DNA from: Psilocybe azurescens
Taxonomy: Eukaryota; Basidiomycota; Agaricomycetes; Agaricales; Agrocybaceae
Direction of reading: 5' to 3'
NCBI GenBank assembly: GCA_023853785.1
Contig: JAJIRX010000292.1
Location: 49,752-113,751, forward strand
Length of the DNA: 64,000 nucleotides
Shown: positions 1 through 64,000 of the stretch, piece after piece
Layout: each line of letters opens with the position of its first letter
Position numbering within the stretch: position 1 is the first letter of the stretch
The notes under the pieces: model-generated
What the model saw: only the letters and a program-made list of their open reading frames with translations
Database searches by the model: none
Told to the model about the DNA's origin: nothing
Made by a program: the position numbers and the translations under genes

Positions 1-230
1 GATGGCTCTGGATTTGGAAAGAATGGTCATGATGGGATTGCAAAACTTGGGAAGAGCACTTCAGAGGAGTGTGTCGACAAGGTGAGATCTATAAATCCCC
101 CAAGGGAATGGTATCGAAGCTCAAGCGGATGTGCATGGCGGTCCAGATGGATCAGGTGAACAGACCAAGGAGTCAGCGAGGAAGATTAGATATTACGGCA
201 CACATCCGACATTTCTCCGCTCACCCAATC
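1..230 (+). CDS. possible 3' terminal exons of a gene entering from the left
   Basis: From base 1 the plus strand reads in one frame as a hydrophilic Gly/Lys/Ser-rich stretch up to a GTGAGA donor-like site at about 91. A second open stretch beginning about 115 has similar composition (it includes HGGPDGSGEQTKESARKI). They could be the last two exons of a gene whose body lies outside the window and which converges on the permease next door. No domain is recognisable and the splice sites were judged by eye only, so this may equally be non-coding. Confidence 0.2.
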
Positions 231-299
231 AATCACTTTACGCCCTCATTAAAAAATTGTTCTTCAGCATTTCCGTGAGAATCGTAACAAACAACATTT

Positions 300-2427
300 T
301 CACAATATGTAGCGGTACCCCTTTCCAGAACCTTGCTCTGCCTCTAAGATGTCTGTCTGATGGTTCAGCCGTCTAAGTTGTATCCGGAACACCAGGCACA
401 TCGTTATACTCAATGTGCTCATCAACATGCAGATTGCATATGAAGCGTTATATGTAGGACCCCACGATACCGGCCAGACATAGCTGACAGTGAGAGAATG
501 ATGTTAAGAGATGTGGGTAGATAAGAAGGCGAAAAGGACGACTTACGAGCCTACGACATTGCCAAGCTGGGAAATACAGTTGATTAATGCCAGTGCTACG
601 GCACGTTTAGCTGGTGGATGCGCAACAGAGCCGCTTGCCCATGCCAAGAAACAGATAAAGCCGCCGTACGACTGAGCCATGAGGAATCTGCAGTAGGTCA
701 TCGTGAAGCACACCACCAAAATAAAGAAGACACAAAATATACTGACAGAGAGATGTATCGCACAAGTCCATTCATTGTGGACATGGCAAGAACGAATCCG
801 AGAATTCCAATCATCAAGGAGGAAGCGATATGTTTAGATCGCTCGCCGACTTGGTCAGAATGCCTGCAATAAGACGTTAGCTTTGTTTTTCATTACCAAT
901 TTATTACAAAGAAGATAACCTGGCAAGGTAGAGCGAAGCCCCCGTCGCAAATAGCCAGGGAGGAACACACAGAAGAAGACTAATTGTGGGGCCATGTCCC
1001 AGAGTCGCCGCGAGTGTTGGGAAATAAACACCAAAAGATAAAGACAGAACCATAAAGAATAGTGCTACTGCGAGCCACCAGACTTTCCAGTCTGTGACTG
1101 CGAGATATAAGCCAGGCCACCGTCCTAGTAGCTTATTAGATGTCGCAGCCTCAAGAGATGTATAGTCTATATGTCCAGAATCTTCAACCATTCGTTTCAA
1201 GGCCAGCGCTTTCTCAGCTGGTGTGAGCCAATTCGAAGAGTTCTCGGGAAAGTCAGGAAGAACAAACATTGCCCAGATAGCAATGAAAATTGTCAAGGTT
1301 CCCTCAACAAAAAACAGCCATCTGAGAAGTGCATAGTGAGATTTTTGACTAAAGAGATCAGCGAAAATAAGCATACCGCCAAGCAGAGAATCCGAGAACA
1401 CCTTGCATGACGTTTAGAATACCAGAAGCAATGAGGGACCCAAAGGCGTTGCTGAGGAGAATCCCACAGGCAAGAAAGGCCGTCCTCTGGGACAGTTCGT
1501 TGCGCTTGTACCATTTCGAGAGCAGAAACTGCGGAGAATTAGTACATCAAAATTTCCCTACCATCTACGTCCGTCCACTTACCAGGGCTCCAGGAAAAAA
1601 GCAGCTTCAACGAAACCAAGGAGGAATCGCGTGCACAGAGCGCCAAAGTAGCTGTGCCAATGCTTCAACGCAACCAATCCAAGAATACGGAATCACTAAC
1701 CCTGTAGTAAAACCTACGGGTACCATATGAGTAGACATCGTATTGTATAAAACAGTAATACCCACCTGTGCCTACCGACAAGCCCCCCCAGACAACCATA
1801 CACCACGGCAAATATTTGGACGGTCGACCAAAGTAGTTTAGGAACATATTCCTAACCGGAAATCAGGAATGTGTCTGCTAAGGGGCGGGGCATGGGGTAC
1901 TCACGAGGGTACCTGCATTAAGATATATCCAATATATAGAATAGATAATATCGTCGCAAATTGCGTCCCTTCCAGATGTAGATCTTCTTCGAATCCTCGT
2001 AAACGGGCAGCACTGCATCAATATATAGAAGGTCAAAAGAGGCCACAACGTTCTATCGAGTAAAGCGAATCACGAAGCATTATTTCTATCAACGTCTGAG
2101 TCGTTCCGAGGAGAAATATGAGCCGCAGGTTGCGCGATGAGGAAGGATAGGAAGACGCACAATTCAAGATGTAAATCAAGACAAGAATTGACATTCGGCG
2201 GTCTAGCTTGCGTAGCAGCAACTTCTCGAGTTTCTTCCTTTCCTCGAAAATGGTAGCATTATCGAATTGCTCGCTGACGACACCCTCCTCTTCTCCCTCT
2301 AAGTAATAGCACATATTAGAGATGTCAGTGAAATCCAGGGAGCACCGAACTTACGAACGAGGTTGGGCGGTGATTCAAGCAACGGTTGCTGGTCCTCTGC
2401 ATCATGCGAGCCGTGATTTCGCGCCAT
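300..2427 (-). CDS. MFS permease, allantoate/Dal5-type anion:cation symporter family (copy 1)
   Basis: Predicted plasma-membrane major facilitator transporter of the fungal Dal5-like ACS family, which imports organic anions such as allantoate, nicotinate or related carboxylates; the substrate cannot be read from sequence. The start is the ATG at 2427. A short hydrophilic exon (MARNHGSHDAEDQQPLLES) is spliced through a GTAAGT donor to an exon ending in a typical first helix, RMSILVLIYILN. A long exon at about 904-1401 carries the central-loop motif LPDFPENSSNWLT and helices after TDWKVWW. The last exon ends KGYRYIL and stops at 300. At least eight introns are needed. The reading frame seems recoverable through the splice sites, so I see no clear sign that it is broken. 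It is a paralogue of the permease at 4544-6607, with the same exon style and the same C-terminal RYIL. Confidence 0.85.
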
Positions 2428-3114
2428 AAGAGTACGGCCAATGTGGTATGGGGCCGTTCAAGAGTCGCCGCTGTAGAGAGGCATCAAAGACGCTTACTAG
2501 CTCGGGAAACTCAACTAGATGGGTGTACATAAGGGACAATGCCGAGAGATTCTATAATTAACGTGTGGGTAATAGTTGTCCTTTACGGATACTTAGAGTA
2601 CATGAGTCGGTGACCGAGTCTCCTTCACCGACTACGAGGAGTACATACTGTAGCAGTACTGCAGTGCTGAGTGCAAGTAGTAATTATTGCTATATTTAAC
2701 CGTATCAAAAGCTTCTCAAGAAGTATGACCGGTGATACAAGAGATTAAATTAATGCGAACAGCGGGAATAGTGGGCAGGGTCATGATGTCTACCTCCCTG
2801 CAAGGTGTGAGTATTTAACGGTGGGTTACAAGGTATCATTTGGTTGAGTTTGAATGCTATGGCTATGATGGTGTTGGATGTATGGGTGTGCTGCGACAAA
2901 CAAAAACGGTGTGTGGTTGGGATAGTAGGCGTAGGCAGGCCGGCGGGTAGGGATTGAACGAAATTCTCTAGAAAGTAAGTACTGTATAACAAGATATGCA
3001 GAACAGCCCAGAGATAAAGAAGACAGGAAAAGAGGGATGAGGAGGAGCAGAGTAGAGCTTGGACCATGGTACAGATTTAGAGAATAAAAAGAGTCCTTGA
3101 GGGTCATTCATTTG
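2428..3114. other. intergenic region between permease 1 and NEM1
   Basis: About 690 bp upstream of permease 1 and downstream of NEM1, both on the minus strand. It should hold the permease promoter and the NEM1 3' UTR. Open frames of 93-105 codons at 2750-3107 have no recognisable domain, lie directly past the NEM1 stop and look like chance frames. No repeat or RNA gene was seen. Confidence 0.5.
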
Positions 3115-4459
3115 TCATGAATCGTGATGGCGGTGCATTATGCCGGCTGACCTGAGGCCGAGCACGCGGCGCACGTCGGACGTGAAGCGAAGAGAGTCGA
3201 GGACGGGCAGAAGGTCAAGGAGCGCTTCGTCTGACGGATCATGTGTCCAGCCTTCAATGGGTATGCCGTTCGCTAGTGTCGGCGGTGAATTAATTAGGTG
3301 GGGGCGAAGAAGGCAAAGGAATGCAACACACCCTCGTTGACTGTGTAACTAATGGGAGAGTTGTCTACAAGACATACGCGGGAGAGGTCTGCTTCTATTA
3401 GAGAAAGATCTTTGGTATAAGAACCGTTTGGGAGTTGTGTGCACGACTACAGACAGATGGAGTTAGAGAGTAGAGCGTTAAATGAAAGAAAAATTGGGCA
3501 CACACATCACGGAAGAAACGATGCTCTAATATACCACGACCTGCATCTAACCAGTCGATAACGGGATCGGCATATTCTTGCATTGACGCTGTGAATATGA
3601 CGAGAGTATACCAACTGGAGACCTATCCAGAAGATTGATGAGTAGACGTGACAGATATGGATAGACGGTGGCAGACATACAGTTCTAAGAAAGAAATCAA
3701 CGAATGGACGTTTGTAAACGTGGTAAATGGTGCTACGGCCACCGAGTACAACCTCCACCATATGCCCTGCTCCTTTGTTGCTCCTACCGAACGAGCCCAA
3801 ACTAAGAATACCTGATCCATTAGAGGAAGCTTCGAAAGGTATAGGGCGAGATGTCGAATGAATTAGTGTTTCGTCCAGATCGAGTACGAGTGTCTTTGGC
3901 ATATGGAAAGGGGTTTTCCGTGGGGGTATTGGGGGTGTGGCGGCCCTTGACACGGAAACGTTTTCGAGAACGGAAATGGACAGCGGCAGGGGCGTAGGCG
4001 ACAACGACGATGGGACTGAACCTGCAATTGTGACAGCGACCTCCTCTGTCTTGTCTTTCAATGCATGAATAGGTTTGGCGTCTTGCAGGAGGAGGACTGG
4101 CTGCTTGTCTTGCAATATTCGAACAATCGACGACCAGGCTGACTTGAGGTGGTCCCAAACAAGGAGAAAGACGCGAATAAAGAATATACGGTCTATGACA
4201 GAGTCAATATGAGGCTTGCAGCTTGGAGCCATCGCTGCATCGGGTGGGAGAGGTTGCTGGGGTTGTTGGCGAAATGATGGTGAGGAATGTGAACGCTTTG
4301 GGGTAATTCTTGTGGGGACACTTGGAGGGGGAACAGAAAAGACTTTGTAGACCAGGTACTGACTCTAGGTAGTCTTGGTTTATCGTCTACAGTCTTTTCT
4401 GTTGTAGTGGGAGAGGCGAGGACATCGAACTGACGGGCGACATAACCTAGAGTGTTCAT
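3115..4459 (-). CDS. NEM1: Nem1-type nuclear-envelope phosphatase catalytic subunit
   Basis: HAD-superfamily (FCP1/SCP-like, Dullard/CTDNEP1) protein phosphatase. With Spo7 it dephosphorylates the lipin Pah1 at the nuclear envelope/ER, controlling phospholipid versus triacylglycerol synthesis and nuclear membrane growth (known from yeast). The catalytic motif I is intact: [12 protein letters not shown], with the DxDx(T/V) signature. It is followed by the Gly/Ser loop and the family sequence [13 protein letters not shown]. After introns come [14 protein letters not shown] and the C-terminal [21 protein letters not shown] hydrophobic stretch ([11 protein letters not shown]) upstream of the catalytic domain fits the membrane anchor. 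I chose ATG 4459 because [15 protein letters not shown] resembles the usual fungal N-terminus; an in-frame ATG at 4498 is the alternative. The first exon is joined through a GTCAGT donor and a CCCCACAAG acceptor. The gene sits in the same orientation between two paralogous permeases. Confidence 0.92.
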
Positions 4460-4543
4460 GGAGGAGGAAGGAGAAGAGACCGTGGTAGTAATATACAAAT
4501 AAAGACTGGGCTACTTTATAAACACACATGTCACGGATCTACA

Positions 4544-6607
4544 CTACAATATGTATCGGAACCCCTTCTCAACTCCCTTGGTCTTTTCTTCATTCTCTAG
4601 TTTCTTATTTACCTGTATCAGATGCCATCGGTATATCCAACACATGATCACAGCAAGTCCCGAGGTCGCTATGCAGATTCCGTATGAATTGCGGTACGTG
4701 GGTCCCCATTGCTTCGGCCACACATATCTGACAAGTCATTTATTTTCAGCACCCTGAACCCATGATAAACCAAGTTAAGACACCCACGATCCAGCCACGT
4801 TTCCGAGTTGCGAAATCGCGTTTATCATCGCAAGTGCGACTGCCCGCTTTGCTGCCGGTTTGGGGAAACTATTGCTGATCCACGCGTAAAACACAATGAA
4901 CCCTGCATACGACTGCGCCATTAGGAATCTGCGAACACGGTTTTTTAGCCTCCTGCCCCAATTGATTTTTTTTGTCCCCACTTACAGAGAAATATATCGC
5001 GCAGCCGTGTTCATCGTGCTGATCGCGATGACGAACCCCAAAAGTCCAACACCCAAAGACGCCACACAATGATAGAAGCGCTGATTGGTCTTGTCAGAGT
5101 GGCGCGAGAGGGCAAATGCAACGATGGCGGTGAACGCGAATGGAGGCGCGCAGAACAACAAAGTCACGTTCCGGTTAAAGCCCATAGTCGCGCTCAGTGT
5201 AGGGAAATACGCGTTAAACGAAAGCGACACGACCCATGACGTCAAGATCAGCGACATCCACCACACTTTCCAATCCGTCAATGCCATCCACAGTCCGGCC
5301 ACAGCGCCTGTTTGAGCATCCTCCTCCCGAGTCGCCCCTCCTTGCTCCTCCATCCGTCTCATCGCAAGCGCACGTTCCTCATCCGTTAACCATTTTGTCG
5401 TCGCTGGGAAGTCGGGCAATATGAAAAGCGCCAACACGGCCACGGCGATTGTGATCGCTCCTTCTATGAAAAAGAGCCATCTGGATCATTGATAGTGAAT
5501 AATCAAACGTGTGTAGATCAAGATAACAACTCGACCTCCAAGCAGCGTGTCCTAGTTTCCCTTCCATCCCGTCAAGGATACCGGCAGCCATAAGCGATCC
5601 AAACGCATTGCTGATAATATTGCCGCAATACAAGATCGCGGTCCGTAGACCGAGCTCGTTGGGCTTGTACCATTTTGATAGGAGGAACTAGATGCACGTC
5701 ATTCGACCGTGCGTTCTTTCTGATCGATAACAGAATCTTGACTTACCAATGCTCCAGGGAAGAACGCCGCTTCGACAAACCCGAGGAAGAACCGTGTGAG
5801 CAATGCGCCTGTGAAACTGCCGCACGTTCGAATCTTGAATTGCCCTTGGTATATGTATTTAAGAGAAAAATCGCTCACTTTGTTGTGACACCTGCAGGAA
5901 AAGATAAGTAATATGTCGGTAGGCGTCTAGTACTGATCAAATACCTGTGAGGGCTGAAATAGCTCCCCAAATGGCTATGCATGTGGGGAGGTATAGTGAC
6001 GGTTTTCCTATCCAATTCAAGAACATGTTCCTGTGGGGTATGAGTCAATTTTGGTTTTCAGAACAGTTGGGTGGGCTTACGATGGGACCTGCATGATAAT
6101 GTATCCGACATAGAGGATGGAGAGTAGTGTGGCGAATTCAGTGCCTGTGTTGATCCATTGAGTTTTTTCCAGGTTTGGATCATTTAGGAGATATATACCC
6201 TGGAGATTGAGATCAGCTTCAAATCCTCGTAGACGCGCCGCTCTGAAAGTTTATCTCAGGTCAGATGCTGCATACAGGAACAATCCCACTGGAGGCTCAC
6301 CCAGCATTATTTCGGTCGATCTATGCAGAAGAAATTATCAGTATCCTTGTGGCGTGCTTCATAGATATGAACTCACGTAGTTCAGAATGTAAATGAGGAC
6401 CAGAATGCTCATCCTGCAATCGACTTTCCACAAAAGTTTCTTCTCCAGGATCTTGCGTGCTTCGGTACCACCGAATTCGGCGTCTGGATCCGCATTGTTG
6501 ACATGGTAGTCGTATTGCTCGTCGCTGAACTTTTCGTGGTCACTGGACCGCGCAGGAGATTTGAGGGATATGGTCATTTCTTTTCGTGATAGCAAGTGCG
6601 CGTCCAC
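4544..6607 (-). CDS. MFS permease, allantoate/Dal5-type anion:cation symporter family (copy 2)
   Basis: Second plasma-membrane MFS transporter, clearly paralogous to the gene at 300-2427. The N-terminal exon has the same hydrophilic leader and then EARKILEKKLLWKVDCRMS and ILVLIYILNYV. The central loop contains LPDFPATTKWLTDEERA (4982-5443) followed by the conserved TDWKVWWMSLILTSWVVSLS helix. The C-terminal exon ends KGVEKGFRYIL and stops at 4544. Many short introns interrupt it. The start is set at 6607 (MDAHLLSRKEM); the in-frame ATG at 6577 (MTISLKSPARSS) is equally possible. Substrate unknown: the family covers allantoate, ureidosuccinate, nicotinate, biotin-precursor and other organic-anion carriers. 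Its 3' end lies 85 bp from the NEM1 start. Confidence 0.87.
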
Positions 6608-8822
6608 CGGGTTAAGTCAGACGCGTTTAGGGAGTTGTGTGAAGGTGCGCGAGGAGAAGAAGGTGAGGAATTCGGAAGACTGGTTGCCATCTGCATATAT
6701 ACTAAATCTATAATTCGCATACGCTTATTGTGCCCCCGCATACGTTGGAAGCACCAACCCCTTTCAGACCCTGGGGCGCGGGGAAATGGAGGAATTGGAT
6801 GAAATTGGCTCAAAACGGATGACAGAAAAGTCGTCATTGGAGGTGAAAACATATTATGCTCTCTGCATAGATGATAGCCCCGGTGGGAACTTGCGGGGTC
6901 ATGAGGAGAGTTGTCCATGCTGTTCGCTGCTGTTCTGCCAGGTGGATTGGATTCGAATACCCTTGGGGTAACCTTGGCTTAGGATAAAAATAGATTACAG
7001 CCGATGCCAACTGTTCCGGTCGATTTATATAACGCGTTATTACGATATCTTGAGAGAAGATCATTTTATGGTATACAGGTCTTGTACAAAATCATTTTTC
7101 TTGAAATGTGTGAAGCGCTAGGATCAGCAGATATTCGAACTCGATTGGGCCGATAACAGTTCATGTTGGTAACTCCTGAGTGGGTCCATAGTAGCGTCAA
7201 GATAGACCAAAACTTAAACCGGCTAGGTGATCTTGTGTAATCGCAGATAATCGTACAGTTATTTGAATTGTCTTTGGGATAAGCGCCAATTCTTTGGAAT
7301 TTTATGATCCGTGTCCCAGTGAGGACTAGTGAAGACTGCAAGAGTCTCGGGTGACACATAAGAATGCGGTATAAAGATTACTAGATTAGGACGACAGCAC
7401 TTGCATCCAAATGGTCACCTCGGAGGGCAAACGAGAGATCACAGCTCCTGGTAGGCGCGTTGGGTTACCTGTATGTAATATGCCCTTTCCGGCATGTATT
7501 TAGGTACTCGCCTCTTTAATTTCTGATTGATTTCATCATGCTGGTGGTAGTAACTCCACAGGTTTAAGCACGAAAAACACCGTAACCTGTAACGGAGCGT
7601 TAGGGGGTATTGATAGCTTCTCTGTGCTTCCCCAGGAGAAATAATTAGTCATGGAAAACGTCTCAGAGTTTACCTCAGACTTTTACTCTAACTACACTCA
7701 GATTTTGCCATTGAACTGGAGCTCTGGGTGATACTTATAGAGTGCAAATGGGAATATGGAGTTAATAACCGCCTTTCAGTGTTGAGCAGCAAAGGGGCGG
7801 AAAGGGGTTGGTTCGTAACTGCTTCATAGCTGAAGCATAGGGATAAATCAGCCAATCATGTTATGAGTGGGTGAGAGAAAGGATGGTGAAGAGCGAAATA
7901 GAATAAGAATTCCTAGTATGTAACTCCATCACGAACTCACGCATTCGAAATTGAGTATCGAAGAGCAATTAGCGCTAAAGGCTTCCTCCCAATTTCCTTT
8001 CGATCTTTTCTGATCTTTTTCTTCCCATTGATCTTTTTTACTCTTTTTGCTCAGTCGACTCAGAGCATCCATTCAAGGACCAGATTTCAAATCTACGCGC
8101 CGTTGCGCGCATCACTGGGCACGTCCTGAAGGTCAATAAGATAATACTTCTTTCTGTGGACCTGTTAATCCATTTCTATAGATGTTGGCAGATGTAGGCT
8201 CACCGAGCTCCTGCGAAAGCCTTTCAGTACAAAGCTATTTTGGTTTTGATCCGTTATTACATGATCTGTAGAAGTATTCCAAAAGTGTTCACCATTTCTA
8301 ATTGAGTTATCCCGAGGTAGTCCCGACATTGTAGATATTTCTGCTTGAATGTTGAGCGCACACGCTGAGTATACCTTTCTGGTTAGCTATCTTATCCTAA
8401 ATAAATTGTTTGGCCAGGGATAACACGTTATTTGGTTAAAAACTTGAATATGTTGTCGCCGATGTGAGCTCTTACCGGCGGAAGGGTTAGATTGTGGATA
8501 TTATTGCAACTGTATAAATTTAGGTAGGCCCTACTTCTGAGTACACCACATAAGCATATACATACCAGTGTGTAACTGGTCAAAGACTTATATATGTCAC
8601 GTGATGTGAAAGGGCAACGCGACGAGCGCGTTGTTGATCGGCACCGGGCAAGTCGAGTCTTGAACATTTCAGCTTTGTTTGTTTTCTTTCCATTCCCCCT
8701 TCACTTCCGTTGCACTCTCCAGTGCTTGGAGACTCGTACGGGATAACGACAGTCCGCTGTCATCCACGGCGAGACCATCGACGCTCTATAGAAGACTTGG
8801 GAACCGGACTCGCTTGTGGAAC
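6608..8822. other. long intergenic region with no supported gene
   Basis: About 2.2 kb between the divergent permease 2 and RING genes. It contains many stops in all frames. The longest open frames (6574-6918, 7066-7359 and 8428-8667, minus strand) show no domain or splice-consistent extension. Pyrimidine-rich tracts near 7990-8060 may be promoter sequence or ordinary low complexity. No tRNA-like or repeat structure was seen by eye. Confidence 0.5.
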
Positions 8823-9858
8823 ATGGATTTGACGGCGGCAGCTGCCTATGAGCTTGTGCAAGATGCACTGCTCTCGCCCCAGCATCGGATTAAAGCTATG
8901 ATAGCCTCGCTTCCCACTTTAGAGAAGGATTCGGATGGCCTAGACTTGGAGGAGCCGTGTCCCATATGTTTAATGTCTTTCTCTGCTGTATTCGAGGAGC
9001 ACGAAAAAGAAAGCGCGAAAGGATCTGTTGGGCAAGATAAAGATGAAGAGGGACTAGAAGTCGGAGGAGTTACTAAACTAGAGGGATGTGGTCATATCTT
9101 CTGTCGCAGAGAGTGAGTTCTATTACTATCAACTTTTCAGTGGTTTTCTGCGGTTGGTCTTATGTTCTTTCTAATTTACAGTCTGACAGAGTGGATAAGA
9201 AGTCAGGTGAGCATCCCTACCTTTGCTTGTCCTGGGCCGCCTTTAACGCTGCTCTTCTCCTAGCACGGGAGCTGTCCTACGTGTAGACATACCTTTCTCG
9301 ATATTCGCCCTCCATCTGAATCAGACGACGAGTCATCAGACGGAGGCGAATATATCCCCAACCCTGATGATTTCGAAGACGATGAAGAAGACACATCATT
9401 GGATGTGGACGGCTTCACCGACACCGACGCTGAGGATTTCCCCGTTCAACAGATGGACCTGGACTTTGATGAGATGTGGGAGGATGAATACGTAGCCATT
9501 GGTTTAGCTGAGGATGTAGACGGTGATGGCATGACAGATGAAGAGATGGAGGATGTGGTAGAAGACGACGAAGAGGATAGAGGATCAGAGTGGGGTCTCA
9601 CCGACGGCGAGTCCGAGTCAATGTCCTCTGAAGGTGAGGTCACTATGGATGGCGCCGACACGGAGGGGAACAATGTCGGTACGTGGGCTCGCCGTCGTTC
9701 TGCAGTGCGGGTGGTTCAATTAATGGTTATTGCCCTGTTACTGCTCAGCGCTGGAAACGGAGGTTAGCGTTTCCGTGCATGGGGATGACGAAGACCTCGA
9801 CAATGAGCAAGGAGGAGGTCATATTGCCGCGGCGACGGATTCACAAGAGCCAAAGTAG
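8823..9858 (+). CDS. RING-type zinc finger protein with acidic C-terminal half (probable E3 ubiquitin ligase)
   Basis: Four exons (8823-9112, 9182-9206, 9264-9678, 9749-9858) give 840 nt and a 279-residue protein, all through GT-AG junctions. The RING lies in the first half. CPICL gives the first two ligands; after an inserted acidic linker of about 45 residues come CGHIFCRRD and HGSCPTCR. At the sixth zinc position an Asp stands where Cys is usual, as in Rbx1-type RINGs. That Asp codon is made only by splicing (GA from exon 1, T from exon 2). The second exon is 25 nt and encodes the LTEWIRSQ helix. The C-terminal half is strongly acidic (Asp/Glu/Ser) and probably disordered. Likely an E3 ligase; the substrate is unknown. 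ATG 8823 is preferred to the in-frame 8679 because the upstream stretch looks like 5' UTR. Confidence 0.82.
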
Positions 9859-10065
9859 ATTTTCATGGATCCTTTCATCTGTGGAGAAATCGCGACTTTT
9901 GGATAACACTCTCGAAACTCATCTCCCGCGGAAAACCTTTCATATAGCCCGTCTTTATTGTCTCTTCACTGTACTCCTTTACCATCTTTTTTTCTTCATG
10001 CACAACGATGTAACATTTGTATAATTCACTATTTTTATGCATCCTAGTTTCAAATCCAGGCGGCC

Positions 10066-11792
10066 TCAAATGTTGTCAAGAACATCCTGTACCACGACAT
10101 CCTCCTTACCCGCTTTCCAGACCCCAGTAAACTTACCACTCCATCGAGGACCTTTACCCCCACCTTTAACGCCCAACTTCGCTTTCAATTCATCGCCTGC
10201 CGCCTTGACATTCGAGTCGTTGGAGCCAAGCACTAGAACAGTGGAAATGGAAGCAGCTGTCTGTGTAGATGGCGACGAACTAAGAGCAATCAAATATGAA
10301 CGGGAGGCTTCGGCAGCAGGTATAGCAGCGCTTAGTGCGAATGCAATCGATGAAAGGAACCCAAGGGCATTGCTGGTATCGTCAACACGATGAAGGTGGA
10401 ATTTGAATAGTGGCTGGTCTTCGCTGCTATTGATTTTGGCTGCGAGGTCTCGAGCGATATGTTCTGCTAATTCTTGCTCGGCGTCCGAGACCCGCTTTTC
10501 AGCCTTTTTGCGTTCATCAACGACTTGGCTCACCCGTTCGGGTACAAGAGGCGGACCACAACTCATGATCGACGCTGTGGATGCGAGCAACGCGTGGGTC
10601 GACGTTAATTGTGCAATAAGGCGAGGGCCACAAAGGAAGTATAGACGCGCAGTGGTCGTAGACGACCGTGCAAGAGCTTCTGTGTGGGGAACAAGGAAAA
10701 GCTGTAGGTTGTGGATGGTAGGTAGATGTGTTCCACAGCATCTGAGGAGGGATGAGATTATTCAAATACGGTTGAATATTCGGTACATGACTTACGGGTT
10801 ACGATCAACTCCATCAATGACCACAACGCGCTTGACGCCGCCTGTGTAATCTTCAGGAAGACCTTTCCCTACTGACCGTCCACTTTCCAGCTTCTGAACG
10901 GGCCTAGCTTGCTCTTGAGGGGAATCAAGTTCCTCGACTTCGACGTGAACTTTACGACCCTCGAAGACAAGTCGGTTGGCTTCGGCTTGGATAGATGATA
11001 TTTCTTCTTGAGTCATCCCTCGTGGAACTTCGACATAGCATGGGTTAGGATAACCGGTCAAAGACCATGAAAGCGTTGGTAGATCCAGGCGAGTTTCAAG
11101 TAAAGCAGAGAGTAGATGTTGGGATGTGTGCATAGACATCTACAAGAAAGATCAATCATTAGCCGGTCAACATGAGCACTTAGTATTCGACTCGGCCAGA
11201 AGAGCGTACATGGTCGTATCGTCTTTCATATCCCTTCTCACCAAGGGAGACTGTTACTTTTGCGCCAGGTTGGAATGCGAGTAATGCAGTATCGGCATCG
11301 ATTCCATTGGGCACCTTGACGTAGTGAACTGCGTGTCCACCGTGTCGTTTCGCCTGGACGACTTCCCAGGCACTACCGTCAGCAGTTGTTTCAATTAGGC
11401 CTGTATCCGTGGGTTGGCCTCCACCCTCGGGAAAGATGACGGTGTCATGCAAAAGAACATGAAGAAGCGGCTCATTTGGGAGCTCAGGCGCAAGCACGGC
11501 CTTTTTAGCCTTTTTTTCCTGCAGTAGGCTGAGGAGGGGGAGGCCGGGAGACGTATGCAGTGACAACAGATGTCTCTATAGCGCGCAAAAGAGGATCACC
11601 TGTTCATTAGAAAGGTTCAATTAGTGGGTGCTAGAATAGAAGGACGAAGTGGAATTTTTCAATACGCTGGCACGCCAAAAGACCCACTGGGGTGGATATC
11701 TGAGGGTCAGTTGGTAACGATAGGGTTGGGGAAATTATACGAAAGTAATCAGGAGGAGTAGTAGGTGCAATCAGGAAAGCAGTCGCGGTCAT
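10066..11792 (-). CDS. AlaX/AARSD1-like alanyl-tRNA editing protein
   Basis: Free-standing editing-domain protein of the AlaRS second-domain family, which hydrolyses Ser (or Gly) mischarged on tRNA-Ala in the cytosol. ATG 11792 opens MTATAFLIAPTTPPD, and VGLLACQRDPLLR follows across an intron. Then come TVIFPEGGGQPTDTG (family core) and, after splicing RYDH to MSMHTSQHLL, the HxxxH zinc motif HTSQH. The second metal motif CCGTH is made across the next intron. The C-terminal part has the coiled segment around VDERKKAEKRVSDAEQELAE and the GVKGGGKGPRWSGK glycine-rich motif typical of the longer eukaryotic form. One problem: a run of seven A on the coding strand (plus 11511-11517) puts the exon out of frame, and six A would restore it. 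That is either a sequence error or a recent indel. It converges on the RING gene with about 207 bp between stops. Confidence 0.83.
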
Positions 11793-12413
11793 ATTCTATT
11801 AGCTTATATGGAAAGTCAGTGGTTGAATGGCAAGTTTGTGGATGAGGTGTATAGATAATCGTGTATTCAGAAATAGAGTCGCTGACTCAAAAGATTTCGG
11901 AGATGTCAATGATTAATGTGTGACCATCATGGCGTCCGGCAGAGACGCTAGTTTTGGAAAGTGCTTCAGTCAAGTTTGTCTACTATCATCCCGCTTTCCA
12001 AGTTGATTCCATTGCATTTATTCCCGCCCAACGACTTTATTGGTATTGGTTGAATATATTATAATATCAAATTGCCATTGTGAATCTACGGCCTCTTACG
12101 CACAATACTCGTGATTCCTGCACCATTATGATATGGATATGATATGCAATCCTTCAATTCAAGAACAGGCCCTTCTCAGTGTTTGAAGTCAACCTCTGGC
12201 TCCTGATGCCTTGTCCTCCCTGTGGACTTATCGATCCCTTGTCATATTGTTACAATGGTTACGTCCCTACACTGTCGTTCATTGCTGGTGCCATTGATGT
12301 TAGAATCACCCATTGGTGAGCTTAAAGATAACATCCACGAAATGGCAACAGCGTAGTCCTGAAAAAAACACAAGTGGTCGCAAAGGAAATCGCCAACAAG
12401 AGATCATGCCGTA
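11793..12413. other. intergenic region
   Basis: About 620 bp upstream of the AlaX-like gene and downstream of the decayed MYND gene. AT-rich with stops in all frames; no gene, repeat or RNA was seen. It should include the AlaX-like promoter. Confidence 0.5.
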
Positions 12414-14190
12414 TCAAGCGGGATGATTCAAGGACTGGTTTCGGCGGTCTGCTCTGTCATGGTTAGGTGAATGAGTAGTAGTGAGACCAATAGACACGTC
12501 AAGATCATAATGCATATTGCATATGAGGAGGAATATTAGTAACTTTACGATTATATCTTCATAATCGTCATACCCAGGAATCCACTTCGTTCCATAGGGC
12601 ATCACGCATCCTCTAGATTGTTCAATCAATATGCCCCAGTCTTTGACAAGCTCTAACTCCTCATTATAAAGATACCAGTGTTGCCAATTGCTGAGGATAG
12701 TCGCGGATAGAGTAGCATATTCTCCCGGAAAGAAAAAGGGTGCACCACCGCCTTGCACCATCAATCTTCTTAAAATCGGGTAAAGTCACTTGTGAAGGTA
12801 TTGCTCGTTCTTCCATCCTTTTGCTGACATTCATGGCCACAATAGGGAACGACGAGACATCGCCCACACCGCTGGAATTCCTTGTCCGCACTTTGTAGGG
12901 AGTTGAGGCAGCATTGGGCAGAGCATCACGGATTCGTGTGAAAGGCACACATTATACCATTACCGCCTCCCGCGTCGCTCTGCAGAATATAGGTGTCGTG
13001 AAAAATGATGAATCGACTTGATAAATTAATGGGTGAACCAGTATAAAGGATTGGGGAGGCATGTGCGTTTGAATAATTCGTATCCGATCCGTGCCAAGGA
13101 ATCCACAGTTTGGAAATGATGTCCAAGGTAAGATTTTAGTTCTATAAAAACGCAAAGCAGTATAGAGCGGATTTGCATAGCCTTCGTTTCGCAGTCGCGG
13201 AAGAGTGACCCTCTGCAATCATATGTTACAGAGACATTGAAAGCTTCGAGGCAAGCCATACTATCTATAATATGCCAAGAAAACCTGCTCCAGGTCTGCA
13301 CGGAAGGTGAGAAATGTTCAGCATTGTGCGGTTGGTCAATCTTCTCGCGGCATGAAGAATGGTAGTGTCGAGAAATTTGTATTTTATGAGGCCGGATATA
13401 ACAAACGACAGGCAGATACGCAGGCCGTTAGCCACTACGAGGTCTTGTATGAATCGGTACCATTGCTGCATGCTTTCCGCGAAGTTGTCTAGACCAAGCA
13501 GCATCAGGTCCGTCGAGCGAAAGGGCCAATAAGTTGCAGCACCTTTAGCACCAGATCTGTTGCTACCCAAGAGAGACATACCTAAGGCGTAGAATACATC
13601 TACGAAAACTGCACAGGTAGCTTTGGTGAACGCTCTTGGCGTGCCAGACGCGTCGTTTTCATCCATGTCCATAGATGTTCATCCTAGGCATGTACTCTGT
13701 TGCCGTCCGCCCGCCGACTATGTGATAGGTTAATAGAGTCTTCGGTGGATTATCGCGGTCCAATTGGCATCGACAGTGATAATCGGGCGACCAGCCCCTC
13801 CATCTGCTTGTCGGTACGTTTCACCAGCAAGAATATCATCCCAAAGTTCTGACTCGGATTTGAGGAAAGATTTGGTGATGACACTTGGAGCTTGCAAATG
13901 CATCAAATTTGAACAAGCAAGTTGAAACGGCGCTTCAAGTGGAATGGCGAAAGGCGCGTACCTTTAGCCTCCTCAAACCTTTTAAGACCCTCCTGTTATT
14001 ACTGAACACCCGTTTGGTATCTCATCAGTCCAATTGGCCATGGTCTTATAATGATAATAGTGTAGCAGAGTTGTGAGAGTACTTACTGAGCGGTCAGAGT
14101 TAGCAGAGAGTTGGTGTCTGTTTGGCGGCGCCAGCGAAATCAAATCCGTCCAGTTGGCTCTTGCTTCCTTCGACCCATCGTACAACATTG
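12414..14190 (-). pseudogene. MYND zinc-finger protein gene, broken
   Basis: Reading leftwards, open stretches follow one another with plausible introns: DGSKEARANWTDLISLAPP (near 14188), KSESELWDDILAGETYRQAD (near 13830), a hydrophobic exon at 13265-13672, then DTNYSNAHASPILYTGS, a segment with FHDTYILQSDAGGGNGIM, and a cysteine-rich patch. The patch (about 12860-12960) contains CSAQC, then FQRCGRCLVVPYCGHECQQK, which fits a MYND finger (C-x3-C, C-x2-C, C-x3-C). Two lesions sit in it. A TGA stop immediately before CSAQC stands where Trp is likely. A missing base after QQKD turns the expected Asp-Trp-Lys into a shifted frame. Downstream coding resumes (WGILIEQSRGCVMPYGTKW) to a stop at 12414. 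Either a recent pseudogene or a poorly assembled gene. The function of this basidiomycete MYND family is unknown. Boundaries are approximate. Confidence 0.55.
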
Positions 14191-14194
14191 GTCC

Positions 14195-14623
14195 ATGTCT
14201 GAACTCGCACCTTCCCCTCCATCCAAGGACGTTCCATTCGTGTCCACCATACTACAACCTGGTTCTTCTCTCCACCCTACATTCCTTCTTTTCGTCGATG
14301 GCGCCTTCACTGTCTTGTTGGTCGTGTTTCTAATTCTTATATTTCTGACATCTGGGAACCCTCACATCTTCGCTCTCATTGCTATCGAGCTCTGTCTGTG
14401 GGCTAGCGTCAAGTGGTGAGTTCTGTCTGTGGTACATTGCTATTGGCACACTAAATAAATAGACCACAGGTTTGTGAATGAATTAAAGAAAGTTCCAATA
14501 ATTGAGAAGGGAGAAAAGAGGGGGATGATAAGGAGCCAGAATCCAAGAAAATGCTATAAGAATGAAGGGCACATCAATGCCTTGTTCTGTCGCTATCCTC
14601 GTTCCACCGCTTCATCCGTCTAG
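14195..14623 (+). CDS. PKR1: Pkr1 family ER membrane protein, V-ATPase assembly factor
   Basis: Small ER membrane protein. In yeast Pkr1 assists assembly of the V-ATPase V0 sector. The start MSELAPSPPSKD is followed by FVSTILQPGSSLHPTFLLFV and DGAFTVLLVVFLILIFLTSG, then the family-typical NPHIFALIAIELCLWASVKW. This gives two membrane segments. Exon 1 (14195-14415) joins through a GTGAGT donor to an exon beginning at about 14470 that reads FVNELKKVP in frame, a continuation typical of the family. The C-terminal tail after that is uncertain: the simple reading stops at 14623, which would overlap the 3' end of convergent PSF3 by 50 bp. An extra intron could shorten or change the tail. Confidence 0.78.
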
Positions 14624-15468
14624 CACTTTCTTGTGCTAGATAAAAGACTTGAACTTGTTCAAGAGGGATCTTACAATTTTTATGGTGGAGGGAAGACTTA
14701 CGTTCTCGTTCTGTCGTATCAAGACCTTCTCGGAACGCCTGTGCTGTATTTCCCGATGATCCTGCCCCAGCCTGTCCAAGAGCCGCGAAATGCTGAGCTT
14801 GGTCCACGACTTCAAGGAGGCGATCCCGGAAAGCCTATTCAGTATGTCAACTAGAAGAAGGACGGAGAGAAGAGTTGATTTACTTTAGACAGCATATCGG
14901 ACATTTCATTGGCTTGCTCATCACTCACACTAGAAGGGAGAAGGTATTACTGAGTGTTGGCATGAGCAAGAATTGACGCACATATCCATTATTGTTTTCC
15001 CGAAGCCGTACCACAACCCACCCGCGCCTACGAGGTTGGACAGACGCACGCTGCACGCCTCTGCCTTCAAAGCATTCCGTACTCTGGAACTGAAAGGAGC
15101 AGGGATATTAAATTCTGCCCAGTCTCTGCCGTACAAGGATGAGTGCAAGCTGCAGCAGGATGAATAAGCGAGAGTGCAGACGAGTATATGATAGTGTAGG
15201 CGAGCCAAATGGGAATTTGTATCTTGCTTAACATTGCGATCTATGTAATATGAATATCGGCGCATCTTGATACGAACTAGGTGCTCATACGTCGCGCTCT
15301 GAACCTCCTCCAAGATGGCCCATGCCTGGAATGTCGTGTTTGAACGTGCATTGAATTTTCTGGATGAATTTCTGTGAGAGACGGCCGGATTATAATGGCA
15401 GGAATAACTGCGATCGATACCTGGTTCTCTGAGAGAATGGCTTCTATCGAGAAATAATCAAAGTCCAT
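14574..15468 (-). CDS. PSF3: GINS complex subunit Psf3
   Basis: Subunit of the nuclear GINS tetramer (Sld5-Psf1-Psf2-Psf3), part of the CMG replicative helicase. The N-terminus MDFDYFSIEAILSENQ is diagnostic. After a GTATCG intron comes KIQCTFKHDIPGMGHLGGG. Later exons contain FNIPAPFSSRVRNALKAE and VRLSNLVGAGGLWYGFGKTI, the core Psf3 segment. The C-terminal exons have VDQAQHFAALGQAGAGSS and LAQESARRMKRWNEDSDR, stopping at 14574. Four or more introns are required, and the frame is continuous through them as far as can be judged by eye. Its start codon lies 128 bp from that of the divergent gene at 15597, and its 3' end meets PKR1. Confidence 0.93.
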
Positions 15469-15596
15469 GGTAGAGAGAGTCAGAAATTAGGAAGGGAGTG
15501 ACAGTGACCTGTCGCGTGAATGTTATCGTTGCGCGTTTATTATGTCAGCAAAAGTGTCACTCTTGTCGCTCACACTCGCCGACGGTCAGGTTCACC
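15469..15596. promoter_or_regulatory. 128-bp shared divergent promoter (PSF3 / small mitochondrial protein)
   Basis: Only 128 bp separate the start codons of two divergent genes, so their 5' UTRs and promoters must overlap. No clear TATA box was seen. This is inferred from gene spacing, not from a recognised motif. Confidence 0.5.
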
Positions 15597-16152
15597 ATGT
15601 TACAAGCTCGTATTCCTTCCCTCGCCTCCACACTCCCTTTGCTTTTGAAAAGGTCCACCCAGACCGGTCACAGAGTCCTCGCTCGCTCACATAACCTCCG
15701 GTGTCTCTCAACAACCTCCCCACTCCGAGCATCCGAAGCACCAAAACCAGACTCCAATGAAGCCCTAGCCAGCGCATTCACACGAACAGCTGCATATCAG
15801 AAGATATCTCAAAGCCCAGATGCTATTGCAGCCATTAAAAGCTTTGCAGAGGTTCTCCACAAGTCAGGTATTGTACGGTCACCCTTCTCAGCTCCGCTTG
15901 CTCACCTTTCCAGGTGTTGATACCTCGTCGGGGAAGCCACCTTCTATGCTCCAGATGTCTAAGCTGATGTTGAATTCCGAGTTTCGTGAAGCCTCTAAAA
16001 ACCTGATTGAAGAATTCAAGAAGGCGGGTGTTGATGTGAATGACAAAGTGTGTAAAATCCCGTGTATGGCTTCAAATTGTTGTGAACAATATCTTGATTT
16101 CTAGGCTATGATTGACGAGATTACGAACCTGATGAAAAACCCAAAGATTTAA
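15597..16152 (+). CDS. small conserved-looking protein with probable mitochondrial presequence
   Basis: Three exons (15597-15867, 15914-16047, 16105-16152), all GT-AG, total 453 nt and 150 residues. The N-terminus (MLQARIPSLASTLPLLLKRS, then more Arg, Ser and Leu and no acidic residue for about 45 residues) has the look of a mitochondrial targeting signal ending near SHNLRCLSTTSPLRASE. The mature part is helical and charged: AAYQKISQSPDAIAAIKSFA, SGKPPSMLQMSKLMLNSEF, then REASKNLIEEFKKAGVDVND and a short last exon ending LMKNPKI. I do not recognise the family. It is probably a soluble matrix or peripheral inner-membrane protein. The exon arithmetic and codon phase support it being a real gene. 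Confidence 0.75.
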
Positions 16153-16270
16153 GGTTTCGTAGTCGTATCGTAGTATTTTTGGGATAGAGAGTATGTATGT
16201 GCCTTAGATAATCAGGAAATTGAAATCCAATCATGAAGGTTTTGCAAATCTCTTGATCTCCCTTCTCATT

Positions 16271-18452
16271 ATGACCGAGTCCGATTTCCCGCCTTCTGTT
16301 TTTACACTCCCAGGACAGCCTCTATCCCAAGTCTCTTTCTACTCCATTGAGTATCCTGGTTACATAGGTCCTTACTCCACACCCACTGCCATACGGAATG
16401 TCGGAGGACAAGCAAGGATAGATCATGCATTCAAACGGACCGCTCAGAAATCAGATGCACTGTTGGAACTATCTCTGAGACCAGAAAATCCTTTTGCGCA
16501 CCCTATACCTGGCGATATCGTTCCTGCCAACAACCTTCTCCTCAAAGTCAGAAGAAGAAAGTGCAAGCAATCCGCTGCGTCTCCTTTGCATTCTGCCAAT
16601 GGCCTTGTGGGCGAATACACCGCCGAAGTGGTTGGCATCGTTTCAAAGACTGTCCGTTTTCGAAGTGATTCTCCGCTTCAACATATATGATGCATGGTGC
16701 TTATACAATGAATGTAGGCATGGTGGACTACCAATATTTCCCCGAGCCAAACGACCCAGTTTCGTCTTTACGAATGGCGATGAGTGAGATGGATGGTATG
16801 ATTCTCTTGCGCGCGTTCAAAATCATATCTCTTACTTTCTGCAATAGTAAACTATCTTAGCTCATATGCTATCCCTCCCGAGAATCATGAAGGCGTCGCC
16901 TCGTCGTCTTCGAGTAGGCCGGAAGTGGATGTCGACATGAACATGAATCTCGACCCTCAGTTGCTAGATATCTCAGAGATGGCTGAGGGACAGCAGAAGA
17001 ACAACTACAACTCACCGGCGTCGACTCAAAGCGGTCTGCGTCTGTTCCCACCTCCCTTGTTCAGTCGTCAGACCATTCCACAGGGATACAAGTTAGTACT
17101 CCCGTGTCTTTCTCTTATAGGTATGAAGCTGAATATAAACACATAGCTTCAAGGCGAATACTGCATCGATGGTCTCGACAACTGTCGACGAAGAAACAGG
17201 AGAGGAAAAGAAGCGTATGATTAATAGAATGCGCTGGAAAGGCTATGGCCCCGCCTCAATAATGTTTTCAGAAGACAAGGTATGAAACATCTGTTTTCTA
17301 AGGCTACATACCTGATCACTAGTGGTAAAGGTTCCCAAATCTCCTCCTAAAGCTGTGGAAGAAGGCAGAGATCAAATAAACGAGAACATCTTGAAAAAAC
17401 TAGAGGCAGTATGTCATTTATCTATTATTTAGTGGCTTTTGCTTGATAGGCTCCCTTTGAAGCTCTTCGTGGAACGGCCTGTTTGGACGAGAATGTCCTT
17501 GTTTAATCAGTTTTCTGCAGCAGAATCGAGGGATATTCTCAAGTACGCAGTTCTCCATTTTCTGGCAACTACGCGTTTCTGAAACTCTATGATATTCAAG
17601 CTCGAAAATCCTGCTGCCTCTATGCTGTTATGTGTTTCAAGATGGACCTTGGCGTGACACACTGGTTAGGTTCTCATACGATCCAAGGAAAGACCCTAGC
17701 TCAAGATTGTAAGCCTCTCTGTGTGAACAAATTTTGCTTTCTAACAACGCATAGCTACCAACGCCTCTATTTTCGCAATGCGAACCACCCTATCTCACGA
17801 CCCTCTGTTACTACTCGACGCCACGAGCGCATGACGTCGAGCGAACAATTCCGGGCGCAAGACACAGATACCGAACGAAGGTACGTACTCATTCCATCGT
17901 GGAGGAGCCCTGTGCGAATTGAAGCATAGAAACTCTCATATCTTCGACGGGCAGACTCTAACAAAAGAGACGGCTGCCTTCCAACTTTGCGACATCGTCG
18001 ATCCGATGCTGAAGGAGATGATAGAGGATCCAGACGCTTTGCGTGACACCTGTGATGTTCGTGCCGTGATATTCGTTTATGAATCTGAGCTTAGACTTAT
18101 CAGGAACGAGACGGTTGGTACACAACACATGCGTTCGAGCAGATCAAGACCGTTCTCCGACACAAATTCTTCTCCCTCCTCGAAGGACATCCTGCCACTG
18201 ATAACGAATGTCGTGCTCTGCTCGTTGCTAGCGATGGATCATTAAAGGCGTCGATGGCGAACAGGAGCTCGAAGTTAAGGGTCGGAAAACACAATATGGC
18301 GAAAGGAGCGCTTCGTCCGGAAGATGCTGCTGTGCGTATTATCTTCATCTTTTATCCCTTCCTAAAGTCTTTGGGCTGAACGAAACGATAAGGCCATGCG
18401 TCTAAGGGCAACGTTGGATCGCAGTATGAAGTCATTACAGGGTCAACGCTGA
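16271..18452 (+). CDS. TFC1: TFIIIC tau95-like subunit (Sfc1/Tfc1, GTF3C5)
   Basis: Subunit of the RNA polymerase III initiation factor TFIIIC tauA module, which contacts the A box of tRNA genes. The N-terminal half has the Tau95 signature: SIEYPGYIGPYSTPTAIRNV, GGQARIDHAF, LELSLRPENPFAHPIPGDIV and GEYTAEVVGIVSKTVRFR. Later exons contain MRWKGYGPASIMF, WTRMSLFNQFSAAESRDIL and the C-terminal domain segment SSEQFRAQDTDTER. An acidic to basic tail ends about LDRSMKSLQGQR, stopping at 18452. About ten short introns are needed, including several 50-60 nt ones at 16690-17560. ATG 16271 (MTESDFPPSV) is preferred to the in-frame 16220. It converges on RPL29 with 187 bp between stops. Confidence 0.9.
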
Positions 18453-18639
18453 TTCATATTCATGCCATAATTTGTACTTCGAAATATACATGTCTCTTGT
18501 TTATCCCCCGAAGTGCTCGAATAGTTTTAACCCCACCACAACCGACGACGACGAGCTAAAAAGGTGGGATTGGCATAAAGTAGAGTGCGAAGTGGAAAGG
18601 TGATTGGTGCGCGATAATCGTAGGCTGCAGTGCGCGAAA

Positions 18640-19056
18640 TCATGAAGCAGCGGCTTGTTTGGCTTCCAGACGTGCCTTGTACTGTTAAAGACTAGTCAGA
18701 TACAATTTTTCAGATGGAATCGCGAGTTGAAGGCGTACCGAACCGGCAGCAGCGTATTTGGAGTTGCGACGGAACTAATATTGTGATTTCGATTAGAATT
18801 AGCTGCAAATGCGAGTTTCATCTCAACGGACCTTGGCATCGACCTGGAGAATGAAAAGAAGGTCAGTTCTGAGCAAAGAGAGCACAATCGCGCAACGTAC
18901 ACCCTTCATGGACCTTGAACGAGTCGAGGTGGGCTTCCTGATGCCATTTTTATGGGCTTTCTTGTTCTGGTTGTGATTTGTGTGACTGGAGAAAAAGGAG
19001 TCAAAACGTCATTCTCGGGAGAGCGTTGTGAAGAGGGTACTTTTTGATTTGGCCAT
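18640..19056 (-). CDS. RPL29: 60S ribosomal protein eL29
   Basis: Small basic protein of the large ribosomal subunit. The reading is: exon 1 MAKSK at ATG 19056; exon 2 HTNHNQNKKAHKNGIRKP and TSTRSRSMKG; a very short exon coding VDAK; then FRRNSKYAAAGS; then YKARLEAKQAAAS and a TGA at 18640. This matches eL29 in length and in its N-terminal consensus. Four introns are required in a tiny gene, one of them bounding a 12-nt exon. At the exon 1 donor the sequence is AAAAAGTACC; the correct frame needs the G both as the last exon base and as the first intron base. So one G seems to be missing, or the splice is unusual. The frame after exon 2 is normal. Confidence 0.85.
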
Positions 19057-19404
19057 AGTGTCGTCGTCGTCTTCGGTGGTGAGCTCGATACCCTCTGTTA
19101 CACGGGGATGGTGATTTAGCACAGCCACTGTGGCGATGGTACTGTACAGTCACTTTCGCACGACACCTGTTACAGTTGGGGTTGAACAATCCCTGTGATG
19201 GCGGCGGCTTGGTAACGTCACGCGTGACAGCCCTGCACATCACAAATGTTGAGACATTGTAATTCCATGAGTTCTTTATGGTTTCCCTCCATTTTTTTTG
19301 TACAAGGGACATAGTATGCCATCTAGCAATAAATTAAAAGGCTGAATTAATATTTTTATAGCAATAAAATGCCAAAAATCCAAAATTATGGTACAAATTG
19401 CAGT
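19057..19404. other. boundary between gene-rich and repeat-rich DNA
   Basis: About 350 bp upstream of RPL29 holding its promoter, ending at the 3' side of a mobile-element gene relic. GC content falls sharply after about 19,260. No gene was seen. Confidence 0.5.
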
Positions 19405-19874
19405 TTTAGTCCTCATCTGTCCATTCATCATTATCATCCACATCCTGTAACTCCTGTTCATCATCACCAATCTCTTCATCATCACTACTATCCTCTTCAA
19501 TCTCCCATTCACCATTCAAAAATAAATCAACAGTATCTGAGAGTGCCTTCCTCTTCTCATCAGCCAAATATGGATAATGCACCAGTAGCAAGATTTGGTG
19601 CTCCAGCAAGCTTAAAAGCTTCAGCTGGTCAGCCAGATAATTTCCTTTGAGCTTCATGATCTCCTCTTTGTCAAGTACTAACTCCAAATTTGCCAGCCAC
19701 TCTGCATTATCTTTCTTTGTCTTCTCAAGTTTCTCCTTCCTTGCTGTTTTTTTTTTTTACTTGGCGTATATTGCAGAACTCGACAATGTCTTTTCGCCGC
19801 TGCTTCTCCTCTCCTTGAGACTCATGGGCAAGCATGTGTAGATATTGATAGTCCTCTGGTTCTGTGAATTTTGC

Positions 19875-21060
19875 AAGGTCTTTACACTCCCCACAGGTAC
19901 TGATTGGAGATTTCGACTGGTTCCAACCAGAATTTTATTTGGCAGTGTCCCTGCCAAATTAGCAGGAAAATGTCCAAATTTTTCCAATTGGAACCACCAG
20001 TACTGACTGATTCCACTGCTAACAAGTCCAACCAAAATCTGACCAGAATCTGACTGGAATCTGACTGGAATCCAAGTGGAATTCATCAAATTTAAAACCC
20101 AATTAGACCTAATTCTGAGTGGAATCCGAGTGGTACCAAGCAGAACCATATTATATCAGCATACTATTTACAGCTCAGCAAGTAATAACACAAAAGTATA
20201 CATAGATCTCAACAGTTTGTGACAAATTTGGTATTGTTAGAATTGTAAAATTGAGGAGAATATGTTTATGTAATATTTATATAAAATTGAAAATTTTCTG
20301 GTAAAGAAATACCTATTTTCATATAAATCTGTGCTTATATAATCTAAATTTCTTGAATAAAATTAATCTTTGTATTCCATTAATTTCTATTATTGAAACA
20401 CTATTAATATATAGCTAACAGAGTGCTATTTTGTTGCAAAAAGTAGTTTACAATATCCATATATATTCAAATTTACAGTATTTTGTATATTGAACATGCT
20501 GACATAATATTCAGACAATAGTGTAATTACAAGTGCATTGCCCTCAATTTTCTGATCATTTTGATATATAATATGTGGGTATAGCTTCAGAGAAAGTGCC
20601 AGAATATATTATTGGGTGTTGTAAAGAATGGTATATAATTCATAAAATGTTAAGAATACCACAAGCAATAATAGTGTAGATGGTAATGTGTGTATAGAAT
20701 TAATATATATAAAGCTGTTGGTTCAATTCCTGTTGAGTATATTTTATAATTTTGCATTTATTACAAATATCATGTGATCTGAATTGATTACTTAAGCACT
20801 TATGTAAGAAATATTATGTAATACTGACTAAGTATACAATATCATGTGATTTCAATACATTATTTATAAGCTTATGTAAGCAATTATTATGTAATGCTGA
20901 CTATGCATTATATTATACACTGATTAAGTATATTATGAGAAATTCTGACTGGATTCCAACCAGTTCCAAGTGAGTCCAAGTAGATTTCAACTGGTTCTGA
21001 TCGGTTCCGACTGGGTCCAAGTGGTTCCGACCAGTACCTGTGGGGCACTGTAAAGTACTG
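19875..21060 (-). mobile_element. non-autonomous DNA element, CAGTACTTT family, copy 1 (8-bp TSD AATTTTGC)
   Basis: Exact 8-bp duplications AATTTTGC flank it (19867-19874 and 21061-21068). Ends in element orientation are CAGTACTTTACAG and GTAAAGACCTT; the longer imperfect inverted repeat also shares CCCCACAGGTACTG. Subterminal arrays of TCTGACTGGAA-like units of about 10-11 bp fill about 19,900-20,130 and, inverted, about 20,940-21,040. The middle is AT-rich with a 72-bp tandem duplication. No transposase is present. Removing it with one TSD leaves AAATTCACAGAACCAGA, in which the host relic reads through as KFTEPEDY, an independent check of the boundaries. Confidence 0.8.
20769..20915. repeat. 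two tandem copies of a 72-bp AT-rich unit
   Basis: Both units start ATCATGTGAT (20769 and 20841) and share TTATGTAAG, ATTATGTAAT and CTGACTA at the same spacing, with about 20 percent divergence. It lies in the middle of the element at 19875-21060 and does not code. Confidence 0.6.
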
Positions 21061-21600
21061 AATTTTGCTGCCGTGAATGCTTTGTGTATTATTTTTTGTA
21101 GAACATGGCTAGTGCATTGTGATTGAGCAGTGTTAGCTGTGGCTGTGGACTCATGAGCTGCCGGAAAGACCCAAGAGCACCTTCATTCTCATTATTTGTG
21201 GCTGGCAGCCATGCAAATTCTCTCTCCTCTGCAGTTGCTTCATCAATTAACCCTCCTCAGCAAATTCAGATGTGAATCGCTCCCAAGTATTTGCTGCACC
21301 AGTGAAAAAGCCACAAGCAAATCCTTAAAGTAAGGCAGTTGTTGGGCAACTTCAAGCACCTTGTTAACAACAGCAGAATTCTCTCATTTATCACCATTCA
21401 GAGATGCAGTCAAGTGTGAGGAGGAAGCTCCAAATGAGAATATCAGGGTTATCAATGATTTTTGCATGTGGTGATATACATGGTGATGAAGAGGACCAAG
21501 GTCAAGCATGTTCTGATCTTTGTCTCTGGATGTTGAACTACATTGTGTGTGATTTGATATATAAATCAAAAACCAAAACACAAACCAGAGAGGAATGGTC

Positions 21601-22665
21601 TAGACTAGATAAGACAACTCTCTCCCTGTTGAGTTAAAGTGAGGGCTGGCTTGGCCACTAGATTCTGAAGATATATGTAGTCTGAGGAGGACAGGGACGT
21701 ATGAAGGAGGAGGAATGGATGAGGGAATATAAAATGCCCTTGAGTATTTACTGGGAGGAAGCAACCTGACTTGATTAGGGTAGAACAGTGTGAACAAAGA
21801 GTGATGACTGTGGAGGGGCCAAATGACTAGATAAATCGTGAGGGATTGATCACGGGGACAGGAGTGAGAATGTAGTCTTGATCCTAGTGTGCTTTAATTG
21901 AGTCTGCAGTGTCTGCAAAGCTAGAAGTAAAGCCTGCTGATGGAGTAATGGCTTGAGCGGCCTGGAGTGATAGATGGTGAAGGATTGTGCGATATTTTGA
22001 TCCAAACCTCGAACAGAGCAGTGAGGTGAATGAGGGATGACTAGGGTGATCAAAGGTGATGACCTAAGCGATATTCTTCAGCCAAAAAAATCAAACAACG
22101 CAGAGAAGCAGATAAAGGATGTCTGGAGCGATGGATGAAGATAACAACAAGACCAAAATTGCTGAATAAAATATTCTGGAGCAACTGAAGCGATGGGAAG
22201 TTGAAGATCTTGATGTAGAGGAAGAATGAAGGGTCTGGAGGATGGTAGGATCAAAATGAACTGGACAAATTGCTCTGGGATGTGAGAGCGTGAATGGAGG
22301 GTTATCTGCTACAACCCTTGAAGGATGTCTTGATGATCTGGAATAACTGTTGAATTTTGTGCTGAATACTGATAGAGATTGATTGAATGCGTGCTGGAGT
22401 GCTGGAACTGAGTACTTGATAACTTGAAATCTTTGCTGTGAAGAAAGTTGGGGCTTGTAACTTCCTTGTATTCCAAGTGATACTAATACATGGTTTATAT
22501 ACCAGAGAACATAGAAAAATATTTAAAAGAGATCAAGTGTCCAAACTATACTAATCTTTCTGTAGAATGACACCCAGTAGTCCCATCTGTCAACTACATA
22601 CAATAGATTGAAGGCTGATGGAGTTTAGGAGTGAAAAATAGAAGGATGAGTAAGTAAGTAACATA
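21601..22665. other. AT-rich stretch without a recognisable gene
   Basis: No open frame with a known domain. Recurrent purine-rich phrases (GGAGCGATGGATGAAG-like) and a TATA-like GGTTTATATACCAGAG at about 22,492 might belong to a degenerate LTR, but no ends or target duplication could be found. It is continuous in character with 23,112-23,750. Confidence 0.4.
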
Positions 22666-23111
22666 CACTCCTGGGGTGCAGCGAATTTAAAACTACCAAA
22701 ACTTTTTCTGTATTGTTAAAGGTTCTGAATATAGTTTGCAGTTTCAAAATTTTAATCAAAATTTTTACCATTTGGGTAATCAAAATTGAGTTGAAATGTC
22801 TAAATCTAGTGATTATCTTGGAAAGACAAGAACAATAACATTTGGGACTAGTTTTGAAATTCTGAATTTTAATTTGAATTGGTTCTCATAGCAACATATA
22901 TAATTTTAAATTTTAAATTTTGAAAACAGTTCCAAATGTTATTGTTCTCAGTTGTCCAAAATACCTACTAAATTTAGACATTTCACCTCAATTTTGAATA
23001 CTCAAATGGTAGAAGTTTGATTAAAATTTAGAAACCACAAACTATATTTAAAACCTTTAACAATACAGAAAAAGTTTTGGATAGTCTCAAATTACCTGCA
23101 CCCCAGGAGTG
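22666..23111. mobile_element. fold-back MITE with very long inverted repeats
   Basis: A 446-bp element begins CACTCCTGGGGTGCA and ends TGCACCCCAGGAGTG, a perfect 15-bp inverted terminal pair. The match continues imperfectly inward for about 200 bp on each side (AAAACTTTTTCTGTATTGTT near 22,700 against AACAATACAGAAAAAGTTTT near 23,060), leaving almost no unique centre, so a single strand could fold into a long hairpin. The flanks share ATA, which would allow a TA-type duplication, but this is not decisive. No coding capacity. The superfamily is not assigned; a Tc1/mariner-like derivative is possible. Confidence 0.85.
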
Positions 23112-23750
23112 ATAGGATAAGTAAGAAGTATAAGCAGGATTATGAAAAGTGAAGTGAGATGAGTAAGAAAGAAGCGAATCTGAGTAAGTACAATAAGCAA
23201 GAATGACAAAAGGAAGAAAGGATCAATCATATGAAAGTGTCAGACAATAGAAAAGGAGCCAAAATAGCGAACAAGTACCATGCTAATGAATAGAACCAGT
23301 CTATTCATGGCACAGCTCAGTCATCCATTACCAAGACTGCTGAGTGAGACAAAGATTTGCTGCATATGTGGAATCCAGTTAAGGACTAAATAGTTGTAGA
23401 TGACCAAATGCTGATGACGATGGTGATATATGATGCTGTGCAGTGCTGTGCATACTAGGATGGATAGGAATGATGTCCAGGAATAAGCTGTGTATAGCCT
23501 TGAGGTTCGAAATAGATAGACGATTGAATCACTGATAGAGAATGTAGCTGATCAAATAGTTGAAGTGGAGATTGAAAGTTATAATGGAGATTGAAGTGGA
23601 CTGTGAATGGGCTTCAATGTTGAATATTGAGGGATGTGCTTCCAGATAAAAATGCGAAATAATAACCCTAGCTTCTGCATGCAATGGGAGTCAAGACAGA
23701 TGCTCTAAGCTTATAGATAAATCTCATATCCAATCAAAATTGGTGTATGA
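23112..23750. other. AT-rich stretch without a recognisable gene
   Basis: Similar in composition to 21,601-22,665, with no domain-bearing frame. It ends at ...GTATGACA, directly against a truncated LINE fragment that starts in the middle of ORF1. Confidence 0.4.
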
Positions 23751-24014
23751 CAGCGCCCGCTGTAGGGACCGGGGATGCAGTCGATGAAGGTTGAACTGCA
23801 GATGGTTTGGCTCTGGAGGCCAACATCTGAAAAGGGGACGGTGGCCTTGTGGGTTGCTGTTTAGGTGGCATAGCTCAGTTGAACCAAGCTAGTACTACCA
23901 GTGGTGGTAATGCTGGGGGTGGTTACCCAAGTAAAGCTTTGTGTAGAACATTTGCGACGATGAGCAGAAATTTCTCACAGTGGATACGTGGCAGTACCAG
24001 AACAAGAAAGGATG
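23751..24014 (-). mobile_element. LINE 5' end fragment (5' UTR and start of ORF1)
   Basis: Reading on the minus strand, it starts at the family's sharp 5' end CATCCTTTCTTGTTC (24014). The 5' UTR common to all copies follows (TTGGGTAACCACCCCCAGCA), then ORF1 beginning with PKQQPTRPPS. It is cut off after about 40 codons of ORF1 at 23751. The start codon region reads ATGCCACCTAAACAG. Confidence 0.8.
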
Positions 24015-24150
24015 TATCATGAAGTACATGCGCCTACACCTCACTCTACGACAATACACACCACATTTGCTATAGCTGCTGCTGAAGACCTAGAACTGCG
24101 CTCTGTTGATATCTCAGCTGCTTTCACCAATGGAGACTTAGATGAGTACA
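24015..24150 (+). pseudogene. Copia reverse transcriptase fragment trapped between two LINE 5' ends
   Basis: 136 bp encode YHEVHAPTPHSTTIHTTFAI and AAAEDLELRSVDISAAFTNG then DLDEY. This is the Copia RT segment containing the first catalytic Asp (VDISAAF, family VKTAFLNG-like). The same segment recurs on the minus strand at about 42,300-42,460. Both edges are LINE 5' ends in opposite orientation. Confidence 0.8.
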
Positions 24151-24621
24151 CATCCTTTCTTGTTCCGGTACTGCCAGGTATCCACCGTGAGAAATTTCTG
24201 CTCATTGTCGCAAACGTTCTACACAAAGTTTTACTTGGGTAACCACCCCAGCATACCACCATTGGTAGCAATAGCATTGGGTCTCCATAGCTATGCTGCC
24301 TAAACAGCAACCCACAAGGCCACCGTCCCTTTTCAGATGTTGGCCTCCAGAGCCAAACCATCTGCAGCTCAACCTTCGTCAACTGCATCCCCGGTCCCTA
24401 CAGCGGGCGCTCCTGCTGTTCGAGATACCTATAGTCAAGGCCTGGTCCCTGCTTCACGTGGGGCACGCACCGCCCAACCCAGTCGCTCTGCCACGTCGTC
24501 AGAGGCAGTTGTCTCGTCATCACACTCCCACGGTTACTGCCAGGGACAACACCGCCCAGCCCTCTGACACTCCGTCGCCTCGCGAGGGTCTGAGGACAAA
24601 GATATGGACAACCCCCACTTA

Positions 24622-26210
24622 CAGTAGCTCAAAAAACTGTCCCAATGTTTGGCACTTTCTCACTAATTGTTTAATAACTTGGGAAATAAATTATTTAAAA
24701 GTCTGAAAATATTATATGTTATAGTTTAACATGTGACTAACATATTTCTCACCAAAGTCACATGATTTTAACAAAAACTGATTAAGTAATGGAATTTATA
24801 AAATAATAAAACATTGGGACAGTTTTTTGACTCTCTATCTAGTACTTAGTATGGCCTCCCTTTGCCTTGATAACAGCCTCCATTCTTCTTGGCATGCTTT
24901 CTATAAGCCTTTGGCATGTTTCTGAAGGTATTTCAGTCCATTCCTTTGCCAATCTCTCCCACAATTCAAATGCTCCTTTGGGTGGTGTCTCATAGGTGTT
25001 CATTTGCCTTTTGAGGTAAACCCAAAGGTGTTCAATGGGGTTAGGGGATTGGGGTGGCCACTCCATAACTTCAACATCATTGGCCAAAACCATTCTTGAG
25101 CTTTTTGGAGGTGTGTTTGGGGTCATTATCCTGCTGAAAAATCCTTTTCCTCTCTGCCATCTCCAAGTTGTCAAAGCTTTCATCCACCCCATGCTCCAAA
25201 ATTTCACAGTATTGGTCTGCATTCATCTTCCCTCAACCTCAGTGAGTGTTTCAACACCATTCCACCCCATACAACCCCATACCATGAGATTGTTGCCCCT
25301 CCATGCTTGACAGTTGGTAATGTTGTTCTATCTGAGATTGCTTCACCCTTGGGTTTCCATGTATAGACCCTTCCATCTGAGCCAATCCTGTTGATTTTTG
25401 TTTCATCTGACCAGAGTACTCTTTTCCAATCCTCCACAGTCCAGCCAACATGATTCTGGGCAAATTTTAGGCGTTTTGACGGTGGATAGCCTTGAGGAGG
25501 GGCGTTTTGATTTAACAACAGAGCAGAAGTTGTTTTCTTTGAGGGAATTTCTGACTGTTTGGGCACAAGCAGGAGAGGGAATAGCATCATTGATGAAGTG
25601 TGTTACCTGGACAGCATTGTCCAGCTTTCCTGTTTTGATTTGACAAAAAGGACCTGTTTATCCTTGGGAGTAAGCTTGGAGGGACGTCCACCTTTGTTGT
25701 TTTGAGGGTTTTCTTTGTTGGCATCCACTTCCTCTTGATTCTTCCAACAGTAGACTTTCCCAAACCAGTTTTAGACTCTATTTGACAAAGAGAATAGCCC
25801 TCTTCAAGAAGATTGAGGACAGAATTGTACTGAGAAGGTGTTGCAGGCTTCATGATGTGGTAATTAAAGAGAAAGATGGTTGAACTTGAATTCAACATTG
25901 CAAATGTGTACAAATAGTGTCACATGACCTTGTTTAATTTTCTCACAATTTATACAAAGCAATTTGGCTTTCTACAAGCATGTAAAGCTATTATTTTATA
26001 GGGTCAAAAACTGTCCCAATGTTTTATTATTTTGTAAATTCCATTACTTAATCAGTTTTTGTTAAAATCATGTGACCTTGGTGAGAAATATGTTAGTCAC
26101 ATGTTAAACTATAACATATAGTATTTGCAGACTTTTAAATAATTTATTTCCCAAGTTATTAAACAATTAGTGAGAAAGTGCCAAACATTGGGACAGTTTT
26201 TGAGCTACTG
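24622..26210 (-). mobile_element. Tc1/mariner transposon 1 (TA target duplication)
   Basis: 1,589 bp bounded by TA on each side (24620-24621 and 26211-26212), inserted in LINE ORF1. The ends are CAGTAGCTCAAAAA and TTTTTGAGCTACTG. The inverted repeats run for about 210 bp and contain two copies of the ACTGTCCCAATGTT motif, one at the outer end and one, inverted, at the inner edge: a long-TIR layout with duplicated transposase sites. The inside is filled by one transposase gene on the minus strand. Confidence 0.92.
24839..25853 (-). pseudogene. Tc1-family (DD34E) transposase, frameshifted
   Basis: Start MKPATPSQYNSVLNLLEEGY at 25853, with the helix-turn-helix SLCQIESKTGLGKSTVGRIK. The catalytic residues are visible: VLWSDETKINRIG (first Asp), the QQDNDPKHTSK equivalent near 25,140 (second Asp; here in a shifted frame as FSRIMTPNTPPK) and PNPIEHLWVYLKR (Glu). 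The spacing read in the intact frame of the second copy is 34 residues, hence DD34E. The span is 1,015 nt, not a multiple of three. At least two frame changes (after KRKWMPTKK and around LFLLKNPFPL on the other strand) make it non-functional as read. Confidence 0.88.
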
Positions 26211-26881
26211 TACCTATCACTCAGTTACGGAGATTCCGATGTGGTAGAAGATAGTCAAAGGATTATTGGGGCACTCAGGACAATCATTGGGTATGTTAAC
26301 TCCTCCCACATCAACCTACATTCTTCCCCTATGGGGCAACTCTGGCTCAAGCAGTGGTTGATTTCACCTGCGAGACCTTCAACGGGGACCTGGGTACCAC
26401 TCCCACTCCCGATAACATCCTCCCAATCCGTACGGTTGCAGAGCTATTCCCTGCGGAAGACAACACCATTCGAAGGCCTTTGGCCCTCAGTCGCGCTTCC
26501 CCAGACCCTCTCTGCATCTCCTCCCCCCCTGCTTGGTCTGACCATGGTGGGGCTGGCGATGACAACGTCGTTATGACCTCGGCTGAACCTGTTCGCTCCT
26601 CTCGCAGGAGTGTGCAGGCCAGGCCTCCAGTCTGAGCACAGCAGGACAAAGGGAAAGAGAGGGCTGACAAGCCTCCCCACCCCCCCCTGCTCCTCCTCAA
26701 CCCCACCCCCCGGCCAAGAAACCGGTTGTGCCCAATCAGAGGCCCCCTCCAGTGCCTCCCTCTGCCACCCGCTCTGTGTGCCCTGCCCCGCGTTCTTATG
26801 CTGAGGCTGCTCACAAGAAGGTGCAAATCCAGCAGCCAGCTCTGCCGGCTGCCCTCCATCCCGTCCCCCCTCCCCGCGAAG

Positions 26882-27255
26882 TGTTAAAGCAGGCGAGCTT
26901 GGGAACACATGAGACACTCGGTGACCAAGTTATAGAACTATGGGCACAGGGACAAGTGAGCTATAAGCGTCTGAAGTCCTAAGTGAGTAACTGGATATAT
27001 TAGACATAAGACCTAACTACTTGCCTGAAGTCCTAAGTGAGTAACTGGGGACTTCTGGCACTGAACTACAAGTCTTTATATACTATGTGGTACAGATCTA
27101 AACCCAAAAGGAAGTTGATAGACATCATATAGATGATAAGAATCAAGATAAAGATCTGGAGCATCAAATAGATAAAGATCAACAATGCTGATGTAATCAT
27201 GATAAAGATCAGATCATGTGATCTATAGATAGAAGTATGAAATGCAGTTTTAACA
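26882..27255 (-). repeat. Copia LTR, 374 bp, with mismatched flanks
   Basis: On the minus strand it runs TGTTAAAACTGCATTTC...CCTGCTTTAACA. The same LTR, also 374 bp and about 97 percent identical, stands at 58348-58721. The right flank (27256-27260, plus TATAG = minus CTATA) is Copia integrase sequence; the left flank is LINE ORF1 (CGAAG). The flanks do not form a target duplication, so this is a recombinant LTR, not a simple insertion. Confidence 0.85.
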
Positions 27256-27637
27256 TATAGGGCATTGAAGCAGGCAGAGGCGCAGTAGGGAGCCAATTCC
27301 ACACATGGACATAAGCAGAGACAGCTAGGACCCAAAACAATGCAGGTAGATTGGATTCATCTAACATAGCAGTAGCATAGTCAGAAATGGTGTGATTTAC
27401 ATGCTCTGCAACTCCATTTTGCTGTGGCCTGTTTCTGGTGCTGTGACATCGCATAATGCTGTACTGATCAGTGAATTTGATGAAAGCAGCTGACATATAT
27501 TCCCCAGCCTTGTTATCTTGAATAGCCTTGATTTTAGCGTTGAGCTGGTTCTCTGCATACACTTTGAACGTCTTAAAAACATCAAAAGTGTTGTTCTTTG
27601 CTTTAGGAAAAGTACAGCATGCAGCTTGGTACAGTCA
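27256..27637 (-). pseudogene. Copia integrase fragment
   Basis: Encodes KVYAENQLNAKIKAIQDNK, then FTDQYSIMRCHSTRNRPQQN with GVAEHVNHTISDYATAML and a following hydrophobic stretch. This matches the Ty1/Copia integrase core up to the conserved QNGVAE(R) region with the catalytic Glu. The upstream part is frameshifted (KAKNNTFDVFK in another frame). It is cut by a LTR at codons MPY and by a LINE poly-T at 27638. Confidence 0.85.
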
Positions 27638-27809
27638 TTTTTTTTAAAAAAAATCATCAATTTGTATACCAGTGCGCGAAAGCAGTCCGGTTGCTAAGTA
27701 AAAATGCCTGACCAGGTAACTACTAAGAAACTGTTTGCCTAAACTACTAAAAGTCTATTGGAAACACTGAAGCCTATGATAAATGACCAGGCTGAACACA
27801 TAACGGGGT
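27638..27809 (-). mobile_element. LINE 3' tail fragment (inverted relative to the next segment)
   Basis: Poly-T followed by AAATCATCAATTTGTATACC, the family 3' end, and about 130 bp of 3' UTR up to ACATAACGGGG. It points left (minus strand). Immediately to its right the LINE continues on the opposite strand from mid-RT. Confidence 0.85.
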
Positions 27810-30570
27810 CCACCAAAGATGCCAGCCTCATCCTAACTCACATGGTGCATGCGGGGTGGGCCAAGGGACTCAAGACTAGCGTCATTGCCTTTGATGTCAC
27901 TCAGTTCTTCCCGTCACTCAACCATGAGGTCCTCATGGCTATCCTCTGGAAGTTAGGGTTTAGCGACAACATCGTTAAATTCTTCTCTCATTACTTGGTC
28001 AGTTGCTCTATGCAGTATGCATGGGGTGACTTTATCTCTGACCTTTGCCAGGCAGATGTAGGAGTGGGACAGGGCGGAGCCCTGTCCCCAGTCCTTCTGC
28101 TCTCTACCTTACCCTCATCATAAGGCTCTTCGAGCTGGATCCACTCACTCGTGGGTGCTTCCTGCTCTCATATGTCGACAATGGCACTCTTGTGGTGGAA
28201 TCGAAGTCCCTTCTCAACAACTGTGAAGCCCTTAAACGGGCTTATGGTGTCATATTCGAGCTGTTCAAGAAATTTGGACTTGCACTGGAGCACAACAAGT
28301 CTGAAGTATTCCACTTCGACCGGTCGCACTCCAAAGACAATCCCCCTGTCGATCTGGGCTATGCACCATATACCGGCGCAACCCCTCTCAAACCCAAGCT
28401 GTACTGGCGGTACTTGGGCTTTTATTTTGATTGCAAGCTCACTTTTACTGAGCATGTCCGATATTACTCTACCAAGGCTTTGTTGACCGTTAAGGCAATG
28501 AAGATGCTTGGTAGTTCTACTCGTGGTCTACACCCTGTACAGAAGCGTGTCCTCTACCATGCCTGCATACTTCCCATAGTCACATATGGCTTTCGTCTCT
28601 GGTACTTCGCAGCTGCACACTGCAAAGGTGCCCTTCACCATCTCTCTATAATGCAGCGATCTGCTGCATTGTGGATTACCGGTGCATTCCGCACTTCTCC
28701 GACTGGTGGAGTAGAGGCCCTTGTGGGCCTCCCCCCATCAATCTCCTCCTTCGCCGTCTATCTGAGCGCGCCCGATTATCAGTTTGCCACCCTGACCCCG
28801 ACTCATCCAGTGAGAGCCTTCCTCTCTCGCTTCAATTGCAGCACTATCGTGCCGCATCCTTCCCTCTCGATTCAGACTATGTCTGAACCAGAGATCTTTT
28901 GCACTAGTGGGACTCTCTTTGAGTCCGACACTAATGTCCTTGCTCTGACGGAGATTCTTCTCCTGATGAACCCGCTCTCCAGACCGGGTGTTCGACTTAT
29001 GGACCGCTTTGCGGACAAGGTCCATTTCGATGACTGCAAGATTTCTCGTGGTGATGCCGACAAGGAATTGAAGCAGCACACCAAACATCTTGATAAGCTC
29101 TGGGACAAAATCTCAGAGAATATTGGGACTTACTATGTGGGGACAGATGCGAAGTCTGCCCCTCTCAGGACGGTATCAAGCCATTGCGGCCTCCATCCTG
29201 TTTAGCGGCGGAGTCGAAGCGCTGGCGTGCCCGACATGTCGCAGGCAAAGTCACCACCCCTGATGCAGAGCTATATCCCATCCGTTCTGCAATTGTCTAT
29301 GCGACTTCGTGTGATGACTGCACAGACATCTTCATCTTCACAGACTCGATGGCATCTGCCCATTGAGCTGTCGATCCTTCTATCCACTCTGGACAAGGCC
29401 ACTCTGTGGCTGTCTGCGAGGCTCTTCAGACTTGGTTCACCCATAAGGATGGCCAGTCAATCACCTTTGTGTACGTCCCCTTGTGCTTGCAGTGGGACTT
29501 GTATTACAAAGCACACGAGTACACAACCGAACTCAAAGTCGCACTGGGTCCACACCCAGCTACATCATTTGACAGCCTGTGCATGCAGGCTGCCCTCTCT
29601 GCGGCACTTCTTGGAATGTCTTATTCCAGAACCCCAAATATCGAGGGCTGGAACTTTCTCCACCTCAAGACCGTCGATGGGGCGGTCGCCCAACCTGGGG
29701 GCAAAGATAACCTCTGGATTCATTTCACGAACATGAGCTCCCCGCAGCTCTACGCACGCATGTGCCGGTGTATTCTGAATCATGCGCCCATCGGGTCTTA
29801 TTATTCCCGGTTTAATCTCATTGATGGTGAAACATTGTGCCCGTGTGGGTGTCCTTGGGAAACCTGCACGCATATCCTCACCTGTAAAAGGACTTATCGT
29901 CCTCCCAGGGCTTGCGAGCTTAGGCAGCCAACCACGTTGTGCTACCTTCACTCATTCTTGGAGATGAACCCGAAAGTGTTCGCCTTCCGCTCGGCTCCCC
30001 CTTGCGGGCGTTGGTTGACAACTGACGTTGGGCATTGTGGGGGAGTCCTTGTTCAGCGGTCTTGATTGGCATGGGCCAATTATCCGCTTGGCTCGTGGTT
30101 GTTTGGCTATGCTGGGGTAGGCCATTTTGGTGGGGCTTGTTCGCCACTCGCTTTGGTGTTCGACTCACTACCCTCACCCAGGACCTGGGCCACGTTACAA
30201 ATGGCGTCAAGTATGTGGGAACCAGGGAGAGTTGGTACTGCTAGTCTCGGCTGCTGGACCTGGGCGCCCTCCGCCCTTGTTAGTTATCTCCTGCTGGTGC
30301 TGCATCTGCTTCACCCCAGGCTTCCTAAGGCTAGGGTCACTTCTAGTCTATATCCCGCGAGGTTGTTCTTTGTAGATAGGTTTTCTTTTCCTTCTCTGCA
30401 TCGAGGTTGGCATTATATCCCTACAGTAGCTACCCCATTATGTGTTCAGCATGGTCATTTATCGTAGGCTTCAGTGTTTCCAACGGTCTCCTAGTAGCTT
30501 CGGCGAACAGTTTCTTAGTAGTTACCTGGTTGGGCATTTGTACTTAGCGACTGGACTGCTTTCGCACACT
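27810..30570 (+). mobile_element. LINE copy A, 5'-truncated, plus strand, no poly-A
   Basis: Covers the RT domain from ILTHMV through RNase H and the 3' UTR. RT: VIAFDVTQFFPSLNHEV (A motif), GQGGALSPV (B), LLSYVDNGTLVV (C; the YVDD of other copies is YVDN here). RNase H: CTDIFIFTDSMASAH and TFVYVPLCLQWDLYY. C-terminal zinc knuckle CPCGCPWETCTHILTC. The ORF2 stop is TGA at 30063-30065. The copy ends inside the 3' UTR tail at about 30,570, against copy B in opposite orientation. Frameshifts at about 28,120, 29,205 and 29,400 break the frame. Confidence 0.88.
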
Positions 30571-33500
30571 GGCCGCCTGCATGCGCAGGCTGTCAAATGA
30601 TGTAGCTGGGCATGGACCCAGTGCAACTTTGAGTTCAGTTGCGTACTCGTGTGCTTTGTAATGCAAGTCCCACTGCAAGCACAAGGGGACGTACACAAAG
30701 GTGATTGACTGGCCATCCTTATGGGTGAACCATGTCTGAAGAGCCTCACAGACAGCCACAGAGTGGCCCTGTCCAGAGTGGATAGATGGGTCAACAGCTC
30801 GACGGGCTGAAGCCACCGAGTCTGTGAATATGAAAATGTCTGTGCAGTCATCACGTGAGATCGCATTGACGATTGCAGAACGAATGGCATATAGCTCCGC
30901 ATCAGGGGCGGTGACTTTGCCTGCGACATGTTGGGCGCGTCAGTGCTCGACTCCACCGCTGAACAGGATGGAGGCCGCAATGGCTTGATACCATCCTGAG
31001 AGGGGCAGACTCGCATCCGTCCCCGCATAATATGTTCCGATGTTCTCTGAGATTTTGTCCCAGAGCTTATCGAGGTGTTTGGTGTGTTGCTTCAATTCCT
31101 TGTCGGCATTGCCGTGAGAAATCTTGCAGTCATTGAAATGGACTTGGTCTGCAAAGCGGTCCATGAGTCAAACACCCAGTCTGGAGAGCAGGTTCATCGG
31201 GAGTAGAGTCTCCATCAGTGCAAGGACATTAGTGTCAGACTCAAAAAGAGTCCCACTAGTGCGGAAGATCTCTGGTTCAGAAATAGTCTGAATCGAGAGA
31301 GAAGGGTGTGGCGCGATAGTGCCGCAGTTGAAGCGAGAGAGGAATGCTCTCACAGGATGAGTCAGGGTCAGGGTGGCAAACCGATAATCGGCTCGCTCAG
31401 ATAGATGGCAAAGAAGAAGATTGATAGGGGGAGGCCCACAAGGGCCTCCACTCCACCAGTCGGAGAGGTGTGGAATGCACCAGTGATCCACAATGCAGTG
31501 GAACGCTGCATTGTAGAGAGATGATGAAGGGCCCCTTTGCAGCGAGCAGCTGCAAAGTACCACAGACAAAAGCCATACATAACTATAGGAAGTACGCAGG
31601 CGCAATAGAGGATACGCTTTTGGACAGGGCGCAGACCTTGAGTAGAGCTACCAAGCATCTTCATTGCCTTAACGGTCGACAAACCCTTGGTAGAGTAGTA
31701 TCGGACATGCTCAGTAAAAGTGAGCTTGCGATCAAAGTAGAAACCCAAGTACCGCCAATACAGCTTGGGTTTGAGAGGGGTTGTGCCGGTGTACGGAGCA
31801 TAGCCCAGATCGACAGGGGGATTGTCTTTGGAGTGTGAGCAGTCGAAGTGGAATACTTCAGACTTCTCGTGCTCCAGGGCGAGTCCAAATTTCTTGAACA
31901 GCTCGAATATGACACCATAAGCCTGTTTAAGGGCTTCACAGTTGTTGAGAAGGGACTTGATTCCACCACCAGGGTGCCATCATCGACATATGAAAGCAGG
32001 AAACACCCACGAGTGAGTGGATCCAGCTTGAAAAGCCTCATAATGAGGGTAAGGTAGAGAGCAGAGAGGACAGGGGACAGGGCTCCGCCCTGTCCCACTC
32101 CTACATCTGCCTGGCGGAGGTCGGAGATGAAGTCACCCCACGCATACTGCATAGAGCGACCGACCAGATAATGGGAGAAGAATTTAACAACATTGTCACT
32201 AAACCCCAACTTCCGAAGGATAGCCATGAGAACCTCATGGTTGAGCGACGGGAAGAACTGAGCGACATCAAAGGCAATGACGCTAGTCTTGAGTCCCTTG
32301 GCCCACCCAGCACGCACCATGTGCGTCAGGACCGGCATCTTTGATGGATCTTTGATGGATCCCTCTGATCTGATTTGGGTGGAAGACGTCTGAAGCGACG
32401 CCGTCAAACTGAATGCGATTGGAAAGCATTTTCTCAATCAATTTACCAATGGTATTCAGGAGGACAATTGGGCTGAATGCCTTTGGAGCAGAGTAGGAGG
32501 GCTTGTTCGGTTTCGGGATGATAACCGACATGGACTCCTTGAAGTGCTTAGGCCAGTGCCCAACCCTAAGGCAGGCATTGGCAAGCGCAAGTAAGACGGT
32601 GAAGACGTGGGTGGGCCCCGCATCAACATCTTGAGATGAGACCACTTAATGTGGTCCGGCCCTGGGGCCGACACGTTGGAGCAGGAGGCAAGAGCCTCCC
32701 GCATCTCAAGTGCAGAGAATGGGACCCATCCCGAATGGGCATGTCAGGGATGGAATCAAGAATATCGATGTCGAACGCGCGGTCTGACACCGAGTTGTAA
32801 GTGTTGTGGAGAGCATCCCACAACTGAGGAAGGGCGTGGCAAGGCTGCCCCTGATATTGAATAGCCTCGCATGGTGGTAACTTGTGCTGTTGGACCCACG
32901 ACATGAGGTCCCATGTGCGCTTGTTGGTGATGGAAATTTCCGTGATTCTGGAATCAAAGAAAACCCATTTGGCGTTTTTAACCGCCTTTCGATAAAGCTT
33001 CCAGTCCTCTGGGAGACCATGTTCCCGGTAAGCCTGAAGCGCAATTGAGCACTCATCCGTCCACCACGGTTTTGAGTGCCTCATAATAGTGACCTCCCTG
33101 GAGCAGGTTTCCCAAGCTGCAGAGAACGAATCAGCAATGGCTTGTGCCACTCGCGTCAATCTGGTCAGGTGTGTTGAGAGGAGTGTGTTCATCCACTTTC
33201 ATAGCAAACTCTCCCTCAATGACTCTGACAAAGCGGATTTGCTCCTCTTTGTTGGCTTTGAGAGCTCTGCGGGGCATGGCCCCAGAATCGGCAGAGATCG
33301 ATAAAGTGGTAGTGAGCAGGATATGATCTGACTTCGCCCATGGTGTTGTGCAACTGAGTGATCTCGCCATCAGGGTCTGGTCCGGTTGCACAAATATCAA
33401 GTCTATCACTGTGGAGCCGAAAGCCTTGGATGCGAGGGTAAAAGGTTGTCCCTGGGTTCACAAAAGGAGCCCGTTGCAAGCCTAATTCTGATGTAGTGTT

Positions 33501-34206
33501 AAGGAGTTGAGTGGCAACTCCTGGATGGCCATGATGGCCTATGTCTGTTACGACTTCAAGTTTATATTCACGTGCGTGGATAAAGCCAACAGTCAAGTAG
33601 TCAAGAACAGCGAGTTCCAAGCGGTGTCAAGTAAGAGGAGGTTAGATTCTCAAGAACTAGCTAAAGAATACAGTGGATCCTTCCTGGTATAAATACTATG
33701 AACTGCACAGCAAGTTGAAACAAGTTTGAATGTTCATCAGCAGATGTATATAAGAATAGAGGAAACAGATCAAGCATTCATCGAAAGATGTATCATAAAA
33801 GATAGAAGTGAAAGTCCATCAAAGATATGATGGAGTTTCATAGATATGATGGAAAGCAAAGTTCATCAGAACATACGATGATGTATCAATGATGTGACAG
33901 ATGACAAAGAAAAGGGAAAAGAAAAAGAAAAGAGAAAGGAAAAGCAAAAAGAAAATAAAGTGTCCATAACAATGTCCCATTCCTGGGAGTGGATGTTAAA
34001 GTCACCCCCCATATAGATGAAGGGTGGGAGTGAGGCCACCTCCTCTGCAAGGAGGGAGAGCAGCTGTATAGGCCTTGTCTGTATAGATGTTCATCAGATT
34101 GTACCTCTGTCCATTTGCAAACAGGCTGAGGATGAGGACATCGCAATGATCAATAAGATCGTGACGCATGGATGGACGAAACTCTTTCAAGCGGTTAGAC
34201 ACATAG
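30571..34206 (-). mobile_element. LINE copy B, minus strand, 3'-truncated, containing a solo LTR
   Basis: From right to left: part of the APE-type endonuclease (DLIFVQPDQTL, with PFVNPGTTFYPRIQGF), then VIIPKPNKPSYSAPKAF opening the RT, FDVAQFFPSLNHE, GQGGALSPVLSALYLT, LLSYVDDGTLVV (YVDD intact), and the start of RNase H (IFSYSQTRWLQ frame-shifted). It lacks the RNase H C-terminus, knuckle and 3' UTR. The endonuclease part is split by the solo LTR at 33546-33971 and continues to 34206. Many frame breaks. Confidence 0.88.
33546..33971. repeat. solo LTR, 426 bp, TSD ATGTC
   Basis: Begins TGTTACGACTTC and ends GTCCATAACA (TG...CA). Flanked by ATGTC on both sides (33541-33545, 33972-33976). Removing it and one TSD restores the LINE endonuclease sequence GGCCTATGTCCCATTCC, close to the uninterrupted copy at about 38,440. 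It contains GATGGAAAG/CATCAAAG-type short repeats and a purine-rich tract. The LTR family is distinct from the 249-, 374- and 470-bp LTRs here. Confidence 0.85.
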
Positions 34207-34434
34207 TGTTAAAGGTGGCAAGTTCGGAAATGTGTGAGACAGCTGTGGTCCGAGTTTCGTGGTTACGCTGTATCAGACAGAGTGGCAATGAGGGCCTGAA
34301 TGTTAGAATTGATATTTCAGACTCAGACTGATGGGATCACATGACAGACACGAATGTAGCTGTAGTACACCTCTTGAACTCTTTAGTTACTTACTCACTT
34401 CAGACTTCAGGCAAGTAGATAGCTTAGTTCAGTC
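34207..34434. repeat. two Copia LTR fragments joined head to head
   Basis: 34207-34300 matches the 3' half of the 249-bp LTR at 42021-42269 in one orientation (TGTTAAAGGTGG...AGGGCCTGAA). 34301-34434 matches its 5' half in the other orientation (TGTTAGAATTGATATTTC...TTAGTTCAG). The left edge is LINE copy B and the right edge is the poly-T of LINE copy C. This is a rearranged remnant, not a simple LTR. Confidence 0.7.
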
Positions 34435-34998
34435 TTTTTTTAATTTTTTAATTTTAATTTTTTAAATCATCACTTTATATACCGGTGCGTAAAAGCAGTC
34501 CAGTTGCTAAGTACAAATGCCTGACTAGGTAACTACTAAGAAACTGTTTGCCGAAACTACTAAAAGACCGTTGAAAACACTGAAGCCTATGATAAATGAC
34601 CATGCTGAGCACATAACGGGGTAGCTACTGTGGGGATATAACGCCAACCTCGATGCAGAGTAGGAAACAAAGAAAAGGACCTACATAACTACAAAGAACA
34701 ACCTCGCAGGATATAGACTAGGAGTGACCCTAGCCTTAGAAAGCCTGGAGTGAAGTGCATGCAGCACCAGCAGGAGATAACTAACAAGGGCAGGGGGTGC
34801 CCAAGTCCAGCAGCCAAGACTAGTGGTACCAGCTCTCTCTGGTTCCCACATACTCAACACTGTTCATAACGTGGTCCAGGTCCTGGGTGAAGGTAGTGAG
34901 TCGAACACCGAAGCAAGTGGGGAACAAGCCCCACCGAAACGGCCTACCCCAGCATAGCCAAACAACCACGAGCCAAGCAGATAATTCACCCATGCCAA

Positions 34999-37900
34999 TC
35001 AAGACCACTGAACGAGGACACCCCCACAATGCCCAACGTCAGTTGTCAACCCGACGTCCGCAAGAGGAGCCGAGCGGAAGGCAAACACTTTGGGGTTCAT
35101 CTCCAAAATGAGTGAAGGTAGCACAACGTGGTTGGCTGCCTAAGCTTGCAGGCCCTGGGAGGACAATAAGTCCTTTTACAGGTCAGGATGTGCATGCAGG
35201 TTTCCCAAGGACACCCAAATGGGCACAATGTTTCACCATCGTTAAGATTAAACTGGGAATAGTAAGACCCGATAGGCGCATGATTCAGAATACACCTACA
35301 CATGCGTGCGTAGAGCTGCGGAGAGCTCATGTTTGCAAAATGAATCCATGGGTTGTCTTTACCCCCAGGCTGAGCGACTGCCCTGTTGACGGTCTTGAGG
35401 TGGAGAAAGTTCCAGCCTCGATATTTGGGGGTCCTGGAACATGACATTCCAGGAAGAGCCTCAGAGAGGGCAGCCTGCATGCGCAGACTGTCAAATGATG
35501 TAGCTGGGTGTGGGCCTAGTGTGACTTTGAGTTTGGTAGTGTACTCGTGTGTTTTATAATGCATGTCCCACTGCAATCGCAAGAGGACATACACAAAGGT
35601 AATTGACTGGCCATCCTTGTGGGTGAACCAAGTCTGAAGAGCCTTGCAGACAGCTACTGAGTGGCCTTGTCTGGAGTGGATAAATAGATCAACAGCTCGA
35701 CGGGTGGAATCCATCGAGTCTGTAAATATGAAGATGTCTGTGCAATTGTCATGCGAAGTCGCATTGACAATTGCAGAACAAATGGCATAGAGTTCCGCAT
35801 CAGGCGTGGTGACTTTGCCTGCGATATGTCAGGCACACCAGTGCTCGACTCCGCCACTGAACAAGATGGAGGCTGCAATGGCTTGATACTGTCCTGAGAG
35901 GGGCAGACTCGCATCTGTCCCTGCATAGTATGTCCCGATATTCTCCGAGATCTTGTCCCGGAGTTTATCGAGGTGTTTGGTGTGCTGCTTCAATTCCTTG
36001 TCGGCATCGCCGCGAGAAATCTTGCAGTCATTGAAGTGGACTTGGTCCGCAAAGCGGTCCATTAGTCGAACACCTGGTCTGGAGAGTGGGTTCATCAGGA
36101 GTAGGGTCTCCGTCAGAGCAAGAACATTAGTGTCAGACTCAAAAAGAGTCCCACTAGTGCGGAAAATTTCCGGTTCAGACATAGTCTGGATCGAAGGGAG
36201 GGATGCGAGCGATAATGCCACAATTAAAGCGACAGAGGAAGGCTCTTACAGGATGTGTCGGAGTCAGGGTGGCAAACTGATAATCGGCTCGCTCAGATAG
36301 ATGACGAAGGAGGAGGTTGATGGGGGGAGGCCCGCAAGGGCCTCCACACCACCAGTCAGAGAAGTGCGGAAAGCACCAGTAATCCACAATGCAGCCGAAC
36401 GCTGCATTGTAGAGAGATGATGAAGGGCACCTTTGCAGCAAGCAGCTGCAAAGTACCAAAGATGAAAGCCATACATAACTATGGGAAGTATGCAGGGCGC
36501 GGTAAAGGACGCGCTTCTGGACAGGGCACAGACCTCAAGTAGGACTACCAAGCATCTTCATCGCCTTAACGGTTGACAAAGCCTTGGTGGAATAATATCG
36601 GACATGCTCAGTGAAGGTGAGCTTGCGATCGAAGTAGAAACCCAAGTACTGCCAGTACAGCTTGGGTTTGAGAGGGTCGCGCCGGTATACGGAGCATAGC
36701 CCAGATCGACAGAGGGATTGTCTTTGGAGTGCGAGCGGTCGAAGTGGAATACTTCAGACTTGTTGTGCTCCAGTGCGAGTCCAAATTTTTTGAACAGTTC
36801 AAAATGACACTGTAAGCCCATTTGAGGGCATCACAATTGTCGAGAAGGGACTTCGATTGCACTACCAGGGTGCCATCGTTGACGTATGAGAGCAGGAAGC
36901 ACCCACGAGTGAGTGGATCCAGCTCAAACAGCCTCATAATGAGGGTAAGGTAAAGAGCAGAGAGGACCGGGGACAGGGCGGAGCCCTGTCCCACTCCTCC
37001 ATCTGCCTGGCGGAGGTCGGAGATGAAGTCACTCCACGCATATTGCGTAGAGCGACCGACCAGATAATGGGAGAAGAATTTGACGACATTGTCGCTAAAC
37101 TCTAGCTTCCGGAGAATAGCCATGAGGACTTCATGTTTGAGTGACGGGAAGAACTGAGCGACATCAAAGGCAATGATGCTAGTCTTGAGTCCCTTGGCCC
37201 ACCCAGCACGCACCATGTGCGTCAGGATGAGGCCGGCATCTTTGATGGATCGTTGACGGATCCCTCCGATCTGATTTGGGTGGAAGACATCTGAAGCGAC
37301 GCCCGTCGAACTGTATGCGATTGGAAAGCATTTTCTCAATCAGTTTACCAACGGTATTCAGGAGTACAATTGGTCTGAAAGCCTTTGGAGCAGAGTAGGA
37401 GGGCTTGTTCGGTTTCGGGATGATAACCGACATGGACTCCTTGAAGTGCTTAGGCCAGTGTCCCACCCTAAGGCAGGCATTGGCAGCGCAAGTAAGATGG
37501 TGAAGACGTGGGTGGGCCCCGCATCAACATCTTATGATAAGACCACTTGATGTGGTCCGGCCCTGGGGCCGACACGTTGGAGCAAGAGGCCAGAGCCTCC
37601 TGCATTTCAAGTGCAGAGAATGGGACCCATCCCTGAACAGGCATGTCGGGGATAGAGTCAAGAATATCGATGTCGAACGCGCGGTCCAACGCCGAGTTGT
37701 AAGTGTTGTGGAGAGCATCCCACAATTGAGGGAAGAGCGTGGCAAGGCTGCCCCTGATATTGAATAGCCTCGCACGGTGGTAACTTGCGCTGTTGGACCC
37801 AAGACATGAGGTCCCAAGTGCGCTTGTTGGTGATGGAAATTTCCGTGATTCTGGAATCAAAGAAAACCTGTTTGGCATTTTTAACTGCCTTTCGATAAAG

Positions 37901-38939
37901 CTTCCAGTCCTCTGGGAGACCATGTTCCCGGTAAGCCTGAAGTGCGACTGAGCACTCATCCGTCCACCACGGTTTTGAGCACCTCGTAATAGTGACCTCC
38001 TGGAGCAGGTTTCCCATGCTGCAGAGAATGAATCTGCAATAGCTTGTGCCACTGCATCAATCTGGTCGGGTGTGTTGAATGGGGCGTGTTCGTCCACTTT
38101 CATGGCGAACTCCCCTTCAATGACTCTGACAAAAGGATTTGCTCCTCTCTGTCGGCTTTGAGAGCTCTGCGGGGTGTGGCACCAGAATCAGCAGAGATCG
38201 ATAAAGTGGTAGCGAAGCGGAATATGATCTGACTTCGCCCTGAGCATTGTGCACCCGGGTGACCTGTGCTGTCAGGGTCTGGTCCGGTTGAACGAATACC
38301 AAGTCAATCACTGTTGAGCAAAAGCCTTGGATGCGGGGGTAGAAGGTTGGCCCCGGGTTCACAAAAGGAGCCCGTTGCAAGCCTGGTTCCGCTGCAGTAT
38401 TGAGGAGTTGAGTGGCAACTCCTGGATGGCCGCGATGGCCTCCATCCCATTCCTGGGAATGAATGTTAAAATTGCCCCCATATAGATGAAGGGCGGAGTG
38501 AGGCCGCCTCCTCCGCAAGGAGGAGAGCGGCCGTATGGGTCTCGTCTGAATAGACATTCATTAAGTTATAACTCTGTCCGTTTGCGAACAGGCTGAGCAT
38601 TAAAACATTGCAATGATCAATAAGATCGCTGACGCATTGAGGGGGCGAAACTCTTTCAAGCGGTTAGACACATAGGCCATAACCCTTGGTCGAGTATCGG
38701 GTTCAGGATTGTGTACCATAGGCAACCAAGATGGATGCAGTGGGGCGCCAATAACATCATCGCCAGACTTACAAGAAGTGGACAGTACGGAGCGAACAAA
38801 CCTCCAGGGAGGTTCTTGGATAAAAACAATATTGTATGCTAATACAAAATGTTCGAGTATAGTTTCTACGCTTAGGCTGGACTTTGCGCGAATTGAAACT
38901 CAAAATTCTAACCGGAAGGTCCTGGACGGTTTGACTCAT
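34999..38939 (-). pseudogene. LINE ORF2 of copy C: APE endonuclease, RT, RNase H, knuckle
   Basis: Starts MSQTVQDLPVRILSFN at 38939. The endonuclease QE motif is in VFIQEPPW (one frame over), followed by APLHPSWLPMVHNPEPDTRP and AYVSNRLKEF. RT runs from MSVIIPKPNKPSYSAPKAF through FDVAQFFPSLKHEV and GQGSALSPVLSALYLT to LLSYVNDGTLVV (the catalytic YVDD is altered to YVND). RNase H: MDSTRRAVDLFIHSRQGHSV and ITFVYVLLRLQWDMHY. Knuckle CPFGCPWETCMHILTC (first Cys pair altered to CPFG). Stop at 34999. At least six frameshifts split it. The many copies allow each lesion to be recognised. Confidence 0.88.
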
Positions 38940-38940
38940 C

Positions 38941-40889
38941 CTAATGACTGCTGGTTAGGGATTGACGGTGCGCGAAAGAATTTGCTCGTACCTGACGATA
39001 TTTCTCGACATGCCAAAGCTGATCGAACCTGTGACTCCAGAACATGCAAGCGCGCTCATGGGCACCGTGATTCTTTCCGCAATTTGGGCAGCGAGGGGTG
39101 TGAGGGCAGGGCTCCCTACCAGGTGTAGGTGCCTGAGGGGGTCCGCCTTCGGATTGCCTTTGCAGCAACCTGCAATGGCACGATGCTCCTCCAACTTGTG
39201 AGGACCAGAGCATCGTGGACATTTGGCAGCAACTGCATGGCAGCGACCAACTGGATGGCCCCACTTCCAACACCGAGTGCAGAGGGGGCGCCGGAGCTCT
39301 TCGAACTAGAACGTATCCAGAGGGGGTGACCCCTGAACATGAACTGTTTGTCGACGAGCTGGCGAGCGCGGGCACTGGAGGCGGTGTCCCAAATGTCAAA
39401 GAAAGCAGTGGCGGTGGTGCTTGTCTTGGAAGTGCGAACTACGCGGGGGTCCCCGCATAGGATGTGCGATGAAGACCAAATGGGGAGGCTTTCAGTGCCG
39501 CAGCAACCTCCTCCCGTTCAGTGAGGTGATCCAGGTCATAATGAGTACCTTGGAATCGAGGAACGTCAACAATTCGTAAGAACGACTTGGACGTGGGCAT
39601 GCCGACCCTCGGCGTGAACTTGTAGTGGGTCTTGAAATGAGCAGTGACTGCACCACGGAGGATCTCCGTGTCACGCTTGCTGGGGACTTTGTCGGTGGGT
39701 ACAGAGTATCCATCGTAGGCAACTTCAACACCAAGGACCTTAACACAAAGGCCCTGGCGGAGGAGGACGTCTGCAGACAGGTCCTTGAACAGGATGGTGA
39801 GATTAGCGTCTTTCGCATGGTCTCCCCACGTCGATGAGCATCTGGCGCTGAGAGGGGCCGTGTGCAGTGTAGTCCGGAATCCTCCTACCCTTGCAGGAGG
39901 GGGGGATGGGACGGAGGGGCAGCCGGCGTAGCTGGCTGCTGGATGTGTGCCTTCTTGCGAGCGGCCTCAGCGTAGGAACGTGGGGCAGGACGCACGGGGC
40001 GGGAGGAGGAGGGAGGCACTGGAGGGGGCCTCTGGTTGGGCACAACCGGTTTCTTGGCCGGAGGGCGGGGTTGAGGAGCAGCAGGGGGAGGAGGAGGAGG
40101 CTTATCAGCCCGCCCTTTCCCTTTGTCCTGCTGTGCTCGAATAGGAGGCCTGGCCTGCGCACTCATACGAGAGGAGCGAACAGGTTCAGCCGGGGTCATA
40201 ACGACGTCCTCATCACCAGCTCCACCGTGGTCAGACCAAGCGGGGGGGGAGGAGATGTGGAGAGGGTCTGGGGAAGTAGGACCGATGGCCAATGGCCTTC
40301 GGATGGTGTCCTCTTCTGCAGCAAAGATCTCCGCAATCACATGGATTGGGAGGATGTTTTCGGGAGTGGGCATAGTGCCCAGGTCCCCATTGAAGGCGTC
40401 ACGGGTGAAATCAACCACCGCTTGAGCCAGGGATGCCCCCATGGGGGACGAATGAAGGTCGATGTGAGTAGAATTGACATACCCGACGATTGTCCTGAGT
40501 GCTCCCATAATCCTTTGACTATCTTCTACCACATCGGAATCTCTGTAACTGAGTGATAGGTATGAGGGGGAGTCCTCCATATCTTCATCCTCAGACCTCG
40601 CCGGCGAAGGAGCGTTGGAGGGCTGGGCGGTGTTGTCCCTGGCAGTGACCGTGGGAGTGCGATGACGAGACGACTGCCTCGGCGACGTGGCAGAGCGACT
40701 GGGTTGGGCGGTGCGTGCCCCACAGGAAGCGGGGACTGGGCCTTGACTATAGGTATCTCGAACAGCAGGAGCACCCGCTGTAGGGACCGGGGATGCAGTC
40801 GGCGAAGGTTGAGCTGCAGAGGGTTTAGCTCAGAAGGCCAACGTCTGGAAAGGGGACGGTGGCCTTGTGGGTTGCTGTTTAGGCGGCAT
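38941..40889 (-). pseudogene. LINE ORF1 (gag-like) of copy C
   Basis: Starts MPPKQQPTRPPSPF at 40889. An Ala/Pro/Ser-rich N-terminal part includes one in-frame TGA (about 40,832) that is a sense codon in the copy at 24.3 kb. Then come SLSYRDSDVVEDSQRIMGAL, FNGDLGTMPTPENILPIHVI and a Pro-rich segment with RSYAEAARKKAHIQQP. The C-terminal region has several Cys/His knuckles, the last CPNCGKNHGAHERAC (C-x2-C...H-x3-C). The best C-terminal frame ends at TAG (38941-38943), one base before the ORF2 ATG. ORF1 proteins of this type bind LINE RNA. Frameshifts occur between 39,400 and 39,890. Confidence 0.8.
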
Positions 40890-41032
40890 AGCTCGGTTGA
40901 ACCAAGCTAGTACTACCGGTGGTGGTAATGCTGGGGGTGGTTACCCAAGTAAAGCTTTGTGTAGAATGTTTGCGACGATGAGCAGAAATTTCTCACGGTG
41001 GATACGTGGCAGTACCAGAACAAGAAAGGATG

Positions 41033-42687
41033 TCCAGGTGCTTCATGCGTCCATGGTGTTTGGGATTCTTGGAGACGCTGATCGCAGATTGGTTGTCAAT
41101 GTGAAGAGTGGAAGGCTTGTTAATGTGATAACCAAATTTGCGCAGAATGTTGCGCATCCATGCTATCTCTTTGCCTGCTTCAACAGCTGCAATGAACTCT
41201 GCTTCAGTGGTAGAAAGCGCAACAATTCCATGCAGTTTGCTGCTCCAGCCAACAGCACCACCAGCTATAATTGTCACATAACCACCTGTAGAGTGTCCGG
41301 TATCTTTGCAGTCGCCATGAGACGCATTGCAGTAGGTGCTGAACATGTCTAGACCCAGCTCGCCCGAGTAGTACAACTTGTGATCAAGCGTACCCTTCAA
41401 ATATCGCAAAAGATGTTTGACTGCTGCCCAGTGTTTTAGACCAGGATTGCTGTTAAAGCGTGCAAGATAGGCAACAACATGTGCAATGTCACTGTGGGTC
41501 ATGGAGGCAAGATATTGAAGCGAACCAATGCAGCTGAGATAGGGAACATTTTGCATGAATTGCAAATCTTCTGGTGATGAAGCGCCCATTTCCTTGGTGA
41601 GAACGGTGCCAGGAATCATAGGAGTCAACACAGGACTGCAATTGGTCATGTTGTAGCGTTCTAGAATGTCTAGAATGAACTGGCGTTGATGTAGAGCGAT
41701 TGTGCGCGATTTGTGATCTCTGGTGATGCTTACACCAAGCAGGAACTCCGTTGGATGAAGATCTCTGTATCTGAAGTGTTCAGCTAACTGCTTGACCGCT
41801 CTACCAATCGCAGCTCCGTCCTTGCAAGCTATGGTGATATCGTCGATGTAAATTGGCACAAACATGCAAACATGGCCATCAGAGTAGATGTAGACAGATC
41901 TGTCTGCTTCAACTCGCTTGAATCCCATTTGAGTGAGTGCAGCATGCAATTTGATGTTCCGCTGACGAGCTGACTGCTTGAGACCATACAATGATTTTCG
42001 GAGCCTGCAGACCTTGTTTGTGTTAAAGGTGGCGAGTTTGGAAACGTGCAAGACAGCTGTGGTCTGAGTTTCGTGGTCACACTGTATCAGACAGAGTGGC
42101 AATGAGGGCCTGAAGTCCGAAGTGAGTAACTCGGTGTATTGAGACTGAACTAAGCTATCTACTTGCCTGAAGTCCGAAGTGAGTAACTAAGGACAAGCGG
42201 TGTGCTACAGCTACATAGGTGTCTGTCATGTGATCCCATCAGTCTGAGTCTGAAATATCAATTCTAACAGTTTGGAGTGCCCTCATGGAATCCATCAGGC
42301 TGCTTCATGTAGATGTACTCATCCAAGTCTCCATTGGTGAAAGCAGCTGAGATATCAACAGAGTGCAGTTCCAGGTCCTCAGCAGCTGCTATAGCAAATG
42401 TGGTGGGTATTGTCGCAGGGCAAGGTGTAGGCGCATGGACTTCATGATAGTCACGTCCAGGCCGTTGAGAGCAGCCTTGGGGCGACAATTTGGGTCTTGT
42501 AGCATTCAATGGAGCCATCTGAATTGCGTTTAATGTGAAACACCCAGCTAGAGCCAATAGCCTTTTCACCTTGTGGGAGGTCCACAATGTCCCATGTGCG
42601 GTTTTGAAGCAATGTGTTGTATTCAGCAAGTGCTGCTTCGCTCCATCGCTCAGAATCATCACTTTTCATAGCCTGCTTGTAGTTGTG
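41033..42687 (-). pseudogene. Copia reverse transcriptase and RNase H fragment with a solo LTR inside
   Basis: The right part (42275-42687) has SERWSEAALAEYNTLLQNRT, VFHIKRNSDGSIECYKT and VDISAAFTNGDLDEYIYMKQ (RT start). After the LTR come CRLRKSLYGLKQSARQ, MFVPIYIDDITIA (YIDD, the Copia form of the YxDD box), QRQFILDILERYNM, then the RNase H part TTEAEFIAAVEAGKEIAWMR and LHIDNQSAISVSKNPKHHG. The 828-bp stretch left of the LTR is open for more than 300 codons, so this is one of the better preserved coding pieces. It is cut by LINE C at 41033 and by the poly-T of LINE D at 42688. Confidence 0.9.
42021..42269 (-). repeat. solo Copia LTR, 249 bp, TSD GTTTG
   Basis: On the minus strand TGTTAGAATTGATATTTC...GCCACCTTTAACA. 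Flanked by GTTTG (42016-42020 and 42270-42274, plus strand). Removing it with one TSD joins GTPN to KVCRLRKSLYGLKQ, restoring the RT reading frame. It contains two copies of a GACTTCAGGC...GTTACTCACTTCGGACTTCA-like repeat about 60 bp apart. Confidence 0.9.
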
Positions 42688-45600
42688 TTTTTTATTTTTA
42701 TTTTTATTTATTTTTTAAATCATCAATTTGTATACCGGTGCGCGAAAGCAGTCCAGTCGCTAAGTACAAATGCCCAACCAGGTAACTACTAAGTAACTGT
42801 TCGCCGAAACTACTAAGAGTCTGTTGGAAACACTGAACCCTACGATAAATGACCGTGCTGAACACATAACAGGATAGCTACTGTGGGGATATAACGCCAA
42901 CCTTGATGCAAAGTAGGAAAATAAACCTATCTACAAAGAACAACCTTGCGGGATATAGGCTAGGAATGACCGTAGCCTTAGGAAGCCTGGAGTGAAGCAG
43001 ATGCAGCACCAGCAGGAGATAACTAACAAGGACGGGGGTGCCCAAGTCCGACAACCGAGACTAGCGGTACCAGCTCTCCCTGGTTCCCACATACCGACAC
43101 CATTTGTAACGTGGTCCAGGTCCTGGGTGGGAGCAGTGAGTCGAACACCAATGCACTGTGGCGAACAGTCCCGCCAAAACAGCCTACTACCAAACAACCA
43201 TGAGCCAAGTGGATAATTGGCCCATGCCAATCAAGACCGCTGAACGAAGACCTCCCCCACAATGCCCAACGTCAGTTGTCAACCGATGCCCGCAAGGGGG
43301 AGCTGAGCTGAAGGCGAACGCTTTTGGGTTCATCTCCAAAAATGAGTGTAGGTAGCACAACGTGGTTGGCTGCCTAAGCTCGCAAGTCCTGGGAGGACAA
43401 TAAGTCCTTTTGCAGGTGAGGATGTGCATGCGGGTTTCCCAAGGACACCCACATGGGCACGACGTTTCACCGTCGTTGAGATTAAATCAGGAATAATAAG
43501 ACCCAATGGGCGACATGATTCAGAATACACCTACACATGCGTGCGTGAGAGCTGCAGAGAGCTCATGTTCGCGAAGTGAACCCAGGGGTTTTCCTTGCCC
43601 CCAGGCTGTGCAAGGGCCCCGTCAACCATTTTGAGTTGGAGAAAGTTCCGACCTCGATATTCGGGGTCCTGAAACAAAATGTTCCAGGAGGCACCCTGAG
43701 ATAGGGCAGCCTGCATGCGCAGGCTGTCAAATGATGTAGCTGGGTGTGGGCCCAGTGCGACTTTGAGTTCGGTTGCGTACTGCGTGTGCTTTTGTAATGT
43801 AAGTCCCACTGCAAATGCGAGGGGACATACACAAAGGTGATTGACTGGCCATCCTTATGGGTGAACCATGTCTGAAGAGCCTCACAGACAGCCACAGAGT
43901 GGCCCTGTCCGGAGTAGATAGAGGGATCGACAGCTCGACGAGCAGATGCCATTGAGTCTGTGAAGATAAAAATGTCTGTGCAATCGTCACGCTGAAGTCG
44001 CATAGACAATTGCAGAACCGATGGCATATAGCTCCGCATCAGAGGCGGTGACTTTGCCTGTGACATGTCTAGCGCGCCAACGCTCGACTCCGCCGCTGAG
44101 CAGGACGGAGGCCGCAATGGCTTGATACTGTCCTGAGAGGGGCAGACTCGCGTCTGTCCCTGCATAATAGGTCCCGATATTCTCCGAGATTTTGTCCCTG
44201 AGCTTATCGAGGTGTTTGGTGCGCTGCTTCAATTCCTTGTCGGCATTGCTGTGAGAAATCTTGCAGTCATCGAAATGGACTTGGTCTGCAAAGCGGTCCA
44301 TGAGTCGAACACCTGGTCTGGAGAGCGGGTTCATCAGGATTAGGGTCTCTGTCAGAGCAAGAACATTAGTGTCGGACTCAAACAGAGTCCCACTAGTGCG
44401 GAAAATCTCCGGTTCAGACATGGTCTGGATCGAAGAGTAGGGTGCAGCGATAGTGCCGCAATTAAAGCAAGAGAGGAAAGCTCTCACAGGATGGGTTGGG
44501 GTCAAAGTGGCAAACCGATAGTCGGCTCACTCGGACAGACAGCGAAGAAGAAGATTGATAGGGGGGAGGCCTGCAAGGGCCTCCACTCCACTCAGTCGGC
44601 GAGGTGCGGAAAGCACCAGTAATCCACAATGCAGCAGAACGCTGCATTGTAGAGAAAGATGATGGAGGGCATCTTTGCAGCGAGCAGCTGCGAAGTACCA
44701 CAGACGAAAGCCATACATAACTATGGGAAGTACACAGGTGCGATAGAGGACGTGCTTTTGGACGTGGCGCAGACCTCGAGTGGAGCTGCCAAGCATCTTC
44801 ATCACCTTGACGATTGACAAAGCCTTGGTAGAGTAGTATCGGACATGCTCAGTAAAAGTGAGCTTATGATCGAAGTAAAATCCCAGGTACCGCCAGTACA
44901 GCTTGGGTTTGAGAGGGGTTGCGCCAGTATACGGGGCATATCCCAGATCAACAGGTGGGTTGTCTTTGGAGTGCGACCGGTTGAAGTGGAATACTTCAGA
45001 CTTGTCGTGCTCCAGGGCAAGTCCAAATTTTTGAACAATGCAAATATGACACCATAAGTCTGTTTAAGGGCTTCACAGTTGTCGAGAAGGGACTTTGATT
45101 GCACTACAAGAGTGCCATCGTCGACGTATGAGAGCAGGAAGCACCCACGGGTGAGTGGATCCAGCTCGAAGAGCCTCATAATGAGGGTAAGATAAAGAGC
45201 AGAGAGGACTGGGGACAGGGCAGAGCCCTGTCCCACTCCCACATCTGCTTGACGAAGGTCAGAAATAAAGTCACCCCATGCATATTGCGTGGAGCAACCG
45301 ACCAAATAATGGAAGAAGAACTTAATGACATTGTCGCTAAATCCTAGCTTCTGGAGGATGGCCATGAGGACTTCATGATTGAGTGACGGGAAGAACTGAG
45401 GCGACATCAAAGGCAATGACACTAGTCTTGAGTCCCTTGGCCCACCCCGCTCACACTATGTGTGTCAGGATGAGGCCAGCATCTTCGGTGGAACGTTGGC
45501 GGATCCCTCCGATCTGATTTGGATGGAAGATGTCTGAAGCAACGCCGTCAAACTGAATGTGATTGGAAAGCATTTTCTCAATCAATTTACCAATGGTTTT

Positions 45601-46696
45601 CAGAAGCACTATGGGCCTGAATGCCTTTGGGGCAGAGTAGGAGGGCTTGTTCGGTTTCGGGATGATAACCGACATGGACTCCTTGAATTGCTTAGGCCAG
45701 TGCCCAACTCTAAGGCAGACATTGGGAGCGAGAGTAAGACTGTGAAGACATGGGTAGGCCCACACATCAACATCTTGAGATGAGACCACTTGATGTGGTC
45801 CGGCCCTGGAGCCGACACATTGGAGCAGGAGGCCAAGACCTCTCACATCTCAAGTGCAGAGAAGGGGACCCACCCCCAGACGGGCATGTCGGGGATGGAA
45901 TCAAGTATATCGATGTTGAACGGACGGTCCAACGCCAAGTTGTAAGTGTTGTGGAGTGCGTCCCACAACTGAGGAAGAGCGTGACAAGGCTGCCCTTGAT
46001 ATTGAATAGCCTCGCACAAGGAGGCCGCCCGTCCGAAAACGGGGACAGTGGCCTTGTGGGTTGCTGTTTAGGCGGCATAGCTCGGTTGAAACAAGCTAGT
46101 ACTACCGATGGTGGTAATGCTTGTTAGAAATAGACAATAATGCACAAATCAGTAGCTATACTGATGAGTAACAATAGAGTCAAATCTCAAATGCGCAACA
46201 ATGACAAGTATGAGTGAAAATAGTAAATTGCTTCTGTAGACTCCAAATCCTGTTCTATTGTCTTTGTTTCCTCAGACATAGTAGGAATACTGGTCTTTTA
46301 CATGGCTAAGTGTCTAAAAATGGCGAGGCGTGACTATAGGTGTCCACAATATTGCGTCAAAACACCAAACCTATAATTACGTGACAAATTATATATCACC
46401 GGAACCGTCTCAACGAGGGGATTCCGGATCAGTGATCAGAATTTGAATAACTTTACTCTACAAAAAGTTATTAACAGAACAGTGTGCAAAAACACCGAAA
46501 AGAGCGAATTCTAACTAAGTGTCCATTTGTACAAGTCCAAATATCAAGTGTAGAACATTAGAAACAAAGTGTTTAATCACAAAAACTAACAATGCTGGGG
46601 GTGGTTATCCAAGTAAAGCTTTGTGTAGAACATTTGCGACGATGAGCAGAAATTTCTCACAGTGGATACGTGGCAGTACCGGAACAAGAAAGGATG
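42688..46696 (-). mobile_element. LINE copy D, minus strand, internally deleted
   Basis: Poly-T and 3' UTR at 42688, then RNase H, RT and the RT-proximal region to about 46,018 (SVIIPKPNKPSYSAPKAF near 45,700; FDVAQFFPSLNHE altered by a frameshift; LLSYVDDGTLVV intact). At about 46,018 it jumps directly into ORF1 start and 5' UTR sequence. The copy therefore lacks the endonuclease and nearly all of ORF1 (about 2.5 kb). The 5' end is the usual CATCCTTTCTTG at 46696. A solo LTR sits in the 5' UTR. The deletion could be recombination between copies or a template jump. Confidence 0.85.
46122..46591. repeat. solo LTR, 470 bp, TSD ATGCT
   Basis: Begins TGTTAGAAATAGACAAT and ends CACAAAAACTAACA. 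Flanked by ATGCT (46117-46121 and 46592-46596). Removing it restores GGTAATGCTGGGGGTGG, the LINE 5' UTR sequence present in four other copies. No internal retroelement sequence remains. It is a third LTR type in this window. Confidence 0.92.
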
Positions 46697-47711
46697 CCAA
46701 CTACCCATCTTGGTGTGGTGAAATGCAAGCTTGGCTTCGTACTCAGTGCATTTGGCGCATCGTTTCTGGTCAATCCAAGGCCCCCAAGTTGTCCTCACCA
46801 CCCAAGGACACTGAGAAGGCCGCACTCGATGCTTGGAACACCAAATCAGACAAGGCAGCTGGCTACATCTATCTGGCTGTTGAGGAGAATCAGAAGATTC
46901 ATTTTGCTTCTATTTCAGACAATCCTGTCGCTATGTGGGCTGCCCTTGCTTCGGTACACCTCCAGAAGCGTCCTGGTGCACGGTTCAATGCTTATGATGA
47001 CCTGTTCTCAATCAGGAAGCAGGAGGATGAATCTCTGCAGTTACTGATGAACAGAGTGGACACTGCCATTCACAGAATTCAAGATCTTCGGCCTAAGGAC
47101 TTCACTCTCACCAATCTAGATGATGAGCTGGCAAGCATGACACTCATTAGAGCACTTCCTGACGAGTTCAGCGGCTTTGCTTTGTCTCTCCTGCTCATGG
47201 ACAAGCTTGAAAAGGCTACCATTCAACAGGCCTTTGTCACAGAGGAGTCTCAACGTCGCCATCGCGCTTCTGCTGCTCCCAATGTTGCCTCTGCACTTGC
47301 AGCATCTTCATCTTGCATTTCTGCACCCCTACACTTCTCTGCACGTTTTGCGGCATGAACAACCACATGCAAGCTGAATGCAGCTGATATCTTGACTCTC
47401 AAGAGAAAGCGAAGGAAAGCGTCCGCACTAGGTACAAGAACAGAGGTCAGAAGGCCAGGAAAGCGGAGGAGACATCTGACAAGGATCCCAAGCTAGAATT
47501 TGCTGGAAATGCAAGTGCACTGTCTACATCCGCTTCAAACACCTCCCAAATCGATGCTAACTTTGATTGGCTCACAGACACAGATGCCACTAGTCATATG
47601 ACACCACATCAGCGCATGGATAAGCAATTACACACCCTACATCGTCCCAGTCAAGTTAGCAGACAACACCATTGTCTATTCAGCTGGTTTTGGGAGTGTG
47701 ATGATCAATCT
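46697..47711 (+). pseudogene. Copia gag and protease start
   Basis: The gag part is open from the LINE boundary to about 47,358: WCGEMQAWLRTQCIWRIVSG, DKAAGYIYLAVEENQKIHFA, then the UBN2-type helical region (KRPGARFNAYDDLFSIRKQE, RVDTAIHRIQDLRP, LASMTLIRALPDEFSG). One frame over is a CCHC knuckle CTFCGMNNHMQAEC. Then FDWLTDTDATSHMTPH shows the aspartic protease site, with Asp where Gly is expected in D-T/S-G. A frameshift at about 47,320 and a stop after AECS break it. Truncated on the right by LINE copy E. Confidence 0.88.
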
Positions 47712-48382
47712 GGTATCGGTTTGCCACCTTGACCCCGACTCATCCTGTGAGAGCATTCCTCTCTCGCTTCAAATGCAGCACTATTGCACCGTACCCTTCT
47801 CTCTCGATCCAGACTATGTCTGAACCAGAGATCTTCCGCACTAGTGGGACTCTTTTTGAGTCTGATACTAATGTCCTTGCTCTGACGGAGACTCTTCTCC
47901 TGATGAACCTGCTCTCCAGACTGGGTGTTCAACTCATGGACCGCTTAGCGGACCAGGTCCATTTGATGACTGCAAGATTTCTTGTGGCGATGCCAACAAG
48001 GAATTAAAGCAGCGCACCAAACACCTCGATAAGCTCTGAGACAAGATCTCGGAGAACATCGGGACATACTATGCAGGGACAGATGCGAGTCTGCCCCTCT
48101 CAGGACGGTATCAAGCCATTGTGGCCTCCATCCTGTTCAGCGGCGGGGTCGAGTGTTGGCGCGCCTGACATGTCACAGGCAAAGTCACTGCCCCTGATGC
48201 GGAACTATATGCCATTCATTCTGCAATTGTCAATGCGACCTCGTGTGACAATTGCACAGACATCTTCATATTCACAGACTCGATGGCTTCCACCCGTCGA
48301 GCTGTTGATCCTTCTATCCACTCTGGTCAGGGCCACTCTGTGGCTGTTTGCGAGGCTCTTCAGACTTGGTTCACCCATAAGG

Positions 48383-50819
48383 GTGTACTTTACAGTGCCC
48401 CCATTTTCCGTTGGACTCCAACGGACTTTCACTGGACCCAGCCAATTCCAATGGACAGTCCATTGGACATCCAACGGATTCCGTTGGACTCCACAAAATT
48501 CCAGTACCAGTCCAGTCAGAGTCCGGCCAAATTCCGGTCAAAGTCCGGTCAAGTCACTTCAAGACAGAAAACAGGTGGACTGGCCAGACTGTCCAGTCCG
48601 TTGGACTTCCGTTGGACTTCCAGTGGACTTCCACCGGACTCTCAGCACTTAATTAGACCAGATCCAAGAGTGCTCTGTCCAGTGGAGTCCAGTGGATGTC
48701 CAGTGGATGTCCAGTGGACTGTCACTGGTTTAATTGCAGACTTGGGAGGGGAGTTAGGGACAGTAGCAGTGTTCTTGGAAGCTTTGGGAGCCATATTAAG
48801 GAAGCTAGATCACTAAGATAATACTTCAATCTTATCTTTAATTCATGTAACAATGTAATATAATATATTGAAAACTATATACTACATTATTATCTGACTT
48901 GTGTACTTTACCTCCACCCAGGAACTCCATGTGGAGTCCACCGACTCCATACAAAAGTGGTGGACTCCACATGGACTCCATCTGGAACATATGCAAATGT
49001 CCCAAAAATTATCTTTGGTAGGTGGAGTTCAGATGGACTCCAGGTGGACTCCAGGTGGACTCCAAACAATTCCACTTAAGTCCAACTGGAGTCCAGGTAG
49101 TGTCCAGGTGGAGTTCAATTAGACACCACCTGGAGTCCATCTGGACTCTAGTTGGAGTTCCCAACTTTAACTTCATGGAATAGAATTCAATTGGATTCCA
49201 ACTGAAATATATTAATGTTTCAATGTTAATGTAAATTCATATAAGTGTAATATAATATATTAACAACTATCTATTACATTGTTACATACTGCGAGATCCA
49301 TCATTAAAAAATTAAAAAACAAAAACAAAAACATAAATTTAAAAAGAAAAATGGGGATGGAGGTACATACCTGGGTCAGATGAACAAATAAACATATAAA
49401 TGTAAAAGAAAAATAAGAAAAAAACACGAAAAAAACACGAAAAAAAGGGAAAACCTTAAAAAAAGGGGGGCGGGAGGGTCATCGTCGTGGGGTGCGTCGT
49501 GTCAGGTGTACGTGGCCATACGGCGGTGTCATCCTACACCCCGCTGTATCCGTCGTCGTTGTCTTCGCTGTCGCCGTCTCGCCCTTGCCATCTCACCCTC
49601 GCCCTTGCCGTCTCGCCCTTGCCCTTGCCCCACCCTTGCCGTCTTCGCCCTCACCCTTGCCCCACCTCCGCCATCTCGCCCTCACCCCCGCTGTCTCGCC
49701 CTCACCTTCGCCCGTCTTGCCCCCCCTTGCCCTGCCCCCACCGTCTTCGCCCTCATCCTTGCCCTCATCCTCGCCCCTCGCCCCCGTCTCGTCCTCACCC
49801 CCACCATCTCGCCTTACCCTCGCTGTCTCGCCCCTCGCCCTCGCTCTCGCCTCACCGTCTTGCCCCCGCCGTCTTGCCCTCACCCCCGCCGTCTTGCCCT
49901 CACCCCCGCCCGTCTTGCCCTCACCCCCGCCGTCTTGCCCTCACCCCCGCCGTCTTGCCCCTGCCGTCTTGCCCTCACCGTCTTGCCCTCACTGTCTTGC
50001 CCCGCTGTCTTGCCCCTGCCATCTTGCCCCCGCCCTCACCCACACCCCTTGCTCTCACCGTCTCGCCCCGCCGTCTCGCACCACCCTCGCTGTGCCCGTC
50101 GCTGTCGCTGTCTCACCGCACCGTCTTGCCCCCACCCTCGCTGTCACTGTCGCCGTCCTCGCTGTCGCCCTTCAGCGGTCATGGTCGTGTTCGTCCTCCG
50201 TCAGCGTCGGGTTGGCTTTCGCCTGGCTCTGACCGACAAGGCGGTAGTGGTGGTGGAAGAAGAAGTGAGGCCGGAATCAACAACGGACCGACGTGGCATC
50301 AACATGTCACGCGCGTTGTTGTTTGGCCCATGCCGAGCAGTGCCGAGAATTTCGGGCGGCATCACTATGTATTTAACTAATTTTATTATTTTCCATAAGC
50401 CTTTGTGGCTCAGTTGGTTTATCCCACTTGCGTTCGGCATTCTCCGATGCCCGAGTTCAATTCTCCTTTATGTCTTTTTTTTTCTATACTAGTATAAATT
50501 ATAATAAAATGACATCCGTTGGACTTCCATTGGAATTCCGTTGGACTTGTCCGCTGGAATTCCAATGGTCATGTCCGGTGGGATTCCGATGGACTTCCAT
50601 TGGACTTCCGTTGGTCCTGTCCGGTCATTTCCAGTGGACAGTCCGCCCGGACAGTCCGTTGGACTTGTAGTCCGGTCGGACATTCACCGGAATCTCACCG
50701 GAATCTCACCGGAAAATTTCAGCTGTCCTAGACCAGAAAAATTGTCATTCTGAATATAGAAAGTCCGACGGAGTCCGACCAGAGTCTGACCAAAAAATGG
50801 GGGCCGTGTAAAGACCTCC
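48383..50819 (+). mobile_element. non-autonomous DNA element, CAGTACTTT family, copy 2 (8-bp TSD CCATAAGG)
   Basis: 2,437 bp flanked by CCATAAGG (48375-48382, 50820-50827), within the RNase H part of LINE copy E. Ends are GTGTACTTTACAG and TGTAAAGACCTC; the inverted repeat also shares GCCCCCATTTT. Subterminal arrays of TTCCGTTGGACT / TCCAATGGAC units of about 10 bp lie at 48,410-48,720 and 50,510-50,680. Inside are an AT-rich block (49,240-49,450) also found in copies 3 and 4, a GC-rich minisatellite (49,550-50,170), and a conserved block (50,195-50,345). A second inner set of TGTACTTTACC plus TGGACTCC units (from 48,900) may be a nested or internally duplicated end. No transposase. Confidence 0.82.
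49550..50170. repeat. GC/CT-rich minisatellite, unit around GCCCTCACCCCCGCCGTCTT
   Basis: Degenerate tandem units of about 18-20 bp built from CCGTCTTGCCC and CTCACCCCCG. All three plus frames stay open for 240-330 codons and a minus frame for about 96, giving Pro/Ser/Leu/His/Arg-rich translations with no domain. Strand composition is strongly skewed: nearly all pyrimidine on plus. I treat it as non-coding. Confidence 0.8.
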
Positions 50820-51923
50820 CATAAGGGTGGCCAGTCAATTACTTTTGTGTATGTCCCCTCAGCGATTGCAGTGGGACTTGCACTATAAAAGCACACGAGT
50901 ATGCAACCGAACTCAAAGTTGCACTGGGCCCACACCCAGCTACATCATTCGACAGCCTTCATATGCAGGCTGCCCTCTCCCGCAGCTTCTTGGAATGTCC
51001 TGTTCCAAGACCCCGAATATCGAGGGACGGAACTTTCTCTAACTCAAAACGGTCGATGGGGCCGTTGCACAGCCCGGGAGCAAAGACAACCCCTGGGTTC
51101 ATTTCGCGAACATGAGCTCCCCACAGCTCTACGCACGCATGTGTAGGTGTATTCTGAACCATGCGCCCATCGGGTCTTACTATTCCCAATTTAATCTTAA
51201 CGATGGTCATACATTGTGCCCGTGTGGGTGTCTATGGGAAACCTGCACGCATATCCTAACCTGCAAAGGACTTATCGTCCTCCCAGGACCTGCGAGCTTA
51301 GGCAGCCAACCACGTTGTGCTACCTTCACTCATTTTTGGAGATGAACCCAAAAGCGTTCGCCTTCCGCTCGACTCCCCCTTGCGGGCGTCAGGTTGACAA
51401 CTGACGTTGGGCATTGTGGGGAGAGGTCTTTGTTCGGCGGTTTTAATTGGCATGCGCCAATTATCCGCTTAGCTCATGGTTGTTTGAGAATCCCTGGGGA
51501 AGGGCCGTTTCGGCAGGGCTTGGCTCGCCACTGGCATCGGTGTTTGACTCACCTACCCCACTCAGGACCTAGGCCACGTTACGAAGGGCGTCGAGTATGC
51601 GGGAACTAGAGAGCTGGTACTGCTAGTCTCGGTCGTCGGACTTGGGCGCCCCCCGCCCTTGTTAGTTATCTCCTGCTGGTGTTGTTTCCACTCCACCCCA
51701 GGCTTCCTAAGGCTAGGGTCACTCCTATCCTATATCCCGCGAGGTTGTTCTTTGTAGATGAGTTTGTTTTCTTCTTTCTTATTCTGCATCGAGGTTGGCG
51801 TTACATCCCCACATTAGTTACCCTGTTATGTGTTCAGCACGGTCATCTATCGTAGGCTTTAGTGTTTCCAATGGACTCTTAGTAGTTTCGGTGAACAGTT
51901 TCTTAGTAGTTACCTGGTCGGGC

Positions 51924-52251
51924 AGGCGGTGCATGCCCCACATGAAGCGGGGACCGGGCCATGACTATAGGTATCTCAAACAGCAGGAGCGCCTGCTGTA
52001 GGGACCCGGGATGCAGTCAACGAAGGTTGAGCTGCAGATGGTTTAGCTCTGGAGGCCAACATCTGAAAAGGGGATGGTGGCCTTGTGGGTTGCTGATTAG
52101 ACAGCATAACTTTGGACACCCAAAGCTAACGCTGCCAATGGTGGTAATGCTGGGGGTGGTTACCCAAGTAAAGCTTTGTGTAGAACGTTTGCGACGATGA
52201 GCAGAAATTTCTCACGGTGGATACCTGGCAGTACCGGAACAAGAAAGGATG
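51924..52251 (-). mobile_element. LINE copy F, 5' fragment (5' UTR and start of ORF1)
   Basis: Minus strand from the 5' end CATCCTTTCTTGTTCC at 52251 through the 5' UTR into the Ala/Pro-rich start of ORF1, broken off at about 51,924 against the truncated 3' end of copy E. The ORF1 start codon context differs (TGCTGTCTAATCAGC), so it has no intact ATG there. Confidence 0.8.
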
Positions 52252-53039
52252 GCATTGAATCTGATCGCTCTATCTACAGTAGCTCAAAAAACTGTCCCAA
52301 TATTTGGCACTTTCTCACTAATTGTTTAATAACTTGGGAAATAAATTATGTAAAAGTCTGAAAATATTATATGTTATAGTTTAACATGTGAATAACATAT
52401 TTCTTACCAAGGTCACATGATTATAACAAAAACTGATTAAGTAATGGAATTTACAAAATAATAAAACATTGGGACAGTTTTTGACTCTATAAAATAATAG
52501 CTTTACATGCTTGTAGAAACCCAAATTGCTTGGTATAAATTGTGAGAAAATTAAACAAGGTCATGTGACACTATTTGTACACATTTGCAATGTTGAATTC
52601 AAGTTCAACCATCTTTCTCTTTAACCACCACATCATGAAGCTTGCAACACCTTCTCAGTACAATTCTGTCCTCAATCTTCTTGAAAAGTGCTATTCTCTT
52701 TGTCAAATAGAGTCTAAAACTGGTTTGGGAAAGTCTACTGTTGGAAGAATCAAGAGGGAAGTGGATGCCAACAAAGAAAACCCCCAAAACAATAAAGGTG
52801 GATGTCCTTCCAAGCTTACTCCCATGGATAAACAGGTCCTTTTTCATCAAATCAAAACAGGAAAGCTGGACAATGCTGTCCAGGCAACAAACTTCATCAA
52901 TGATGCTATTCCCTCTCCTGTTTGTTTGCAAACAGTCAGAAATGCCCTCAAAGAAAACAACTTCCACTCTGTTGTTAAATCAAAACGGCCCTCCTCAAGG
53001 CTATCCACCGTCAAAACACCTAAAATTTGCCCAAAATCA

Positions 53040-55100
53040 CAGTACTTTACCATCCCCTACACAGTCCATATGGACTCCAGTGGACTCCAGTGGACTCCAG
53101 TGGACTCCACTGGACTTGCCTATATACTGAGTGTAAAAGGTAAACAGAGTCCAGTGGACTCCAGTGGATTCCACTGCACTTTAGTAGATCTTATACTATA
53201 CATTGAATATGGACTAAAATAACTGTAGTCCACTGGAGTCCACTGGAGTCCACTGGACTTGACACAGTAAATAAATTCAATCTTAACATAAATTCAGATT
53301 AGTGGAATAAAGTATATTAATAACTATTTAATACATTACTACATATCTACATGTGAGGGCCAAGACAAAAGGAAGAAAAAGATAATAAAATAAAAAATAA
53401 AAAAGGGGGAGCAGGAGCAGTACTTTACCATCGTGACGTGTCGTCCGTCGGGTCGTCCGTCGGGTCATCGGTACCAGCGTCCGTATCCATCGCTGTCGCA
53501 GCCGCCGTACCCATCCTTGTCGCTGTTGCAGCCGCCGTCCGCTCCTCGTCCTCGCTCCTCGTCCCTGCCGTCCGCATCGGTCCTCGTCCCTGTCGCAGCC
53601 GCCGTCCGCGTCTGCATCCTCGTCCCTGCCGTCCTCGTCCCTGCCGTCCCCGTCCCTGCCGTCCTCATCCCTGCCGTCCCCGTCCCTGCCGTCCCCGTCC
53701 CTGTTGTCCCCGTCCCTGTTGTCCCCGTCCGTCCCCGTCCGCGTTGTCGTTGTCGTCCCTGTTGTCCCCGTCCGTCCCCCGTCCGGCGTTGTCGTTGTCG
53801 TCCCTGTCGTCCCCGTCCGTCCCCGTCCGCGTCGTCGTCGTCGTCCCTGTCGTCCCCGTCCGTCTTCGTCGCTGTCGCGTCCGCGTCGTCCCTGCTGTCC
53901 GCTGTCGGTTCCTCGTCCCTGTCGCAGCCGCCGTCCCCGTCCGCGTTGTCGTCCCTGTCGTCCCCGTCCCTGTCGCATCTACGTCGTCGTCCCTGTCGCG
54001 TCCATGTCCGCGTCGTCGTCCCCCGCCGTCCGCGTCTTCGTCCCCCGCCGTCCCGCGTTGTCGTCCCCGCCGTCTGCGTTGTTGTCCCTGCTGTCCACGT
54101 TGTCGTCTCTGCCGTCCGGCGTTGTCGCTCTCTGCCGTCTGCGACATCATCGTCCCTGTCGCAGCCGCCGTCCCCGTCCGCATCGTCGTCCCTGTCGTCC
54201 CCGTCCGTCGTGTCGTCGTCGCTGTCGCGTCCACGTCCACGTCGTTGTCGTTGTCGCTGTCGTCCTCGTCCCTGTCGCGTCCACGTCCGCGTCCTCGTCC
54301 TCGTCCTCGTCCCTGCCGTCCGCGTCCATCGTCGTCCCTGTCGCAGCCGCCGTCCGTGTCTCGCTCTGCGTCCTCGTCCTCGTCCTCGGTCGTCAACCAC
54401 TGTCGCGTCGGGTTGGCTGTCGCCTGGCTCCGACCGACGAGGTGGTGGTGGTGGTAGTCGGAAGAAAGGTTGGGGTCGTCCATTTGATGGTTGTCGTGCC
54501 GATCGGCCGATGCCGGGCACGTGTGAGCGTCACATGTTCTTGTGAAATTTGACCCCGCCGGACTGAACAAAATACAAAATTGTATCCATAGGGAGGCATT
54601 GCTCCCTAGTGTATTTAACTATTGTTTCATTTAACTGTCATTTATTTCCATTGATTTTAGTCTTTTATTTTTGCAATTAATATTAATAACTAATGATCAT
54701 ACTTTGGATATTGTGTTAATTATTGCATCCAGTGGACTCCAGTGGATTCAACTGGACTCCACTGGACTCCACTGGACTGTGCTAATAAATATATTATTTG
54801 TTGTTGTTCAGTGAATATTTAAGCCCCAGTCCAGTGGACTCCAGTGGACTCCAGTGGACTTGACTGGACTCATAATCCACTGGACTGAGACTGGACTGAA
54901 AATTTGGCAGGAGTCCAGTGCGAGTCCAGTGGACTCCAGTGGACTGCAGTCCAGTTCCAGTCCAGTGGACTGGACAATCTGTCAGCCAGTTTGGCTGGAC
55001 AGAGAGTCCAGTGGAGTCCAGTGGAGTCCACTGGAGTCCACTGGAGTCCACTGGAGTCCACTGGAGTCCATATGGATTGTGTGGGGAAAGGAAAGACCTC
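53040..55100 (+). mobile_element. non-autonomous DNA element, CAGTACTTT family, copy 3 (8-bp TSD CAAAATCA)
   Basis: 2,061 bp flanked by CAAAATCA (53032-53039, 55101-55108). Ends are CAGTACTTTACCATCCCC and GGAAAGACCTC; the inverted repeat also shares ACACA and TCCATATGGACTCC. Subterminal arrays of a 10-bp unit TCCAGTGGAC are almost perfect (53,070-53,110, 53,145-53,260, 54,730-54,780, 54,825-54,960, and the inverted GGAGTCCACT run at 55,008-55,070). Internal order: AT-rich block (53,285-53,430), a second CAGTACTTTACCATC (53,424), minisatellite (53,440-54,400), conserved block (54,400-54,545). No transposase. It disrupts the mariner 2 transposase. Confidence 0.85.
53440..54400. repeat. GC-rich minisatellite built on CGTCGTCCCTGTCGTCC-type units
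   Basis: About 960 bp of degenerate tandem units made of GTCC(C/T)(C/G)T trinucleotide-phased steps. Because the period is close to a multiple of three and TA-stops are rare, two plus frames run 339-370 codons and two minus frames 301-351 codons. The translations are Pro/Ser/Val/Arg or Asp/Gly/Arg/Thr low complexity with no domain. Confidence 0.82.
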
Positions 55101-55924
55101 CAAAATCATGTTGGCTGGACTGTGGAGGATTGGAAAGAGTACTCTGGTCAGATGAAACAAAAATCAACAGGATTGGCTCAGATGGAAGGGTCTATACATG
55201 GAAACCCAAGGGTGAAGCAATCTCAGATAGAACAACATTACTAACTGTCAAGCATGGAGGGGGCAACAATCTCATGGTATGGGGTTGTATGGGGTGGAAT
55301 GGTGTTAGAACACTTACTGAGGTTGAGGAGAAGATGAATGCAGACCAATACTGTGAAATTTTGGAGCATAGGGTGGATGAAAGCTTTGACAACTTGGAGA
55401 TGGCAGAGGGGAAAAGGATTTTTCAGCAGGATAATGACCCCAAACACACCTCCAAAAAGCTCAAGAATGGTTTTTGGCCAATGATGTTGAAGTTATGGAG
55501 TGGCCACCCCAATCCCCTAATCTCAACCCCATTGAACACCTTTGGGTTTACCTCAAAAGGCAAATGAACACCTATGAGACACCACCCAAAGGAACATTTG
55601 AATTGTGGGAGAGATTGGCAAAGGAATGGACTGAAATACCTTCAGAAACATGCCAAAGGCTTATAGAAAGCATGCCAAGAAGAATGGAGGCTGTTATCAA
55701 GGCAAAAGGAGGCCATACTAAGTACTAGATAGAGAGTCAAAAACTGTCCCAATGCTCTATTATTTTGTAAATTCCATTACTTAATCAGTTTTTGTTATAA
55801 TCATGTGACCTTGGTGAGAAATATGTTATTCACATGTTAAACTATAACATATAATATTTTCAGACTTTTACATAATTTATTTCCCAAGTTATTAAACAAT
55901 TAGTGAGAAAGTGCCAAACATTGG

Positions 55925-57717
55925 CAGTACTTTTCACTCCCCACATATTCCCTAGGACTGGAGGGATTGAGAAAGAGAGTGAAGGGAATAGAGGGAATAG
56001 AGGGAATTGAAGAGGGAATGAAGGAATTGGAGAGGGAATGGAGGGGAATGATGGGAATGAAGGGGAATAGAGTTATTTATAGCCAATACAGTAATAAAGT
56101 GGAATTCCCACGGCTTGAAGCTGAGTAAAACAATTTCCCACACCTTTAGGCTGAATATAAAAATAGATTTACACAGTTACCACTACTATCATACATCTAT
56201 TATACACTGCTTATATAATCCTTATATCATACACCTACTGTACACTGCTTATATAATCTACCCTGTATCATCGGATTTCAACTAGAATATTTCAATCTAT
56301 CAATCTTAGTGTAAATTCATGAGTGCAATATAATATATTAATAACTATATACTACATTATTATCTACATGCAAAGTCCATTGTAACAAAATAAAATAAAA
56401 ATAAAAAACATAACAGAGTAAAAGATGGGCGGGAGGGTATATACTTGGGTTAAATGAACAAACAAACACATAGATGTAAAAGAAAATGAGAGAACAAAAG
56501 AAAAAAGTGAACAAAAAAATTTTAAAAAAAGGGTGGCGGACGGGTGGTGGTATCGGTCATACATGCCGCCGTCGTGGGTGTGGTATGCATCCGCCGTATG
56601 CCGTCATCCTTGCGGCCGTTGTGTCCGTTGTGGCCGTCATGCATGGCCATCGTACTGGTGTCGTCTTTGCAGCTGTCGTAGGTGCTGTACGTCAGTGGTG
56701 TACTCAGTGTCGTGTGTGCCGTCGTTGTGGCCGCCGTGTGTGTTGTATGTGTCGCGGTATGTGTCCTGCATGTTGTGGTACATGTCCTATGTGTTGTATG
56801 TGTTGTCATCGTGGCCGCCGTGCGTGCGTGGTTGTACATGTCGTCATTGTCGTCTTTGCAGCCATCGTGGGTACCGTACATCGGTGGCGTACTCGGTGTC
56901 ATTGTCATGGCCGCCGTGCGTGTCGTACGTGTCGTGGTACACATCCTGCGTGTTGTTGTTGTCATCCCTACCTGCCGTGTCTGCTTTCGTATGTACCGTT
57001 GTCGACCGTACATGTTGCGTGTGTCACACGTGCGGTACGTACACATACGCCATCGGTCTGTATGAGAAAGAGGGGGAGTGTTAGTGGCGGCGGTGGGTGG
57101 GGTTCGTGACTTACCTGGTGTCGCGGCCGCATTCACGTCGCCTTGTTACCTGCTCGCATCCCCTCCCTCATTCCACCCTCGTTCCAGTGTCATTGTTGTC
57201 GTATATGGAGCCATCGCCATCGCCGTCATACCGTATGTGTGTCCGGAGTTGTCGTCATTGTACACGGACCTGTCATTGGTCGGTGGTGCCGCAATGCATG
57301 TCGGGTTGGGTTGGCGAGTGCCTGGCTCCGACCGACAATGGCAAGGTGGTGAGGGCACGCACGACGGCAGCAGCGGGGTGGTGGTGGTTAGAAGAAGAGG
57401 TGGGGTGGTTGGAGTAACCAACGGACCGATGTGGCAACCAAAAGTCACGCACGTGACATTGTTCACAGTTGCCGAGAATTGCCGAGCGATAACATTAAAT
57501 TTTAAGTCCGTTTATGGTTCCGTTCCGGGCTATTCCGTTTTGTAAATGGATTCCATTCAATTCCACTCGCGGAATCCGCCATTCCACCGGAATTGATATT
57601 AAATAAAATCGCAGGGCCTTGTGCCATATTTTTGCTCTCATTCTGCAGCTGAATAGCGGATTCCGCAGCGGACTCCGGCGGACTCCAGCCGGAATATGTG
57701 GGGACACAAAAGCCCTC
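55925..57717 (+). mobile_element. non-autonomous DNA element, CAGTACTTT family, copy 4 (8-bp TSD AACATTGG)
   Basis: 1,793 bp flanked by AACATTGG (55917-55924, 57718-57725), inside the right inverted repeat of mariner 2. Ends are CAGTACTTTTCACTCCCC and GGACACAAAAGCCCTC; the inverted repeat also shares CCCCACATATTCC. The left subterminal array is different again (GAGGGAATA-type units, 55,960-56,070); the right end has GGCGGACTCCAGCCGGAATA units. Inside: AT-rich block (56,325-56,540), minisatellite (56,560-57,060) and the conserved block (57,295-57,460). No transposase. Confidence 0.82.
56560..57060. repeat. GT/GC-rich minisatellite with GCCGCCGTGTGTGT-type units
   Basis: Degenerate units of CGTGTCGT, GTCGTCATC and GGCCGCCGTGCGTGT type, less regular than the two other minisatellites. 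Open in three plus frames and one minus frame for 127-207 codons (Val/Cys/Arg or Thr/His-rich). No domain; treated as non-coding. Confidence 0.75.
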
Positions 57718-57744
57718 AACATTGGGACAGTTTTTGAGCTACTG

Positions 57745-58347
57745 TATTCTGGTGTTATTGGTCATGACAACTTCATTACCTACACTGATGCGGCTCATGG
57801 TGATTGTGTGGACACTGGCCACTCTACAAGTGGCTATTTGACATTACTTGCTGGAGGAGCTATTGGGTGGTCTAGCAAGCTTCAAACTGTGGTTACCTTG
57901 TCTACAACTGAAGCAGAGTACATTGCTGCAGTTGAAGCAGGTAAAGAGATTGCATGGATGCGCAATATCTTACATGAGTTTGGCTACACTCTTAATGAGC
58001 CCTCTGTATTGCATATGGACAATCAGTCATCTATCAGTGTTTCCAAGAATCCAGAACATCATGGACGCATAAAGCATCTCGACTTACGTTATTACTGGCT
58101 TAGAGATGCAGTTAGTGCTGGAAAGATTGCACCTTCATATATTTCCACCAATGAGCAAGTTGCTGATATTCTGACCAAACCACTCTCACCTCCCAAAGTG
58201 GAGTTTTGTAGAGATAATATGGGACTTAAATCTTGATTTCTTGATTTTACTTGATTTTATTTTTCTATTTTATTTGTTTTTTCATTTTCATTTGCTGTTT
58301 CATTTTTGTTCTTCTTCATTTTGGAGACATGTCAGAACAGGGAGGAG
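57745..58347 (+). pseudogene. Copia RNase H C-terminus and polypurine tract
   Basis: Open to TGA at about 58,236: SGVIGHDNFITYTDAAHGDC (RNase H Asp), TTEAEYIAAVEAGKEIAWMR, LHMDNQSSISVSKNPEHHGR, then the C-terminal ISTNEQVADILTKPL typical of Copia pol. It is followed by about 110 bp of T-rich leader and AGAACAGGGAGGAG just before the LTR, the expected polypurine primer site. This is the true 3' end of a Copia element. The N-terminal part is missing because of mariner 2. Confidence 0.9.
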
Positions 58348-58721
58348 TGTTAAAACTGCATTTCATACTTGTATCTATAGATCACGTGATCTGATCTTTA
58401 TCATGATTACATCAGCATTGTTGATCTTTATCTATTTGATGCTCCAGATCTTTATCTTGATTCTTATCATCTATATGATGTCTATCAACTTCCTTTTGGA
58501 TTTAGATCTATACCACATAGTATATAAAGACTTGTAGTTCAGTGCCAGAAGTCCTCAGTTACTCACTTAGGACTTCAGGCAAGTAGTTAGGTCTTATGTC
58601 TAATATATCCAGTTACTCACTTAGGACTTCAGACGCTTATAGCTCACTTGTCCCTGTGCTCATAGTTCTATAACTTGATCACCGAGTCTCTCACATGTTC
58701 CCGAGCTCGCCTGCTTTAACA
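58348..58721 (+). repeat. Copia 3' LTR, 374 bp
   Basis: TGTTAAAACTGCATTTC...CCTGCTTTAACA, preceded by a polypurine tract and followed by CTATA (58722-58726). It contains two ACTCACTTAGGACTTCAG repeats about 55 bp apart and a TATA-like CATAGTATATAAAGAC. It differs from the LTR at 26882-27255 at about 11 positions. After it the sequence is the integrase of another Copia copy, so this element was inserted in a Copia. Confidence 0.92.
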
Positions 58722-58934
58722 CTATACTGCTTGGTACAAGAAGAAACCTGATATTAGCTATTTCCGGGTGTTTGGGTGCACTGCTTATGTCTATATACAG
58801 CGAGACAAGCAGAAATTGCTGCAATCGCACACAGAGAAGTGTATCTTTGTTGGGTATCCATCTGGGTACAAGGGTTGGCAGTTTTACAATCCTGTCACCA
58901 AGAAGTTCATTATCTCAGAATGTGCTATCTTCAA
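58722..58934 (+). pseudogene. Copia integrase C-terminal fragment
   Basis: Reads TAWYKKKPDISYFRVFGCTA, YVYIQRDKQKLLQSHTEKCI, FVGYPSGYKGWQFYNPVTKK and a few more residues, the conserved Copia GKKP...FG...GY segment downstream of the integrase core. It joins in frame to the fragment at 27256-27637 across the CTATA site (MPY + TAWYKKK). Ended by the poly-T of LINE copy G. Confidence 0.9.
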
Positions 58935-59973
58935 TTTTTTTTAAAAATCATCAATTTGTATACCGGTGCTGAAAGCAGTCCGGTTGCTAAGTACAAATGC
59001 CCAACCAGGTAACTACTAAGAAACTGTTCGCCGAAACTACTAAGAGTCCATTGGAAACACTGAAGCCTATGATAAATGACCATGCTGGACACATAACGGG
59101 GTAACTAATGTGGGGATGTAACGCCAACCTCAATGCAGAATAGGACACAAAAAGAAGAATCTAACTACAAAGAACAACCTCGTGGGATATAGACTAGGAA
59201 TAACCCTAGCCTTAGGAAGTCTGGGGTGAAGCGTAAACAGCACCAGCAGGAGATAACTAACAAGGATGGGGGTGCCCAAGTCCGACAACCGAGACTAGCG
59301 GTACCAGCTCTCTCTAATTCCCACATACTCAACGCCATTTGTAACGCCGGCCTAGGTCTTGAGTGGGGGCAGTGAGTCGAACACCAAAGCGAGTAGCAAG
59401 CAAGCCCCGCCTAAACGGCTCACCCTCTGCAGTTTCTCAAACAACCACAAGCCAAGTGGATAATTGGCCCATGCCAATCGAGGCCGCCAAACGAGGACTA
59501 CCCCCACAATGCCCAACGTCAGTGATCAACCGACGCCTGCAAGGGGAGCCGAGCAGAAGGCGAACACTTTCGGATTCATCTCCAAAAATGAGTGAAGGTA
59601 GCATAACGTGGTTGGCTGCCTAAGCTCGCAAGCCCTGGGAGGACGATAGGTCCTTTTGCAGGTCAAGATGTGCGTGCGGGTTTCCCAAGGACACCCACAC
59701 GGGCATGATGTTTCACCATCGTTAAGATTAAACTGGGAATAATAAGACCCGATGGGCGCATGATTCAGAATACACCGGCACATGCGTGCGTAGAGCTGTG
59801 GAGAGCTCATGTTCACGAAATAAACCCAGGGGTTATCTTTGCCCCCAGGTTGAGCAACCACCCTGTCAACGGTCTTGAGGTGGAGAAAGTTCCTACCTCG
59901 ATATTTGGGGTCCTGGAATAGGACATTCCAGGAAGCGCTGTGAGAGAGGGCAGCCTGCATGTGCAGGCTGTTG

Positions 59974-59975
<2 letters not shown>
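58935..59975 (-). mobile_element. LINE copy G, 3' part
   Basis: Poly-T (8 bp), 3' UTR, then the ORF2 end: a damaged SAPLAGVG... C-terminus, LCYLHSFLEMNPKVFAFCSA, knuckle CPCGCPWETRTHILTC, LYARMCRCILNHAPIGSYYS and RNFLHLKTVDRVVAQPGGKD, up to the point where LINE copy H inserted. The rest of the copy would lie beyond copy H, outside the window. Confidence 0.88.
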
Positions 59976-60009
<34 letters not shown>

Positions 60010-63000
60010 TCAATTTGTATACCGGTGCGCGAAAGCAGTCCGGTCGCTAAGTACAAATGCCCGACCAGGTAACTACTAAGAAACTGTTTGCCGAAACTAC
60101 TAAGAGTCCGTTGGAAACACTGAAGCCTACGATAAATGACCGTGCTGAACACATAACGGGGTAGCTACTGTGGGGATATAACGCCAACCTCGATGCAGAA
60201 GAAGAAACAAACTAGAAACTTATCTACAAAGAACAACCTCGCGGGATATAGGATAGGAGTGACCCTAGCCTTAGGAAGCCTGGGGTGGAGCGGCTGCAAC
60301 ACCAGCAGGAGATAACTAACAAGGGCGGGGGCGCCCAAGTCCAGCAGCCAAGACTAGCGGTACCAGCTCTCCCTAGTTCCCGCATACCGACGCCATTCGT
60401 AACGCGGCCTAGGTCCTGAGTGGGGTAGGTGAGTCGAACACCGATGCCAGTGGCGAAGCCAAGCCCCGCCGAAACGGCCCTTCCCCAGGGATTCTCAAAC
60501 AACCACGAGCCAAGCGGATAATTGGCCCATGCCAATCACGACTGCCGAACAAGGACTCCCCCACAATGCCCAACGTCAGTTGTCAACCGACGCCCACAGT
60601 GGGAGTCGAGCGGAAGGCGAACACTTTCGGGTTCATCTCCAAAATGAGTGAAGGTAGCACAACGTAGTTGGCTGCCTAAGCTCGCATGCCTTGGGAGGAC
60701 GGTAAGTCTTCTTGCAAGTGAGGATGTGTGTGCGGGTTTCCCAAGGACACCCACACAGGCACGATGTATGACCATCGTTGAGATTGAATCGGGAGTAATA
60801 AGACCCGATGGGCGCATGATTCAGAATACACCGGCACATGCGTGCGTAGAGCTGTGGAGAGCTCATGTTCGCGAAGTGAACCCAGGGGTTGTCTTTGCCC
60901 CAGGCTGTGCAACGGCCCCGTCGACCGTTTTGAGGTGGAGAAAGTTCCGACCTCGATATTCGGGGTCCTGGAACATGACATTCCAGGAAGCGCCGCTGAG
61001 AGAGGGCAGCCTGCATGCGCAAGCTGTCAAAGATGTAGCTGGGCGTGGGCCCAGTGCGACTTTGAGTTCGGTTGCGTACTCGTGAGCTTTATAATGCAGG
61101 TCCCACTGCAAGCGAGAGGGGACATACACAAAGGTAATTGACTGGCCATCCTTGCGGGTGAACCAGGTCTGAAGAGCCTCACAGACAGCCACGGAGTGGC
61201 CCTGTCCGGAGTGGATAGAGGATCGACAGCTCGACGGGCAGAGGCCATCGAGTCTGTGAAAATGAATATGTCCGTGCAATCGTCAGCGCATAGTAGCGTT
61301 GACGATTGCAGAACGAATGGCATAGAGCTCCGCATCTGGCGCGGTGACTTTGCCTGCGACATGTCGAAGCGCGCCAACGCTCGACTCCGCCGCTGAACAG
61401 GATGGAGGCCGCAATGGCTTGATACCGTTCTGAGAGGGGCACACTAGCGTCTGTCCCTCCATAGTAAGTCCCAATATTCTCCGAGATCTTGTCGCGGAGC
61501 TTATCGAGGTGTTTGGTGCGCTGCTTCAATTCCTTGTCGGCATCGCCACGCAGAAATCTTGCAGTCATCGAAATGGACCTGGTCCGCGAAGCGGTCCATG
61601 AGTCGAACACCCGGTCGTGAGAGCGGGTTCATCGGGAGAAGGGTCTCCGTCAGGGCGAGCACATTAGTGTCGGACTCAAAGAGAGTCCCACTAGTGCGGA
61701 ATATTTCCAGTTCAGACATGGTCTGAATCGAGAGAGGGGTGCGGCGCGATAGTGCCGCAGTTGAATCGAGAGGAAGGCTCTCACAGGGTGAGTCGGGGTC
61801 AGGGTGGCAAACCGATAGTCAGCTCGCTCAGACAGACGGCGAAGAAGGAGATTGATGGGAGGGAGGCCCGCAAGGGCCTCCACACCACCAGTTGGAGAAG
61901 TGCGGAAAGCACCAGTGATCCACAATGCAGCGGCAGCTGCATTACAGAGAGATGATGAAGGGCCCCTTTGCAGCGAAGCGGCTGCAAAGTACCATAGACG
62001 AAAGCCATACGTAACTATAGGAAGTACGTAGGCGCGGTAGAGGACGCGCTTCTGGACAGGGCGCAAGCCACGAGTAGAACTACCAAGCATCTTCATCGCC
62101 TTAACGGTAGATAAAGCCTTAGTAGAGTAGTATCGGACATGCTCAGTGAAAGTGAGCTTGCGATCAAGTAGAAGCCCAAGTACCGCCAATACAGCTTGGG
62201 TTTGAGAGGGGTTGCGCCCGGTATACGGAGCGTAGCCCAGATCGACAGGGGGATTGTCCTTGGAGTGCGACCGGTCGAAGTGGAATACTTCAGACTTGTC
62301 GTGCTCCAGTGCGAGTCCAAATTTCTTGAACAGTTCGAATATGACACCATAAGCCCGCTTAAGGGCTTCACAGTTATCGAGAAGGGACTTTGATTGCACC
62401 ACAAGAGTGCCATCATCGACGTATGAGAGTAGGAAACACCCACGAGTGAGTGGATCCAGTTCGAATAACCTCATGATGAGGGTAAGGTAGAGAGCAGAGA
62501 GGACCGGGGACAGGGCGGAGCCCTGTCCCACTCCTACATCTGCCTGGCGAAGGTCGGAGATGAAGTCGCCCCACGCGTACTGCGTGGAGCGACCGACCAG
62601 ATAATGGGAGAAGAATTTAACGACATTGTCGCTAAACCCTAGCTTCCGGAGAATAGCCATGAGGACCTCATGGTTGAGTGACGGGAAGAACTGAGCGACA
62701 TCAAAGGCAATGACGCTAGTCTTGAGTCCCTTGGCCCACCCGGCACGCACCATGTGCGTCAGGATAAGGCCGGCATCCTCGGTGGATCGTTGACGGATCC
62801 CTCCAATTTGATTTGGGTGGAAGACGCCTGAAGCGACGCCGTCGAACTGAATGCGATTGGAAAGCATTTTCTCAATCAATTTACCAACGGTATTCAGAAG
62901 CACAATGGGCCTGAATGCCTTTGGAGCAGAGTAGGAGGGCTTGTTCGGTTTCGGAATGATAACTGACATGGACTCCTTGAAGTGCTAGGCCAGTGCCCGA

Positions 63001-64000
63001 CCCGAAGGCAGGCATTGGCGAGCGCGAGCAAGACAGTGAAGATGTGGGTGGGTCCCCGCATCAACATCTTAAGATGAGACCACTTGATATGGTCCGGCCC
63101 TGGGGCCGACACATTGGAGCAAGAGGCCAAAGCCTCCCGCATCTCAAGTGCAGAGAATGGGACCCATCCCCGAACGGGCATGTCGGGATGGAATCGAGAA
63201 TGCCGATGTCAAACGCACGGTCCGACGCCGAGTTATAGGTGTTGTGGAGAGCATCCCACAACTGAGGGAAGGGCGTGGCAAGGCTGCCCTGATATTGAAT
63301 AGCCTCGCACGGTGGTAACTTGCGCTGTTGGACCCACGACATGAGGTCCCAAGTGCGCTTGTTGGTAATGAATATTTCTGTGATCCTAGAATCAAAGAAG
63401 ACCCGTTTTGGCGTTTTTAACCGCCTTCGGTAAAGCTTCCAGTCCTCTGGGAGGCCATGTTCCCGGTAAGCCTGAAGCGCGACTGAGCACTCATCCGTCC
63501 ACCACGGTTTTGAGCGTCTCGTAATAGTGACCTCTCTGGAGCAGGTTTCCCATGCTGCAGAGAACGAATCAGCAATAGCTTGCGCCACTGCATCAATCTG
63601 GTCAGGTGTGTTGAGAGGAGCGTGTTCGTCCACTTTAATGGCAAACTCTCCTCGATGACTCTGACAAAGCCGGATTTGCTCCTCTCTGTCGGCTTTGAGA
63701 GCTCTGCGCGGGGTGTGGCCCCAGAATCAGCAGAGATTGATAAGGTAGTAGCAAGCGGGATATGATCCGACTTCGCCCATGGCGTTGTGCACCCGGGTGA
63801 TCTGCGCTGTCAGGGTCTGGTCCGGTTGTACGAATACCAAGTCAATCACTGTTGAGCGAAAGCCTTGGATGCGGGGGTGAAGGTTGGCCCCGGGTTCACA
63901 AAAGGAGCCCGTTGTGCTTCCACTTGCCGCAGTGTTGAGGAGTTGAGTGGCAACTCCTGGGTGGCCACGATGGCCTCCATCCCATTCCTGGGAGTGGATA
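59976..64000 (-). mobile_element. LINE copy H, minus strand, continues past the window
   Basis: Begins with a pure 28-T run (59976-60003, the poly-A tail), the longest here, which suggests the most recent LINE insertion. It interrupts copy G at the ...GGCTGTTGAA site. 3' UTR to 60,535; ORF2 from the stop at 60536 up through RNase H, RT and into the endonuclease at the window edge. The target duplication cannot be read because the 5' end is outside. Confidence 0.92.
60536..64000 (-). pseudogene. LINE ORF2 of copy H (partial), RT largely open
   Basis: The RT-containing frame is open from 62969 to 61650 (439 codons): MSVIIPKPNKPSYSAPKAF, VIAFDVAQFFPSLNHEVLMA (A motif), GQGSALSPVLSALYLTLIMR (B), LLSYVDDGTLVVQSKSLLD (C, YVDD intact), then a frame change at PPVDLGYAPYTG. 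RNase H: DDCTDIFIFTDSMASARRAV; knuckle CLCGCPWETRTHILTC (first Cys pair reads CLCG). End LTTDVGHCGGVLVRQS. Several 1-bp shifts (near 62,200, 61,980, 61,560, 61,380, 61,030) break the frame. Because this copy seems young, some of them may be sequencing errors. Confidence 0.87.

Follow-up and report, generated by a model that had tools for sequence, protein, structure and literature searches.

The window analysed here, a stretch of 64,000 nucleotides from the fungus Psilocybe azurescens, contains four insertions with similar terminal sequences, each flanked by an 8-bp duplication and each with its own arrays of short repeats next to the ends. This raises the question of which enzyme moves such elements and of how related tips came to be combined with such different arrays.

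Four non-autonomous transposons and their insertion sites

The four insertions (e1–e4; Table 1) are non-autonomous transposons with related tips and differing end arrays. Exact 8-bp target duplications flank all four, and a scan of the window for tip pairs with at most one mismatch in the 8-bp duplication returned these elements only. A first-pass annotation had already given their positions and perfect duplications, which are confirmed except at the end of e2, placed there at 50819; this base is the first of the duplication and the element ends at 50818. The insertion of e3 and e4 is corroborated by empty sites. Both lie in another element, e3 in its coding part and e4 in its right inverted repeat, and a second copy of this host element has a single copy of the target at both sites. 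The host element has Pfam matches below cut-off only (HTH_Tnp_Tc3_2, E 0.029; DDE_3, E 0.0031, the latter in the other copy).

Table 1. Positions of the four insertions, their internal parts and the host element of e3 and e4 in the window
Feature	Position	Strand	Description
e1, non-autonomous element	19875..21060	-	1186 bp; tips CAGTACTTTACAGTGCCCC / AAGGTCTTTACACTCCCC; 8-bp duplication AATTTTGC
e2, non-autonomous element	48383..50818	+	2436 bp; tips GTGTACTTTACAGTGCCCC / GAGGTCTTTACACGGCCCC; duplication CCATAAGG; array TCC-N3-GGA, period 11
L077-lineage 5' tip with its subterminal stretch (GTGTACTTTACCTCCACCC), within e2	48901..49118	+	84% identity to L077 over 218 bp
e2 GC-rich tandem-repeat core and block behind it, common to e3 and e4	49480..50261 (approximate limits)	.	
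e3, non-autonomous element	53040..55100	+	2061 bp; tips CAGTACTTTACCATCCCC / GAGGTCTTTCCTTTCCCC; duplication CAAAATCA; array TCCAGTGGAC, period 10
e3 GC-rich tandem-repeat core and shared block behind it	53430..54466 (approximate limits)	.	
e4, non-autonomous element	55925..57717	+	1793 bp; tips CAGTACTTTTCACTCCCC / GAGGGCTTTTGTGTCCCC; duplication AACATTGG; 5' array GAGGGAATA; 3' array with GGA-N1-TCC
e4 GC-rich repeat core and related block behind it	56550..57345 (approximate limits)	.	
Host element of e3 and e4	52277..57744	.	TA-flanked; Tc1/mariner-like by eye
Second copy of the host element	24622..26210	.	95–97% identity; paralogous sites empty of e3 and e4

The GC-rich internal cores differ from element to element. 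Their long open frames were considered as a possible cargo gene and rejected, since the frames are open on both strands and consist of low-complexity repeats, and the one frame scanned gave no Pfam match. At two loci elsewhere in the genome (L071 and L072) the core sits upstream of the putative transposase gene described below, so that a promoter or leader seems likelier there than a cargo gene. Near 50400, e2 has a stretch resembling a tRNA, which neither ARAGORN (bacterial settings) nor Rfam supported.

The tips and duplications recur across the genome

In the 70 Mb genome, exact 5' tips were found 357 times for the CAG types and 170 and 133 times for the GTGT types, against 4, 0 and 0 for the controls. 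Elsewhere in the genome 63 tip pairs were detected, 20 of which were read: nine have an exact 8-bp duplication, four an 8-bp duplication with one mismatch, three an exact 9-bp duplication and four none, the closest of 380 mismatched control pairings having two mismatches. In all, 13 of the 20 pairs show at most one mismatch in 8 bp. The combination of shared tips with a duplication of fixed length (8 bp, or 9 bp in 3 of 20) is that of DDE cut-and-paste elements. One locus, L069, with 7.5 kb between its tips, was rejected as an autonomous element; its length is due to retrotransposon frames, Gypsy-like by eye, and it has no target duplication.

Matching ends flank CxC5/CxC6 genes of separate lineages

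The window itself contains no visible transposase, as had been noted, but in the wider genome a candidate is found in the CxC5/CxC6 protein (PF18718 and PF18721). The longer coding relatives that had been suggested as a target of the search exist, 6.4–7.8 kb in size and several with a GC-rich tandem core; in those examined, the gene is of the CxC5/CxC6 type. Seven loci chosen by CxC5 score, blind to their ends, all have a tip 1.9–2.2 kb from the gene, and these ends match the e1, e2, e3 and e4 types and two further types. The e1 5' tip is identical to that of the transposase locus L081/L122 (C662), with three differences in the first 40 bp; the 3' ends of the two are 70% alike over about 300 bp, and the 5' arrays behind the tip could not be aligned over 60 bp. 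The e2 lineage is represented by the transposase locus L078/L123/L125 (C900), that of e3 by L072 and L079, and that of e4 by L080/L124 (C308).

Transposase identity is 82–92% within lineages and 37–62% between them. The four insertions had been taken for one family; instead, each matches a separate lineage, and the transposases of these four lineages are 40–54% identical to one another. This fits the co-evolution of ends with different transposases that the annotation had offered as one explanation.

CxC5/CxC6 proteins as probable transposases

The CxC5/CxC6 protein, hitherto labelled only as a KDZ- or Copia-associated accessory, is the probable transposase of this group. One search yielded 599 relatives, and in all 60 scanned with Pfam both CxC5 and CxC6 were found, the putative catalytic half being left without a Pfam family. 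For this unannotated C-terminal half, structure models predict an integrase-like DDE fold, with an RNase H/integrase-like core in which the invariant D427, D594 and E674 (P0037 numbering) are candidate catalytic residues; the CxC6 cluster is predicted to start on the first strand of this core. The stretch D621-S-Y-H624 (P0037) resembles the [C/D](2)H transposase motif. Searches of open-licence PMC papers brought up none that assigns a transposase function to CxC5/CxC6 proteins or reports these tips.

The names of CxC5 and CxC6 refer to KDZ, and e1–e4 could accordingly be KDZ elements proper, moved by PF18758 transposases, with the CxC5/CxC6 protein as an accessory. PF18758 is very abundant in the genome (at least 170 matches), 8-bp duplications occur in some KDZ elements (a Dileera family; KDZ1), and the order of motifs (D-x2-C, H, E) is alike by eye. 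However, among the matches listed on C1–C301, a tip stands at the expected place in 9 of 23 CxC5 loci and in 0 of 27 PF18758 loci, neighbouring PF18758 exon pieces being counted once. Nine scanned pieces of L071 and L072 have no PF18758 match, the family appears in one of the 60 relatives at an E of 0.044, under the cut-off, and no PF18758 annotation occurs among 120 relatives listed. Comparison of the catalytic core with KDZ by hhalign gave a P of about 0.4 from few effective sequences, which is not significant, and the KDZ structure model (pLDDT 49.5) is too poor for a core comparison. Membership in KDZ in the Pfam sense, one of the two options first put forward, is therefore unsupported, and we regard it as very unlikely.

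The other option, hAT, has in its favour the 8-bp duplications and CAG-type tips, both of which are hAT features. The genome contains 20 PF05699 matches (best E 4.4e-11), but only one of the five on C1–C301 is near a tip, and it lies outside a complete 1163-bp element that has its own duplication. The scanned pieces of L071 and L072 gave no hAT match, and the gene-bearing relatives examined carry CxC5, which makes a hAT origin of e1–e4 extremely improbable.

The subterminal arrays differ by lineage

Most arrays consist of TCC-N3-GGA or TCC-N4-GGA dyads repeating every 10–11 bp. The 5' array of the e4 lineage is an exception. The 5' and 3' arrays of e4 are unlike each other, and the 5' array of e1 is weak. 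The end arrays do differ, as had been described, but by lineage and not by copy: rather than being rewritten in each copy, the unit is common to all copies of a lineage, which contain it in differing numbers. Among the e3-type loci read, 3 to 20 copies of TCCANTGGA lie within 450 bp of the tip, aside from L039, which has none and whose tip is cut off after about 50 bp. The inverted orientation earlier ascribed to the units has little meaning for most of them, since they are near-palindromic dyads.

We infer that the transposase binds these arrays. They might instead be slippage by-products in subterminal DNA without binding sites, their lineage differences arising by drift alone, a reading of the arrays that is compatible with the transposase assignment. 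The range of 3 to 20 units in one lineage, the GC-rich cores that also change between elements and the position of the e4 5' array outside the dyad pattern all speak for it. Nevertheless, most lineages, despite their long separation, have the TCC..GGA dyad at a pitch of 10–11 bp, which drift alone would not preserve, and we consider this account rather unlikely. Less likely still is a role of the arrays in anti-silencing or expression, like that of the motifs bound by VANC in Arabidopsis VANDAL elements. VANC targets are reported to form tandem arrays of short motifs, which vary from one related element to another as the element-encoded protein changes its target specificity (PMC5735166), much as here. 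VANC is, however, an anti-silencing protein and not a transposase, and its motifs are described for introns and an upstream region, whereas the present arrays flank both tips.

A model for transposition and divergence

The observed tips, duplications, CxC5/CxC6 relatives with matching ends, lineage divergence and variable array length within a lineage make it very probable that e1–e4 are cut-and-paste DNA transposons of one DDE group with a predicted core fold, and that a separate CxC5/CxC6 transposase moves each of them, from lineages that parted long ago. Strands would be cut and joined at the tips that the lineages have in common (CAGTACTTT or GTGTACTTT on one side, AAAGACCTC on the other), while binding of the transposase to the 10–11-bp dyad arrays would keep the lineages apart. 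A single unit may spread through an array by slippage or repair copying, so that arrays and transposases would diverge together by lineage. A broader proposal, for which we see an even chance, is that CxC5/CxC6 proteins, rather than being KDZ accessories or Copia partners, catalyse the transposition of a eukaryotic DDE superfamily of its own, with common cleavage tips, with lineages insulated by lineage-specific dyad arrays whose divergence parallels that of the transposase, and with the insertion in sporeless oyster mushroom as a member. With the transposase assignment, a large fungal protein group gains a likely function hidden by its domain names. This one genome contains six or more transposase lineages whose tips are related and whose arrays differ, a natural series in which joint change of transposase and ends is directly testable.

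Comparison with known elements

Mutator-like elements generate 8–11-bp duplications, a range that includes the lengths found here (8 bp, sometimes 9). The 25 Pfam families listed for the 60 relatives (E <= 1) include no MULE transposase profile. In hAT elements such as Ac/Ds the transposase binds subterminal repeats. Their short TIRs with such repeats and their 8-bp duplications are a likeness to the present elements, although the transposase differs from CxC5/CxC6. KDZ elements share with ours the fungal host, zinc-chelating CxC domains (a CxC-type cluster in 60/60 relatives) and, in some, the duplication length: Kyakuja has 7 bp, without TIRs, one Dileera family 8 bp, and in Cryptococcus KDZ1 has 8 bp and KDZ2/3 4–8 bp. 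The relatives of e1–e4 differ in lacking PF18758 above cut-off and significant profile similarity, and their tips of about 18 bp followed by arrays contrast with the TIRs of 139–241 bp in Cryptococcus KDZ1–3.

A close published counterpart by description is the 6,792-bp insert in MSH4 of sporeless Pleurotus ostreatus, which contains a single 739-aa CxC5/CxC6 ORF and a C-rich microsatellite cluster (PMC7641404). Its authors linked it to Copia retrotransposons, unlike the assignment made here, and the words "inverted repeat" and "duplication" are absent from their main text. In its gene and its size, and in a repeat cluster comparable to the GC-rich tandem core of several relatives, it resembles the coding elements of P. 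azurescens. The transposase assignment may account for a mushroom mutation of economic importance.

Four insertions and their host element

Four non-autonomous insertions (e1 to e4; see the table) were described in the first-pass annotation as one family with exact 8-bp duplications, and both tips and duplications are confirmed, with the end of e2 corrected from 50819 to 50818. When the window was scanned for tip pairs whose 8-bp duplication has at most one mismatch, no further insertion came up.

The insertions e3 and e4 lie in a single element that is Tc1/mariner-like by eye, with Pfam support below cut-off (HTH_Tnp_Tc3_2, E 0.029; DDE_3, E 0.0031). Its second copy carries neither insertion and has a single target copy at either site, the empty e3 site reading CAGAATCA, one change from the e3 duplication CAAAATCA, and the empty e4 site AACATTGG. 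Joining the e3 flanks gives a single 160-aa open frame spanning the insertion site. Besides e3 and e4, a copy of this Tc1-like element houses, by eye, the e4-lineage element of locus L080; a nesting preference is possible. When the e2 flanks are joined (48143-48382 and 50827 onward), one frame resembles a LINE RNase H by eye; a Pfam scan of a piece of a left-flank frame gave no match. The retrotransposon remnants comprise four RVT_1 matches (that at 28045 sub-cut-off), one RVT_2 and one copia gag.

Features of the window and elements elsewhere in the genome
Feature	Position (strand)	Length (bp)	Remarks
ORF, probable host gene	3507-4232		NLI interacting factor-like phosphatase (PF03031)
e1	19875-21060 (-)		
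Second host copy	24622-26210		95-97% identical to 52277-57744
Retrotransposon remnants	28045-42102		Pfam
Retrotransposon remnant	46519-47358		Pfam
e2	48383-50818 (+)		
GC-rich core	49480-50261		tandem repeats
Host of e3 and e4	52277-57744		TA-flanked; Tc1/mariner-like by eye
e3	53040-55100 (+)		
GC-rich core	53430-54466		tandem repeats
e4	55925-57717 (+)		
GC-rich core	56550-57345		tandem repeats
ORF	57619-58236		Copia RNase H-like by eye; no Pfam match
Retrotransposon remnant	61650-62969		Pfam
Complete relative	C124:6804-13259	6456	duplication GGCCAGTG
Complete relative	C900:50337-58174	7838	duplication ACTTTACC
Relative	C662	6547	both ends, no duplication
Relative	C308	6441	both ends, no duplication
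Tip pair	C268:5687-7769		exact 9-bp duplication
Tip pair	C201:65553-67745		exact 9-bp duplication
Tip pair	C270:49194-51758		exact 9-bp duplication

Tips and duplications across the genome

Exact tips were counted in the whole genome (70.4 Mb, 937 contigs). CAGTACTTTNNNNTSCCC matched 185+172 times against 2+2 for the reversed pattern and GAGGTCTTTNNNNTSCCC 144+153 times against 0 for the control; the GTGT tips gave 87+83 matches (e2 type) and 67+66 (L077 type), each against 0. Among the tips listed for contigs to C301, 63 of 100 CAG tips had a 3′ tip in correct orientation no more than 12 kb away, two 3′ tips each being counted with two 5′ tips. Subtypes paired consistently in these 63: ACCATC with CCTTTC (26 times) or CCTATC (3), ACAGTG with ACACTC (17), ACTGTC with ACTGTC (7), ACCATG with ACCTTC (3), and seven further pairings once each.

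Flanks were read for 20 of the 63 pairs, hand-picked to span subtypes: nine had exact 8-bp duplications, four had one mismatch, three had exact 9-bp duplications and four had none, while the best of 380 mismatched control pairings had two mismatches. The ends recur with 8-bp duplications beyond the window, a check that the annotation had proposed. At individual loci, the duplication was exact in L073 and L126 (and in L127, if the element end is set one base earlier), had one, two and four mismatches in L053, L065 and L062, respectively, and was absent from the flanks of L069; a 3′ end was looked for at L128 and not found.

A CxC5/CxC6 gene beside the tips

The annotation had suggested looking for a longer relative with a KDZ or hAT transposase. 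Longer relatives were found, with a CxC5/CxC6 gene. Two long elements with these tips, L071 and L072, chosen by length, encode CxC5 matches (E 2.9e-29 and 3.6e-21), and L071 a CxC6 match (E 9.4e-12). From the 98 CxC5 matches in the genome, one locus per class was taken from seven score classes and fetched outward from CxC5, tips being ignored in the choice; a tip lay 1.9-2.2 kb from CxC5 in all seven. The search tolerated up to three mismatches, a level where chance matches also occur. Six tips had 0-2; that of L077, with three, was accepted because an array is present and the exact tip occurs 133 times in the genome. The ends are of e1 type in L081, e2 type in L075 and L078, e3 type in L079 and e4 type in L080; L076 (like L071) and L077 have two types absent from e1 to e4.

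On contigs C1-C301, which the three 5′ tip lists cover in full, an exact tip lay 0.8-3.5 kb off on the correct side of 9 of 23 CxC5 loci and on the mirror side of 1 of 23. KDZ membership in the Pfam sense is not supported: PF18758 has at least 170 matches in the genome, and 0 of 27 loci (C1-C301, among matches listed, exon pieces counted once) had an exact tip at the expected place. Nor is hAT membership supported, as the sole hAT locus with a tip (1 of 5, C1-C301) is a coincidence: the hAT match lies outside the complete 1163-bp e1-type element (duplication CAAAACTG) of which that tip is part.

Relatives, lineages and chimeras

The insertions resemble different long elements. Over roughly its first 300 bp and its last 212 bp, e4 matches the C308 element with 88% identity. 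The C900 element matches e2 at 90% across the first 361 bp of e2 and at 80% across 111 bp near its 3′ end, and L072 matches e3 at 75-78% at both ends. Between e1 and the C662 element, which a reversed e1-like copy adjoins, a 70% match covers some 300 bp at the 3′ end; at the 5′ end nothing matches behind the common tip.

Pairwise identity over the common part is 37-62% across lineages and 82-92% inside one. In a FastTree tree, L072/L079 group with P0001 (Lyophyllum atratum), L080 with P0041 and P0065 (Flammula, Galerina), L077 with P0059 and P0027 (Flammula), this clade being adjoined by L071/L076, and L081 with P0032 and P0036; L075/L078 are separate. By this grouping at least three lineages are nearer to kin in other mushrooms than in their own genome, which suggests that they predate the species.

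From its base 519 (48901), e2 contains an L077-lineage tip and following stretch (84% identity to L077, 218 bp). Of seven further e2 loci, six align with e2 through this base and the seventh stops at 437; by exact tips, both occur together at 3 of 41 exact e2-type tips on C1-C301, that of the window included. The chimera is frequent among those loci that are most similar to e2; it may have arisen by recombination or gap repair between lineages.

Arrays and proposed mechanism

Dyads were counted over 400 bp inward from each tip. The count of TCC-N3-GGA is 14 (5′) and 9 (3′) in e2, 9 and 17 in e3, and 14 and 19 in L078 and L079; that of TCC-N4-GGA is 9 and 3 in L077 and L076, and 2 and 3 at the 3′ ends of e1 and e2 (shuffle means 0.1-0.3 throughout). 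The e4 5′ end has a single N3 dyad, its 3′ end one N5 and one N6, the only ones, and the 5′ ends of e1 and L080 none. The best lag is 10 bp in the e3 lineage, e1 5′ and e4 3′; 11 bp in e2, L076, L077, L078, L081 and e1 3′; and 14 and 20 bp in e4 5′ and L080 5′. Among e3-type loci, 3 to 20 copies of TCCANTGGA lie within 450 bp of the tip (L040/L041 and L063/L064 overlap); L039, cut off about 50 bp after its tip, has zero. The GC-rich cores vary in sequence by element, with a common block behind; by eye, L069 has one too, as do L072 and L123 in the form of other repeats.

The best reading, supported by the anatomy, is that the CxC5/CxC6 transposase cuts and joins at the common tip. The arrays would recruit, by binding, the transposase of their own lineage and so insulate lineages, and the short elements would be parasites of their respective lineage. 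Alternatively, the arrays may act in expression or anti-silencing, by analogy with VANC motifs (PMC5735166).

A known mutation may be linked to these elements. In sporeless Pleurotus ostreatus, according to PMC7641404, an insert of 6,792 bp lies in MSH4 and holds a 739-aa CxC5/CxC6 ORF together with a C-rich microsatellite cluster; its authors detected no KDZ transposon inside the expected distance and suggested a link to Copia. The insert is like the elements described here in size, CxC5/CxC6 gene and C-rich repeats, and from these features we infer that it is a member of this group.
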